64,000 nt of DNA. Origin: Prorocentrum cordatum (Eukaryota > Sar > Dinophyceae > Prorocentrales > Prorocentraceae). The notes under the pieces are model-generated. The model made no database searches. It was not told the DNA's origin and saw only the letters and a list, made by a program, of their open reading frames with translations. This document shows, one piece after another, positions 1-64,000 of this stretch (positions are counted from its first letter, which is position 1; each line of letters begins with the position of its first letter). The stretch lies in assembly GCA_963575745.1 (NCBI GenBank), contig CAUYUJ010016354.1, positions 186,001 to 250,000 of the forward strand, in the 5' to 3' direction. A program made the translations under genes and the position numbers.

Positions 1-1601
1 CAGCGGACGGAGGCCTGCACGCCTCCCGCCAGGCACCAGGCAGCCCATTGCCGGGCGATGCGGAGGACCCCCCCAGCCGACGAGCGCCCCTTCTGCAATG
101 CACACGCGAGCCCCATGTTGTCGGACAGGAAAAGGAAACGACGACCAAAAGATTTCGAATCTCGAAGAGCGTGCCGGAGCGAGTGAACGATGGCCCGTCC
201 CTCCAGGACGATGATGTTCTCAGCCCGGGCCCATCCTCCACTAGACGCCACCTGCCACCTGCCCCCGCGCAGCTCGCCCGAAACCTCCTGCACCTTCCAC
301 CTCTCGCCCTCCGTGCCTACCCCCTCGAAGTCGTCGACGATCTCCGGCTCCTCCGCGGGATCCCCGGGACCGCCGAGACAATCGCGAGGTCGAGAAACTC
401 CAGGACGACGAAACCTCCACCTCTCCTCATCACGACCCGCAGCCCTGACGAGCTCGACGTCGGCCTCCTTCTGGCAGACCCCCCTCCCCTCCTCGCTCGC
501 GTCGCCCGCGTGCACCATGGAGCCCCAGGGCGCACGCAGGTCAGACCAGGCCAGAGGGAGGAGTGCGGCAGCCCACTGAAGTTCACGTCGAACCGAAGGC
601 GGGATTTTCATGACTCGGGAGAAGTACTTCCGGGAGAAACTGTATACGGCGCTGAAGACGGAGAGCATGGGCCTCTGAACGAGAGCAATGAAAGCATAAT
701 GTCCAGCAACCTTTCCGATCTGGCGACCCGTGGCGCACCCCTTCTTCAAGAGTTCCAGAATCACCAACCTCAATCTCCAAACACGCCGACTCTTGGGGCG
801 CAAGGCCCCGCGCTCTCCGTCGAAGACCCAGCCCAGCTGCTCCGAAACGGTGACAGGCGCCTCGGTCGGGTGCACCGGCAGGCCCACACCTTCAAGGGCT
901 TTTCGAGCTGCGTCCAACATCTCACCAGGCCTCTCGGGCCCCGTGCCGAAGGCGACGAAACTGTCGACGTAGGCCGCGAAAGCTCCCTCCCTCACATCCG
1001 CCGGCGGACGTCCGTCAACGATCTCAGCTGCCCCAGGGGGGGCCCCTTTTACCAGCGCGATCGAGCGGTGCACCCGCTGGCAGAAGTCGAGAGCGTGCGA
1101 CCAGCCCATTGGCAAGACCGCCAAGCACGGGCGGACCCAGGCTCGGCTCGACACGGACTGGCCCTCGACGACCTTGAGGCCAAGGTCAGCGGCACGCAAT
1201 CGAGGAAGAGCAAAGTAACGTCGAAGTTCACCAGGCAAACCCACATTGTAGAACGCGTCGGCTATGTCCACGCCCCCCGTCCACAACTGCTCACCCTCTT
1301 GAAGCTCCATGCGACTGAAGCTGGCCCCGCTAGCGAGGCTGGTCTTGTTAGGTTCTGCAAGATGCAAATTTGACCCCATGCAATCGATCACCAGACGTTG
1401 GCGACCGTCTTTCTTCCAAACTGTGAAAAGCCCGACCTCTTCGAAGTCGTCGCCGTCGAGCCTGAAATCCAGCATGTTAGCTTTGCCCAGTCGGCTGATG
1501 AAGGCGAGGTAGTCTTCACGCCGACGGAGAACTGGATCCAGGTACGGCCGCACAAAACCCGAGTCCTTCTTTCCCTCAGCGGCATCATGATTTGACAAAA
1601 C
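1..1601 (-). CDS. Reverse transcriptase-RNase H region of retroelement polyprotein (partial)
   Basis: This frame is open for over 530 codons and runs off the left edge. In order it contains a fingers-like segment (GLFTVWKKDGRQRLVIDC, about 1,383-1,438), the first catalytic region (GVDIADAFYNVGLP, about 1,216-1,274), VLPMGWSHALDFCQ (about 1,076-1,114) and the polymerase box AYVDSFVAFG (about 940-970). RNase H-like acidic segments follow: HAGDAS near 500, VLEGRAIVHS near 190 and FLFLSDNMGLA near 120. The polymerase box reads YVDS where most reverse transcriptases have YxDD, so the second aspartate is missing. An in-frame TAG (1,602-1,604) separates it from the upstream ORF in the same frame, which looks like a nonsense mutation. 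Reverse transcription is the family role; activity of this copy is doubtful. Confidence 0.8.
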
Positions 1602-2132
1602 CTAGGAAGAAATGAACCTCCGCACGATATCTGGACCGTCTTTCCCGAGCAGCTGGTCCAGCGGCACCGGGGCGCCACCGACAGCCGGCAAGGAGACGAG
1701 GTCGTGCGCGAAGGGGGCCGCCGAGACGGGGTCGCAGTCCCCGTTGGCGGCGCCGACCTGGAGCTCCCGGAGGGCCACCTCGGACGACAAATCAGAAGGC
1801 GGAGCGCCCATCGCCGCGCAGCTTTCGGCGAGGCGCTCCAGGCATAGCTGCTGCATCCTGCTGGGCTCGCCCTCGCACTGCCTGCGAACGAGGTCCGAGC
1901 TGGCATCCAGCTGATTGAGCGCGACGACGAGCTCGGTGAGAAGCTCGCCCTGATGCGCCCGACGCCCTCGACGACGGCGAGCAGAGCGCGCCCGCAAGGC
2001 GCCGCCAGGGGCACTGCACCAGTCAGGGACTGGCAAAGGCAGAAGCGACCGCTGCACGCGTCCGTCGCTGTCTACCAGCCTCTCCGAAGGTTCGCCACCG
2101 GGTCGAGGCAACCCCGGCGGCGGCCCCAGCAT
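1602..2132 (-). CDS. Retroelement polyprotein, linker upstream of RT
   Basis: This 177-codon ORF starts at an ATG whose A is the last base of the preceding ORF's TGA (GTGATG). It has an Arg-rich stretch (RARSARRRRGRRAHQ) followed by a helical segment (LLTELVVALNQLDA) and ends LLGKDGPDIVRRFISS before TAG. The frame continues after that stop straight into the RT (VLSNHDAAEGKK, then FVRPYLDPVLRR). I know comparable linkers between gag-like and RT parts of dinoflagellate retroelement proteins. It is probably one polyprotein with the RT. Whether the TGATG overlap reflects coupled translation or a frameshift mutation cannot be told here. Confidence 0.6.
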   Translation of the reverse strand: MLGPPPGLPRPGGEPSERLVDSDGRVQRSLLPLPVPDWCSAPGGALRARSARRRRGRRAHQGELLTELVVALNQLDASSDLVRRQCEGEPSRMQQLCLERLAESCAAMGAPPSDLSSEVALRELQVGAANGDCDPVSAAPFAHDLVSLPAVGGAPVPLDQLLGKDGPDIVRRFISS

Positions 2133-3340
2133 CACCCCGTCTTGGGAGGAGCGCCCTTGGCCTTAGCGGCGGCGGCCTGCTCCTCCCTCAGCTTCCTGGC
2201 GCTCTTCTTGATGCTTGAGATGCGCTCCAAATCCTTCGACGCGGCGTCGAGCAGCTCTGGGCGCACCATCGAAGGCGCGCGAGCCCCGCCCATGAAGGCC
2301 TGGCTCTCCTCCAAGGGGATATTGCTGTTGTTCTGCTGCTGCTCTGCACTGCGGTCGCCCCAGTAATGCTCGATCAACTGGAGCTTGCGATATCCGATCT
2401 CCGCGCTCGCCAAGTTGAAGACGTCAAGGTGGTCCGACACTCCCATGGCCTCAATCATGCGCGAGAGCGCGTCGTGCATGTCGACGCCGAAGTCCATCGA
2501 GGCGAGCTTCCTGCGGCTTTTCCACATATCATGATGGAGGGACGGGCCACCTTCCTTCACCTGGTACTTTGCACACCAAGCGGCAGTCCGCGGCCCTGGC
2601 ACCGCGAAGTCGGCCATCTGCTCCTGGTGGCACAGCTGGACCACCTCGCGCCAGTGACGCGCCGGCCCGCTTGATGCCGCAGACGCGGCGGGCACCTCCA
2701 GCGCCCGCGCGTCGTTACCCCGGAACTCCTGCCTGAAGTACGCCACCTCGCTCTGCTGCAGCAGGATCCCGAAAGCAGCGCCACCAGCGGGGAGCGCGAA
2801 GCCGCCCCGGCGCCCTGAACGCCAGGCCAGCTGCACCCCGCCGGCGACACCCACCTGGAGCTCCTCGCCGAACGCCACGAGCCCGTCGACGTCCTCGGCG
2901 GCCACCCACACCCAGCCTGGCGGCGCAGCCCCAGAGGGCAGCGGCGGGACGGGGGCGCCGTCAGGCACCGCTGGCGCACGCCCAGGGGCAGCCGCCACAG
3001 CTCCCCCCGGCGCGGCCGGGCCGGCGGCCGCGGCGGCCACTGGCGGTCCGCCCGCCGCGGCAGGCTCCGCCACAGCTGGCGCCGCCTCTGGGCCCGCGAT
3101 GGCCACCGCAGGGGCCAGGGCCGCGACTGGGTCTGCGACCTCCAGCGGCCCGGCAGGACGCCCCTCGCAGTTCGCGGCCGAGAGCTCGAGCATGAAGGGC
3201 GAGGCCGGGAGCACGCCGAACCCCGCGGCTGCTCCCCTGCGCAGCGCGGCCCACAGCTCCGCCGGCGTCGGCAGGCGGCGGAAGCGGTATGTCCGTCCGA
3301 GCCTCCGCGATCCCGCCGGCGCGGCATCCCTGCCTGGCAA
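2132..3340 (-). CDS. Retroelement gag-like region with conserved C-terminal segment
   Basis: About 400 codons. The N-terminus carries YRFRRLPTPAELWAALRRG, a segment recurring in dinoflagellate retroelement proteins, then a long Ala/Pro/Gly-rich stretch. The most conserved-looking part is the C-terminal 170 residues: a histidine/aromatic segment (CAKYQVKEGGPSLHHDMWKS), MDFGVDMHDALSRMIEAMG, ASAEIGYRKLQLIEHYWGDR and a charged tail rich in Lys/Ala. I recognise this arrangement from dinoflagellate polyproteins but not its biochemical role; nucleic-acid binding is a guess. The frame is open upstream of the indicated start (a TTG), and the true N-terminal continuation is in another frame around 3,290-3,345. 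Confidence 0.6.
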   Translation of the reverse strand: MPGRDAAPAGSRRLGRTYRFRRLPTPAELWAALRRGAAAGFGVLPASPFMLELSAANCEGRPAGPLEVADPVAALAPAVAIAGPEAAPAVAEPAAAGGPPVAAAAAGPAAPGGAVAAAPGRAPAVPDGAPVPPLPSGAAPPGWVWVAAEDVDGLVAFGEELQVGVAGGVQLAWRSGRRGGFALPAGGAAFGILLQQSEVAYFRQEFRGNDARALEVPAASAASSGPARHWREVVQLCHQEQMADFAVPGPRTAAWCAKYQVKEGGPSLHHDMWKSRRKLASMDFGVDMHDALSRMIEAMGVSDHLDVFNLASAEIGYRKLQLIEHYWGDRSAEQQQNNSNIPLEESQAFMGGARAPSMVRPELLDAASKDLERISSIKKSARKLREEQAAAAKAKGAPPKTG

Positions 3341-3515
3341 TCGGCCGCACGCTGTGGATGTCCGCGTCCGGCGTCAGCCCCTCTCCGTAGTCGTCCATGT
3401 CTGGCGTCAGCACGTAGCCCGTCCCGTAGAGGACCACCCGCTCATGGTATACCTCGACCCCGCCGACGTTGTACCTCGTGAGGCAGAAGCCTCCAGCAGC
3501 AAACGGCGCCGCCAT
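3290..3515 (-). pseudogene. Retroelement polyprotein fragment between two frame changes
   Basis: This frame begins at an ATG overlapping the TGA of the upstream ORF (GTGATG at 3,513-3,518) and encodes FCLTRYNVGG, VYHERVVLYGTG and YVLTPDMDDYGEGLTPD before losing family resemblance near 3,340. There the phase used by the downstream gag-like ORF takes over. The frame itself stays open to 2,961, but that part overlaps the Ala/Pro-rich region of the other frame and is read as a shadow. An indel near 3,290-3,345 is the simplest explanation. Confidence 0.5.
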
Positions 3516-3952
3516 CACTGCCCAGCCGCCCGCAGCTGACGGAAGGCCCTCGCCTGCGCCGCGGCCACCGCCTGCACGTCCTCGAGCGCCTCTGCCTCAG
3601 CTGGCGCAGCCAGCGCTGAGGCGGGCGTCCCAGGCGCCGTCAGTGGGCCCGGCGCACTGGCGCTCGGTGCCGCCCGGGGGTGCACCGCCCAGAGGGCGCC
3701 CGCGGCGCCTGCGGCCGCCCCCAGGAGGAGGCAGGTGCCGGCGACCACCGCCAGCGCTGCCGCCGGGTACCCCTCTGCGGCAGTGGGGTTGAGATGCCCC
3801 TCGCCGCCAGGGCAGGAGCAGGTCAGCGGCGGGCACGTCAGCGTGGGCGAGCAGACACAGTCGGGGCACGACGGGACGCCCGACCGCACCACCAGCGCTG
3901 TGGTGGCGGCCTGCGTCAGGTCGCGCGCCAAGGCGTCCAGCCCCCACGGCAT
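3515..3952 (-). CDS. Retroelement N-terminal Cys-rich membrane protein segment
   Basis: 145 codons. It starts with an amphipathic stretch (GLDALARDLTQAATTALVV), followed by a cysteine cluster at residues 29-47 (C29, C32, C34, C40, C45, C47) and a hydrophobic membrane-spanning candidate at residues 62-90 (AALAVVAGTCLLLGAAAGAA). The tail is Ala/Gln-rich and helical. I recognise this N-terminal plan from dinoflagellate retroelement polyproteins, where it precedes the gag-like region. The role of a membrane segment in a retroelement is unknown. The stop codon overlaps the next ATG as TGATG. Confidence 0.6.
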   Translation of the reverse strand: MPWGLDALARDLTQAATTALVVRSGVPSCPDCVCSPTLTCPPLTCSCPGGEGHLNPTAAEGYPAAALAVVAGTCLLLGAAAGAAGALWAVHPRAAPSASAPGPLTAPGTPASALAAPAEAEALEDVQAVAAAQARAFRQLRAAGQ

Positions 3953-3984
3953 GCACAGGCGGAAGCCCCCTGTTCAGCGCGAAA

Positions 3985-4008
3985 CTGAAAGGGCCTAAAT
4001 GGCAGCGG
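3985..4008 (-). other. DinoSL-like relict upstream of the retroelement ORF
   Basis: The minus strand from 4,008 reads CCGCTGCCATTTAGGCCC. This matches 14 of the first 18 positions of the dinoflagellate spliced leader (begins CCGTAGCCAT, ends TTGGCTCAAG). It ends about 35 nt before the first ATG at 3,952. Relict leaders in genomic DNA are known in dinoflagellates and mark sequences that passed through trans-spliced mRNA. This copy is degenerate, so confidence is moderate. Confidence 0.45.
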
Positions 4009-4059
4009 AATGCGGCCTCTTCAACTCTCGGCAATCGGCAATCTCCAACGAAGTAGGGT

Positions 4060-4612
4060 CCAGGAGGAGGAGGAGATGGAGGAGGAGAGGGAGGAGGAGA
4101 AGGAGGAGGAGGTGAAGAAGGAGGAGCATGAAGAGGAGAAAGAGGAGGAGGAGGAGGAGGAGGAGGAGGAGAGAGGAGGAGGAGGAGGGAGGAGGAGGAG
4201 GAGGAGGAGGAGGAGGAGGAGGGGAGGAGAGAGAGAGAAGGAGGGGCAGGATGGGGAGAGGGAGGAGGGGGAGGAGGACGAGGAGGAGGAGGAGGAGAAG
4301 GGACAAGGGGGAGGAGGAGGAGGAGGAGGAGGAGGAGGAGAGGAGGAGGAGGAGGAGGAGGAGGAGGAGGAGGAGGAGGAGGGAGGAGGAGGAGGAGGAG
4401 GGGGAGGAGGAGGGAGGAGGAGGAGGAGAGGAGGAGGAGGAGGAGGAGGAGGAGGAGGAGAAGGAGCAGGAGCAGGAGGGGAGGAGGGGAAAAGGAGGAG
4501 GAGAAGGAGGAAAGGTGGGGGTGAGGAGGGGGAGGAGGAGGAGGAGGAGGAGGAGGAGGACGACGACGACGACGAGGAAGAGGAGGAGGAAGCAACCGGC
4601 TCACCTCGCGGC
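4060..4612. repeat. Polypurine GGA/GAG microsatellite
   Basis: About 550 bp of almost pure purine on the plus strand, made of imperfect GGA/GAG/GAA repeats. Every reading frame through it is open (poly-Glu, poly-Arg, poly-Gly; poly-Ser/Leu/Pro on the other strand), so these ORFs are artefacts. Long polypurine tracts can form triplexes; no function is visible. Confidence 0.95.
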
Positions 4613-4699
4613 ATGGTCACCACATCTCTGGGGGCCCCCGAGCGGCGCCGTTCCGAACCTTGGCTGTCTCGACCCCGTACCGGGAGCCGCTCTCTCGCC

Positions 4700-4767
4700 G
4701 TGGGGACGCCGACGGCAGCGCCGACGCCGACGCCGACGACGACGACGCCGCCGCCGCCGACGACACT

Positions 4768-4803
<36 letters not shown>
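4700..4803. repeat. CGA/GACGC microsatellite
   Basis: GCCGAC-type hexamers pass into (CGA)n from about 4,735 to 4,803. No coding signal beyond the homopolymeric frames. Confidence 0.9.
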
Positions 4804-4804
<1 letters not shown>

Positions 4805-4831
4805 AGGCACCGTCCCTCTCGCCGCAACGTC

Positions 4832-5150
4832 AAGAGGTCTGGGCGTGTCTTCGTTCCTAGGACCCCCTCCCCGATCCCCCCAGCAGCAGTCTGCAGAGCT
4901 GGTCACCGTGCTTTCTCTCGCCGCGGCGTTCAACGCGGGGGTGATCGATAGCTTCGCTCTGCCACTCCAGAACATAGAGCTTGTCCTGCCAACTCGAGCT
5001 ATGATCGAAAAACAACATCACTCTGCAATGCTCTGCTGTCTCGCGCGGCATTTTGCTGGATTAAGAGCAGCTGCAGGGCTCTCGATTACACGAAACGATT
5101 CAGAGGTCTGGGCGTGTCGTCGTTCATGGGACCCCCTCCCCGATCCCCCC
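4832..5150 (+). repeat. Direct repeat pair around GGTCTGGGCGTGTC
   Basis: About 48 bp starting AGAGGTCTGGGCGTGTC and ending in CCCCTCCCCGATCCCCCC occur at about 4,832-4,880 and again at about 5,101-5,150 with few mismatches. Both copies carry TCGTTC between two shared blocks. The 220 bp between them show no gene. Confidence 0.7.
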
Positions 5151-6150
5151 CCCCTTTTCGATTCTCCTCTTCGATCCTCCTCTCCTAGATCCTCCTCCAG
5201 CCCCTGCTTCCCCTCCTCGATCCCCGCCTCCTCGCTCCTCCGCGGCGGGGGGGGGGAGGGGGGGTGGCGAGGTTGAGACAATGGCGGGAATAGGACAACA
5301 TCAGGATGAGGTGTAGGCGGGGGTTGCCAGAAGTGGCCCTGACCAAAGGTAGGCCCAACTTCATCGGTCTACAATCCTCATGGCGTGTGTTAGCGCCAAC
5401 GTGTGCTTGCCCACCAGGGCCCTTCGGTGCGACGCAGGCGGTGCCATGAGGGCCAGCACAGGCTAGGTGCCACCAGCGGAGCCGACAGGGGTAACACACA
5501 CGCTTGACCTATCACGCGCCATGAAGATCATAGATCATGGAATCATGGGACCCCCTCCGGCTCCTCACACCGCTGGCAGCCATCCCCGACTGCGCAGCTC
5601 TACACAGCCAGAGGTCCCACAGCGGCCACCAAGGTATCTGGGGGCTTCTGGCTCCACTAACGGAGGGGGGTCCAGAAGAGCTCTCCGCCCCAACCCTTCC
5701 CCCCAACGCCCTCCCTCTTGGCTGGGGGGGGCTGCCGTTGCTGCCCTCACCCCCAGGGCAGAGGTCAGCTGACTGAGCCACTCGAGGTCCCCGAACGACC
5801 GACCGACCCGATCCACTGCGGGCAATACGTATATCATGACGCACTGCGACCCTTCCGTCGAAACCCGAGAAGCAGTGGACATGGAGAAAAATCTGGCCTC
5901 TGGCGAGGAAACACCGTCGAGAACAGTCCCATACGCAATTGATATAGTCGCCCGCACCTTCTGCCCTCCCTCCCTCACTCAATACTCCGCCTCCTCGCTC
6001 GCCCTCGACACCCGTGGTGGCCCCACTCCTCTCAGGGACCACCAAGAGGCACCAACAGAAACAGACACCCGTTAAGCAGGCGCCCGCCTCCTAAAGGACG
6101 TCCCAAATAGGCAAATCAGCGATCTGGGCGTCTTGTGGCCCCTCGCGAGT
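5151..6150. other. Gene-free stretch
   Basis: C/T-rich runs near 5,140-5,270 and G/C-rich mixed sequence after that. No ORF has family resemblance or consistent codon usage, and no repeat seen elsewhere in the window was recognised here. Confidence 0.6.
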
Positions 6151-6155
6151 CCCCC

Positions 6156-6187
6156 AACGACAACAACAACAACAACAACAACAACAA
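6156..6187. repeat. (ACA)n microsatellite
   Basis: About ten ACA units. Confidence 0.9.
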
Positions 6188-6409
6188 TCATTTTACCCGA
6201 ACGCGTGGTGTTCTCCCCAGTGCCAGGGTTTTCATACGACACCAGACAATACCCCCACTTCGTGGGGGGGCATTACAAGCTCTACCAAATATCCAAACGA
6301 CTCTTCGCGACCACCCAAACCCAGCTTCCCGCCCTATGACGTTGGGACACTTCACTTCGTGGCGTGCGGACGACCGTGGCTACTACACTGGCGTGGGGTA
6401 CACACCCAC

Positions 6410-6960
6410 AGAACTTGGTCACTTATTCGGGGCGCGCATGTGCCCAGCATGGTGCAATTGTGCCATACAATACATAATACAGAGAGACAGAGAGAGAGAC
6501 AGAGAGCAGACAGAGAGAGAGACAGAGAGAGCGGAGTTGGTCACATTTTTGGGTCAAGTTCCTGGGATGATGGGAATACACAACTCTGTTACATTTGATA
6601 GTGTGCACGACACACATGAGATGATACGTACTCGCAAGATAGTTGGTCACATTTGTGGAATTCCTGGGCGGATGTGGGGATACACAAATACCTTTGTTAC
6701 CAGTGCTAGACATGGTACAGACACTGAGAGAGAGAAGGCGAGACAGAGGAAGAGAGCGGGAGAGAGAGAGACAAAGAGAGAGAGACAGAGAGAGAGGAGT
6801 TCGTCACATTTTTTCATCAAATTCCTGTGCCGAAGTGGGAATACGCAAAGGCATCAGTTGCATATGACCCGTAGGGTACATGGTACACATGATCATGGTA
6901 CGTACGCACAAGATGGTTGATCACATCTTTAGGGCAAATTCCTGAGGGATGTGGGAATAC
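6410..6960 (+). repeat. Divergent TTGGTCAC repeats with GA-rich inserts
   Basis: Five spaced copies of a TTGGTCACAT-type core (near 6,417, 6,536, 6,642, 6,801 and 6,916), several followed by TTCCTGGG and GGGAATACACAA, with GAGA-rich stretches between them. They are relatives of the ~95-bp repeat arrays found further right and mark the left part of the GTAT/ATAC-rich block. Confidence 0.7.
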
Positions 6961-6977
6961 ACAAGAGAGAGAGAGAC

Positions 6978-7190
6978 GATATGGTTTTCCCGATGGTTGT
7001 CTCGATGGTTGTCCCGATGGTTGTCCTGATGATCGTGGTTGTCCCGATCGTCGTCCCCATGGTTGTCCCGATAGTTGTCCTGATGGTTATGGTTGTCCCG
7101 ATCGTTGTCCACATGATTGTCCCGCTGGTTGTCCCGATGGTTGTTCGGATGGTTGTCCCGATGGTTGTCCCGATGGTTGTCGCGATGCTG
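6978..7190 (+). repeat. GATGGTTGTCCC minisatellite
   Basis: About 17 imperfect 12-bp units (GATGGTTGTCCC and variants such as GATCGTTGTCCC). The open frames across it are repeat artefacts. Confidence 0.9.
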
Positions 7191-7261
7191 CCATACTTTC
7201 TTTTTCTATCGCCCAGCCTCGGCGAACAGTGCCGGCGGGGGAACAGGGAGCATACTGCCAG

Positions 7262-7346
7262 AGCGCACTCATACTGTCATGAGCGGCCAAGGGCATGCGG
7301 CATACGGAACGGCACTCATACTGTCATGAGCGGCCAACGGCATACA
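7262..7346 (+). repeat. Two-copy ~52-bp tandem duplication
   Basis: GCACTCATACTGTCATGAGC followed by GGCCAAGGGCAT and CGGCATAC occurs twice back to back, immediately downstream (minus-strand sense) of the ORF ending at 7,349. Confidence 0.7.
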
Positions 7347-7348
7347 GC

Positions 7349-8311
7349 CTACAGACGCGAAGGCTCCTCCTCCTGGGTCCCGTCCGCGATGGCGCCAATC
7401 CGCGGCGATACCTGAGGCTGGACAGGTGGCAGCACGGAGGCCATACGCGTCGCAATGGCGACATCAGGGATGTGTCCGAGCACGATGCTCATACGCCTGC
7501 TCGCGGATGCCGGGCCCGTGGCTGCGAGAGGAAATGCCGCCAAGACGCCCGGGACCTGCACCGTGATACCGAGGTCCAGTCGGTAGTCCATTAGATTCCC
7601 ATGCGGCGACTGGCCCCACGGTCGGTATACGTCCTGGTGCCACCATTGGTCCTGTGTCGGGTATACCCCGGGCTCGCCCGCGGCAACCCACAGTGCCATA
7701 CCCTGCGGCTCATACCCCATGGATGGCGCGTGAATGGCGATGAATACGTCCAAGCTCATCAAGGCCCTATACGAAAGCCCCGATACGACCTCGGCGCGAA
7801 CGCGAATACGAAGTCGATCCAAGATCCTGCGAAGGCCGGCATACATCCACTCGCCGTGCCGGACGAATACGTCGCGTGTCCAGTCACGTATGCCGGCGGT
7901 GGCGCTGAGCTGCTCGAGCACATACGCGAGCGTGCCCAGTGCCCGCCCTTCTGGATCTCGAAAGCCGTGGAGGTTCCCGAATACGAGGTTCGCGTAGAAG
8001 AAGACGTCGAACGCGAGCCACTCAGGCGTCTCGATACCGCCCCTACGCTTCATGTTCTCGTCGGCCTCCGAGTTGGCCTTCGATACTCGCGTGGACGCAG
8101 CCGTTGATACGCAGAGGCATACACCCATGACTCCATTCCACACCGCGGGGAAGTAGATACCCGTAGCGAACCATCTGCTCTCGGCAAGCATCTTCAGCCA
8201 TACGAATACAGCATTCTCGCCGCCGCGTGGGACGTTCCAGTCCCACATACGCTGGGCGACCTGCTGTTGCGATGGAGTATACTCTCCGGCGGCGTCCCAG
8301 TCCCCGTCCAT
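7349..8311 (-). CDS. Unrecognised 320-aa protein of the GTAT-rich block
   Basis: The frame is open from 8,518. The ATG at 8,311 (MDGDWDAAGEYTPSQQQ) is preferred because a DinoSL relict lies 80 nt upstream and the intervening sequence is a low-complexity leader made of GCGTAT-type words. The protein is Trp- and Tyr-rich, with an aromatic stretch (WLAFDVFFYANLVFGNLHGF), an Arg-rich helix (LRRILDRLRIRVRAE) and an acidic C-terminus. I recognise no family. It is the leftmost of five same-strand genes sharing dense GTAT words in all codon phases. The regular composition and lack of stops over 320 codons support coding; function is unknown. Confidence 0.6.
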   Translation of the reverse strand: MDGDWDAAGEYTPSQQQVAQRMWDWNVPRGGENAVFVWLKMLAESRWFATGIYFPAVWNGVMGVCLCVSTAASTRVSKANSEADENMKRRGGIETPEWLAFDVFFYANLVFGNLHGFRDPEGRALGTLAYVLEQLSATAGIRDWTRDVFVRHGEWMYAGLRRILDRLRIRVRAEVVSGLSYRALMSLDVFIAIHAPSMGYEPQGMALWVAAGEPGVYPTQDQWWHQDVYRPWGQSPHGNLMDYRLDLGITVQVPGVLAAFPLAATGPASASRRMSIVLGHIPDVAIATRMASVLPPVQPQVSPRIGAIADGTQEEEPSRL

Positions 8312-8312
8312 G

Positions 8313-8391
8313 ACAAAGGAGATACGTAAGATGGAAGATACGTGAATACGAAGATACGCAAATACGTAAATGCGAAGATACGCAAATGCAC
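8313..8391 (-). promoter_or_regulatory. GTAT-rich 5' leader
   Basis: Between the DinoSL relict and the ATG the minus strand is built from GCGTATTT, GCGTATCTTC and ACGTATCTTC words, with about seven GTAT copies in 79 nt. If the relict marks the mRNA 5' end, this is a 5' UTR. Any regulatory role is conjecture. Confidence 0.4.
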
Positions 8392-8412
8392 CTTGAGCAC
8401 AAATGGCTGCGG
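8392..8412 (-). other. DinoSL relict upstream of the 7,349-8,311 gene
   Basis: Reading the minus strand from 8,412, the sequence begins CCGCAGCCAT and ends GCTCAAG. It matches 18 of the 21 fixed positions of the dinoflagellate spliced leader. It lies 80 nt upstream of the chosen ATG on the same strand. This is one of the two best matches in the window. Confidence 0.8.
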
Positions 8413-8545
8413 CATACATGCGAATGTTGATGTGGCAAAGTGGCCAAGCCCATACGAACAGAAACGAACCACATACATGTGCCAAAGTGCCATTCGTGCG
8501 ACGTCCGCCGCCGCACATGCGACCAAGGCAGGCATACCGACATCA

Positions 8546-8562
8546 TGTTTTTTTTTTTTTTT
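8546..8562. repeat. Poly-T run
   Basis: About 16 consecutive T on the plus strand, followed by GCCCCGGGCCTCATGG. Confidence 0.9.
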
Positions 8563-8609
8563 GCCCCGGGCCTCATGGATTCCCCCCCTAGATCCCCATG
8601 TAACGGCGG

Positions 8610-8860
8610 CCCGGGCCGAAGTGCCCAGGGAAGACGGCTCGGGCCGAAGGCATTAAGAGAATACGTAAAACCATTGAGCCCTGGGAGGCCCCCCCCAAGA
8701 TCCCCAGACAGGTCTTGCGGCTCGGGCCGAAGGCCTAAAGAGAATACATAACAACAGGGCCCTGGGAGGCCCCCCCAAGATCCCCAGATAGGTCTGGCGG
8801 CTCGGGCCAAAGGCCTACAGAGAATACATAAAAACCATTGGGCCCTGGGAAGCCCCCCCC
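8610..8860 (+). repeat. ~88-bp tandem repeat, three copies
   Basis: Each unit carries GGCTCGGGCCGAAGGC, AGAGAATACATAA and GGGCCCTGGGAGGCCCCCCC followed by AAGATCCCCAGA. Three head-to-tail copies have small differences. Confidence 0.85.
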
Positions 8861-8864
8861 CCCA

Positions 8865-9015
8865 GGAAAATGGTGGCCCCAAGAAAGCCCATGGTGACCC
8901 CAAGACAGCCTTTGATGGCCCCAAGACAGCCGATGGTGACCCCAAGAAAGCCTATGACGGCCCCAAGACAGCCCATGGTGGCCCCAAGACAGCCTGTGGT
9001 GGCCCCAAGACAGCA
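8865..9015 (+). repeat. GGCCCCAAGACAGCC minisatellite
   Basis: About eight ~20-bp units of ATGGTGGCCCCAAGACAGCC type. The same GGCCCCAAGA core recurs at 15,505-15,620, 23,790-23,950, 26,895-27,205, 28,580-28,650, 41,146-41,215 and 50,040-50,870. Confidence 0.85.
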
Positions 9016-9016
9016 G

Positions 9017-9221
9017 CCAGTTGGTCACATTATTGGGGCAACTTTTGGCGCTGAGGCAGGCTGAGGCCGAGGCTGAGGCTGAGGCTGAAGCTGAAGAGGA
9101 AGCTGAAGCACTCTGAGGCCGAGGCTGAGGCTGATGCAGGCTGAGGCTGGGGTAGGCTGACGCCGACGCTGAGGCAGGCTGTTGCCGAGGCAGGCCGAGG
9201 CTGAGGCTGAGGCTGGGATCC

Positions 9222-9252
<31 letters not shown>

Positions 9253-9283
9253 CCGTCGCCGTCACCCTCGCCGTCGCCGTCTG

Positions 9284-9339
<56 letters not shown>

Positions 9340-9345
9340 GCAGCC
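9017..9345 (+). repeat. TTGGTCAC unit fragment, GAGGCT and GTCGCC repeats
   Basis: One fragment of the ~95-bp TTGGTCACAT unit (9,017-9,050) is followed by GAGGCT/GAGGCC hexamers (9,055-9,215) and (GTCGCC)n hexamers (9,225-9,345). The open frames through the hexamers (poly-Arg, Asp-Gly, Ala-Thr) are artefacts. Confidence 0.85.
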
Positions 9346-10398
9346 CACGATGCCACCTGGGAGCGGCAGCCCACTGTGCCACCAGGGACGCGAGAGCATA
9401 GACCCCCGAACCAGGTGTTCACGTTTTTGTGTTTTTTTTTTGCCACTCCCAACTTCATATATATACGCCCGAGGTGCAGAAAAGAGATACTCTGGTCTAA
9501 ATGCATGCAGCACCTGCCTCCCCAGCGCGCACGCACGACTCTGGAAGATTCGCCTCATACACCGTGCCCTCAGGAAGCCCCCGAAGTCGTTGACGCCGGA
9601 GACCTCGCTCACCCCCTCCACGTCCATACCGTTGTGGCCGACCGAGTGGCGGAGCTTCACAGCGGCCTGGAAGTCTTGAAGTGATACCTCGTGCTGCGAT
9701 GGACCAGCTCCGTGAAAGCTGTTGCCGTGATACCTGAAACAGGTGGTAGCCCGATGGTGGCATTGAGCCACAAAGGCCAACCCCCCGCAACTTTGCCAAT
9801 TGGCCATCATACGGACTCGCGACAGTTTAGTCTTGTCGAGCCAGTCATAGACCTGCTTCGCATACTTGTCCAACTCCGGCCCCGTCTTCGCGGTCGCCAG
9901 CACTGCGTCGTCCGCACCGCTCGCACGGAGGAGAGCAGCACCCTTCTTCTCAGGCTGCTTCTTGGGTGCCAGGCAATACTGCAAGGCCGGCAGGATCTCA
10001 TCAATCTCTTTGTACAAATCGTTATACATCTGCTCCTTCAATACCGCCTTATTCCCCGCCATTACCGAGGGATCCTTTTGATACTCGCAGAAAATCTTCA
10101 TCGCGTGAATGAAACGGTTAATACCGACACCCCTCCGCTCCGGCTCCTTGCTGCACATCTCCGACATCCATACGGCCCCGCTCTTCAGCGGCCCCTGCAT
10201 CTGGGTCCATACCTGCGCGTCCTTCAACTTCGCGAACTTCGAAGGCCCATGCGCGTTGAGCAACTGCGCGGGCAACGTCTCGTATACCTTCAGCCACTCC
10301 CGCTTCTTCTGGTCCTTCGGCATCTCCACGGAGGCCGGGGCGCCCGTCGGCGCCGCAGCCCCGGCCAGGGCGAAGTCTGGGCAGTGGTCGAGTGTCAT
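9262..10398 (-). CDS. Unrecognised protein of the GTAT-rich block
   Basis: The ORF begins at an ATG at 10,398 (MTLDHCPDFALAG); upstream in-frame codons to 10,548 look like leader. It encodes a charged, mostly helical protein (KKREWLKVYETLPAQLLNAH, RFIHAMKIFCEYQKD, KEIDEILPALQYCL, KKQPEKKGAALLRASGADD), then a Cys/His-containing part (CHHRATTCFRYHGNSFHG). The frame continues through Arg codons made by the GTCGCC hexamers to a stop at 9,262, so the real C-terminus or an intron probably lies near 9,480-9,560, where GTAT density drops. No family is recognised. A weak DinoSL-like sequence lies 54 nt upstream of the ATG. Confidence 0.5.
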
Positions 10399-10452
10399 AC
10401 GGAACCGCGGGGAATACACTTCCGAGTGGGAAGCCTGGTGCAGCCGTGCCGA

Positions 10453-10474
10453 CTTTGGGAATATATGGCTGCAG
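10453..10474 (-). other. Weak DinoSL-like sequence
   Basis: The minus strand from 10,474 begins CTGCAGCCAT, matching 8 of the first 10 leader positions, and ends AAAG, with a diverged middle. It lies 54 nt upstream of the 10,398 ATG. Its main support is that position, like the clear relicts elsewhere in the block. Confidence 0.25.
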
Positions 10475-10599
10475 TTTGAAACCGGATACCTACTACTGGC
10501 ACACATGGCACTACTGGCACACATGCAGTTTTTGGATACGTATTGCACATGATACGTACGACGGACAGCATGTTACATATGATACGTATGGCAAATCAT

Positions 10600-11110
10600 C
10601 CGTATGATACACATGCGACAGAGACCACAGTTGGTCAAATTTTTGGGGCAAATATTGTCACACTCGCAGTTGTTACGTATACTACCTATTGCACATGATA
10701 CGTGTGATAGACATGAGACAGAGGCAACAGTTGGTCACATTTGTGGGGCAAATTTTGCAACACATGCGGTTGTTACGTAAAATACATATTGCACATGTAA
10801 TACTAGGCCTGAGACAGAGAGAACGGCTGGTCACATTTTTGGGGCAAGTTTTGCCACACACGCAGTGGTTACGTATAATACATATTGCACATGATACGTG
10901 TGAGAGACCTGAGACAGACACAACAGTTGGTCACATTTTTGTGGCAAAGTTGACGTACGAGTATATCTACATATGTATACATATATGTATAGAGGTGTAT
11001 GTGACTGTGTATGTGCACGTGTGCGTGTAGAGGCATGGCTATGCGCGTCGGACTAGTATGTTTACATGTGTGTGTGTATGTGTATGTGTATGTCATTACT
11101 GGTGTATGCT
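10600..11110 (+). repeat. ~97-bp repeat array (four units) and TG/TA-rich flank
   Basis: Four TTGGTCACATTTTTGGGGCA units (10,630, 10,731, 10,828, 10,925), each followed by TTTTGCCACACACGCAGT and a TACGTATAATACATATTGCA segment. The array passes at 10,960 into TATA/TGTG-rich sequence to about 11,110. It is an intergenic spacer between two minus-strand genes. Confidence 0.85.
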
Positions 11111-11178
11111 CTTGTTTCATACAGTTCTGGTGGACCCCTGCGTCAGACAACATGCAACTATACAAATGAACGCCGCCC

Positions 11179-12516
11179 TCAAGGTTCAGACAGCAACGCT
11201 TCCAACTTGACTTTGGATACACGTCTGGTGACCCACCTACCCCGAATTTTCATTCTTTGACACTCGCTGGCGCCGTCAGCGTGCACTGCGGACACCAGCT
11301 CCTCGTAACTCCTCTTCCGCGCCCCCGTGCCTGAAGGCTTCTGCATACCTCGCTTCACAAGCGCAGCGAGCTTCTTCACAGTATGCGACTTCCCGTACTT
11401 GATACCCAGACCCTTTGCGGCCTTGACCAAACCGCGATACTGCTGTGTATGCTGCCTCGCATACGTCTGGACCTTCTGAGTCACAACGCTCAGAGCACTC
11501 GCCAGCACGCGGAACTCTGGAATACCGTCCAATTCCACCTTGGGACACAGACGGCGGCGACCCAACTGATACGCCACCTCCAAAGGTCCGCCAGCGCGCT
11601 TGCAGGGTAACTTCCGCAGCACAGCGAGTGATACACCCACACAGCTGCGGATCCCCTCCAAAACCTGAATTGTGTGACAAAGCGTCGATACACTATATGC
11701 TAGCCCATTTCGGATACGCGAAACGTTTTCCCGCACAGACTTGCTCTTGTCATACACCTCCATGAGGTACCAAAGACCACGCAGCGAATACGTGTTGATA
11801 GCCTGCCGCGTCTCGCAGAACAATACATACATGGTCGCGACACTCACTTGAGACGTGGTGTTCAGAGCCCTCCTCATACGCCCCAATGCCGTGGCCATAC
11901 TGTCGCAGGAAAGCACACCAAAATACGCGAGCTCCGCCGCAGCATGGCGTCTCCACTTCCCACGCTGCCGCTTCAGAAACCACTGATGCAGCTCCTCGGT
12001 ATACTCCGCTGGCGTGCAGTCCATGGAAAACTCAAGAATGGTAACAAAACACCGCATACAGTCCATGCTGTTATACTTACCTGCCATCTTCACCTGGTTC
12101 TTCTGAACGGCCACGGCCACATAGTCCGGGATACTGCCCCCCATGGCCATGATGTCAGCGCTCGTGACCGAGACGCCCTTGACACGGGGACGCAGAAGCC
12201 CCGATACTACGTGCGACCACTTCTCCGCAAATGCAACAAGGCGCCGTCGTATACGAGCCCTGCGCAGAGTGCGAATAAAATTCAGACCAGAATACGCGAT
12301 GTGCAAACCTTCCCGATGGGCTAAATACGTGCCACCTCTCTCTTTGCATACAGCCTCGCAGTGCCGGACAAGACCGCAACAGAATGAATCGAAGTCCTGG
12401 ACGAATACAATCCACTGGTCCAAAAGGTAGTCACATACGACAGGTACTCCTGCCTGGCCTCTGGTGAAACGCAGTAATACAAAGGACAGCACGAACAGAT
12501 ACCCTGCGGACTGCAT
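11179..12516 (-). CDS. Unrecognised ~445-aa protein of the GTAT-rich block
   Basis: The frame opens at a TTG at 12,537; the first ATG is at 12,516 (MQSAGYLFVLSFVLLRFTRG), 33 nt after a DinoSL relict. The N-terminus is hydrophobic and could be a signal or anchor segment. The rest is Arg/Lys-rich and helical (FIRTLRRARIRRRLVAFAEK, WFLKRQRGKWRRHAAAELAY), with scattered cysteines (SMDCMRCFVTILEFSMDC). The tail is strongly basic (KYGKSHTVKKLAALVKRGMQ, then IRGRWVTRRVSKVKL), suggesting nucleic-acid contact. I recognise no domain. GTAT occurs about once per 45 bp (seven in 11,341-11,640). The long open frame, shared composition and relict leader support a real gene. Confidence 0.6.
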   Translation of the reverse strand: MQSAGYLFVLSFVLLRFTRGQAGVPVVCDYLLDQWIVFVQDFDSFCCGLVRHCEAVCKERGGTYLAHREGLHIAYSGLNFIRTLRRARIRRRLVAFAEKWSHVVSGLLRPRVKGVSVTSADIMAMGGSIPDYVAVAVQKNQVKMAGKYNSMDCMRCFVTILEFSMDCTPAEYTEELHQWFLKRQRGKWRRHAAAELAYFGVLSCDSMATALGRMRRALNTTSQVSVATMYVLFCETRQAINTYSLRGLWYLMEVYDKSKSVRENVSRIRNGLAYSVSTLCHTIQVLEGIRSCVGVSLAVLRKLPCKRAGGPLEVAYQLGRRRLCPKVELDGIPEFRVLASALSVVTQKVQTYARQHTQQYRGLVKAAKGLGIKYGKSHTVKKLAALVKRGMQKPSGTGARKRSYEELVSAVHADGASECQRMKIRGRWVTRRVSKVKLEALLSEP

Positions 12517-12549
12517 GCCAAGGCAATACGTGGCCAAGAATACCCCCCT

Positions 12550-12570
12550 CTTGAGCCAAAGTGCCTATGA
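12550..12570 (-). other. DinoSL relict upstream of the 11,179-12,516 gene
   Basis: On the minus strand the sequence TAGGCACTTTGGCTCAAG (12,567 down to 12,550) matches 16 of the last 18 positions of the dinoflagellate spliced leader. It ends 33 nt before the first ATG of the downstream ORF on the same strand. Confidence 0.75.
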
Positions 12571-12589
12571 GCAACGCACGCACGCACAG

Positions 12590-12665
12590 ACATGACGATG
12601 ATGATGCTGCTCGTAATGATGATGATGGTGATGATGATGATGATGATGCTGATGTGGATGATGGT
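12590..12665. repeat. GATGAT microsatellite
   Basis: GATGATGATGCTGCTC followed by imperfect (ATG)n, directly upstream (minus-strand sense) of the DinoSL relict. Confidence 0.85.
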
Positions 12666-12667
12666 AG

Positions 12668-14245
12668 TTGCAGTTGTTTCATATTTACGCATTGCACAAG
12701 ATACGTATGACAGCCATGACACAGAGACAAAAGTTGGTCACAGTGTTGGGGCAGATTTTGCCACACACGCAGTTCCTGCATATGACACATGATACGTATG
12801 AGAGACAGAAGACAAAGAAAAGTTGGTCACATTTTGGGGCACATTTGGTCACACATGCAGTTGTCACATAATTACATATTGCACATGATACGTATGACAG
12901 CCATGAGACAGAGACAAAAGTTGGTCACATTTTTGGGGCAAATTTTGCCACACATGCAGTACTTACGTATGATACATATTGCACATGATACGTATGACAG
13001 AAAGAAGCCAGAGGAAAGTTGGTCACATTTTGTGGGGCAACTTTGGTCAAACATGCAGTTGTTTCATATTTACGTATTGCACAAGATACTTATGACAGCC
13101 ATGACACAGAGACAAAAGTTGGTCACATTTTTGGGGCAGATTTTGCCACACACGCAGTTCTTACATATGGCACATGATACGTATGAGAGACAGAAGACAG
13201 AGTTGGTCACATTTTTGGGCTATTGGTCACACATGCAGTTGTCACATAATTACATAGTGCACATGATACGTATGACAGCCATGAGACAGAGACAAAAGTT
13301 GGTCACATTGTTGGGGCAAATTTTGCCACACGTGCAGTTCTTACATATGATACACATTGCACATGAGTATGAGAGACAGAAGACAGGGAAAAGTTGGTCA
13401 CATTTTTGGGGCAAATTTTGTCCCACATGTTGTTTCCTATTTAAGTATTGCACAACATACGTATGACAGCCATGACAAAGAGGCAAAAGTTGGTCACATT
13501 TTTGGGGCAGATTTTGCCACACTTGTAGTTCTTACGTATGATACATATTGCACATGACACATATGAGAGACAGAAGCCAGAGGAAAGTTGGTCACATTTT
13601 TGGGGCAAATGTGGTCACACATGCAGTTGTTACATATCACACACATGGCACATGATACTTATGACAGCCATGACACAGAGACAAGAGTTGGTCACATTTT
13701 TGGGGCAGATTTTGCCACACAAGCAGTTCTTTCATATGGCACATGATACGTATGAGAGACAGAGGACAGAGAAAAGTTGGTCGCATTTTTCGGGCAAATT
13801 TGGTCACACATGCAGTTGTCACAAAATTACATATCGCGCATGATACGTATGACAGCCATGAGACAGAGACAAAAGTTGGTCACATTTTTGGGGCAAATTT
13901 TGCCACACATGCAGTTCTTACGTATGATACATATTGCACATGATACGTATGAGAGAAAGAAGACAGAGAAGAGTTGGTCACATTTTTGGGGCAAATTTGA
14001 TCACACATGCAGTTCTTACATATGATACATATTGCACATGATACGTATGAGAGACAGAAGACAGGGAAAAGTTGGTCACATTTTTGGGGCAAATTTTGTC
14101 CCACATGCAGTTGTTTCGTATTTACGTATTGCACAAGATACGTATGACAGCCATGACACAGAGGCAAAAGTTGGTCACATTTTTGGGGCAGATTGTGCCA
14201 CACTTGTAGCTCTTACGTATGACAGCCATGACACAGAGGCAAAAG
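12668..14245 (+). repeat. ~95-bp tandem array, about 16 units
   Basis: TTGGTCAC cores occur about every 93-105 bp from 12,734 to 14,168. A full unit carries GATACGTATGACAGCCATGA, ACAGAGACAAAAG, TTGGTCACATTTTTGGGGCA, AATTTTGCCACACATGCAGT and a TACGTATGATACATATTGCA segment. Internal GGCAAATTTTGCC is an inverted repeat with 6-bp arms, and ATACGTAT is an 8-bp palindrome. Units alternate between 'GAGAGACAGAAGACAG' and 'GACAGCCATGAGACAG' forms, suggesting a higher-order two-unit repeat. Confidence 0.95.
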
Positions 14246-14253
14246 TCCGGCAC

Positions 14254-14277
14254 CATACGTCATAGATCATTCCGGCG
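14254..14277 (-). other. Array-border motif shared with the helicase gene end
   Basis: A 24-bp sequence (minus strand: CGCCGGAATGATCTATGACG then TATG) differs at two positions from 16,876-16,899, where it contains the TGA stop of the Rep/helicase gene. Both copies sit just outside the right border of a ~95-bp repeat array. Confidence 0.55.
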
Positions 14278-14465
14278 ATGATGATGATGGTGATGATGAT
14301 GATGGAGGTGAGGGAGGGTGTTGGTGATGGTGGTGATGGTGATGGCGAGGATGAGGGGAGGAGGAGGAGGAGGAGGAGGAGGAGGACGATGAGAGGAGGA
14401 GGAGAATTAAGAGAAGGCTGAGGAGGAGGACGAGGAAGAGGAGGAGGAGGATAAGAACGATGAGA
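14278..14465. repeat. GATGAT and GGAGGA microsatellites
   Basis: Imperfect GAT/GGT repeats (14,278-14,345) then GGA repeats (14,354-14,460). Confidence 0.9.
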
Positions 14466-14598
14466 AGAGCCAGGGACCCCGTGAATACCTCTCGGAGTCG
14501 AGTCGAAGCCTCGGGGGCGCTCTTGGGAGCCTTGGGGCGCTCTTGGGACCATCTCAGGGACATGCGATTTTTTTCTTTGAGTGCACAAGGAAACCAGT

Positions 14599-15327
14599 TC
14601 ACAGACGCGAGCGGCTCATGCCCGACATCATACCCCACTGCACAATTTCTGTGTAGAAGTGGCGCAGCATGCCGATACTGCCGGAAGAGATGTGGCCAAT
14701 ACGGTCGGCAAGCTCGACTCCATGCAGGAGCTCTGCACCGGTCCGGGCATCGAGCCCCGGATACGTGCTGCGGCAAGCCAGAATGTGTCCGCATACAACG
14801 CCGACGAGGCGATCATACTCGCGACACTCCGCGGAGTCAAAGTGCTTGGCATACTGCCACACCTCACTGGAAGCACCATACAGGAAGCAATGCTGAGGGC
14901 AATACGCGAAAGCCTGTGTGAGAAGTGACGATGCCGCGGCGAGTACCCCGGCCTCATACTTCCGCATGTCGGCCCGAGGCGGATACAGGTCATTCCCAAG
15001 GGATACCCATACCATGAACAGCGGCGCCTCGCAGCGCTCCTTGATACACTGAAATACATGCTGATACGTGCGGGATACATCCCAATGGTTGAACGATGCG
15101 CCACCGCGAGCCACAAGGATACAGCGCTGGCCAGTATTCTCATACACCGCTTGGAGCACATCCTGCATATACACCGACCAGTGCTCGTCGCCGTATACGA
15201 AAGCCCCCGAGTCGACAACGATGATACCATAGGGGCGATGCAATCCAGGAAATACCTCGCCCACCTCATTGCGCCATACAAGAGCCTGCGCAGCGCCCCA
15301 GTCATACAGAGAAGGGGAGGCAAGCAT
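14599..15327 (-). CDS. Possible SGNH-hydrolase-like protein of the GTAT-rich block
   Basis: The ATG at 15,327 (MLASPSLYDWGAAQALVW) gives 242 residues; the frame is open upstream to 15,543 through non-coding-looking minisatellite. The fold-type hints are IIVVDSGAFV (residues 35-44) as a GDS-like nucleophile block, ARGGAS (73-78) as the oxyanion glycine block, VSLGNDLYP (108-116) as the GxND block, and DRIGH (208-212) as a Dx2H block. The order and spacing fit SGNH/GDSL hydrolases, which cleave esters, but no block is a perfect match and the assignment is by eye. It shares the GTAT enrichment and strand of its neighbours and lies between two ~95-bp repeat arrays. A DinoSL-like sequence is 61 nt upstream. 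Confidence 0.5.
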   Translation of the reverse strand: MLASPSLYDWGAAQALVWRNEVGEVFPGLHRPYGIIVVDSGAFVYGDEHWSVYMQDVLQAVYENTGQRCILVARGGASFNHWDVSRTYQHVFQCIKERCEAPLFMVWVSLGNDLYPPRADMRKYEAGVLAAASSLLTQAFAYCPQHCFLYGASSEVWQYAKHFDSAECREYDRLVGVVCGHILACRSTYPGLDARTGAELLHGVELADRIGHISSGSIGMLRHFYTEIVQWGMMSGMSRSRL

Positions 15328-15387
15328 GGCTCGCGAATACGCGGAACCTCGGATACTGTAGCAAAACCTGAAGGCAATAGGAAGTAT

Positions 15388-15410
15388 CTCTGAGGGCCTA
15401 CTGGCTACGG
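15388..15410 (-). other. Probable DinoSL relict upstream of the 14,599-15,327 gene
   Basis: The minus strand from 15,410 begins with nine exact leader bases (CCGTAGCCA). A diverged middle follows, in which GGC, TCA and AG align after small gaps. It lies 61 nt upstream of the chosen ATG. The 9-mer alone could be chance; position supports it. Confidence 0.4.
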
Positions 15411-15489
15411 ATACAGAAGATGCTGACGACAGCGTGAAGTCATGGGCCGTCGGCAAGCCCTCGGCGAGGCGCAGCCGCGCAGAACAGCT

Positions 15490-15625
15490 CAGCCCGAACA
15501 GGCCCCAAGACAGCCTATGTGGCCCCAGCACAGATGGTCCCAAGACAGCCTATGAAGCAGAACGTGATGGCCCCGGGAAAATTGTGGCCCCAAGAAAGCC
15601 TATGGTGGCCCCAAGATACGTAGAG
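15490..15625 (+). repeat. GGCCCCAAGA minisatellite
   Basis: About six irregular ~20-bp units (GGCCCCAAGACAGCCTATG and variants), the same family as 8,865-9,015. Confidence 0.8.
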
Positions 15626-15639
15626 TATGTATGCTCAGG

Positions 15640-16800
15640 ATACGTATGATAGGTATGATACTCATGCAGTTGTTACATATAACACTTTGTGCGCATGATA
15701 AGTATGATAGGCATGTGACAGGAGACAACAGTTGGTCACATTTTTGGGGCATATTTTGACCCACAGGCAGTGGTTACGTATAATACATATTGCACGTGAG
15801 ACAGATGAACGCGGAGACAAAGAGTTGGTCACATTTTTGGGGCAGATTTTTCTCTGTTACATAATACACATTGCACAAGAAAAAGACAGCCATGAGAGAG
15901 AGACGAAAGTTGGTCACATTTTTGGAACAAATTTTGCCACACATGCAATTGTTCCGTATGACACATACTGCACATGATACGTATGAGATACATGAGACAA
16001 AGAAAGTTGGTCACATTTTTGGGGCAAGTTTCGTCCCACGTGCAGTTGTTACATGAGTACACATTGCACAAGGTATGGCAGCCATGACACAGAGACAAAA
16101 GTTGGTCATTTTTTGGAGCAAATGTTGCCACACCTGCCTTTCGTACGTATGATACATAGTGTTCATGAGACGTATGAGAGACAGGACACAGAGAAAAGTT
16201 GGTCACATTTTTGGGGCAAATTTTGTCACACATGCGGTTGTTACATAAATACGTATTGCACAAGATACGTATGACAGCCATGAGACAGAAGCAAAAGTTG
16301 GTCACATTTTGGAGGCATTTGCCACACATGCAGTTGTTACGTATGATACATATTGCGCATGATATGTATGAGAGACAGAAGACAGAGAAACGTTGGTCAC
16401 ATTTTTGGGGCAAATTTTGCCCCACGTGCAGTTGTTACATAAGTACACATTGCACAAGAAAAAGACAGCCATGAGACAGAGACAAAAGTTGGTCACATTT
16501 GTGGGGCAAATTTTGCCACACATGCCACGTATGATACATATTGCACATGATACGTAAGAGAACAGAAGACAAAGAAAATTTGGTCACATTTTTGGGGCAA
16601 ATTTTGTCCCACATGCAGTTGTTATATAATTACACATTGCACAAGATACGTACAAGAGACATGGGACAGAGACAAAAGTTGGTCACATTTTTGGGGCACA
16701 TTTTGACCCACATGCACAGCTTACGTATAATACATATTGCACGTGATACGTATGAAAGGCATGCGCCAAAGACAACAGTTGGTCACATGCGGGCCCGGAT
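15640..16800 (+). repeat. ~95-bp tandem array, about 12 units
   Basis: TTGGTCACAT cores near 15,731, 15,823, 15,910, 16,007, 16,100, 16,197, 16,298, 16,392, 16,487, 16,580, 16,677 and 16,775. Same unit as the 12,668-14,245 array. It fills the spacer between the SGNH-like gene and the Rep/helicase gene. Confidence 0.95.
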
Positions 16801-16875
16801 ACATACATTAGATATGGTACTAGGCCGACATGGCCACATGCGCGTGTGTACGTTTGTTTTGTTTGTCCCCGTCGC

Positions 16876-16899
16876 CATGCGTCATACATCATTCCGGCG
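16876..16899 (-). other. Array-border motif containing the helicase stop codon
   Basis: Minus strand CGCCGGAATGATGTATGACG then CATG; the TGA at 16,889-16,891 ends the Rep/helicase ORF. It is nearly identical to 14,254-14,277. Confidence 0.55.
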
Positions 16900-19636
16900 T
16901 GGCCGTGCCGCCGTAGACGAGCAGCTCACCATTTTCGCCCCACTCTGCCTCCCTCACTGGGAGCTCACTGCATACGCCCATCTCCTCATACACTGGCGCA
17001 TCGGCAGCCTCCGCAGCGGCACCTGCAGCAAAGTCTGCAAGGATACGTTGGCAGCCGGTCTTGGATACATCTGCCGTATCCTCTGCGCTCACAAGGAAGT
17101 CCACGAGATTGTTGCCCATGTCCATGGACACAACAGGGTCCGCGTCATACTCCCCTTGATCTGCACAGGCATACTCGAGGCCTTTCCCCTCGTCGTCAGA
17201 TGACGATACCGAGTCGTAGCCGCGCTCCAGCACCTCGCCAGCCTGCTCAGGCCCAGCCGGGAGGAAGTCACTGCGGCGGACCTTGCCGAATACATAACAG
17301 CCCTCGCGAGACTTAAAGCGGCTGCAGGCAACGTAGCCATACCCTCTCGTAGCCACTCTCTTCTTCTGCTCGAAGTAAATACAGCCGCGAAAGAGATCCG
17401 CACCCTGGGCTCGACGCACCGTGGTCGCATACCCGTAGCAGCAGGGCAGGAAGACCTCCCCATTCTCCTCGATGGGGTGCACCAATACCATGTTTCCCGT
17501 GCCCACCAGCCTGGCTGTAAACACGGAGTTTCCACGAAGCGACTCGCATACCGTGGCCAACGCCCCATTCACAAAGCCTCGCTGCTTGTCGAAGTTCCGA
17601 CTGAGGCGAATGACGATACCAGGTCTGGCCAAAATACGTAAGTCGGACTTCGTGGTCGGGTCGCAATACCCACCCTTTTGCAGATCGGCCTCACTAATGC
17701 CGAGTAATGCCAGAGCCGCTCTGCATACCTCCGACGAGCCTGCGTTCGTACACGTGAGCCAAGAAAACGGATGGCCTTTCTCCGACGCCAACGCCATACC
17801 GCGCTCAACACAAGCCTCCAAGGACTCATGATGCCAGTGGCGGTCGCCAAAATACTCCGTCAAACACGCTCGATCTGGCTGAGCCTCGCGTATACGATTC
17901 AGGAAAACCAAGTGCTGCTTGTCTGCGGTGCGATACACGGTCTTCAAATCAACCTTGTCCATTTGGTCGCAGAAGTGCTCGCACTGGCCCCCGCTCAATA
18001 CTGGCTGCAACTGCTTAAAATCGGCGACGATACCAGTGAAGGGTTTGTGCGGCTGCTCCCGCACCGAGGCAAAAAAACGCATCCATTCCTGGTCTTCATA
18101 CTGGCTGCCTTCATCGCAAAGAATCAAATCAATACTTCTCAAAGCCGAGGGTGGAGCCCAGCGGACCTTGCCGTCCTTCCCGGCCCTCTTATACTTCAAG
18201 ACTCCTTGTATCGTGTCCACTCGGATATTCTCAATACCAGGTCTGTCCGGCAGCTTGGACTTGTACTGGTGCACGAGATACCCCGTGGGGCACACGATCA
18301 AGACCTGAAGAGACTCACATGCCCAAATGGCCAGCTCCAACAATACTGCCGTCTTCCCACTGCCGGGCGGTCCAGAGATATACAAGAAACGCTTACTGTT
18401 CTGCTTCTCCTCCTCGTCCTCCAGCGATACACCCTTCTTGACCCGTTCGATGGCGTCAGCCTGCTCTGGGCTCCACGTGCGCTGCTGATACTTCGGCCTG
18501 TTCAAGGTATCCCACTCCTGCCGAAGGCACTCGTACTCTGGCTCGTTATCGCATTGAGCAAAACGCATATACAACAGAAAATTCGCGCGTTGCTTCTGCT
18601 CGAAGCAGCCGACACGCCCATCGCGCATACCGCGAAATTGCAGATCGCGTCGGGCCAGCGAGAGCAGATACTCGAATGCTGCCCTGTCATTGGCAAATAC
18701 AGGGCCTCCGGCAGTATACTCAGAGCCGAATGTAAGTATCTGGCCGTCATCACCCACTCGCATCGGAAGCGCATGAGTATGGAACTTCAGATCACACGAC
18801 GTCTCCACGATATCAACAGAGCCCGACCACTTCCAGGACATGAGATACTCGATCATGCCCACGAAATTCTTCATACTGTCCAGGTGTTTGAACGTCCGAG
18901 GGAGTAATTGTGCAGCGTATACATGTGGCAGCACAGTCAGTGAATGCTGGCCCCAATACCCGTCCGTCAGCTCGTACCAGTACCTGCAGGCGACCACTTG
19001 CGTAGGTTCATACCTTTGATTACGTCGGCCGCCGCGGAAATGAACGCAGTGGTTGAAGGAGTCATACTCCCTGCCACGGTGCCATACCAAGAAACTCTCC
19101 GATACGTGAATCCCTGCGACCAGCTGCTCCCTCTTCTCCTGCAGATAAAAGCCATACATCCTCGAGGAAAAGTTGCCTTGCCGCCCGTCATAGTTCACCA
19201 TGGCTGCCGGCTGCGGTGGATACAGCAATACATGAGAGTAGGACCGCTCAAATTCCGACAGTTGCGCCAAACGGATCGCCACTTCCGGCAAGCACGGGCT
19301 GCTCTTGCTGAGCAAGCGATACGCGGTCAGCCAGGAGCTGTTTGCATTCTTCTGCACATACTCGCCGAGCCCGACGTCGACGGCATCATGGTCCTTCGCC
19401 ACATACCCAGAAATGTAGTTCAGACGGCCGTTGCCTATCTGAACATCTATCTCGGCGCAGAATACCAGCGAGAGGAACTTGACGAATGCCGACACCACAG
19501 CCGTCCCAGTGCGCCCCTGGAGATACTGCAACAGCCCAAAGCATACAACCCACGCGCAGATGTGCCAGTGCGGGGTGCCACGGCCTTGGTACTCGGTCTT
19601 CATACACCACTCGTAAACGATGAAGTACCTGGACAC
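16889..19636 (-). CDS. Helitron-like Rep/PIF1 helicase, exon 3 (HUH motif, Rep tyrosines and helicase)
   Basis: 915 codons. It opens with the end of the Rep nuclease domain: EYQGRGTPHWHI carries the HUH histidines H23 and H25, and NYISGYVAK carries two tyrosines (Y74, Y78) in the Helitron YxxxYxxK arrangement. A ~330-residue linker follows, then a PIF1/RecD-type SF1B helicase: Walker A GPPGSGKT (422-429), Walker B LILCDEGSQ (504-512), GIVADFKQLQPV (535-546), GFVNGALATV (687-696), YGYATTVRRAQGADL (734-748) and YVACSRFKSREGCYV (768-782). The order Rep then PIF1 helicase is diagnostic of Helitron rolling-circle transposases. All catalytic residues checked are present. The first codon here is GTG; the preceding Rep sequence lies in exon 2 beyond a ~185-bp interruption. 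Confidence 0.85.
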   Translation of the reverse strand: MSRYFIVYEWCMKTEYQGRGTPHWHICAWVVCFGLLQYLQGRTGTAVVSAFVKFLSLVFCAEIDVQIGNGRLNYISGYVAKDHDAVDVGLGEYVQKNANSSWLTAYRLLSKSSPCLPEVAIRLAQLSEFERSYSHVLLYPPQPAAMVNYDGRQGNFSSRMYGFYLQEKREQLVAGIHVSESFLVWHRGREYDSFNHCVHFRGGRRNQRYEPTQVVACRYWYELTDGYWGQHSLTVLPHVYAAQLLPRTFKHLDSMKNFVGMIEYLMSWKWSGSVDIVETSCDLKFHTHALPMRVGDDGQILTFGSEYTAGGPVFANDRAAFEYLLSLARRDLQFRGMRDGRVGCFEQKQRANFLLYMRFAQCDNEPEYECLRQEWDTLNRPKYQQRTWSPEQADAIERVKKGVSLEDEEEKQNSKRFLYISGPPGSGKTAVLLELAIWACESLQVLIVCPTGYLVHQYKSKLPDRPGIENIRVDTIQGVLKYKRAGKDGKVRWAPPSALRSIDLILCDEGSQYEDQEWMRFFASVREQPHKPFTGIVADFKQLQPVLSGGQCEHFCDQMDKVDLKTVYRTADKQHLVFLNRIREAQPDRACLTEYFGDRHWHHESLEACVERGMALASEKGHPFSWLTCTNAGSSEVCRAALALLGISEADLQKGGYCDPTTKSDLRILARPGIVIRLSRNFDKQRGFVNGALATVCESLRGNSVFTARLVGTGNMVLVHPIEENGEVFLPCCYGYATTVRRAQGADLFRGCIYFEQKKRVATRGYGYVACSRFKSREGCYVFGKVRRSDFLPAGPEQAGEVLERGYDSVSSSDDEGKGLEYACADQGEYDADPVVSMDMGNNLVDFLVSAEDTADVSKTGCQRILADFAAGAAAEAADAPVYEEMGVCSELPVREAEWGENGELLVYGGTATPE

Positions 19637-19820
19637 TGTTATTTATTTTGGCACACTGTTGTGACATGATACATATGGTACATGATGCGCATGATACACA
19701 TGAGACAAACTCGCAGAAGAGTTGGTCACATTTTTGGGGCAAATTTTCGAACACATCCGGTTGTTATATGATATACATGGGGTACATGATACATATGACA
19801 CACATGAAAACTCGCAAAAC
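19637..19820 (-). other. Interruption in the Rep domain carrying one ~95-bp repeat unit (probable intron)
   Basis: The Rep domain is continuous in protein sequence from NRWGHRFVFLYNEI (before) to SRYFIVYEWCMKTEYQGRG (after). The intervening ~184 bp contains one TTGGTCACATTTTTGGGGCA unit flanked by ACATGATACATATG-type words. Joining at a shared GT gives in-frame PGIVSRYF. A canonical GT donor with AG acceptor in frame was not found, and the ends share a 2-bp direct repeat. This fits either a non-canonical dinoflagellate intron or a disabling insertion. Confidence 0.55.
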
Positions 19821-20559
19821 AATTCCTGGAATTTCGTTATACAAGAAGACGAACCTGTGGCCCCAGCGGTTCGCCAAGAACATCCAGATACAGCGAACCA
19901 GGAAGTACATATGGAGTGACATCATATAGGCACCAGCAAAAATACAGCGCAGGTACGGCTCCATGAAATACGGCCTCGGGAACTTCCACTCCGCGGGGGC
20001 GATGGTGATGAACAGATTCGGAAACGCGCACAGCCATACCTGTCCCCGGAGATTCCGGCAGCGTTGATACAGGGCCTCATAATTCTTCTCGTCGTAACAG
20101 CGCACGAGCATGATACGCACCAGATCAGCGAGGGAGTCTTGCACGATCTCCCAATACCCCGCAGACGCCTGCGAATCTCGAGCCATAACATCCCCCGTGA
20201 CGCCGAGGCTCTTGGCACGGACTTGTGCATTGAAATACTTGTTCGCCAAATGCTTCTCGTACAGGAAGAACGGCAGGTCCCGCTGCTCGCCATATACGCG
20301 GGCACTGGACAACACCTTCCGAGTCCAAGACAGGCCGATGGATACCACACGGTTCGTGCTATCCTGGGTCTCGGCATAGTAGTGCTCCATTATACCCGTA
20401 TCAGTGAAGTCCGTGGTCGGGTACAAGACGGGGTACATGGCACACTCGATACCTTTCATGACCACAAAGAGGTCGTAGGAGGACAGATTCAAGGAGCTGC
20501 GGTTCTCGATACGGATCCTCAGGAGAGTCAGAAAGCTACTGTCATACTTGGTATGCGCC
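19821..20559 (-). CDS. Helitron-like Rep/helicase, exon 2 (Helitron-like N-terminal Rep region)
   Basis: About 245 codons in a frame continuous with exon 3 after removal of the interruption. It contains FLTLLRIRIENRSS, MYPVLYPTTDFTDTG (cf. the YP-LFP region of Helitron N-domains), a long helical part, then ASAGYWEIVQDSLADLVRIM and the LFITIAPAEWKFPRPYF segment. The last corresponds to the 'YWxxxxxDL ... FxTxSxAEWxWP' signature preceding the HUH motif in Helitron Rep domains. The 5' border is set at an AG (rc of 20,560-20,566, GGAATAG) and is tentative. The downstream extension to 19,764 runs into the repeat. Confidence 0.7.
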
Positions 20560-20693
20560 CTATTCCAATGAATAGTTGTTGATTGTATTGTTTTTGTTAT
20601 TTTGTTTGCCAGCCTTTTTTTTTGTTTTTGTGTTTTATGGTTTGTTTGTTTTTTGTTAGTCAATCTCGTGGTCGTCGACGTCGCCGTCGCTCT

Positions 20694-20788
<95 letters not shown>

Positions 20789-20800
20789 GAGGAGGAGGAT
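20560..20800 (-). other. Probable intron with (CGA)n and A-rich tract
   Basis: On the minus strand, (GACGAC)n of about 120 bp is followed by an A/C-rich tract (AAACAAACCATAAAACACAA) ending at TTGGAATAG. Translation of the tract is homopolymeric, and family resemblance resumes only after it. No canonical GT donor sits at the exon 1 end near 20,801; dinoflagellate introns often use GC or GA donors, so the exact junction is open. Confidence 0.5.
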
Positions 20801-23719
20801 CCTCTGTTCCGTCAGAAAGACGCGGTAATACTTGCTGTGCTCCCTCAAAAAATGAAATGCAGCCTTGCACCGGACGGTAGGCATACTCGCTTCGCAGACC
20901 AGGTCCTTCTTGAAGTACGCGCGCGAGAGGCCCACCTTCTTCCAGTTGAACTGGTGCGCAGCGCCATACCTCTCTTGCTGTACTGAGGTCCTCAAGACGA
21001 CGATGCTCAGAGCACGACATTCGTCCACGGTCATCTCGTGCATACAGGGTCCAGTGCTGTGGTCCAGCGAAAACTCCCCAAACGAGTATCGAGGCCAGGT
21101 GATACACTCCTTTGCCTCGTAGCCCGACTTCGTCGCCAAGGGGATCCTATACAGCTCCGACGTCTTTGCAACCTTGAGGGCCTTCCCGTGGTTCTGCATA
21201 CGGCGGTTGAACTTCTCGAGAGGAGTCTCTGTACCAGAACAGCAAGGGCATCTGGCAACCACAGGCGTGTACATGCCTGGCTTATACCACCATCTCGAAG
21301 ATATACCAACTTGGCCACAGGCGTGCACCACCGGGTCCTGCGGTACTTGCCGACGATACGCCGCCAGCATGTCTGGTTGTTCCGACGTGCTACGATCCTG
21401 ATATACACGGTTCGAGAAATACTCGTCATTGAAGAAGAACGAACCGCAGGCCTCGCAAGCGGACCAACTCCCGTAGCACACCCAGAACGCAAAGTCTGTC
21501 AGATTATACTGCTTCGTGTAGGTGGCTTGGATACTGGTGAGTAATGACATGGACCAAGACTGTCGCTGAAATACCTCCTGGCACTTTAACATGGCATACG
21601 CAGCAATAAGACAAGCGTCCGCCGCCATTTTCGGGAATACTATGCAACGGTCAGCTGTCGCCACGCTGCGAGCTCTCGCATACCAGCCGTGCTCTTGGTC
21701 GGAGATACACGCGTGTGCAGTCCTCGGCAGCACCTGGCCCTGGAAGGTCTTCTCGTAGGCCTCCACCACGGGACCTGGCAGCACATCCTTGTATACAAAG
21801 GCATCTGGATACTCGAGTGCCAACTTGGCATGCCGTTCGTGGGCACCGAAAAATACCGATAGATTGTGCAAAGGCACCAACTCTTCCGCCACCCCCAAGC
21901 GCTGACATAAGGATACACGCACAGCCTCCAAACCAGATCTAGCCCGGGCGCGCAGGGAGCGCGAAGCAACCTCCCAGTTGTGGCCGAGCTTGCTATCCAG
22001 AGAAACCAAGGAATACAAGAACTCCCACTCCTGTTGCTCTAGGTGGTCGCTGGTCCAGCATTCGCCACGTTGCTCGCGATAGCGACGATGCGCTACGAGC
22101 CGCTGCGTGGTCCTGCAATCCACGAGACACTGCGCCAGTAACTGCTTTTTCACCTCCTCGGCCGAGACGCCCTTCTGCAGCTGCTCCAGGACATACTCCC
22201 CGCATACGTGGCTGTGTATCTCCTCAGCATTCTCCAGTATTGCCAGCTGCTGGGAGGGCGCCTTCAGCCACCTCTCCAGGGCGACCCAATGTGCAAATAC
22301 CCCGGTCTCCGCGCGATACTTGTCCACCAGCGCTCGCCCCCTCAAGCCTTCTACGTGATGCCAATACTGGAGGTCCCTGCGCGACAACGCGTAGACGGCG
22401 CAATTGCCATGTTTGGCACCGTCTCCGAGTCGATACTTGCCGAGCCACTCTCGCAAGGCATATGGACCCGCCTCATACCCCCAGGCCTTCAGACGCACCT
22501 GCATATTCTGGTAAGTGAGGCCAAGGCCCAAGTCGGAGACCTGCTCTCGATACCGCTTGCCGCATGCCGCCTCTACAGCATCCCCCGTCAGCAGCTTTAT
22601 ACAAACCACATCTGTGGAGGAAGAAGCTGCCGTGGCCTGCTGCTTCGATACGGGCTCCTCCCAGTCGACCGCGGCAGGCCGTTTGGCCACGCGGGCAGAT
22701 CCGGCGGCGGCTGGCCGTTTCAATACCCCGCCTGCGACCCGCGCCGCCGGGCGCTTCAATACACGCCTGGCGACGGCCTGGGCGGATGAAGCCGTCGCCT
22801 GCACTGAAGAGCTCACCGACGCATGCGCATCGCACCACTGTCTCAACACTCCTCGGGACACCAAGACAGCTTTCCGTCGCATACGCAACACGGCATGCAA
22901 GATGTGGTACTTCAGCCCTGGATATACCGCGCGCATGTGGTCACCAAGTGCCGCGTCGAGCTTTTCAGCCGTGTCATACTGCAAAGGTCCGGAGTCAGGG
23001 TGATACTTCACGTACCATTGCCTCAAAACCATACCGCTGACAGCGACGGGAGGGTCGCTCTCCGAGAGAATCTGCGAGAGGACCTCCGCGGCGGCCTCGT
23101 CGGCGAAGCTCTCCCGATACTGATTGAGTCGAAGACGCTGGCCTATACATTCCTCCACAGCTTGGGCAGTATTCAATGCTCCCTTGGCGCCCCACTCCGT
23201 GCTGAGCCACTTCTGACATACCCTGGCGTCAGCAGATACAGATAAATGTCCCAGGAGCCACTGCTTCAAGACGGCCCCGTCAGTAGTCCCCTCGGGCATG
23301 TCTGTGCGAATACGTTCTCCATACCAGGTCTCCAGATGGCCAGCGTTCTGCACTTTGACAAGCGTCTCTTTGGAAGAATACTGCAGTAACCACGTCGTTG
23401 CGACCTTATTTGACACATACAGTGGTGGATCCAACTGTCGGAGCGCCCCGCATAATTTAAAAGCTGTATTATACTCGATGCCCAGGTGGCGGATGGCAGA
23501 GCCGTGATGCTCCTCCAGCTCCGTGGCGCTAGAAATACTGACCGTGCCAGGCACAACCCGATACTTGCACCACCAAAGCTTGCACGCCTGGTGACTGACC
23601 TGGATACCCTTTGCAACGAGCGCCTGATGCAAATAATACGGGCTGCCGCAGTCAGCCAAGGGAGGCCGCGACAGCTCTGGGCCATACTGGTCGTCAAGGG
23701 CTTTCGCCGACAAAGCCAT
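20801..23719 (-). CDS. Helitron-like Rep/helicase, exon 1 (repeat domain, KRPAA motifs, Cys cluster)
   Basis: About 973 codons from the ATG at 23,719, which lies 26 nt after a DinoSL relict. The N-terminal half contains six degenerate ~46-54-residue repeats (8-53, 68-114, 129-175, 187-240, 253-298, 381-430). Their shape is L-(4-5)-G-x-x-x-R, a spacer, L-(3)-L, then V-S/A-x-x-V-L-x-x-W-L-x-K-Y (e.g. VSGMVLRQWYVKYH, AGPYALREWLGKYR). They look helix-turn-helix-like and may bind DNA. Between repeats 5 and 6 are three KRPAA motifs (322-350), possible nuclear-localisation or chromatin contacts. The C-terminal part has CEAC (755-758), a CG at 801-802 and CPCC (824-827), suggesting zinc binding. The ORF continues as poly-Arg into the CGA tract, which I exclude. 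Confidence 0.7.
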
Positions 23720-23745
23720 GACCCATCCAAGAACACAGGCGATAC

Positions 23746-23766
23746 CTTGATCCGAGATGGCTACGG
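23746..23766 (-). other. DinoSL relict at the 5' end of the Rep/helicase gene
   Basis: Reading the minus strand from 23,766: starts CCGTAGCCAT, ends GGATCAAG; 18 of 21 positions match the dinoflagellate spliced leader. It is followed by GTATCG and, 26 nt on, by the ATG of the 973-codon exon. The last dense ATAC word of the block lies right beside it (23,741), so it also marks the right border of the GTAT-rich block. Confidence 0.85.
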
Positions 23767-23784
23767 ATGTGACAGTGATCAGTC

Positions 23785-24085
23785 GGAGGCTTCCTGGGGC
23801 CGCTTGGGGTCCTCTTGGGGTAGGGGGGAAGCCTCCTGGAGCCGCTTGGGGTCCTCTTGAGCTTTGGGGGGCTTCTTGGAAGCATCTTGGGGCCTCTTGG
23901 GGGCTTATTGGGTCCTCACGGCGGGCTCTTGGGGCCTCTTGAAGGCCTCCTGGGGCAACCTATGGCGCAACCAGTAGGGAGACGTTTTATTCTCGGCGGC
24001 CGAGGGCGCAACCTATGGCGCAACCAATAGGAGGGCGTTTTATTCTCGGCGGCCGAGGGCGCAACCTATGGCGCAACCGCAAGGG
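23785..24085 (+). repeat. GGGGCCTCTTGG minisatellite and ~54-bp direct repeat
   Basis: CTTGGGGCCTCTTGG-type units (23,785-23,950) are the reverse complement of the GGCCCCAAGA family. They are followed by 2.4 copies of a ~54-bp unit containing GCAACCTATGGCGCAACC and TTTTATTCTCGGCGGCCGAG (23,955-24,082). Confidence 0.85.
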
Positions 24086-24850
24086 ATTATGGCCCCTGGC
24101 AGGCGCGCGAACCCCGTTGCAAGAGCGTGCGAAAGTAGCTCGCGCGAGCTCATGTAACATAAATGTTGGGAAACCATTGTTTTTTTTTAGGATTCGGACA
24201 GCGCGCGCGGGTGGAAATTTTGAAAAGTCGTGCAGCTGTTTTTCGAGGACCTACGGTGCGATTCGTGTGATTTTATGATGCGCGGTGCTAAAATTCTTAA
24301 GAACCCAATGGTTTTTGGAGATTTCGGCGTGCGCGCGCGAAGAAAAAACGAATGTGTCCCGCATGGTATTATTTGACAGGGATGATGGCCCTGGCAGGTG
24401 CGCAACCGTTGTCGCAGAAGTTCGAAAAAGTTGCTCGCAAAAGCCCGTTTGACAGAAATGTTTAAAAAGTGTTGGGTTTCCTACGAATCCGCAAGAGCGC
24501 GCGGGATGAGATTTTGACATTTTTTTGTTGAAAAACCATTGGTTTTTTGATGTTTTTATGTTAAATCGCTCCGAACACTAAGCTTTTGGAAGGATTTCGT
24601 CTTGCGCGCGCGAATGTCCACTTTACCTTATTTTTTGCAAGGGATTCTTGAAATTTGATTATATTAGAACAAGAAATGTCATTTTATAGTGTTTTTTGCA
24701 AGGGAAAGCGGGGGGGAACAAAACAACCGGATCTTGATCACATCGAATTACCTGAGGCTTCCTCACGAAAATGATGAAAATGTAGCTGCGGCCTAGGCGG
24801 CGCAGGGGGGCCGTGCACCAGGGGCCCCAACAATAATTATTCTTTAGAAT
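24086..24850. repeat. Gene-free; GCGCGCGAA-type dispersed repeats
   Basis: Three spaced copies of a ~150-bp motif with GCGCGCGCGAA, TTTTTTGCAAGGGATTCTTG-like ends and AACCATTGGTTTTT. Relatives occur at 56,390-56,800, 57,410-57,640 and 58,960-59,110. No coding signal. Confidence 0.65.
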
Positions 24851-24855
24851 TAATA

Positions 24856-24894
24856 ATGTTCAACAACAACAACAACAACAAACAACAACAACAA

Positions 24895-24932
<38 letters not shown>

Positions 24933-24937
24933 CCACC

Positions 24938-24968
<31 letters not shown>

Positions 24969-25076
24969 CCAACAACAACACCAACAACACCACCACCACC
25001 AACAACAACAACAACAACAACAACACCAACAACAACAACAACAACAACAACCACAACCACAACCACAACCACAACC

Positions 25077-25110
<34 letters not shown>

Positions 25111-25112
25111 GG
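24856..25112 (+). repeat. CAA/CAG/CAC microsatellite
   Basis: About 255 bp of CAN trinucleotides; the plus-strand poly-Gln/His frame is an artefact. Confidence 0.95.
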
Positions 25113-25149
25113 ACATCCTCAGGCGACCGAAGAGGAAAGCTTTACCACG

Positions 25150-26520
25150 TACCCCACCTTGTCCTCCTCCTCCTCCTCCTCCTCCTATTCCTCCTCCTCA
25201 TGATTACGCTCCCCCTCCGTCTCTTCTGCCTCCGTCTCCGACTCATCCAACTCATCCTCCTCCTGGGCCTCCTCCTCCTTCTTATCCTCCTCTTCCTCCC
25301 CCATCTCGCCATTGGGACTATTCTGAAGCCTCGTTCTCACTTCCTCTTGGGCCTCCCCCTATCTTCCTCAGTATACTCGTCCTCATCCCTCTGCTCGCTG
25401 TCGTCGTCGTCGTCATCATCCTCCAGGGGGGGAGGAGAAGGAGGAGGAGGAGGAGGAGGAGGAGGAGGAGGAGGAGAGGGAGGAGATGGGGCCTCTTGGA
25501 GACCTCTTGGAGGTCTCTAGGGCCTTGGGGGGCTTCTTTCGGACGTTTGGGGAGCTCTGGAGGCTTCTTAGGGGCGCTTTGGGGTCGTTAGGGCGGCTGG
25601 GCACGTGCTTCTTCTCTTGAATCCCTCTTGGGCAATTCTTGGGCCGTCTTGGAAGCCGCTTGAGGTGGGACGCTCTTGGGTCGTCGTGAAGTTTCTTGAG
25701 CCTCGTTTGGCCTGATATCGCGAGCACGCTGACATCCTTGAAAGGTCATTGAACTCCTTGAGAAGTCCTCTGCACTCTTTCCCTCCTTCTGTTGGCTTGG
25801 GATCGTCCCGGGGGCCTGCAAGGCCCTGCTTCGCGGCCTCCGGGGGCGCCCCCCATTTAGGTCACCCCCCGTTACCACCCGCCCGACCAGTGCCATGCCC
25901 CTGCCCCTCGTCGAAGTCCTCCTCATTGTCCTTCTCCCCCCTCCTCGTCCATCTTCCCTCCTCGTCCTCCTCGTCCTCGTCCTCCCCCTCCTTGTCCTCC
26001 TCGTCCTCGTCCCCCATCCTCGTCCTCCCCCTCGTCGTCCTCCCCCCTCCTCATTGTCGTCCTCCCCCCTCGGCCTTCCAGGGGGCACACGAGCAACAGA
26101 GCACCAACCGCCAACGATGGCGCACCGCGACGGCAAAAGCAAGCGGAGCTGGCGCTGCCTCTCCTCGCCTCCTACTGATCCTCCTCCTCCTCCTCCTCCT
26201 CCTCCTCCTCCTCCTCCTCCTCCTCATCCTCCTCCTCCTCCTTTTCCTCCTCTTCGTCGTCCCCCTCCTCCGCCTCCTCGTCGTCCTCCTACTGATCCTC
26301 CTCCTCGTCCCCCTCCTCCTACTGATCGATCCTCCTCTTCCTCCTCGTCCTGTTCCTCCTCCTTCCCCTCCTCCTCCTCCTCCTCCCCCTCTTCCTCCTC
26401 CTGCTCCTCCTCCTTCTCCTCCTCCTTCTCCTCCTCCTCCTAATGATCCTCCTCCTCCTCCTCCTCCTCCTCCTCCTTCTCATCGTCCTGTCCCTCCATC
26501 CCCCTACCCCAGTCCCTCTT
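25150..26520. repeat. Pyrimidine-rich TCC/CTC microsatellites with short unique islands
   Basis: TCC/CTC runs at 25,150-25,320, 25,900-26,090 and 26,160-26,500, a GGA run at 25,435-25,485, and a CTTGGG/CTTGAG minisatellite-like island at 25,490-25,740. Long Leu/Ser/Pro frames are repeat artefacts. Confidence 0.9.
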
Positions 26521-26639
26521 GGTCCGTGTAGGGCTGATCTGGACGCCCTATGGGGCCCTCTCGTACGTCACGTAGGCCACCTCGAAGACATATTGGGACT
26601 CTCCGGGGTCGTCGCGAACTCCCCAGAAGTGGGAAACAA

Positions 26640-26890
26640 TACAATCCCACCAGCCCTTTGGGCGTGAGTGGTTTAGAGAGCCCGCTCTGTTCTCAACCCC
26701 CTTCTTCCCCTTCGGGGAGGGGTTTACCCCTCCCCCTACCCCCTACCCCTGGACCTGGAGAGGTCCTTTCGCGGGTGGTTGGAGGGGTCTTTTTCGACTC
26801 CTGGGAGGGCTAAAAAACGACACCCCTCACGAGGATTCTGGCCCCGACGGGGGGGGGAGAAAAAACCCGCCCCATCTGTGATCGATCGCC
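26640..26890 (+). repeat. 240-bp interspersed repeat, copy 1
   Basis: Begins ATCCCACCAGCCCTTTGGGC, contains TTCGGGGAGGGGTTTACCCC, GGTCTTTTTCGACTC and CACGAGGAT..GGCCCCGACGGGG, and ends in AGAAAAA-rich sequence. The other copies are at 28,236, 41,640 (minus) and 49,671 (5' part). It is followed by GGCCCCAAGA minisatellite. Confidence 0.9.
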
Positions 26891-26894
26891 CGAA

Positions 26895-27207
26895 AGATGG
26901 CCCCAAGATACCTCCCAGACCCCTCCCAAAGAGCCCCAAGAGGCCCCAAGAGGCCTCCAAGAGGCCCCCAAGAGGCCCCCAAGAGGCTCCCAAGAGGCCC
27001 CAAGAGGCTCCCCCGAGGCACCCAAGACGCTCCTGGAAGCCCCTGGGGCCGCCGAGAGGCCCCCAAGACGCCCCAAACGGCCTCCAAGAGGCTCCCAAGA
27101 AGCCCGAAGAGGCTCCCCCAAGGCACCCAAGACGCTTCTCGAAGCCCCTGGGGCCGCCAAGAGGCCCCCAAGAGGCCCCAAAAGGTCTCCAAGAGGCTCC
27201 GCAAAGA
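26895..27207 (+). repeat. GGCCCCAAGAGGC minisatellite
   Basis: Irregular 10-12-bp units (GGCCCCAAGAGG, CCCCCAAGAGG) within which a ~105-bp longer unit ending GAAGCCCCTGGGGCCGCC occurs twice (ends near 27,055 and 27,160). Confidence 0.85.
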
Positions 27208-27209
27208 CA

Positions 27210-28235
<1,026 letters not shown>

Positions 28236-28238
<3 letters not shown>

Positions 28239-28660
28239 CCACCAGCCCTTTGGGCGTGAGTGGTTTAGAGAGCCCGCTCTGTTCTCAACCCCCTCCTTCC
28301 CTTCGGGGAGGGGTTTACCCCTACCCCCTCCCCCTGGGCCTGGAGAGGGCGCCCCGCGGGTGGTTGGAGGGGTCTTTTTCGACTCCTGGGAGGGCTAAAA
28401 TTCGACACCCGTCACGAGGATCGTGGCCCCGACGGGGGGAGGCAGAAAAATGCTCCCCTCTTCTTTGAAGCCAGAATCATTGATTTTACTAAGGTTTTGG
28501 CCCCATTTTGGCCTTCTGAGGGGGCAGCGCTAATTAAAGCTCCCATCTTCTTTCAAGCCAAAATCATTGATTCTACTAAGAGGCCCCAAGATGGCCCCAA
28601 GAGGCCCCCAGGAGGCCCCCAAGAGGATCCCAAACGGCCCAAAGAGGCCCCCCGAGGCAC
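28236..28660 (+). repeat. 240-bp interspersed repeat, copy 2, plus ~85-bp units and minisatellite
   Basis: Copy 2 (28,236-28,465) is highly similar to copy 1. It is followed by two units of ~85 bp containing AAGCCAGAATCATTGATTTT, ACTAAGGTTTTGGCCCC and GGGGGCAGCGCTAATTAAAG, then by GGCCCCAAGA minisatellite (28,580-28,650). Confidence 0.9.
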
Positions 28661-30150
28661 CCAAGACACCGAAAAGCCCATCAGGACGACCCTCTACTCG
28701 CCTGGGCGTCGTTTCTGGACGGGCTGGTGGGGATACGCGAAGCGTGATGAATTTTCGAATGGCCTTCGGCCAAACCCACTACCGTGCCTGGGTCGTAGAC
28801 CGGAGGCCTGAATGGGAGGCATTTCCTGGTCGCTTGGGAGGCCTCTCCGAAGCCTGTTGGAGCCGTTCTTGGAGCCTTTGGGGGGGGGGCCTCTTGAAGC
28901 CTCTTGGGAGCGTCTTCCTGGCCTCACGGACGCTGCTGGGGGGCCTGTCCCCCCATGAGGCTTCCGAATGCCAATGACGCCCCTCAGGGCGGGCATATCT
29001 ATCTCGAAGCATCTTGAGGCTCCTGGGCTGGGGAGGCTATCGGGCCCCTGTCGCCGATCCATGGGCGATTAGGGGTGCATGCATCCCCCCTCAACCCATC
29101 TTCCCTTGATGGTGCCACCGATCAGATGGGACGCCCGAGATGGGTGCGGAAACAGTGGGTACAATACCCAACAACAAGAGTGGTCCAAAACTGGCAGCGG
29201 CCGATGTTGGGCAAGCGGCCTTCTTTCTTAAATGAACAGCGTCCGCGGCGACACCGACGACGAGTCCTGCTCAAAATGATCAAGAACAACTGTTGGTCTT
29301 TGTTCCTGGTCTTTCCGTACAGTAGGTTCGTGTCGTGCCAACCCCGGCGTTGGTTTCTGACACCGCACTGGTCCGTTGAACCTTGAACAATCGGACGTTT
29401 CCGAAACGTTCGATGTTTCAACACCGACCGATTCTGGGTCGCCAGCGGCTTTCAACGTTGAACGCCGGCGGCGGGGTCGCCGCTGGTCGAAACGACGCGA
29501 ACTACTATTAGGTCGGGCATGTCCTCCTACAGGTGGATTTTGGACAACAGAAAATTTGTTTAAAAGGAAATATGTCAATAGGAATAGGAAAATCGTCCCC
29601 AGACTATGTTTGGACTACTTTTGAACATTCCCCCTGTAGTGGGACACGCCCGACCAAAACCTACCGTACCCATGTCATCCGTACCGGATCAGCCTCGCCC
29701 TCAGGGTGGTGCGGCGCCGGCAGGGCAGCGGTCCTCCTGCAGATCATGACGACGGACCAGGGGCACGCCCACGTCGGTTTGGTGGCGCCCCTGCCCGCCG
29801 TGCGGCGTCCCAGGAGTCACCCACCCCTCCGTCAAGCCTTAGGCAAATCGAACTCGTCAAGGGCTTAACGGCTTCTTTCCAAAAAGGCGAAGCCAGGACG
29901 AGGAGAACATAGGGTGAGGATAATTCAAGTCTCTGAGATCTTGCGGTTCTGAAGGATGTATCGGGCGCCGCGGCCTTCTCAGAGCGTTCTGGAGCGCTCT
30001 GAGAGAGTTCCAGAAGGCTCTGTAACACACTTATTCTCGTCCTAGCCCCGTCCAATTAGCGTGACTGGCGGCCCGCCTATTTCACGTTTTACTGTGCCCA
30101 CGCACAACAGGGTACAAGGCTTACGTGACTTGACTTAACTTGGCTACCTT
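28660..30150. other. Gene-free stretch
   Basis: Mixed sequence with short CTTGGGAGCC-like repeats near 28,820-28,920. ORFs here lack family resemblance. Nothing else recognised. Confidence 0.5.
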
Positions 30151-30189
30151 GATTCATCCAGATTGATCTCCACAAGCCGATCGGCGGAA

Positions 30190-30410
30190 AGCCGTCAAGG
30201 CCTCAGGGACGAATCAACAAATCGGATCGGATCGGGAACAAATCGGATCGCCAACGAATCGCCCCGAATCGAATCCAAATCGGGTCACCGCGCCCAGCTC
30301 CGGCCGGCCCCGGCCGGTGAATCGAGCCACATCGAGTCGAATCGGAATCGCAGGCCAAGTCAGCGAAGCGAATCGCATCCAATCGGATCGCGGGCGGACC
30401 TGGCCGCCCC
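30190..30410 (+). repeat. AATCGGATCG-like short repeats
   Basis: Recurring AATCGGATCG, GAATCGAATCC and AATCGCATCC words over about 220 bp. Confidence 0.6.
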
Positions 30411-31496
30411 CATCCTCCATGTGCTGATTTCTCGGGCTCAGACTACGCTGCGCACGGAAGGTCCATGACATGACCTTGAACCTTGAACGATCGGCGGCTT
30501 TTCAATCGCCGCGTCGTTCCATATGTTCTGGGCCACTGGCGACGCTGAACCTTGAATGCTGCAGCTGGGTCGCAGCCGTGTGAACACGACACAATACTGT
30601 CGTATGCTGACACCTGACTGTTTAAAGATGTTCCATTCTACGAGATGCTGGCGCGCCTCCGTAAACGCAAAGACCGACAGAATTGAATCCTGACAGCCCG
30701 AACGACAGTCGAACGCACGTGGCCATCACAGGCTGCACTCGGCGCGAACAAGCTGTTTTGTGAGCGAACTCTTGTGATAACTGGCAAACGACATTCTCTC
30801 CGCGGGACAGCTACAGATTGCGGCTCGAATAAAGGCGGATGGCAAAACCGCAGGCATGCGGTCACCAAAAGCATTGTCGTCCACAACACGGTCAAACGCA
30901 GCATGGCGTCGACCACAGCATGTGAGCAACTGCGCCCTGGCGAGCAGAATTGCACAAGGCTCCCAAAGGTAGCGTCGCGCCCAATTGCGGGCACCGGCGC
31001 AATCCCCGCTGCTTCCCAGCGTCCTCAACGTCCCCAGCCCCCACACAGCCGAGATAGGCACAACAGGACCCCAAGAGGTATCCAAGATTTGTCCTACCTA
31101 CTACCCCCGCAGGCGCCACAGAAGAGCCCCAGAAAGCAGAGAAAGCTCTCGAGAAGGGCCCAAGAGATGATCAAGAAGCTGAGGCCTCCAACAGGCCTCC
31201 CCCCATGTAGCCAGGCAGACCTGACCTCAGGAAGCATCGCAGATGGCTGCCTCCCTTGGGGTTGATCCAAAACGCCCACGCGGACCTGTGGGCGACGCGC
31301 CTGGTGCGGCCGGACAGGAACGCTCGCATCCCCCAAACGAGACCTGCAGTCCCCAGCCGGCCGGCGCACCAGACCAACTAGGGAGGAGGGGCGTGGGAAG
31401 CCAGCGACGCCAGACAGAGCGCCCCTGGCATCCTCGAACGACGCAGTGGACTACCGAGCGCTCTCACAGGGCAACACTGGCACCAACGGAAGCTAC

Positions 31497-31518
31497 CTTG
31501 AGCCAAGATGGGGCTAAC
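31497..31518 (-). other. Orphan DinoSL relict
   Basis: The minus strand ends ATCTTGGCTCAAG; 14 of the last 15 leader positions match. A 2-nt insertion and TAGCCC precede it. No convincing ORF starts within 150 nt downstream, so it may mark a decayed retroposed cDNA. Confidence 0.5.
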
Positions 31519-32397
31519 ATGGGCGCTCTGGGGACCCCTGTGCCGTGGGCCTTTCCACAAGTAAGCGACAAAACGGCGTGCAAACCCACCGCACCAAGGC
31601 GGCCGTGCCTCTGGACCAGCTTTGAAGGCACACTGCGGCCCTTTCAGGAGCAAAGCTCAAAACTTCATACACCGCCTCTGACACCGGCGGAAGGAGAACT
31701 GGCCCGACCAGAAGCGCCGAATCACCAGATCCAACCACGGCGAGAAGGATGCCGCTGGTACGACGCGAAAATGTGGAGCGAAAGCGGAACGCGAAAGTAG
31801 GATGCGAAAGTGACATGCGAAATTGGACACAAATCTAAAGCAGGCAGACGTGGGGCGGCACCCCCAATGATCAGGGCCGCCTCTCTGAAGTAAACGAGAG
31901 AGCCCATCAATCAGTGCAAGCACTGCTCTTGGGATCGAGAACGAAATCCTTCTAATTGCCCTGCTTGCGGAGAGCAATGGCCGATCGCAGTGACAATGCC
32001 AACGGCAGTTATACATCGGACGCGGAGCGGAGAGCCAACGCGCCCGGAGGACGAAAAAGGGGTATCACGCCCCGAGGTACTCTTCCTCCAAGTGCTGAGC
32101 AAGGGAGGAGGATGAGAAGGAGGAGTCTGGACAGGAAGATGGAGAGGAGAGGAGGAGGGGCTGTACGCCGTTCGGATCTGAATTCCTGTGCGAACTGAAG
32201 GCGAGGTTGACCGCGCTTGTGCTTCCTCGTAGGATGTCGTGCCCGTGCGCTTACAAAACAGCAACCTGGACGTATGACCAATGCGAGAACGCGAGGTAAT
32301 CATTTTGGCTGAGTTTGAAACGCTCAGAGCGTCCGCGTGACGAGAATGTGTTCTCACCGTACATTCCCTCATCAACTTGTGTGCGCCCAGAATTGGG

Positions 32398-32572
32398 CGA
32401 ACGAGCAACGACATAAGCATCAAAACTCTGAGGTCCGCGCGGGTTTCTCGGATCGGCGCTGGGCGCGGAGCGCGCCAGGGTCGGCGCCAGAGGCGCCGCC
32501 AGGGGGCCCCAGCGCCGATGCGAGAAATCCGCGCGGACCTCCGAGTTGTTATGTTCATGTCATTGTTCGTTT
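32398..32572. repeat. Foldback element, short copy
   Basis: Near-palindrome. The left arm (CGAACGAGCAACGACATAAG, GAGGTCCGCGCGG, TTTCTCGGATCGGCGCTGG) is mirrored by the right arm (CCAGCGCCGATGCGAGAAAT, CCGCGCGGACCTCCGAG, ATGTCATTGTTCG). A ~45-bp GC-rich centre separates the arms. Confidence 0.8.
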
Positions 32573-32787
32573 CCCTGAGAATGCGCACCACTTGCCCGCC
32601 ACTTGCCGCCCGAGTGCCGTGCCGCGCCCGAGACGTGTCCAACAAATGCGGGCACGGTGCCGTGCTGTGACCGCCCCGTGCCTCTGCAGAGCGCACGCCG
32701 TGCCCACGCTGCGCCTGCGACCCAGAACGCGAACAGTCTGCCGTGCAAAGTCGTGCCCGCGTCGTGCCCCGAACCTGCAACGCACAA

Positions 32788-33188
32788 CAAGACACGTGGT
32801 GTCTGAAACCTGGGCGCGGCACACATTTCGCATGCTGAGGTCTAGGCACAGCGCCGTCACGGACACGGCAAGGCACTGCAACCTTTCTTAGGGGAGCGAA
32901 GAATGACATAAACATAAAAACTCGGAGGTCCGCGCGGATTTCTCGGATCCGCGCTGGACCCCCCTGGCGGCGCCTCCGGCGCCGCCGCTGGCACGCTCAG
33001 CGCGCCAGGGAGGGGGGTCCAGCGCCGATCCAAGAAATCCGCGCGGACCTCCGAATTTTCGATGCTTATGTCATCCATCGCTCCCCTAAGAAAGGTTGCA
33101 GTGCCTTGCCGTGTCCGTGACGGCGCTGTGCCTAGACCTCAGCATGCGAAATGTTTGCCGCGCCCAGGTTTCAGACACCATGTGTCTT
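32788..33188. repeat. ~400-bp palindrome with extended arms
   Basis: Left arm 32,788 to about 32,965 and right arm about 33,010-33,188 are near-perfect inverted copies. The outermost sequence is CAAGACACRTGGTGTCTGAA; inner parts contain TCTTAGGGGAGCGA and the same AAAACTC..GAGGTCCGCGCGG core as the 32,398 element. The ~45-bp centre is GC-rich. Confidence 0.9.
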
Positions 33189-33195
33189 GCGGCTG

Positions 33196-33362
33196 CACGC
33201 AAGAGTGACCCTAGGCCAGAATGACCTTTGGTGCGCGGACAAAGGTGGCGCAAAAAGGCCAAATCCAACCGCGCAAGCAGCCGCTAACGCATCGCGCTCA
33301 GCGATCGGGAAGACCCCGACGAGCCAGCACCAAAGGTCACTCTGGCGAAGGGTCACTCTTAC
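33196..33362. repeat. Terminal-inverted-repeat element
   Basis: Ends AAGAGTGACCCTAGGCCAGA / TCTGGCGAAGGGTCACTCTT with the adjacent TGACCTTTGGTGC / GCACCAAAGGTCA also inverted. The interior shows no coding signal. A related element lies near 43,248-43,380. Confidence 0.75.
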
Positions 33363-33374
33363 GTGTAGTCAACT

Positions 33375-34195
33375 CCTCTCATGCAACGGTGCTGTATGGG
33401 ATCTCTGCCGGTGTGGTTCTCTTCTCTGTCCTGGGCCCCCCAGAGGAAGAACATTCGCGAAAAGTGTTAGTCGTATATGCTTCACGGCACCAGGGGATTA
33501 AAGATCGGCCGTGCCGAGCCGTGCCAAAAAAAACCAATGCGGAAGGATGTGCCGTGTCGTGCAGAGACGTGAATAGAACCCAACAAGGACAAACACATGT
33601 ACCCGCGATATACCTAAAACCCACCATGCGGAAAATGTGCGTGCCGTGCCCGTGCCGTGCCTAGAACCCAAAATGCGAAACAACGCCGTGCCAATGCTGT
33701 GTCGTGCCTGCAACCCAAAATGCGAACAAAAACGTGCCCGCCGTGCCATGCCGTGCCGTGCCCGTGCCCGTGCCTAAATCCCACAATGCGAAAAATGTGC
33801 CATGCAGTACCAGCGCCGTGCCTAGAGCCCCAAATACGACAACATGGGCTGTGCCACTCCGCGACGCGTCTAGAACCCAAAATGCAACAAAAACATGCCG
33901 CCCGCGTACGGTGCCGTGCCGTGCCCGTGCCGTGCACCCGAATGAGAAACATATGCTGTGCCTCACCGTGCCCGCGCCGTGCCCGCGTTGTGCCTGAAAC
34001 CCAGAATGCGAAACATGCGCCGCACCTAGGTTTCAGACACGATGCGTCTTCTACTGCAGCGTTGATCTATGGGATCTGCCCGAGCAGTTTTGTCTCTGCC
34101 CTGGGGCCTGGTAAGGGCCCCCAGGGGAAAAACATTCGCAAAAGCGTGTCGATCGGATATTTGTCACGACGCGAGAAGATCAGGGATCCAAACCG
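33375..34195 (+). repeat. ~130-bp direct repeat pair flanking a GTGCCGTGCC minisatellite
   Basis: Copies at about 33,375-33,505 and 34,057-34,195 share TATGGGATCT, GTCTCTGCCCTGGG-type and AACATTCGCRAAAGYGT segments. Between them, 33,510-34,020 is a GTGCCGTGCCCGTGCC / AACCCAAAATGCGAAAC tandem repeat of about 50-60-bp period. Confidence 0.75.
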
Positions 34196-34199
34196 GAAC

Positions 34200-36330
34200 A
34201 CAGGTCTGTGATGACGAGCCCCCCCGAAGAGAACGTCGCACACATCCAAATAAGCCTCGAGCTCTTTGAGCCTCGGGAGCGCACGGGCCGCCGCAGAGGA
34301 GCGCGGGCCCCCCCGGACCCCGCCTGGTTATCACCGACGCCGCCATCGCCTTCAGCGAGCCCGGCTGCATCACGTTCACCCCCATGGCCAGCAACGGCGC
34401 CACGTACCTCCCGCGGCGCGCCGAGGTCTCGGGAGGGCGGGAGCAACGCAGGATTACCCCAGAGCCCACCCCCGAATAAGGGCAACGAAGATCGGCATCA
34501 CCCTTGAGATCCGACGCTCCCAAAAAATTGGAGCAGGTGGTTCTTGGCCGTTTTCGGCCTCTGGGGGCCCTCGCCGGGCCTCGGGACGGTAAAAATAACG
34601 ACTCAGGACGAAAAAAACCGCCCTAGGGTCGTGGTCGGGACCTCTGGGGCCCACGCATCGAAAAAACTGGAGCAGCTGGATGCCTGGGACCAGCCATCAT
34701 TGCGCGAGGAGCCGTGGACGGTCCTCGCTGTTTCGAGGCGCTCCGCTCGAGGCATCGCCCATCCCCAGATCGGGAGGCAACAGGTGGACCTGCTTACTGG
34801 AGGCGGCCCGCTGGTGGTGGCGGGGTCGCTTCGCCTCCCTCCGCCCACCAGATTGCCCCGAGGCCTAGCTCCCCAGCAGCCCCGAAGAGGCCTCACGGGG
34901 GCCCCAAGATAAACATCTAAAGGCACACATCATGAGAGCACGCGCTGTTTCCCAACCGAGTTCACGGCGCCTTTCACCCACAAGTTAGGCCCTGGCGGGA
35001 TGGACCGAAGGCCGCTCGATCGCGCCACTGAGGAAGGAAGTCGAGGAGGACGAGCCAAATACGCCCTCATCAGGCCTCCCAAGAATCCCCAGAGTGCCGA
35101 GCGCGGCACAGGCCTCGAGATGATTTGGTGGGAACGCGCAAAGCGAACTGAAAACTACCGATGGTCGATCGGGTCGCGACGATGGGGTCCTGCCCATGTG
35201 GGACGCAGCACGACATACCAGCACATGTGCTTCTGTCGGAGGCGCACGTCCGACCCGAACATATAGCATACCAGTGTTATCCGCAGACCCTGCTGGCGTG
35301 TGGAAGATGCTGTTCAGTTTAACTCGGCGTCGTCGTCGTCGCCGTCGCGTTTGGCCTCCCTTTCCCTGGGCCCGTCGCCGCTCCCCCCTTTGACTGGGCT
35401 CTCCTCAAGCGAAAGAGAAATTGAGCAACGTCGTAGTTGAGTCGAAGGAAAGCCCCTTCCCTTTGATCCCTTCCCTTCCCTTCCCTTTGATCCCTTCCCA
35501 CCCCGCCGACATTGGTCGGGAGAAGGCCGAGGCCAGCTGGCTGCTGGTTCACAGTCAACCCGTACTGGAAGGACGCAAGATAAGGATGCAAGGGACTTGG
35601 AAGGCCACGCCAACACTTTGCGCGAGGGGCGCGGCCAGCGAAAGCGGCCCAGGATGGGCCTGAGGGGAAAGATGTAAGGATTTCCGTGGAAAAATACTCA
35701 TCCATACAATGCGGGTTTGCTGCAGCCTGCCTCCAGAGACGCAGGTCCAAGAAGAGAACGGCGAAACGCAAGGGTCAGCCCGCTTGGAGGTCTGGCAGCA
35801 TCATCGCAATCGTCGCACTCGTCATCGTCGTCGTCGTCGTCGGCGGCGGCGGCGAAGTCGGCGTTGGCGTCGTCGTCATCTTCGCCGTCGTCGCCCGTGG
35901 GCCGCGGCAGCCAGCGGCGTCGCCTAGCGAGGCTCTTCTCGCTCTCCGGCTGGAAGCTCACGCCGTAGCCTCCGCGGCTCGGTCGGTGCCGCGGCCCGGC
36001 CGAGTCCGCCTGTCCCTCGCAAGCGCCATCGTCTGCCAAGCTCGGGGGAGACTCGGGGCCTGCAGGATCAGTGCTCGGGTGCCTCTCGCGCGCCTCCCTC
36101 CCTCCATCCTTCCCTCCATCCTCCCACCTCATCCTAGGCCTTGGCATCGCTCGGACGTGTGCATGTTGCTCGGCGAAGACCATCGAGGAGCATCTGGACT
36201 ACCTGCGGAAAACGTCAGCCGACCCTGTGGCGTGTATGAGACGCTGTCGTCGTCTTCGTCGTCGACAGTCCCGAGGAAATTGCCAAACGAACGGAGAAAA
36301 GAAACGTGGTAGTTAAATTGATTCCCTGTC
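34200..36330. other. Gene-free stretch
   Basis: No ORF with family resemblance. Local repeats only: CGTCGT near 35,325, CCCTTTGATCCCTTCCC near 35,450-35,500, GTCGTC at 35,820-35,890. The 208-codon plus ORF at 35,686-36,312 shows no recognised domain and is partly trinucleotide-driven. Confidence 0.5.
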
Positions 36331-36795
36331 CTTTTTCCTTCCATGACGGGGGGGGTAGGGGACGGGGGGGTCAAGACACCCTCGCCAGCCACAGGCTGTC
36401 CCGCTCACTCCCACCTGCTCTCCAACAGTTTTCTGACAATTGCGAAGAAGCCCAGTGGCACGGGGGAGGAAGAGGAGGAGGAGGAGAGGGGGGCGGGGGG
36501 GGGGGGCAATGTGGGACTATTTAGTGGTTCTATATATATATATATGTATCCCTCTCTTTTTTTCTCTCTCTCTCTCTCTATGTATCTCGTTCTCCCTTTC
36601 TCTTTCTATACTTATTTTGTTGTTGCTTCTCTCTCGTTTTCGTTATTTCTCTCTCTCTCTCTCTCTCCTTCTCTCTCTCGCTCTATATGTCTCTCTCTCT
36701 CTCTCTTTCTCAATGTATCTCTTTCTCTGTGTCTATCTCTCCCTCTCTCTCCCTCTCTCTCTCTCTCTCTTTTTCTCTCTTTCTCCCTCTGTGGC
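36330..36795. repeat. Poly-G, TATATA and CT-rich tracts
   Basis: G/C homopolymer runs (36,345-36,515), TATATATATA near 36,530 and imperfect (TC)n from 36,555 to 36,790. Confidence 0.9.
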
Positions 36796-36799
36796 TGGA

Positions 36800-37470
36800 A
36801 CCATGTCGAATGGAATTATACGGAGGGTTGGTCCACCTCTAGCGGATGCCAAAGGGTAAAGCAATCCGTGCCTAAAAATTACGAAGGGTGGATTCACATT
36901 TAAACACACCCGATCAGAGATGAATCCACCTCTACTGGGGTCATGTTACGGATGGTACCACCTGTAATAGAATTCGGTTAGATGTGGGTCCACACGTAAC
37001 AAAATCCTGATATTATATAACCCCATCATGGCTGGTGTCACCTCGAATAGGAACCCTGTCACATTTGGATCCCGCTCCAATGGGATCATACTAGGGCTGG
37101 GCCCACGTGTAATAAACTCATTGCAGGGATTAACCCACCTCGAATCATAGCATCTCAATTTTAGGTTAGATACACTTCAAGTGCAAACATCTTAAACAGA
37201 TGGAACAACGTCTCACACAATCCTGTCAAGGATGGGGCCACCTGGGGAATGGATCCACGTCTGATTGAAGTCTCTTGGGATGGGGCAGCCTCTAGCATCC
37301 TATCAAAGGTGGGGCCACCTCTAATACAATCCCGCTGGTGAGGCTGCGCTGTCTTAAGCAATATTTTTAAAATATTGAGCAACCTCCTAACACCATCCTG
37401 ATAGGGATGCGCCCACCTTTAATACGGTCGTATTAGGTATGACGCCACGCCGAATGAAGTCCGATCAAGG
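36800..37470. repeat. Degenerate ~35-40-bp repeats (CCACCTCTAATA type)
   Basis: Recurring GGTCCACCTCTA, AATAGAATCC, TGTTACGGATGG-like words spaced about 35-40 bp. The same family occupies 38,990-39,400, 39,720-40,080, 40,450-40,770 and short pieces near 45,115-45,170. Confidence 0.65.
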
Positions 37471-37494
37471 ATAAAGCAATCTGCGAAGGCGCGC

Positions 37495-37760
37495 CGCTGG
37501 ATCTCCCCAAGGGGGGAGGGGGAGGTGGGACCCCCCCCCCCCTTTCCCCGATCCGTCGTCGGGGACCCCCCTTCCCCCTCCCCCCTCTCCCCCCCTTCCT
37601 TCCCTTTCCCGGTCCGTCGTCGGGGACATCCCCCCCCTCCCTCCTTTCCCGGTCCGTTATCGGGGGGCCCCCCCTCTCACCCCCTTTCAAAACGGGGGGG
37701 GGTCCCTCCCCCCCCCCCCTCCCTCCCCTTGGCCGCCTAATTCCCCCCCCCTTTCCCCCA
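37495..37760. repeat. Poly-C rich tract
   Basis: Dense C runs with TTTCCCGGTCCGTCGTCGGG repeated about three times. Confidence 0.9.
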
Positions 37761-37841
37761 CTTTCGCCACGGCGCCCCTTGGTTCCGGAACCCGACCCTG
37801 CCACCCCTGACACTACCACCCCGACCACCCGCAACCTTGAC

Positions 37842-38625
37842 CCCAAACCCTAACCCTAGCCCCAAGCTGTACCCAGTATTCATTACTCACTACCCACTAC
37901 TCACTACCCACTACCCACTACTCACTACTCCCAACTCACTACTCAATACTCACTATTCACGACCCACTACTCAATATTCACTAATCACGAGACACTACTC
38001 AAGACCCAGTACTCACTACTCATTAATCACTACTCACTACCTAGAAACCATTTTCCACTACTCACCACAGAGTACTCACAATTCACTACTCACAACTCAC
38101 TGCCAACAACTCACTACTCACTATCCGCTGCTCGCTACTCGCTATTTCCTACCCGATACGCAATATTCACCACCCGCTACGCACTACTCACGACTCGCTA
38201 CTGCCTACTCTCTACTCACTAGTCACGGGTCACAAGTCACTACTCACAACTCAGTACTCACTACCCGCGATGCGCTACTCACTACTCACTACCCTCTACT
38301 CGCTACCCCCTACTCACTACCAACTACTCACTACTCACTTCTCACTTCTCACTACTCACTACTCACTACTCCCTACTCACTACTCACAACTCACTACTAC
38401 ACACTACAGACTACTCCCTCCTCACTACTCACTACTGGCAATGCCCTACTCGCTATTCACTATTCACTACTCGCTACTCCATACTAGCTACTCCCTACTC
38501 ACTACCCACTACCCACTACTCACTACTAACTCATCACTACTCGCTACTATTTAATCACTACTAGTCTCTATTCACTACTCACTACTCTCTACTAACTACT
38601 TACTACTCATTATCGCGAAGCCAAG
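37842..38625 (+). repeat. CACTACT heptamer array beside a telomere-like motif
   Basis: About 760 bp of imperfect 7-bp units (CACTACT with variants CACTACC, CGCTACT). It begins within 20 bp of AAACCCTAACCCTAG, which resembles the plant-type CCCTAAA telomere repeat. Confidence 0.9.
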
Positions 38626-38689
38626 CCCTTCCATCCTTGCGGGGAAAGCCCCCAACCCGGCCCCCTGTTCGGCGCAAAAGAAGGTAAGG

Positions 38690-38935
38690 GGGGGGGGTTC
38701 GAGCCCCCCCCCCCTTCCAGCGCCAAGTGGGGCAGGGGGGGAAGGGCCCCGAACCTCCCCCACACCCCCTCTTCAAGGGGGGGAAAGGGGGGGTTCGAAC
38801 CCCCCCCTCCTTTAGGGGGGAGAAGGGGGAGAAGGGGGGGGGGCGAAAATTCCCCCCACTCCTTTTTGAATCAAGGGGGGGGGGGGGGGGGGTTCTGCGA
38901 GCACCCCCCCCCCCTTTACAATTGCAAGGTGACCC
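38690..38935. repeat. Poly-G/poly-C tract
   Basis: Long G and C runs; frames across it are artefacts. Confidence 0.9.
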
Positions 38936-39429
38936 AGTGGCGCGGTTTTGCAGTTTGTCATAATAATCAACCAAAAACGGCCCCACCCCCAACCGAACCC
39001 CAGCAAGTTCGCAACCACCTGCAATATGATCAGATCAGGGGCGGAAGCACCCCTAATGAAATCTGATGAGGGAAAGGACAAATCTGATATAATCCAAAGG
39101 GTGCCCCCCCTCTAACATAATCATATTCATGATAAAGCAATGTGCAAGCAAAAACGAACAATGAAATATTCACATCCGTTAGAATCCTCTCAGCGGTGGG
39201 TCCCTCACTAAAGAGATCCAGTTAAGGATGGAGCCACGTGTCCAGCAAACATTCGTTAAAGGTGGGTCCATCTCCACGAGAATCCGTTTAGAAGTGGGCC
39301 CACCTCCGCTTGGAAATAATCAAAGATGAAACCAACTGGAATATAACCCCGTCCGAGGAGGATCCACCACCATTTGAAACCTAATGGAAAAAAGAGAATC
39401 ACCTCTAATAGACCCAGGATCCCTAGAGC

Positions 39430-40450
39430 CACCACTGCGATGCCGCGCCGTGCCCTGATGGCCCCTGCTAAGCTCTGCTAGGCCCAGCTGGGCCCTGCTA
39501 GGCACGGTTAAGCAATGCGCCCCCCCGCTAGGCCATGGCAAATTATCATGGCCACCTGCCAGGCCCGGCGAAACCTTGATACGCCCGATCACGCCCTGCT
39601 GGCCCCTGATATGCCCTGCTGACACCTGCCAGTATGTGCTGACATCTGCTAGCCTTGCTAAGTTCTGCAAGCGCCTCAATAACTTCTAGACCACGGCGCG
39701 CCTGCTACGCCATGCGGAATCACAGTTGGTATACTATCATCAGGGACGAACCCATTGAGAATGAAATCATATGTGCGGCGCATCTAACTTTAACAGTATC
39801 CGATTGAAGCTGAAACAACATGTAAGAAACATCAGATCAAGGAAGGACTCTGCTCAAATATAATCCCATGCGAGGTAGAACCACCCCGACTGGGAACCTG
39901 TCATGGACGGGGTCGCGGGCAATGGCGTTGCGTGCAATGCGGATTCGTCTCTACTAGAATCCATACACCTCGAGTAGAAGCCCATGAAGCACGGGGGAAC
40001 CTGGTGCATAATCGCGGATCCCCTTCTATTTGAATATAATGGAAAATGGAGCCACCTCTGATCTAATCATTCGTACGCCCTGCGAACCCCCTGCTATATC
40101 GCTGCTACGCCTTGCCCCCTTCTGAGCCTTGCGAGCCACTGCGATGTCGCGCGAAGCCCTGCTTGCCCCTGTCACGCCCTGCTAGACCTAGCCAAACCCT
40201 GCGCAGCGCTGCCGAGCGCGGCTGAGCCCTGCTGGCCCTCTGCTGAGCCTCCATAAATTATGCTGGTCACCAGCCACGTCCAGCGAAGCCAGGGTGAGCC
40301 CTACCGAGCCCTGCTAGGCCCTGATAGCCCCTGGTACGCCCTGCTGAGACCTGCCAATATGTGCTAACACCTGCTGGCCCTGCTGAGTTCTGCCAGCACC
40401 TTGGTAGCCCGCTGGGCCATGCAACGTCTGCTAAGCCATGCGGAGCCACA
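39430..40450. repeat. CCCTGCTAGGC minisatellite islands within degenerate ~37-bp repeats
   Basis: CCCTGCTAGGC / GCCCTGCTGAG words at 39,430-39,690 and 40,085-40,440, containing a repeated segment ACACCTGCCAGTATGTGCTGACATC / ACCTGCCAATATGTGC. The part between belongs to the CCACCTCTAATA family. Confidence 0.7.
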
Positions 40451-40825
40451 CCTAATATAAGAGTATCAGTGATGGGTATATTGCTAAGGGGATCCTATTA
40501 GTGGTAGGCCCAGCTTTAACATCATCTCGTTAAGGGTGAAGCAATACGGTATGCAAATCCGATCAAGGAAGTACCCAGCTCCTAGCAGGATCTCGCGAGA
40601 GGTGGATCCAACTCTACTGGGATCCCGTCACGGACGGGATTCCTGGCAATTGCGCTGCATTCAATGCGGATTCACCTGAGTTAGAATCCCGTTAGTGGGT
40701 CCACCTCGGATAGGACTCCACGAATATTGGATACACCTGTGATATAACATGATTAGATGTGGACCCGCTGATCGTTGATTCCTCTTGGGAACGGAGCCAC
40801 CCCCAAAGGGGACCGAACTAGAACC

Positions 40826-40916
40826 AACCGGCGCGACCGGCGCGACCGGCACCGGCGCGACCAGCGCGATTGCGACCGGCGCGACCGGCGCGACCGGCGC
40901 AACCGGCGCGACCGGC

Positions 40917-40948
<32 letters not shown>

Positions 40949-40953
40949 CACCG

Positions 40954-40988
<35 letters not shown>

Positions 40989-40993
40989 CGCAC

Positions 40994-41024
<31 letters not shown>

Positions 41025-41145
41025 CACAACCGGCTCGACCGGCGCGACCGGCACCGGCGCGACCGGCGCGACCGGCACGATCAGCACGACCGGCGCGACC
41101 GGCGCGACCGGCGCGCCCGGCGCGCCCGGTTGGGGGCCTCCGGGG
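40826..41145. repeat. 9-bp GACCGGCGC array, locus 1
   Basis: About 35 units of GCGACCGGC with occasional GCACCG insertions. 9-bp units give tripeptide repeats (Gly-Ala-Thr, Arg-Arg-Ser, Ala-Pro-Val) in all frames; not coding. Confidence 0.95.
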
Positions 41146-41640
41146 GGCCTCTTGGGGCCATCTTGGGGCCTCTTGGTGCCTCCTGGGCGCTTCGGGGGGC
41201 CATCTTGGAGGGCATGGATCCAAGAAGAGGGGAGCTTTAATGAGCGCTGCTCCCTCGGAAGGGCAAAATGAGCCCAAAACCTTAGTAAAATCAATAATAT
41301 TGCCTTGACGGGAGGGGGGAGCTTGCATGAGCGCTGCCCCCTCAGAAGGGCCAAATGGAGCCAAAACCGTAGTAAAATCAATGTTTTTGGCTTCAAGGAA
41401 GAGGAGGGTACCTTATCTCCGTCCCCCCGTCGGGGCCAGAATCCTCGTGAGGGGTGTCGTTTTTTAGCCCTCCGAGGAGTCGAAAAAGACCCCCCCGGCG
41501 ACCCGCGGAACACCCCCTCCAGGCCCAGGGGGAGGGGGTAGGGGGAGGGGTAAACCCCTCCCCGAAGGGGAAGAAGGGGGGTTGAGGACAGAGAGAGCTC
41601 GCTGAACCACTCACGCCCAAAGGGCTGGTGGGATTTGAGG
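41146..41640 (-). repeat. 240-bp interspersed repeat, copy 3 (minus) with its ~85-bp units and minisatellite
   Basis: On the minus strand: 240-bp repeat (41,637-41,397), then two ~85-bp units with AAGCCAAAAACATTGATTTT (41,396-41,222), then GGCCCCAAGA minisatellite (41,215-41,146). Same order as at 28,236-28,660. Confidence 0.9.
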
Positions 41641-42030
41641 ATGTCTCGAGCGAAACGCTTGTTTTTCAGAATTTGTTGAGGATGTCTCGAGCGAAACGCT
41701 TGTTTTGTGTTATAGATTGTCCTCTCCTGGGGGCCTGAATTCTGAGGATCTCTCAAGTGGATTCGTGCCCTGGTCTTGAGGATGCCTCGAGCGAGACGCT
41801 TGGTTTCACGCCTCCAGGTGGCCCAGACAGATGTCTAGCATGAGGATTTGTTGAGGATGTCTCGAACCAGAGGCTTGTTTTCACGTGTCCAGGTCGCCCA
41901 GGCGGATGTCTAACATGAGCATTTGTTGAGGATGTCTCGAGCGAGACGCTTTGTTTGCACGTGTCCAGGTTGCCCAAGCGGATGTCTAGCATGAGGATGT
42001 GCTGACAACGTCTTGAGCGAAACGCGTGTT
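41638..42030 (+). repeat. GAGGATGTCTCGAGCGA tandem repeat
   Basis: Five to six units of about 44-85 bp (41,638, 41,682, 41,760, 41,850, 41,928) containing GAGGATGTCTCGAGCGAAAC, GCTTGTTTTCACGTGTCCAG and GGCGGATGTCTAGCATGAGG. Confidence 0.85.
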
Positions 42031-42034
42031 TTCA

Positions 42035-42423
42035 CGTGTCCAGGTCGCCCAGGCACAGCACAGCCCTCGGCACGGTACATCAATATACCCTTAGCATTGC
42101 AGCCTGGCATGTTGCCTGGCACGTTCCGCGGAGCGTCCCGTGGCGAGTCCCCCTGGCACGTCGCGCGGTGCACGTCCATTGGCACGTTCCGTAGCGCGTC
42201 CCCTTGGCACGTCCCGCGGTGCGTGCCCATGGCACGTCCCCTGGCACGTCGCCCTGGCGCGTCCCTTGGGACGTTCCGCGGCGCGTCCTCTTGGCATGTT
42301 CCCTCTGTCGATTAGTTCTGGGGCAGCTACCATCTGCTCAGGCAGCTCGAGCTTACGATCCAGATCAGTTCGGTGAGGACTCGGATGCCAGGGAGGACTC
42401 GATCCACAACGCTATATCTATAT

Positions 42424-42458
<35 letters not shown>

Positions 42459-43085
42459 ACAATCGCGGCATGACGCATCGCAGTTCAGCACGGCCCAGCA
42501 CAGCACAGCCGTCGGCACGGTACATCAATATCGATACACTCAACTATACACTTTGGCACGAGAGAGAGAGAGAGCACAATCGCGGCATGACGCATCGCAG
42601 TTCAGCACGGCCCAGCACAGCACAGCCGTCGGCACGGTACATCAATATCGATACACTCAACTATACACTTTGGCACGTTCCTTGGCGCGTTCCGTGGCGA
42701 GTCCACCTGGCACGTCGCGCGGCGCGTCCCATGGCACGTCCCTCGGCACGTCCATTGGCACGTTCCGTAGCGCGTCCCCTTGGCACGTCCCACGGTGCGT
42801 CCCCATGGCACGTCCCCTGGCACGTCGCCTGGCGCGTCCCTTGGGACGTTCCGCGGCGCGTCCTCTTGGCATGTTCCCTCTGTCGATTAATTCTGGGGCA
42901 GCTACCATCCTGAGCAGCTCGAGCTTACGCTCCAGATCAGTTCGGTGAGGACTCGGATGCCAGGGAGGACTCGATCCACAACGCTATATAGAAAACAATC
43001 GCGGCATGGCACATCGCAGTTCAGCACGGCGTAGCACAGCACAGCCCTCGGCACAGTACATCATCATCGATACATTTAGCATTGC
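42035..43085 (+). repeat. Nested duplications with TTGGCACGTCC units
   Basis: A ~290-bp block of GGCACGTCCC/GGCACGTTCC units ending TTCGGTGAGGACTCGGATGC occurs at about 42,140-42,420 and about 42,685-42,990. Between them a ~112-bp unit (GCACAATCGCGGCATGACGC, GTACATCAATATCGATACAC) is tandemly duplicated (42,455-42,665), with (GA)n inside. Confidence 0.85.
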
Positions 43086-43247
43086 ATGTGCCCGTCGCCC
43101 AATCAGGTGTCTTTGAAATGTTACAATGCCTTACATTTCTATATTCCTTTCCGGGTTCGTGGGTCGATCATGTTCTACTGCGCTGTCCCAGCGCGTTGGG
43201 CTGCCACGAGGCAGATCCTGCAGGACCAAGATTCAGCTGCGCGTGAG

Positions 43248-43380
43248 AGCGACCCTTCGCCAAATTGACCTTTGGTGCGGGCCCACCAGGGCTCCCTCAG
43301 GCACTGGCCCACGCGCTTGGATCTGGCCCCCTCCCTCCCCCGCAGCCCCCCCCCCAAGCTGCACACCAAAGGTCACCCCT
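43248..43380. repeat. Degenerate terminal-inverted-repeat element
   Basis: GCGACCCTTCGCCAAATTGACCTTTGGTG on the left (given here as GCGACCCTTCGCC and TGACCTTTGGTG) and CACCAAAGGTCACCCCT on the right; same ends as the 33,196-33,362 element. Confidence 0.6.
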
Positions 43381-43765
43381 ACCTGCAGGGCCACGCCCTC
43401 CGTGCCACCGAGAGCTCATGGCAGCGTCTCCTTTCCCGATCCGCCCCAGGTTCTCCAGACACACATACCGCTACCCTTGCCTCGTTTGCGCCTCGTTGGG
43501 CCTCCTGGGAGGCCCTCGTCGCCACCGCTGGATTCGCCTCGGGAGTCTGGTCAGAAGGCACCCCAGGAGAGGGCCATGAAGCATCGGTATCGATACCGTC
43601 TGGTGCCTCAAATATCTTGCATGCCTCGCCCTGATGAGATTGGTAAGAGCGGTTTTCACAATCGTTGGCCACGATATGTTGGGGGGTCACGGCATTGTTG
43701 TGAGGTGTACGTTGATTTACCTCTCTCCTTCTTGTTCTATCTTCGAGTCGGCGACTACGAGGCGT

Positions 43766-44400
43766 CGGCGACTACGAGGCGTAGCTCGCGACGCACACAT
43801 TCGAGATCCGATGTCAAAAAGGTTGCTCCTAATGTGGTTTCCTCGCTCTCGGCCCTCCTTTCCCCCTCCTCCATTCCTGCCCCCGCGGCCTCTCGCGTTT
43901 AATTTTGACGAGGGCCGGCAGAAGTCTCCACGGGCATGCTCCCGCAGAAAGGCACTCGGGATTACACGCACGCCCGAGCTGCTCAAGCATGTCGTTTTCC
44001 CCGCCGCTGCGTTCGCAGAAAGGCACCCGGGGTTGCACGCACACCCGGGCTGCTGACGCAGTTTTTCTGTTTACTCGACGCTTCCGCGCGCCATCCGCTG
44101 CAGGGCGGGGTGCGGCCGGGGACTTTTCCAGCGCCTTCTGCATGCGACTTCCGCACGCAGTACCGCATCGTTTCCTCTTGCTCCTCCCGCGGCGGTGCGC
44201 GCCGGCGCAGCCGACGGGCCGGCCCGGCGATGCGTCGGCGACTACGAGGCGTAGCTCGCGACGCACACATTCGAGATCCGATGTCAAAAAGGTTGCTCCT
44301 GATGTGGTATCCTCGCTCTCGGCCCTCCTTTCCCCCTCCTCCATTCCTGCCCCCGCGGCCTCTCGTGTTCTTCATTTTGACTAAGGCCGGCAGGAGTCTG
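43766..44400 (+). repeat. ~145-bp direct repeat pair
   Basis: GCGTCGGCGACTACGAGGCG through GCCCCCGCGGCCTCTCG occurs at about 43,762-43,905 and about 44,230-44,375 with few mismatches. The spacer carries GCAGAAAGGCACYCGGG three times. Confidence 0.85.
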
Positions 44401-44519
44401 CCCGGGCATCCCCCCCGCAGAAAGGCACGACATCACGACATCACGTCCTCATGACACCTCCCATGGGGCACCTACATGGCAAGTGCGATCTCTGTGATGG
44501 TGTCGCAACCGACCTCACT

Positions 44520-44720
44520 TACACACTACACCACGCCGCACCGCACCGCACCGCACCGCACCACACCGCACCGCACACACACACGCACACACACACACAC
44601 ACAACACACCACACCACACCACACACACGCACACACCACACCACACACCACGCCACACAACATCACGCCACATCACACCGTACCCCACACCACGCCACGC
44701 CACGCCACGAGATCATGACA
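44520..44720. repeat. CGCAC/CACAC microsatellite
   Basis: CCGCACCGCACC passing into (CA)n and CACCACGCCA words. Confidence 0.95.
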
Positions 44721-44789
44721 CCACCCACGGGACACGACGGGAGAGCGACATGACGACTGTGATGTCTGTGTTGATATCACAATCGACGC

Positions 44790-44910
44790 GCCGCTGGCGC
44801 AGCCGGCGCCGCTGGCGCAGCCGGCGCAGCCGGCGCAACCAGCGCGACCGGCGCGACCGGCGCGACCGGCGCAACCGGCGCAACCGGCGCGACCGGCGCA
44901 GCTGGCGCAG

Positions 44911-44959
<49 letters not shown>

Positions 44960-45085
44960 CGCAACCGGCGCGACCGGCGCAGCCGGCGCAACCGGCGCGA
45001 CCGGCGCGAACGGCGCGACCGGCGCGACCGGCGCGACCGGCGCAACCGGCGCGACCAGCGCGACCGGCGCGACCGGCTCCGGTTC
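44790..45085. repeat. 9-bp GACCGGCGC array, locus 2
   Basis: About 32 units of GCGACCGGC/GCAACCGGC, the same unit as 40,826-41,145, 4 kb away and without the extra GCACCG units. Confidence 0.95.
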
Positions 45086-45214
45086 CAGATCAGCCTCTTC
45101 TCGCCACCCCGAACCGTATCCCATGAAGGGTGGGTCCACTGCTCATGGAATTCGATCAGAGGTGGGCGCGGTCTACCTCTCAAAAACAGGATTGGGACCA
45201 AGCCGCCTGTAATC

Positions 45215-45605
45215 CTTTTCAGAAAATCGTTTTCCACAACATTGAATTCAACATGCAAATCACAAGCGAACGCAACCCGACTGGAAGGTCGCATCAACGG
45301 GATTCTATGTGATACCTGCGCAATAAAAAGAATGTGTTACTTCCCCACAGAAGGAATCCGACCGTAAGGCCGCGCGAAAAAATTCTGTGCGCAATCCACA
45401 CAATATAAAATTGAACTGTAAATCGCCCACACAATGAATCCGATTGAACAAGCGCACAAACGGGTTGTATGTGCATTCCGCACAGCAGAAATCAATCCGT
45501 AAATCACCCACGAAATGAATCCAATCGACAAGCCGCACACAAGGATTTCACGCGTAACCCACACAATGGGAATCAGTTTGCAAATCGCCCACGACAAGAT
45601 TTCCT
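45215..45605 (+). repeat. Degenerate ~60-bp tandem repeat
   Basis: Four to five units with CACACAATGAATCCGATTGA, ACAAGCGCACAAACGG and GTAAATCGCCCAC words. Confidence 0.7.
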
Positions 45606-45677
45606 TTGAAAAGAAACCCGAGCAAATGTTGGTCCCTCCGGATGTTCTAAATCAAACAGAATAACCTGGAGAAATAT

Positions 45678-47546
45678 CAAACCATTTGCAGTTGCGGGCA
45701 CCGTCGTTGTCTGCAACGCATTCGGGCAACCAACCGCGTGAAGGGGTGTGCCGAAATCGGCGCGGTGGGCGCATGCGAACGCTGGCATCAGGGCCTTTCG
45801 TGGGGCTCCCTGTGGGGCCACGAAACGCGTGAGGAGCGTGCCGAAATGGGCGCTGTGGGCGCATGCGAACGCTGGCATTTTGGCGGCCGGTGGGGCCCCC
45901 TTATGGAGACACATAACGTGCAAGGTGTGTGTCAAATTGTGCGCTGTGGGCGCATGCGAACGCTGGCATTTGGGGGTCCCTGTGCGGCCACGAGATGCGC
46001 GAGGGGCGTGGCACAATGGCCGAGGTATGGGCGCTTGCGAACGCTGACACTTGGGCCGTCGGTGGGGCTCCCCATGAAGCCACGCGACGCACGAGGGGCG
46101 TGCAAAAATGGTACTGTGGGCGCATGCTAACTCTGGCAGTTGGTCCTTCGGCGGGGCTCCATATGGGGCCCCGAAGCGTGTGAGGGGTGTGTGCCAAAAT
46201 GGGCGCGGTGGGCGCATGCGAACGCTGGCATGTTGGCCTTCCGTGAGGCCCCCTATGGGGTTGCGAAACGCGCGAGGGGCGTGCCAAAATGGTCGCGGTG
46301 AACGCACGCGAACGCTGGCAGTTGAGCCCGTCGGCGGGGCTCCCTATGGGGCCCCGAAACATGTGAGGGGCATGCCAAAATGGGCGCGGTGGGCGCGTGT
46401 GAACGCTTGCATTCGGGCTTTCGGTAGGACTCCATGTGGGGCCACGCAACGCGTGAAGTGTGCGTGCAAAAATGTGAGCGGCGGGCGCATGCCAACGCTG
46501 GCACGTGGGCTTTCGGCGGGGCCCCATATGGGGCCAAGAAACCGCGCGGGGGGCGTGCCAAAATGTGCGCGGGGGCGCGTGCGAACGCTGGCATGCGGGC
46601 CTTTGGCGGGGCCCCCTTCGGGCCACGAAGAGTATGAGAGTGCGCCAAAATCTCCGCGGCGGGTGCATGCGAACGCAAACATTTGGGTTGTCAGTGGGGC
46701 TCCCTGTCGGGCCCCGAAACATGTGAGAAGTGTACCAAAATGGGCGCGGTGGGCGCATGCGAACGCTGGCATTTGGGCCTTCGGTAGGGCTCCATATGGA
46801 GCCACGAAGTGCGCGAGGAACGTGCCAAAATGGGTGCGGTGGGCGCGCGAACGCTGGCATTTGGGCCTTCGATGGGGCTCACTGTGGAGCCGCGAACCGT
46901 GTTAGCGGTGTGCTAAAATGGGTGCGGTGGGCACATGCGAACGCTGGCACCTGGGTTTTCGGTTGGGCTCCCTGTGGGGCCACAAAACGTGTGGAACCCG
47001 TGAGAACATGGGTGCGGCTGATGTATGCGACCGCTGGCATGCGGGCCTCCTCCGGTGGGGCTCCTTATGGGAAAACGAAGCGTGTGAGGGACGCTGACGC
47101 TTGGGCCTTCGGCGGGGTTCCTTATGGGGCCACGAAACGGGTGACGAGGGTGCCAACATGGGTGGTGTGGACAAATGCGAATGCTGCCATTCGGGCCTTC
47201 TGTGGGGGCCCCTTATGGGGCGACGAAGCGTGTGAGGGGCGTGCCAACATGGGCGCGGTGGGCGCATGCGAACGCTGGCATTTTGGCGTTCGGTGGGGCT
47301 CCCTATGGAGACACATAGCGTGCAAGGTGTGTGCCAAATTGTGCGCTGTGGGCGCATGCGAACGCTGGCATTTGGGGCCCCCTGTGGGGCCACGAGACGC
47401 GTGAGGGGTGTGCCACAATGGGCGCGGCGGGTCGCTTGCGAACGCTGACGCTTGGGCCGTCGGTGGGGTTCTGGTGGGGCTCCCGATGGGGCCACGAAGC
47501 GTGGGAGGGGCGTGGTGAAACTGGTAATGGCGATGATGATGATGCT

Positions 47547-47577
<31 letters not shown>

Positions 47578-47668
47578 ACGATGATGAGAGGAGGAGGGAG
47601 GGGGCAGCGGGAGGAGTAAACGCGGGGACCGCCTCTTCAAAACGAGGACCCAACACCGCAGGATGGTT
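45678..47668 (-). repeat. Leader-array-trailer element LAT1
   Basis: In minus-strand sense: leader (CCATCCTGCGGTGTTGGGTC, then TTTTGAAGAG), GGA/GAT microsatellite, about 21 tandem units of ~87 bp (45,720-47,515) each with GCGCATGCGAAC, GGGGCTCC and GGGGCCACGAA, then a diverged trailer (CCATTTGCAGTTG with CACCGTCGTTGT). The units lack stops in several frames, giving long spurious ORFs. Confidence 0.9.
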
Positions 47669-47743
47669 GGGGAAACAACGAAACACCGTCGCCCCTCCAT
47701 TTGTCCAAACCATCCTGCGGTGTTGGGTCCTCGTTTTGAAGAG
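47632..47743. repeat. Palindrome joining LAT1 and LAT2 head to head
   Basis: Arms 47,632-47,668 and 47,707-47,743 are perfect inverted copies over about 35 bp (CTCTTCAAAACGAGGACCCA and ACACCGCAGGATGGTT) around a ~38-bp spacer. Confidence 0.95.
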
Positions 47744-49664
47744 ACAGCGCCCCGCGTCACTCCTCCTCCTCCCCCTCCTCCCTCCTCCCTCCTCCTGCCC
47801 CGCCTCCTTTGTCCCTGCGTTTCACCCGCACAATACAGCGCTTCGTGGCCGCATAGGGAACTTCACCGTAGGCGCCAGTGCCACCGCCCGCATGCGTCAC
47901 CCACGCACAGTTCGGCACACCCCTCACACGTTTCGTGACCCATAGGGAGCTCCACCGAAGGCTCCACTGCCACCGCCCGCACGCGCCACCCACACCCATT
48001 TCGGCACACCGCTCACCCGCTTCGTGGACCCTTAGGGAGCTCCACGCGTCACCCACACCGATTTCGGCACACCCCTCAAACGGTTCGTGGTCCCATACGG
48101 AGCTCCAACGAAGGCGCCAGTGCCACCGCCCGCATGCGTCACCCACACCCATGTCGGCACACCCCTCACACGTTTCGGGGCCCCATTGGGAGGTCCACCG
48201 AAAGCCTCACTGCCACCGCCCGCATGCGTCACTCACACCCATGTCGGCACGCCCCTCACACTCGTGGCCCCATACGGAGCTCCAACGAAGGCGCCAGTGC
48301 CACCGCCCGCATGCGTCACCCACACCCATGTCGGCACACCCCTCACACGTTTCGGGGCCCCATAGGGAGCTCCACCGAAGGCCCCAGAGTCACCGCCCGC
48401 ATGCGTCACCCACACTCATGTCGGTACACCCCTTCATCGTGGCCCCATATGGAGCTCCACCGAAGCCCCCAGTGCCACCGCCAGGCATGCCCCACCCACA
48501 CTCATTTCGGCACACCCCTCACACGCTTCGTGGCCCCATTGGGAGCTCCACCGAAGGCCCCACTGCCACCGCCCGCATGCGTCACCCACACTCATTTCGG
48601 CACACCGCTCACACGCTTCGTGGCCCCATAGACAGCTCTACCGAAGACCCCACTGCCACCGCCCGCATGCGTCACCCACACCCATGTCAGCACACCGCTC
48701 ACACGCTTCGTGGCCCCATGGGGAGCTCAACCAAAGGCCCCAGTGCCACCGCACGCATGCGTCACCCACATCCTTTTCGGCACGCCTTTCACACGCTTCG
48801 TGGCCCCATAGACAGCTCCACCGAGGGCCCCAGTGCCACCGCCCGCATGCGTCACTCACACCCATTTCGGCAGACCCCTCAAGCGCTTCGCGGCCCTCTA
48901 GGGAACTCACCCAGAGGCGCCAGTTGCTGCGTTCCCATGCACCCACCGGACGCATTTTGGCACACCCCTCACACGGTTCGTGGCCCCAGCGGGAGCTCCA
49001 CCCACGGACCCAACGCCACCGCCCGCATGCGTCACCCGCACTCATTTCGGCACACCGCTCACACGCTTCGAGGCCCCATGGGGAGCTCCACCGACGGCCC
49101 CAGTGCCACCGCCAGGCATGCGCCACCCACACTCATTTCGGCACACCCTTCACACGCTTCGTGGCCCCATAGGGAGCACCACCGAAGACCCTACTGCCAC
49201 CTCACGCATGCGTCACCCACACCCATGCCGGAACATCTCTCACACGTTTCGTGGCCCCAGGGGAGCTCCAACGAAGGCGTTTGCGTGCGTCACCCACACC
49301 CATGTCGGCACACCTCTCACATGCTTCGTGGCCCCACAGGGAACTCCACCCAAAGGCGCCAGTGGCTGTGTTCGCATAGGCCCACCGCACACATTCCGGC
49401 ACACTCATCACACGTTTCGCGGCCCCATAAGGATCTCCACCGACGGCGCCAATGGCTGCGTTCGCACGCGCCCACCGCACCTATTTCGGCACACCTCTCA
49501 CGCGCGTCGTGGCCTCTGGTCCCAGTGGCTGCTTTCGCATGCGCCCACCGGACAAAGTTCGGCACACCCCTCACACGTTTCGTGGCCCTGTAGGGAACTC
49601 CTCCGGATGCGGTGAATACAACGACGGTGCTCACAACTGCACATGGTTGGGTCCTTCGCCGAGC
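47707..49664 (+). repeat. Leader-array-trailer element LAT2
   Basis: Leader at 47,707-47,760, TCC-rich stretch, about 20 units of ~88 bp (47,850-49,600; each with CCGCATGCGTCACCCACA, TTTCGGCACACCCCTCACAC and TCGTGGCCCCATAGGGAGCT), then trailer 49,605-49,664 (CACAACTGCACATGGTTGGG then TCCTTCGCC). The most complete copy. Confidence 0.9.
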
Positions 49665-49670
49665 TATATA

Positions 49671-50870
49671 ATCCCACAAGCCCTTTGGGCGACAGGTGCT
49701 CTAACGAGATTCCTCTTCCCTCTTCAAAAAAACACTCTTCCCCTACGGGGAGGGGTTTACCTTTCCCTCTGCCCTTCCCCTGGACTTGTTTGGGGGGTCC
49801 GCGATGTGCCAGGGCGTCCAAAACGGCCTCGGCGAGGGAACCGAAAGCATAGGTGATACGCAAGTTGTGGCCCCATGTTGGCCTCTTTGGGGGGGGAACC
49901 GAACGTTACCCCACCGGCCCTCTGGGCGCGAATAGCACTGGTTGTACTAAGGATTTGGCCCCGTTGGCCTCTTAGGGGAGGGCTGAAAGTTTTCCCACCA
50001 GCTCTCTGGACGCTAGAATCACTGGGGTTGCTAAGGTGTTGGCCCCATGTTGGCCTCTTCGGAAGACGCCCAAAATGGCCTTCAAGACGGTTGAAATGGC
50101 CCCAAGTTCCCCAAAACTGTTCAATATGCACGCAAGACGGCATGATATGGCCTCCCGATGGCGTAAGACGGCACAAAAAGCCCCCAATAGGCATCCAAGA
50201 CGGCCCAAGAGGCCTCCAAGAGGTCTTCCAGGAGGGCCCGAAGAGGCCAATATCATGGATGTCCTCTGGGTTGTCGACCGATTTGGGCATGCCCTTCCTT
50301 TCGGTGTTCCGACTGTTCAAGACGGCCCAGGAGGCCCCCAAGATCGCCCACGAGGCCTCCAAGATGGCCCCATGACGGCCCAAGAGGCCCCCCAAGACGG
50401 CCCCAAGAGGGCCCAAAAGGCATCCAAGACTGCCAAAATCGCTTCCAAGACGGCTAAAATGGCCCCAAGATGCCTCCACGACGGCTCAAGATGCACCCAA
50501 GACGGCCCAATATGGCCCCGAGATGGCGCAGGACGGCCCAAGGGGCCCTCAAGATCGCACAAAAGGCCTCCAAATAGCCCCATGACGGCCCAAAGGGCTC
50601 CCAAGACGGCCCCAACAGGGCCCCACAACTGCCCAAGAGGCCTCCGAGACACTCATGATGGCCTTTAAGAACCCCTGATCTGCCCCAAGGAAGCCCAAAA
50701 CGACCCAGACAGGCCCCCAAACCGGTTTCCGACGGCGCCAGGCACACCTCCAGACGGCCACAGAGGCCCCCAATAAGCCCCCCACGGGCTCCCAAAAACC
50801 CTCCTATATGCCCCCTCGGGAGCTCCCAGGAGGCCCCCAGAGTGCCCCAAGAGGCGCCCAAGTGGCCTCC
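49671..50870 (+). repeat. 240-bp interspersed repeat, copy 4 (5' part), with ~95-bp units and GGCCCCAAGA minisatellite
   Basis: Starts ATCCCACAAGCCCTTTGGGC immediately after the LAT2 trailer and ends near 49,800. Two diverged units with CACTGGTTGTACTAAGGATT / CACTGGGGTTGCTAAGGTGT follow (49,860-50,050), then ~820 bp of GGCCCCAAGA/GACGGCCC minisatellite. Confidence 0.85.
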
Positions 50871-50871
50871 T

Positions 50872-50990
50872 CCTCCTCCTCCTCCTCCTCCTCCTCCTCC
50901 TCCTCCTCCTCCTCCTCCTCCTCCTCCTTCTCATCCTCTTCCTCCTCTTCCCCCTCGTCATCGTCTTCCTCCTCCTCATCCCCGCGCCCC
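50872..50990. repeat. (CTC)n microsatellite
   Basis: About 60 bp of pure CCT followed by interrupted TCC/TTC. Confidence 0.95.
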
Positions 50991-52085
50991 CACGCGGCCC
51001 CCAGGGATGGCCCGAAGAGGTTTTCCAAGGTTACCCCTTTGTTCCCTGAAATATATCGGTTTATCCTGGTTGCTCGCTTTGTTTGCCTAGACGCGTCCCC
51101 TCGTGTTTTTGCTCGTCAGCTCCCGTGGGCACGGTGGGGGTGCTGGCGGGGGTGCTGGTGGGGGTGCCTTTTTTGCTCGCGAGCGCAAGCGGAGGAGCCG
51201 CGCGCCGTCATAAGATACAGCGAAGACCTAAAAAGCAGCGGCCGGGAACGAAGCAAGGCGCGCGCGGCGAGCGAGAAGTCGAAAGAGGAAGGGGCCTACA
51301 GAAGCCGAGGATGGAGAGGGATACTTGCCGAGCCCGCAAGCGGAGTGGCCCCAGAAACTAGCCCTCGGGGAACTTGAACCGACAACCTTCGCCCAAGCGA
51401 CAGTGTCCTCGCCCAACAGGTCAACGGTCAAGGCCGACCGTGACACACCGATGCCGTCGTCAGCACGGATCTTATACATCTACAACGTAGCCTGCAACGC
51501 GAAAGTAACACTGACACCCAGCAAACAGCTGTCCATTCAGTCAACGTGCCTCGGAGCAACCGACGCGCGGGGCGGCCTGGCGGGGATACTTTTTTGATCG
51601 CGACCGCGAGCGGGCACCCGCGCGGCGTCGAAGCCGTGCAAATGCAAGGCACGGGGAAAAGTGCAGGGCCACTACGCAAAAGGCAGCGCAAGAGCGGCGA
51701 AAATGAAGTAAATCAGGAGAAGCGGCACGAGCGAAGAGGACAAACGAAAAGAAGAAAACGAAGAAGGCGGAAGAACGACGAGAGGAGCGAGAAAGAGAAA
51801 CACACGCGGTGCAGCTCAGAGGCGACGGGCTGGGTAGGTGACCACCAGGGCCTCGTGGTACATCGAATGCTTGCCGCAAGTGGGCGAACGGGCACCCAAG
51901 AACAACGCCAGCCGTCAGACGTCGGTGGCCTCGAGCTTGTCCGAACCAAGTGCCGAGCCGCGATCGCAAACCTCCCTGGTGGGGATACTTTTTAGTCAGC
52001 GGCCGTAGGCGAGCGCGCCAGCGGCGAGTCCAGTCAGAGTGGTGATACTTTTTTTGTCGCGGCCACCAGCGAAAGCGCATGAAGA
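50990..52085. other. Gene-free stretch with four GATACTTTTTT repeats
   Basis: Four related segments of a pyrimidine-purine core followed by TCGCGNNCGCNAGCG-type sequence lie near 51,168, 51,587, 51,985 and 52,043 (e.g. GGGGATACTTTTTTGATCGC). No ORF shows family resemblance. Confidence 0.55.
51360..51432 (-). other. tRNA-like segment, possible SINE head
   Basis: The minus strand carries GGTTCAAGTTCC, which resembles a pol III B box, 30-45 nt after TGTTGGGCGAGGACACTG. A proper T-stem and acceptor stem do not pair, so this is not a functional tRNA. It may derive from a tRNA-type SINE. Confidence 0.25.
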
Positions 52086-52090
52086 ATTGC

Positions 52091-52822
52091 CCAACCATCG
52101 GTGTCGGGTCCTCGCTTTGGAAAGACAACGCCCGGCGTTCCTCCTTCATTCCTCCCGCTGCCCCCTCCCTCCTCCTCTCATCAGCATCGTCATCAGCATC
52201 GTCAACGACATCGGCATCGGCATCGTCCTCGTCATCGTCATCATCGTCATCATCGTCATCGTCATCATCGTCATCATCAACATCATCATCATCATCATCA
52301 TCAGCATCATCATCGTCGTTATCGTCATCCTCGTTATCATCATCATCATGGTCGTCATCATCATCAGCAGCATCATCATCAGCATCATCATCATCAATAT
52401 CATCATCACCCTCATCCTCATCCTCATCATCACCGTCAGCATCAGCATCATCACAGAACACCCCACACGCTTCGTGGCCCCATAGAGAGCTCCACCGAAG
52501 AACCCAGTGGCGCAGTTCGCATGGCGGCGACGCCCCATTTTGGCACACCCCTCACACGCTTCGTGGCCCCATAGGGAACCCCACCGAAGGTCCCCATGGC
52601 GCTGTCTGCATGGCGGCGCCGCACTATTGTGGTACACCTCTCACACATTTCGTGGCCCCACAGCGAGCTCCACGTAAGGTCCCAGTGGCGCAGTCCGCAT
52701 GGCTGCGCCGCTCCGTTTTGGCATGCCCCTCACACGCTTCGTGGCCCCATAGGGAGCTGCACCGAAGTCTATACTAACAACGCGGTATTCACAACTACAT
52801 ATGGTTGGGTCCTTCGCCAGGC
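52091..52822 (+). repeat. Leader-array-trailer element LAT3
   Basis: Diverged leader (CAACCATCGGTGTCGGGTCC, then TCGCTTTG), a long (ATC)n/(CAT)n tract (52,180-52,450), about four ~88-bp units (52,450-52,760) and trailer 52,765-52,822 (CATATGGTTGGGTCCTTCGC). Confidence 0.85.
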
Positions 52823-52893
52823 CAGGTTTGGTTCGTGGGCGGGGCGGGCGCAAAACATCAGCCTGGCGAAGGACCCAACCATATGCAGTTGTG
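52788..52893. repeat. Palindrome joining LAT3 and LAT4 tail to tail
   Basis: Trailer copies at 52,788-52,822 and 52,861-52,893 are inverted with one or two mismatches (GGTTGGGTCCTTCGCCAGGC / GCCTGGCGAAGGACCCAACC) around a 38-bp spacer. Confidence 0.95.
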
Positions 52894-53930
52894 AGCACCG
52901 TCGTTGTATGCACCGCATTCGGCACAGCTCCCTCTATATAAACCAGGCGTGTGAAGGGTGTGCCAAAATTTGGCCGGTGGGCGCATGCCAAAGCAGCCAC
53001 TGGGACCGTCGGTGGAATTCCCTATGGAGCTACGAAGCGCGTGAGAGGTGTGCCCAAATAGGTGCAAAGGGCGCATGCGACCGCAGCCACTGTCGCCGTC
53101 GGTGGAGTTCCCCCTGGGGCCGCGAAACGTGTGATGGGTGTGCCGAAATGCGTGCGGTGGGCGCATGCGAACGCAGCCATTGGCGCCTTGGGTGAAGCTC
53201 CTTATGGGGCCACGAAACGTGTGAGGGTGTGCCCAAATGAATGTGAGTGACGCGTGCGGGCGGTGGCACTGGCGCCTCCGGTGGAGCCCCCTATGGGGCC
53301 ACGAAACGCGTGAGGGGTGTGCCAGAATGGGCGTGGGTGACGCATGCGGGCGGTGGCGACTGGGCCTTCGTTGGAGCTCCCTACGGGGCCACGAAGCAAG
53401 TGAGGGGTGTGACGAAATGGACGTGGGTGACGCATGCGGGCGATGGCACTAGGGCCTTCGGTGGAGCTCCCTGTGGGGCCATGAAGCGTGTGACGGGTGT
53501 ACCGATATTGGTGTGCGTGACGCATGCGGGCGGTGTGCTGAAATGAGTGTGGGTGACGGACGCATGCGGGCGGTGGCACTGGGGCCTTCGGTGGAGCTTC
53601 CTATGGGGCCACGAAACGTGTGAGGGGTGTGCCGACATGGGTGTGGGTGACGCATGCGGGCGGTGGCAGTGGGCCATTCGGTGGAGCTCCTTATGCGGGC
53701 ACGCAGCGTGTGCGGGGAGTGCCGAAATGAGTGTGGGTGACGCATGCGGGCGGTGGCACTGTGGCCTCGGGTGGAGCTCCCGATGGGCCACGGAACGTGT
53801 GAGAAGTGTGACGAAATTAGTGGTGACGCATGCGGGCGGTGGTACTGTGGCTTTCGGTGGAGCTCCCTATGAGACCGCGAAACGTGCGAAGGGAATACCG
53901 GATTGGGTGTGGGTGACGCATTTTCGGCAG
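52861..53930 (-). repeat. Leader-array-trailer element LAT4 (leader missing)
   Basis: Trailer at 52,861-52,915 and about 12 units of ~85-90 bp to 53,930. The expected leader is not found beyond 53,930. Confidence 0.85.
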
Positions 53931-55500
53931 CTCTCGTTGCCCCCCCCCCATGGTATCGCCCCCCCATTACGCGTCCTTCGAAGGGATAACCCCAAGAGAA
54001 GTCTGGTGGGCAAGCGCGGGCAAGGGACAACCAGAGGCCGACGGCAGAACAGGCCCAAGGGGGGCACGCGGCGATCAGGATCTCGCGCAGCTTCGCCTCG
54101 CCCGCACGTGCGACACGAACCGAAACCACAATCGATCTCCCAGCGGAGGGGGACCCGCCGCTCAAATCCGGTATGATCTCCAACCTCCGGTATCTCTCTC
54201 CCTCTCTATGTCGTACAATGCTTGGTGACTGATGGTTACCATCTGCATTGCTTTCTTACTACCTCCCTGCTCCATCCTTCTCGTTCGCAACTCTCTCTCG
54301 CTCTCTCTCTCTCTCTCTTTCTACCTTTCTTCCCATCTCTTTTCCTCGCAACCCCATCTCAATGCAATTTCCCACTCCCACTCCCCCCTCTCTCTCTCTG
54401 GCAACCCCGCGTGATGCTACGGCAAAGGCCTAGGTCGATCACGATCTGCAAGATCTCGAACATGCGCAGCGAGCCTGGACCCCCTCGCCTGAAGAGGCTT
54501 CCGTGCCCCCAGACGAAGGGGGAGGGGGAGGACGGGGAGCGGGTTGGGGGCCGAGGAGAAGAAGGATGGGTGGAGGGTCGAAGATACAGCCTGTTCGTCG
54601 CTCGGGGCCCCTTCCGACCCACGAAAGCATCAAAGGCCTCTGGCGACCTGTGAGGACCTCCCTGGGACCTCTTGCACACGGGAAGGGGGAAAATGGAAGG
54701 GGGGGAGGGAGAGGGGGACAGGACAAGCTAGATGCGCTCGCACCACACATGACATCTGATCCCTCCCACCGATACCCCCCCATTGCGTTGATGCGTTCTT
54801 TATCAGCGGACGCGTGTCATAGCCGACCTGGAATTCCAACAGAAAGGCCTCAGCGTGTCATGAGCAACCGGGAAAAAAAGGGAACTGCGTGCAAAGGGGA
54901 GGATGGCGGGGATGATGACCAGGAGAAAAAGAATGTGGAGAGAGAAGGACGAGGAAGAAAATCAGCATCAGGACCTGGAATGGAAAAAAACGGGAGGGGC
55001 AGGATGACCAGAGGGAAGGGGAGGAGAGGAAACGAAAGGGGGGCGACAACGATAAAACAAATCTGATCCAGAAAAGTGGCCCACGCTGACGGGGCAGGAC
55101 CATTGTGAACGACGGGAGCAAATCGCCGATCCGAAAATGAGGCCCAAGCTGCAACGGGACCACCATATTGAAACACCGAATGCAATCGAATTGGAAACAA
55201 ACCCATCGAATAATAAACAACAATGTTAGCCAATCTGCCCCCAAAAAACCGGTGTGGCTCTAGCAGAGTATGTGGTGTTAGCTCTGCGGGACAACTTTCG
55301 TGATACAATGGTGGAGGTGTAATCTAAATGGGGCAACCGGCATACTGCACTTCAGGTGGCGAAACTTGTGGTGCATTCTAAGTGGTGCAATGAATTTCTG
55401 TTCGCAGTGAATTGTCCACTCCACTGCTCCCGCAAACATCCCACCCACCCACCCGCAACTTAGTTTGCAAAATCTCTTAAGACCGTGACGGTGGGTACCA
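53931..55500. other. Gene-free stretch
   Basis: (CT)n-rich tracts at 54,180-54,410, GGGGGA-rich pieces at 54,510-54,720, and from 55,400 a sequence (CCACCCACCCACCCGCAACT) shared with 57,040 and 59,317. No credible ORF. Confidence 0.5.
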
Positions 55501-55507
55501 AATGGCA

Positions 55508-56061
55508 CTTGGCAACGACAGCGACGCCGACGACGACAGCGACAACGACGACGACGACGACGCCGCCGACAACGACTACGACGACATCGACGACGTCTCC
55601 AACGACTTCGACGACGCCGACAACGACGACGACGACGACGACGACGACACCGACGACGACGACGACGACGCCGACGACGACGTCAACGACGATGACAACG
55701 ACGGCGACGACGCCGACGACGACGACACCGTCGACGACGACGACGACGACGACGTCAACGACGCCGACGACGACGACGACGACGACGACGACACCGGTGA
55801 CGAAGACGACGACGCCGACGTCGACGACGACGAAGACGACGACGACACCGACGCCGACGACGACGAAGACGACGACGGCGTCGCCAACGAGGACGACAAC
55901 GAGGGAGGAGGGAGGACGACGACGGCGACAACGACGACAACGACGACAACGACGACAACGACGAGGGAGGAGGAAGGACGGCGACGACGCGAACGACGAA
56001 GAAAGAGGAAAGACGGCGACGCCGACGACGACAACGACGAGGGAGGAGGGAAGACGACGAA

Positions 56062-56095
<34 letters not shown>

Positions 56096-56310
56096 AGGAA
56101 ATAGGAGGGACGACGACGAGACGCCTACGACGGACGACGACGACGACGACGACTAGAGGAGGAGGAAGGACGACCACGGCGACAACGACGACGGAAACGA
56201 CCACGACGCCAAAGAGAACGACGACGACGAACACGAGGAAAGACAGAGGACGACGTAGGCGACGACGACGACGACGCGGGAGGAGGAAGGACGGCGACGA
56301 CGACGACGCA
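55508..56310. repeat. ~800-bp CGA/GAC microsatellite
   Basis: Imperfect (GACGAC)n interrupted by GAGGGAGGAGG and AAGAC words. Poly-Asp, poly-Thr and poly-Arg frames are artefacts. Confidence 0.95.
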
Positions 56311-56319
56311 ACAGCGCGC

Positions 56320-57640
56320 GCGCACGCTTTTGTTTGAAAAACCGTGCTGCGAACTTCGTGTTTTTGTATTTGTTTTTTGGGGCACACGATTTAAAAATCC
56401 TTCCGACACCGATGGGTTTTGAAGGATTTCGGCACACGCGCGCGACGACGCGCTCGTCTGCACTTCGTCCCATTTGTTGCAAAGGATTCTCGCGACGGCA
56501 CACGCGCACGGGCGTTCGACAGATTTCGACATGCGCGCGCGCGAAGCCCATTTGGTAGCATTGTGTGAAAACCTTGAAAAACCAATGGTTTTCTTAAGAT
56601 GTCGCAATCGTTCGCGCGTAAGTTTTTAGCACACCCGTACTGCGAAACCATGTGTGTTGTATGTTTTTTGGGGAACTCGATTGCGAAATCTTTCCGGCAC
56701 CGAAGGTTTTTGACAGATTTCGGCATGCGCGCGCGACGACGCGCGCGTGCGCACTTCGTCCCATGTTTTACCAGGGATTCGCGGACAAAAATCTTATGTT
56801 AGAGCAACAGATGCCCCCGCGTACTTTTTTACGAGGGAACCTCAGAAAAAGGGGGCCGATACCGCCCCCCTGGGATAGTGTAAATTCATATTTCGGATGG
56901 ACATGTGGTTAGAATCATATATGATTGACATACCCGAAAAGGGGGGAATAACGCTGGGGGGGTAGAGTGTATTTTTTTCAGAAAGGAGAACCAATCAGTT
57001 GCTCAACGTGAAGTTGTCCACCCCACTGTTTGCGCAAACGTCCCACCCACCCACCCGCAACTTGGTTTGCAAACCCCAGGCGGAAGCGATTGCGATGAGT
57101 GTTTGGTGTTGGCTGGTGCTTATTTGCTGCCGCGCTAGCCCGCGCATGCTCGCGCGCGCAGCGGCCTGCTAGTTTGGCGCGACCGACGCGAACGCGGTGG
57201 CGCTGACCGCTCGGCACATTCGAACGGCCACTTCAGTGCGAGTCGGCGACTGGACGCGGTATCATGGCAACGTCGACAACGGTAGACACGATGATGATAG
57301 TAGCGATGGTGGCGGCGATGCGACAGCGACGACGGAGCAGCCAATGACGGCGTCGATGCTGATCACGCCGACGACGATGACGGCGTCTTCGCGTCGGCAA
57401 TGAAGGTCTAGGAATGATTTCGACATGCACGCGCAGGCGCACGAGAGTGGCCCGCATGATATTATTTGACACGGATCGCGCCACCCCAAACAGCGAGCAA
57501 GGGCGTCCGAACGTTTTCGACATGCGCGCGCGAAGCCCGCTTGGTAGCACGTTCGGGAAATGATTGTACCCAAACAAAAAGCAACGGTTTCCTTAAGCAT
57601 TCGCACGAGCGCGCATTTGTTGTTTTGAATTCGTGCTGCG
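56320..57640. repeat. GCGCGCGCGACGA dispersed repeats and ~220-bp direct repeat
   Basis: GGCATGCGCGCGCGACGACG-type cores lie near 56,440 and 56,720, with related GCGCGCGAAGCCC segments near 56,530 and 57,525. 56,990-57,215 (CCCACCCACCCGCAACTTGG, TTTGGCGCGACCGACGCG) is repeated with divergence at 59,265-59,485. Confidence 0.65.
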
Positions 57641-57658
57641 AAAGCCTGTGTTTTCCCC

Positions 57659-58955
57659 ACCATCCTGTGGTGTTGGGTCCTCCTTTTGAAGAGACAGTCC
57701 CCGCGTTCCTCCTCTCCTCCTCCTCCCCCTCCTACCGTCCGCATGCGTCCCCCCCACCCAAGTACAGCGCATCGTGGCCCCATAATGGGACCCCACCGAA
57801 GGTCCCAGTGCTACCGTCCGCATGCGCCCCCCCCACGCAGTACAGCGTTTCGTGGCCCCATAGGGAGCCCCACCGAAGGTCCCAGTGCTACCGTCCGCAT
57901 GCGCCCCCCCCCACCCAGTACAGCGTTTCGTGGCCCCATCGGGAGCCCCACCGAAGGTCCCAATGCTACCGTCCGCATGCGTCCGCCCAACCCAGTACAG
58001 CGTTTCGTGGCCCCATAGGGAGCCCCACCGAAGGTCCCAATGCTACCGTCCGCATGCGTCCCCCCTGCCCAGTACAGCGTTTCGTGGCCCCATCGGGAGC
58101 CCCACCGAAGGTCCCAGTGCTACCGTCCGCATGCGTCCGCCCAACCCAGTACACGTGGCCCCATCGGGAGCCCCACCGAAGGTCCCAGTGCTACCGTCCG
58201 CATGCGTCCGCCCAACCCAGTACAGCGTTTCGTGGCCCCATAGGGAGCCCCACCGAAGGTCCCACCCCCCACCCAGTACAGCGCTTCGTGGCCCCATAAG
58301 GAGCCCCACCGAAGGTCCCAGTGCTACCGTCCGCATGCGTCCCCCACGCCCAGTACAGCGTTCCGTGGCCCCGCAAGGAGCCCCACCGAAGGTTCCAGTG
58401 CTACCGTCCGCATGCGCCCCCCACACTCAGTACAGCGCTTCGTGGTCCCATAGGGAGCCCCACCGAAGGTCCCAATGCTACCGTCCGCATGCGTGCCCCC
58501 CCCCCGTGTACAGCGCTTCGTAGCCCCACAGAGAGCCCCACCGAAGCTCCTGGGACTGTCCGCATGCGTCCCGGAAATCTAATTTGGCATTCTCACCCCA
58601 CCCAGTACGGCGGTCCGTGGCCCCATAGAGAGCCTAGAGAGCCCCACCGAAGCCCCCAGTGGGACTGTCCGCATGCGTCCCTGAAACACAATTTTGGTAT
58701 TTTCACACCACCCACCACGGCGTTTCGTGGCCCCATAGGGAGCTCCACTGAAGCCACCACTGGGACCGCCCGCATGCGTCCCACACACCAGGCTTTGCAT
58801 TTTCTCCCCACCCAGTACGGCGTTTCGTGGCCCCATAGGGAGTTCGCCCGACGGCCCCAGTTCTACCGCCCGCATGCGTTACCCCCCACTCAGTGCAGCG
58901 CTTCGTGGCCCCATAGGGAGCTCCACCGAAGAAATTATTCACAATTGCGGTACCC
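57659..58955 (+). repeat. Leader-array-trailer element LAT5 (short-unit variant)
   Basis: Leader 57,659-57,716 (CATCCTGTGGTGTTGGGTCC), TCC tract, about 15 units mostly ~77 bp (ACCGTCCGCATGCG, CCCAGTACAGCG, TTTCGTGGCCCCATAGGGAG) and a truncated trailer (TTCACAATTGCGGT). Units near the right end lengthen and diverge. Confidence 0.85.
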
Positions 58956-58959
58956 ACAA

Positions 58960-59500
58960 CTGAGTTTGAAATCCTTCCGAAACCGTGGGTTTTTGAAAGG
59001 TTGCGGCATGCGCGCGCGACGACGCGCGCGTGCGCAGTTCGTCCCATTTGTTGCAAGGGATTATTGAACATTTGCGCTTTTTGATAAGCGAGCGCGCGCG
59101 CCTAACTTTTGCAGAGGATGGCGGGGGGGGGCCATACCGGTTTGGCTGGGACCATATGAAATTGCAATTAGGATGGACGATGGGGCAACGTCACGTGTAA
59201 ATACGGAAAATTAATAGTCAACCCCAGGGGGAGGGTGGTGGAACCCATCTCTTTTGTAGAACGGAGAATTGATTTCAACAAACGAATTGACACATTCCAT
59301 GCTCTTGCAAAATCCTACCCACCCACCCGCAACTTGGTTTGCAAAACCCATGCGGTGGCGATTGTGATGCATGGTTGGCGTTGGCTGGGGCATCTCTGCG
59401 GACGCGCCAACCCAAGCACGCGCGCGCAGCGGCCAGCTAGTTTGGCGCGACCGACGCGGCCGCGGTGACGCGGACCGCTGGGCAAGTCCCAAAGGTCTCT
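58960..59500. repeat. GCGCGCGCGACGA dispersed repeat and second copy of the ~220-bp direct repeat
   Basis: 58,980-59,110 resembles 56,700-56,800. 59,265-59,485 resembles 56,990-57,215. Confidence 0.65.
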
Positions 59501-60730
59501 GTGTGCATGCGATGTCATCGAAAGGATGAGCAGCGGAGCAACTTTAGCACGGGCCACTCTGAAGCCTCAGCGAATAGACACCGATCTGATAAGGAAACGA
59601 TGCGAAATTTGCATTGTGAACCGTCGTCCGCACCGACTGGAAACCGGGCCGACGGAAAGTGCGGCCCAGCACCGTCGTCCAAATCAATGCCGCATCCACC
59701 TCCAGCATCCTGAGACAGTCACGATGGCCGACCTTCACAAATTTAAGCCTCTGGAGGCCCTTTCGGACCCCGATGGCAACTTGCCGTCATCGAACGCGGT
59801 TCTCGTGCGCGTGATTTCTTTGAACAGAGTCGCCATGATCCACCGAACTTCTCACAGCTCCGCAGAGCGGCCTGGATGGGTCAAATGGGAGGGAGCGGAT
59901 CGCTGCATAGGCACACAACAAGCAAACATTGATCCACATGTTTGACGACGCCTAAACAATACAAACACAAAACTGCTGGTCACGAAAAATATGTCCCGGG
60001 AATAGGTCGAGAGCTCCGGGGGCCTGCTTTGGAGAAGTCACGCACGACTTCATCTGGATACATCGCAGCTTAGTCGGGGTGCCCACGGTCGGCAAACTAA
60101 ATGGACCACTGCCCCACCCCCCGCGGCCTGAATCTCTGTCGGGCTCCGGAACAGAGAAATCCATGATAAGGACCTTCCGGCGCGCGTCCAGCGTCAAACG
60201 AGCTCGGCATTCGCAGTCAGGGGTGTCAAAGTCAGGTCATCCTGCGTCACCTTGAACTCTCCTCTCCCCCCCCTCCCTGGGCGTCATCCCTCCTCCGCCC
60301 TGGAGCCTACGAGAATAATGCTCGGGCTGTGTTAAGGAAACTACTCAGCTGCTCCCCGTGCTGAGCGTCTCGCTTCGACATGACGCTCCCATCTACCGTT
60401 CCCGATTCCAACGAGTGAGCGTCGACCATGCAAGGCACGTCGCCAAGGCTGCACACGACCACCGTGGATGCAGAATTACAGAATAACTGGTGATCTGTAC
60501 TTGACGAGGGCAGTGATATCAGCAGTCAATGGGCTCAAAGCGCAAAAATGGGAAACATGCAACCAAAGTCATGTTGAACAAAGAATAGCCCTCAATTGGA
60601 CTAGCGCAGCCGATATTTCCAATATCTGGATCGAAATAGCTTTCTGCTGGGCGCTGGGCCCTGAGGAGACACCGAGCTGGAGTTCCGTATTTCGACTGTT
60701 CTGAGGTGGCGACTCCTGGGAAGCATGGCC
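59500..60730. other. Gene-free stretch
   Basis: Unique-looking sequence. The 139-codon plus ORF at 59,526-59,945 has no recognised domain, and no repeat was identified. It could hold decayed coding sequence. Confidence 0.4.
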
Positions 60731-60734
60731 GCGA

Positions 60735-60915
60735 ACCGAGCCGAGAACCGGGAACCAACTCTGGAACCCAGCAGGCCGAACCAAACCGGCCGGCCGAACC
60801 GAACCGGCCGAACCAGACCAGCCTGCTTTGCGAACCGAACCCGCCGAACCGAACCAACCGAACGGGACCAGCCGAACCCGAGCGGCTTGCTGCGCGAACT
60901 GAACTGGCCGAACCA
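60735..60915 (+). repeat. CCGAACCGAACC short repeats
   Basis: Imperfect GAACCGGCCGAACC words. Confidence 0.85.
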
Positions 60916-60984
60916 TGCAGACCGTCACGGGCACCACCGCGGGCACTTGGCTGGTCGAGAGCAGGGCGGCGCGGGGCGACAGCG

Positions 60985-61350
60985 ACGTCGACGTCGACGA
61001 CGTCGACGGCCCCAGGGGCCCCCTCGGTGGCCCCCCTGGGTACCGCCCCTCGGCGGCCCCCCTCGGTGGCACCCCTCGGAGGACCCCCTCGGCGGCCCCC
61101 CCTGGGCGTCTGGCCCCCTCTCCGTGGCCTTCCCTCGGTGGAACCCTTCGCTGGCCCTGTGGCTCCCCCTCGGTGGCCCCCCTCGGCGCCCCCCGTCCAG
61201 CATCCCCGCTTCAGCAGCCTCCCTCGGCCGCCTCCCTCGGTGGCGCCCCCTCGGTGGCCCCCCTCGGCGGCCCCCCCCTCCGTGGCCCCCCTCGGTGGCC
61301 CCCCCCTCGGTGCCCCCCCTCGGTGGCCTCCCTTCGTGGCCCCCCCATCT
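60985..61350 (+). repeat. CCCCCTCGGTGG minisatellite
   Basis: About 25 imperfect 12-15-bp units (CCCCCCTCGGTGG, CCCTCGGCGGC). Confidence 0.9.
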
Positions 61351-61574
61351 GTGGCCACCGGGGACGACGTGGGGATGCATGGGCCGCCTTGGAGCGCCGG
61401 GAAGCCGAAAAGGCGAGGACGCCAAAACCGTACAAAAACCTCCCGGGGACTTGACACGCGAGCGTTTTTTTCCCCATATCCTAAGGATTCGGGTTCTTGT
61501 TATTACTCTGACGCCTCCCACGCGCGGACTCCTTCCTCCCGCTCGCGCCTCCCTCCTCCCAATGATAATCACCA

Positions 61575-61812
61575 GATAAGACAAGACAAGATAAGATACT
61601 ACAAGATAAGATAAGATAGCACAATATTTGATAAGGTAAGATAAGATATATGACAAGGTAGGGTAATAGATAAGATAAGACAGCCTATGGAGTAATAAGA
61701 TAAGACAAGATATGGTGCGATAAAATGAGTTGATATAAGATAAGCTAAGACAAGATAAGAGATTGCAAGATAAGATAAGATAGAGGGTAATAAAGGTAAG
61801 ATAAGATAGGAC
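61575..61812 (+). repeat. GATAA pentamer array
   Basis: About 240 bp of ATAAG/GATAA repeats with interruptions (GACAAG, GGTAAG). Confidence 0.95.
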
Positions 61813-61815
61813 TCC

Positions 61816-62500
61816 ATGATCACAAAACGCTGCCAGGGGCATCATTTGGGAGCCCCAAGGGGGAGCCACCCTGGCTGATCTCACGAGCCCGTTCGCGCCG
61901 ATTTTGGTGGGACGCCTCAGCTAGAATTGCCGTTTGGCCTCCCCAACATGTATCTCTTGAGAGCCTCATGGTCACAAAACGCTGCCAGGGGCATCATTTG
62001 GGAGCCCCAAGGGGGAGCCACCCTGGCTGATCTCACGAGCCCGTTCGCGCCGATTTTGGTGGGACGTCTCAGCTAGAATTGCCGTTTGGCGCCCCCAACA
62101 TGTATCTCTTGAGAGCCTCATGGTCACAAAACGCTGCCAGGGGCATCATTTGGGAGCCCCAAGGGGGAGCCACCCTGGCTGATCTCACGAGCCCGTTCGC
62201 GCCGATTTTGGTGGGACGTCTCAGCTAGAATTGCCGTTTGGCGCCCCCAACATGTATCTCTTGAGAGCCTCATGGTCACAAAACGCTGCCAGGGGCATCA
62301 TTTGGGAGCCCCAAGGGGGAGCCACCCTGGCTGATCTCACGAGCCCGTTCGCGCCGATTTTGGTGGGACGCCTCAGCTAGAATTGCCGTTTGGCGTCCCC
62401 AACATGTATCTCTTGAGAGCCTCATGGTCACAAAACGCTGCCAGGGGCATCATTTGGGAGCCCCAGGGGGGGTCCACCAGGGGCTTCATAGTCACCAAAC
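61816..62500 (+). repeat. 152-bp tandem satellite
   Basis: CACAAAACGCTGCCAGGGGC starts at 61,821, 61,973, 62,125, 62,277 and 62,429, exactly 152 bp apart, with very few differences between units (e.g. GGCCTCCCC versus GGCGCCCCC). Two diverged partial units follow near 62,493 and 62,553. Confidence 0.98.
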
Positions 62501-62589
62501 GCTGCCAGGGGCAGCATTTTGGCTTCCCAAAGAGGAGTCGACCCGGGCCTCCTAGTCGCCAGACACTGCCAGGGGCACCATTGGGATTC

Positions 62590-63110
<521 letters not shown>

Positions 63111-63475
63111 CAGACAAGTAGGCGGACCAGGGTCCGTCCGCGAGGCGCACTGCGGTGCGACAACCCGCAAAACACTATTAGCGGCGGTGCAGCCTTAGGA
63201 TACGAGGGCGGGCAAAAGACCCCCTCCCCCGGCGCATTGCGTCTGAAGCTACGGACGGCGGACAGACTGTGAAGATCTCACGTGTCAGACCGCGTGACGA
63301 AGAAGGCCCCAACAAGAAAGGCGACGTGCGGACACGTGGCTAGGCGGCTTGGCAGACCGCCAGTTGGGCGCTTGGCCGCAGCGCGGCGCGCAGGGACGGG
63401 GCACCCCCCGCCCCCACGCCCTGACACCGTGGACGCGGGGCCACGCGTGCACACGGGCAGGCAGAATGGCGGAGA

Positions 63476-64000
63476 TTAGCGCGGGGCTCCAGGCGGAGCG
63501 CCGCGGAGCGATGACAGCATAGCATGGAGGGTGAGTGGCGGCGCAGCACCATCGGGCGGGGGTGTAAGCAGCTCGGCGAAGGCACGACCGGCGCGGTGGA
63601 GGCGCTGGAGCAAAGGGCCTTGACGGGCTTGGGCAGCGGCAAGGTCGGCGGCGAGAGCTGCGCACCTCTGCTGGAGAGCGGCCATAGACTGGGACAGCTC
63701 GGCTTCGCGCTCGGTGCGGGGCGGCTGCTCTGTGCCCGCGGCCGCGGGCCTCGCGGCGGGGGCGAGGTCATCGGTGCGCCTGGCCAGGTGGTGGACCAGC
63801 GCGGTGCGGCGGTCCGTGCGCTGGCGGCCGTCGCCGTGGCGAGGCGACTGGAGGGTGTCGCGCGGTCCCAGGGCTGAAGCCGCTGGGGCAACGCCCCATG
63901 AGGGCGGAGGAGCCGCAGCCTCGCAGCCTGCAACAGTAGGAGCGTGGACGGGGCGCGACGGTCTGACTGGCTCAGTGCCCTGCGGGGGGGCTGAAGCCGC
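63476..64000 (-). CDS. Unrecognised Ala/Pro-rich protein, C-terminal part
   Basis: The minus-strand frame is open from the right edge to a stop at 63,476 (about 174 codons). The visible part is Ala/Pro/Arg-rich, then has a helical heptad-like segment (REAELSQSMAALQQRCAALA, DLAAAQARQGPLLQRLHRAG) that could form a coiled coil, then a Pro-rich loop and LHAMLSSLRGAPPGAPR. The start is outside the window. GC-rich composition resembles the left-edge retroelement more than the GTAT-rich block. I recognise no family. Overlapping ORFs on both strands are explained by the GC richness. Confidence 0.45.
   Translation of the reverse strand, partial: AASAPPQGTEPVRPSRPVHAPTVAGCEAAAPPPSWGVAPAASALGPRDTLQSPRHGDGRQRTDRRTALVHHLARRTDDLAPAARPAAAGTEQPPRTEREAELSQSMAALQQRCAALAADLAAAQARQGPLLQRLHRAGRAFAELLTPPPDGAAPPLTLHAMLSSLRGAPPGAPR

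Follow-up and report, generated by a model that had tools for sequence, protein, structure and literature searches.

A Helitron-like element and its genes

The window, a 64,000-nt stretch of the Prorocentrum cordatum genome, contains a block in which the original prediction had found the word GTAT enriched on one strand. Judged from its coding content and repetition, this block is the gene-bearing part of a multicopy Helitron-like transposon (Table 1). In the 4.13-Gb genome, the region 23500–24100 gave 2058 first-look candidates, and all 40 matches scored were 97–100% identical. Helitrons typically start with TC, end in a hairpin followed by CTRR and insert between A and T without duplicating the target. 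At the left end one copy (L025) aligns up to 6155, past a hairpin at 6252–6270 that, by eye, is followed by CTGG on the sense strand. At the right end six of seven copies stop at 24869–24920, while the seventh continues to 25115 within (CAA)n.

Table 1. Features of the element and its surroundings in the window
Feature	Positions	Strand	Description	Evidence
Whole repeated Helitron-like element	6155..24870	- (gene sense)	~18.7 kb, (CAA)n at both ends	Copy alignments
Sense-strand GTAT zone	6234..23745	-	ATAC on +	Word counts, edge mapping
Element DNA upstream of spliced-leader relict	23767..24870	.	0 sense, 1 antisense GTAT in 1104 nt	Word count
DinoSL-like relict	23746..23766	-	3 mismatches; 26 nt before E1 ATG (out-of-frame ATG at 19)	Motif scan
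E1	20802..23719	-	First Rep-helicase exon	Open frame, gene model
Intron 1	20518..20801	-	284 nt, GA-AG, (GAC)n-rich, one GTAT	In-frame joining
E2	19855..20517	-	Second Rep-helicase exon	Open frame, gene model
226-bp insertion	19629..19854	-	AG/GT-bounded (AG, GT), core like 98-bp repeat, 5 sense GTAT	Copy alignment
E3	16892..19628	-	Rep (HUH: PHWH) and helicase exon	AAA_30 E 1.5e-12, above cut-off
98-bp tandem array	15855..16788	.	GTAT on both strands	Repeat and word counts
Possible DinoSL-like relict (weak)	15390..15410	-	7 mismatches; 62 nt before an E4 ATG	Motif scan
E4	14602..15327	-	Accessory gene	Open frame, copies
98-bp tandem array	12669..14222	.	GTAT on both strands	Repeat and word counts
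DinoSL-like relict	12550..12570	-	4 mismatches; 33 nt before in-frame ATG of E5	Motif scan
E5	11182..12516	-	Accessory gene	Open frame
98-bp tandem array	10571..10948	.	Surrounding stretch with GTAT on both strands	Repeat and word counts
E6	9530..10440	-	Accessory exon-like open frame (in ORF 9265-10572)	Open frame
DinoSL-like relict	8392..8412	-	3 mismatches; 80 nt before E7 ATG	Motif scan
E7	7352..8311	-	Accessory gene	Open frame, DinoSL relict upstream

Where five unrelated ORFs had been counted there are indeed at least five genes, but three of the long ORFs are exons of a single Rep-helicase gene. Removal of intron 1 joins HFLREHSKYYRVFLTEQ to RIRIENRSSLNLSS in frame, and the joined E1–E2 frame has the length of the homologue P0003 over the same stretch. 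E3, which has at least 77 homologues at E ≤ 0.001, carries the HUH motif EYQGRGTPHWHICAW. Aligning the window with 18 of these 77 homologues shows H20 and H22 to be invariant; Y71 and Y75, candidates for the catalytic tyrosine pair, are invariant too. The helicase is of the SF1/Pif1 kind (PF13604 AAA_30, E 1.5e-12; PIF1 structures, E 4e-4), and homologues that combine PF14214 Helitron_like_N with PF13604 are 63–65% identical. The element resembles Helitrons in its HUH motif, helicase domain and multicopy nature, and in the presence of PF14214 in homologues P0003 and P0006. Scans of viral_contigs and genome_contigs confirmed no relatives. As for the accessory genes, the AlphaFold model of E4 is of low confidence (pLDDT 52.5) and has no PDB match at E ≤ 0.001, so that the SGNH-type hydrolase suspected from its motifs is left a candidate.

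Three spliced-leader relicts have at most four mismatches, a match that none of 300 simulated strands contains, and each stands 26–80 nt before the ATG of a gene. The copy L024 carries the same motif before E5, twice. The weaker, 7-mismatch motif before E4 is of a kind expected by chance 1.3 times per 17.6-kb strand; in L024 the motif before E4 has 5 mismatches. Retrogenes tagged with DinoSL are known in dinoflagellates (PMC6050394), and at least three block genes resemble them in having a relict before the ATG. The relict itself brings no GTAT, however: an HSP70 locus with a 2-mismatch relict fills only 2 of 41 opportunities for the word.

GTAT counts, codon choice and spacing

The strand-specific enrichment of GTAT is real and exceeds what had been claimed for it. 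By direct count, the plus strand between 6,200 and 23,770 has 318 ATAC (GTAT in the coding sense) versus 83 GTAT; the corresponding figures are 5 and 5 in the flank 1–6,199 and 66 and 45 in the flank 23,771–64,000. Recounting the intervals on which the original prediction was based returned its numbers: 13 ATAC and one GTAT in 17,041–17,640, six ATAC (and two GTAT) in 22,201–22,500, seven ATAC (and two GTAT) in 11,341–11,640, and one of each in positions 1–1,600. The edges of the zone are sharp, with the first ATAC at 6,234, the last at 23,742–23,745 and the next only at 25,373. As had been noted, the signal ends at the relict 23,746–23,766, which the last ATAC abuts; in gene sense, the first GTAT comes immediately after the relict. 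Masking the 98-bp arrays and their surroundings (three stretches, which takes out 51 sense and 54 antisense occurrences) leaves 267 sense versus 29 antisense GTAT in the block. Tandem repeats are ruled out as the source of the word, since the asymmetry is stronger once they are masked.

Shuffles and null models were run on seven exon-like stretches (10,401 nt in total) whose ends were fixed before the gene models; they include the short E4 and E5 leaders together with 29 nt at the 3′ end of intron 1; 29 nt at the end of E1 are omitted. Codon-preserving shuffles, the check proposed with the original prediction, gave 106.0 ± 6.8 GTAT (maximum 131 in 1000) versus 223 observed. In a set of 200 such shuffles GTAT had the highest z of the 256 tetranucleotides (17.3; runner-up 6.4). 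It falls in all codon phases, as had been stated, starting at codon positions 1, 2 and 3 in 70, 61 and 92 cases. At synonymous sites each of its four letters is preferred: G is chosen before TAT in 92 of 108 cases versus 17 of 48 before TAC, NGT codons in 61 of 82 cases before AT versus 118 of 605, GTA in 70 of 113 before T versus 10 of 169, and TAT in 92 of 109 after G versus 17 of 49. Altogether 223 of 360 synonymous opportunities (62%) are filled, a higher fraction than for any other of the 252 words that have 100 or more opportunities, and a fitted model gives the word a synonymous-codon weight of about 23-fold.

The amino acid sequences suggest that the block proteins have themselves been bent to admit GTAT. 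Dipeptides that permit it rank first of 256 words in these proteins (z 10.3), and they do so in 13 of 29 homologues of at least 800 residues, including P0002, P0010, P0016–P0018 and P0069. When only dipeptides not shared with the window were considered, GTAT ranked first in 7 and within the top five in 20 of 77 sequences, a minority; these were 76 homologues and the in-genome family L009, while P0001, which resembles the window too closely, was excluded. Families were poorly separated by a simple protein dipeptide index, and the ranking over 256 words replaced it.

The sites are also distributed in a regulated manner. The mean gap in exons is about 46 nt, and a site that permits GTAT is used in 93% of cases if the nearest GTAT lies at least 40 nt away but in 22% at 4–9 nt; a null model in which GTAT is rewarded whatever its spacing yields 69% and 61%, respectively. 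Observed gaps have a coefficient of variation of 0.545, versus 0.780 ± 0.052 in this null, with 9 gaps of at least 90 nt where 22.6 are expected and 13 below 16 nt where 37.5 are expected. On each measure, all 60 spacing-blind simulations were less regular than the observed sequence. Earlier random-fill nulls allowed overlapping sites; the spacing-blind null relied on here does not. The contrast between near and far filling (0.63) is the largest of 177 words, for which the median is 0.03. A similar fill curve was obtained for L017 and L024, which diverge from the window by 4–30% in the exons aligned (the E5 copy of L024, which contains a stop, was left out). Intervals beyond about 60 nt are thus usually broken, while a second GTAT within about 15 nt is little favoured: this is a maximum-interval rule, with no fixed period.

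The shuffle, fill and spacing tests agree in supporting the earlier proposal of a DNA- or RNA-level word maintained across different proteins. That GTAT is instead a by-product of repeats or of codon or amino acid usage can practically be dismissed, since, although the 98-bp arrays are GTAT-rich on both strands, masking them sharpens the asymmetry and neither codon-preserving shuffles nor the spacing null reproduce the word, which rules out usage as its source; for amino acid usage the original prediction had held the same.

Other Rep-helicase families of the same genome fill few of their opportunities: 14% in L009–L016 (eight copies 99.9% alike, counted as one family; L009 and L014 scored), 7% in L018 and 0–2% in L054/L055 (one family, 87% alike; L055 scored by a 728-aa sense frame). 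Two HSP70 loci fill 5%. A different family-specific word was sought in L009 and L018 and rejected: none is as strong, the best tetranucleotide reaching z 3.8 and 2.4, respectively. Among the families read, the trait therefore seems private to one element clade, and in this it differs from the three other Rep-helicase families. The titles and abstract openings of the Helitron literature surveyed mention no strand-specific internal word. The Helitron-like nature of the block, the absence of GTAT from the three other families and the regulated spacing are new.

Selection and mutation among copies

Changes were compared among 17 copies in two or three subfamilies, with gapped columns dropped. At third codon positions the ratio of fixed to private changes is 8:7 in GTAT versus 83:9 outside (Fisher P 0.0014), and at all positions 10:13 versus 113:41 (P 0.0065), counts that are not independent events, the copies being related. 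Constraint on GTAT is visible only when the two classes are separated: synonymous changes in any GTAT (26 of 233) do not differ significantly from those outside (281 of 1821; P 0.097), and third-position columns are equally variable (14 of 87 versus 133 of 824). At three places a GTAT missing from one subfamily is matched by another 2–6 nt away (649/654 and 772/778 in E4, 2245/2247 in the helicase). The E4 copies L041–L049 were read without their surroundings, and L041–L046 show two or three stops over the compared stretch, leader included. The comparison indicates that decaying copies lose GTAT freely whereas lineages keep it. Taken with the codon tests, it shows that in one multicopy Helitron-like clade selection has preserved the word in the coding strand of five or more genes, in their leaders and in the tail.

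Private changes fall in 11 of 236 GTAT columns versus 43 of 2499 columns elsewhere, so mutation erodes the word. The commonest, GT to GC, accounts for 14 of 54 on the sense strand and is one that abolishes the word; only 5 of these 14 lie inside GTAT, so the change is not special to it. The suggestion that GTAT is the mutational signature of one replication route, that is, of a replication or editing process creating the word on one strand, could draw on the strong strand asymmetry but is highly improbable: synonymous choice favours every one of the four letters, filling depends on the distance to the next GTAT, missing sites are in three places matched nearby, private changes are erosive and amino acid pairs are bent too. 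A single-step mutation bias is ruled out by the four-letter preference and the erosive private changes.

Possible readers of the word

We infer both a reader and a function for GTAT; a binding site, one of the options named in the original prediction, is still a candidate. The chances are about even that the word is an RNA-level mark, present at least once per ~60 nt and read by a putative trans-acting factor. An RNA-level reading is favoured because the 1104 nt upstream of the first relict lack sense GTAT, the zone starts after that relict, relicts precede the ATGs and splicing shortens a gap, the removal of intron 1 reducing the exonic interval from 319 to 35 nt. The scarcity of GTAT in intron 1 carries little weight, because most of the intron consists of (GAC)n, in which the word cannot occur; and four GTAT within 128 nt upstream of the E7 relict count against this reading. 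Presentation of the word in loops is ruled out by RNA structure prediction: the unpaired probability is 0.191 versus 0.200 in word-keeping synonymous shuffles (z -0.94), and no unpaired preference is seen, which also counts against the RNA-level reading.

Under the RNA-level reading, GTAT would act in transcripts as GUAU, and a factor that the element encodes or borrows from its host would recognise it in element mRNAs, demanding at least one site in each ~60-nt stretch. The element RNAs would then probably be assembled into a distinct RNP and protected, exported or translated apart from host mRNA; copies that lose sites would be poorer parents and leave no lineage. It is tempting to go further, albeit with somewhat less confidence than an even chance would warrant, and to regard GUAU as the self-tag of a transposon clade, laid over all its messengers independently of frame, at least once per ~60 nt, shaping codons and proteins and read by a putative RNA-binding factor specific to the element, which would distinguish element mRNA from that of the host. 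The imprint seen in the proteins of homologues from other sources would make such a tag old and shared across species.

Alternatively, the word may act in DNA. Helitrons move as one strand, and a GTAT every ~50 nt on the transferred strand might be where a single-strand-binding or helicase-loading protein lands to coat the rolling-circle intermediate. The block does encode a Rep-helicase, the exonic word is confined to one strand and a coated filament would be consistent with the spacing rule. This is nevertheless unlikely, given that the 1,104 nt upstream of the relict lack sense GTAT though common to the copies, that the arrays, also element DNA, show no strand bias, and that three other Rep-helicase families show nothing.

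Somewhat less likely still is evasion of surveillance, in which GUAU would have no dedicated positive function but would mask or break up the mRNAs against host silencing or decay that needs long uninterrupted stretches. A maximum interval without fixed period would fit, as would the 22% use of a second GTAT 4–9 nt away, only somewhat above the 7–14% fill in L018 and L009. Yet two HSP70 loci and three Rep-helicase families manage without GTAT, and its absence is therefore not in itself penalised in this cell.

The original prediction also allowed for a modification site. GTAT/ATAC as a strand-specific target of 5-hydroxymethyluracil or 6mA marking the element is, in our view, very improbable. 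Dinoflagellates do carry 5-hmU, and a Breviolum study reports its enrichment in multimapping, repeat-derived reads; the same study reports no sequence preference in Breviolum, and TA and TC contexts in older work on another species (PMC11071213). Private changes from T to C after G are common but not specific to GTAT (5 of 14 in the word), and the word is missing from 1.1 kb of element DNA upstream; the modification site found no positive support.

Returning to GUAU as an RNA mark, the nearest parallel may be the dispersed packaging signals of single-stranded RNA viruses, multiple sequence–structure motifs (stem-loops, for example) that share a core (PMC6281560). In both cases a short core is repeated along the RNA and spacing matters, here as known from the DNA sequence. 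In contrast, GTAT is an exact tetranucleotide with ~300 occurrences over several transposon genes, shows no preference for an unpaired context, which speaks against stem-loop presentation, and belongs to a transposon in which no capsid gene was recognised. A second parallel lies in exonic overlapping codes, such as splicing enhancers and germline licensing repeats, which take the form of degenerate, statistical enrichments spread across many host genes. Both are laid over coding sequence and visible in synonymous choice; GTAT differs in being one exact word that fills 62% of possible sites in one element under a maximum-interval rule.

If the RNA-level reading is true, this would be an unusually strong overlapping code, with a single exact tetranucleotide imposed on several unrelated genes at a controlled interval and shaping their proteins. 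Transposons would gain a means of labelling RNA as their own, and the sorting of self from non-self mRNA in dinoflagellates would become directly testable. Whatever the mechanism, spacing of this kind points to a reader of sequence that acts in this cell over a range of ~60 nt.

The five sense GTAT of the 226-bp insertion and the both-strand GTAT of the arrays count against the RNA-level reading. The insertion itself, which is missing from L017, L026, L028, L029, L032 and from L019–L023, is a candidate for a recent intron gain.

Enrichment and spacing of GTAT

With the 98-bp tandem arrays masked, the sense strand carries 267 GTAT against 19 expected, about 14 times the flank level. According to the original prediction, this excess is not explained by amino-acid usage, and a codon-preserving shuffle bears this out, since 106 GTAT were expected and 223 observed in seven exon-like stretches. 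Synonymous choice tilts toward completing GTAT at every one of its four positions; the whole word is what is preferred. It is filled at 223 of the 360 places where the protein permits it, the top fraction among 252 words. In three other Rep-helicase families of the same genome, fill amounts to 14% for L009–L016 (L009 and L014 scored; eight copies, 99.9% alike), 7% for L018 and 0–2% for L054 and L055 (one family, 87% alike); it is 5% in two HSP70 loci. Permitting places are also twice as dense along the element proteins as along the L009 and L018 proteins (0.104 versus 0.05 per residue), and the permitting dipeptides of the element proteins place GTAT first of 256 words.

If GTAT were merely rewarded, it should be placed at random among the permitting places. 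The null for spacing came from sampling synonymous codons under a bonus for GTAT, set so as to give an equal total (60 simulations). Null fill was 0.61–0.69 at every distance from 4 nt upward, whereas observed fill was 0.22 at 4–9 nt, 0.33 at 10–15 nt, 0.64 at 16–21 nt and 0.93 at 40 nt or more, and the gap CV was 0.545 as compared with 0.78 ± 0.05 in the null. The contrast between near and far fill is unmatched among 177 words (the runner-up reaches 0.31). The probability of GTAT is 0.15 where the gap between its neighbours would be under 30 nt and goes up to 0.80 at 80–110 nt; the spacing is best described by an upper limit of about 60 nt on the interval.

In the titles and abstract openings of the literature searched, we found no description of such a word in a transposon. 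The nearest idea there, dispersed packaging signals (PMC6281560), has in common with GTAT a dispersed short core and spacing; the stem-loops and the virus of those signals have no counterpart in the GTAT punctuation, whose mechanism is inferred.

The repeated element and its genes

Copies were sought in 4.13 Gb of genome (21,875 contigs). Over 23,500–24,100 of the window, whose GC content is 58%, all 40 scored matches were 97–100% identical (2,058 first-look candidates). At the right end, likeness ceases at 24,869–24,920 in six of the seven other copies read and continues through a CAA repeat in the seventh; the left end is set by the single copy read there. The GC-rich hairpin near the left end, CCCCCA-CTTCG-TGGGGG followed by CTGG in the sense strand, resembles a Helitron 3′ end, although that copy is still alike about 90 bp past the hairpin.

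Features of the repeated element in the window
Feature	Position	Strand	Remark
Repeated element	6,155 to ~24,870		
Hairpin	6252–6270		near left end
DinoSL-like relict	8,392	minus	≤4 mismatches; 26–80 nt ahead of gene's ATG
DinoSL-like relict	12,550	minus	≤4 mismatches; 26–80 nt ahead of gene's ATG
DinoSL-like relict	23,746–23,766	minus	≤4 mismatches; 26–80 nt ahead of gene's ATG
Insertion	19,629–19,854		226 bp
E1, N-terminal part	20831–23719	minus	weak repeats
Intron 1		minus	284 nt; GA-AG

The gene frames described here lie on the minus strand. The Rep-helicase gene consists of three ORFs (E1, E2 and E3), the last of which contains the HUH motif PHWH and an AAA_30 helicase domain scoring above the cut-off. 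It has at least 77 homologues among the matches listed; PF14214 Helitron_like_N is present in the close homologues P0003 and P0006. Intron 1 is supported because the joined frame has the same length as P0003. The second interruption of the gene, bounded by AG/GT at both sides in the window copy, has a core similar to the array repeat and is missing in five aligned copies (L017, L026, L028, L029, L032) and in L019–L023. This interruption seems to have been inserted recently and to be a new intron derived from the repeat that the element itself carries. In the N-terminal part of E1, two or three weak repeats of about 60 residues, near residues 39, 97–100 and 222, form a candidate nucleic-acid-binding region.

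Four more genes or exon-like frames, E4 to E7, lie downstream. Their order is E4, E5, E6, E7 in the window and E6, E4, E5 plus a second partial E5 in the copy L024 (C14522:213900–223899), which may reflect cassette exchange between subfamilies. No relict with four or fewer mismatches appeared in 300 simulated strands. Elsewhere in the genome, locus L052 has a DinoSL relict with two mismatches (1387–1407), about 95 nt before an HSP70 match, on a contig with many HSP70 matches in a row.

Transcript, single-stranded DNA or mutation

The GTAT zone opens directly after the rightmost relict, and the element DNA upstream has no sense GTAT in 1,104 nt (Poisson 5e-11 at exon density). Intron 1, mostly (GAC)n, holds one GTAT, and its predicted splicing would turn an exonic gap of 319 nt into one of 35 nt. 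The zone tail has 17 sense and 0 antisense GTAT in 1,118 nt, while three array-bearing stretches have 55 sense and 54 antisense. Taken together, these observations favour the mature transcript of the element as the level at which GTAT would be read. Against this stand four GTAT just upstream of the E7 relict and five within the 226-bp insertion. Judging from sequence, action on single-stranded DNA appears less likely than reading in RNA. It is improbable that translation reads the word, since the tail carries the sense word without the antisense. Mutation as the source of GTAT would be far less likely than either RNA or single-stranded DNA.

Reach and turnover of the word

Within the genome, the punctuation is present in helicase subfamilies A, B and C and in a further E4 group (L041–L049, E4 copies read alone), and is absent from the Rep-helicase families L009–L016, L018 and L054/L055. 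Homologues from other sources were compared at the protein level. Among the 29 homologues with at least 800 residues, GTAT comes top of 256 words by permitting dipeptides in 13 (P0001, P0002, P0004, P0005, P0010, P0013, P0016, P0017, P0018, P0060, P0064, P0066 and P0069) and lower in, for example, P0020, P0036 and P0077. For dipeptides unshared with the window, the excess persists in P0016, P0017, P0018, P0038 and P0046 (z 3.1–3.9); most of the 77 sequences compared show little or none of it.

Pooled private and fixed changes gave no significant constraint on GTAT in simple tests. When the two were compared over the helicase exon of 17 copies (L026–L040, L017 and the window), third-position changes, fixed to private, stood at 8:7 inside GTAT and 83:9 outside (P 0.0014); thus, single copies shed GTAT freely and lineages retain it. 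Loss in single copies is often GT to GC. Among the 54 private changes in this exon, 14 replace T by C after a G (sense strand) and 5 further ones replace A by G before a C, a pattern of GT decaying to GC in the element's copies. E4 copies 17–33% apart have 15.6–34 GTAT per kb, and in places a GTAT of one group has its match 5–6 nt away in another (649/654, 772/778); the helicase has one such shifted site (2245/2247).
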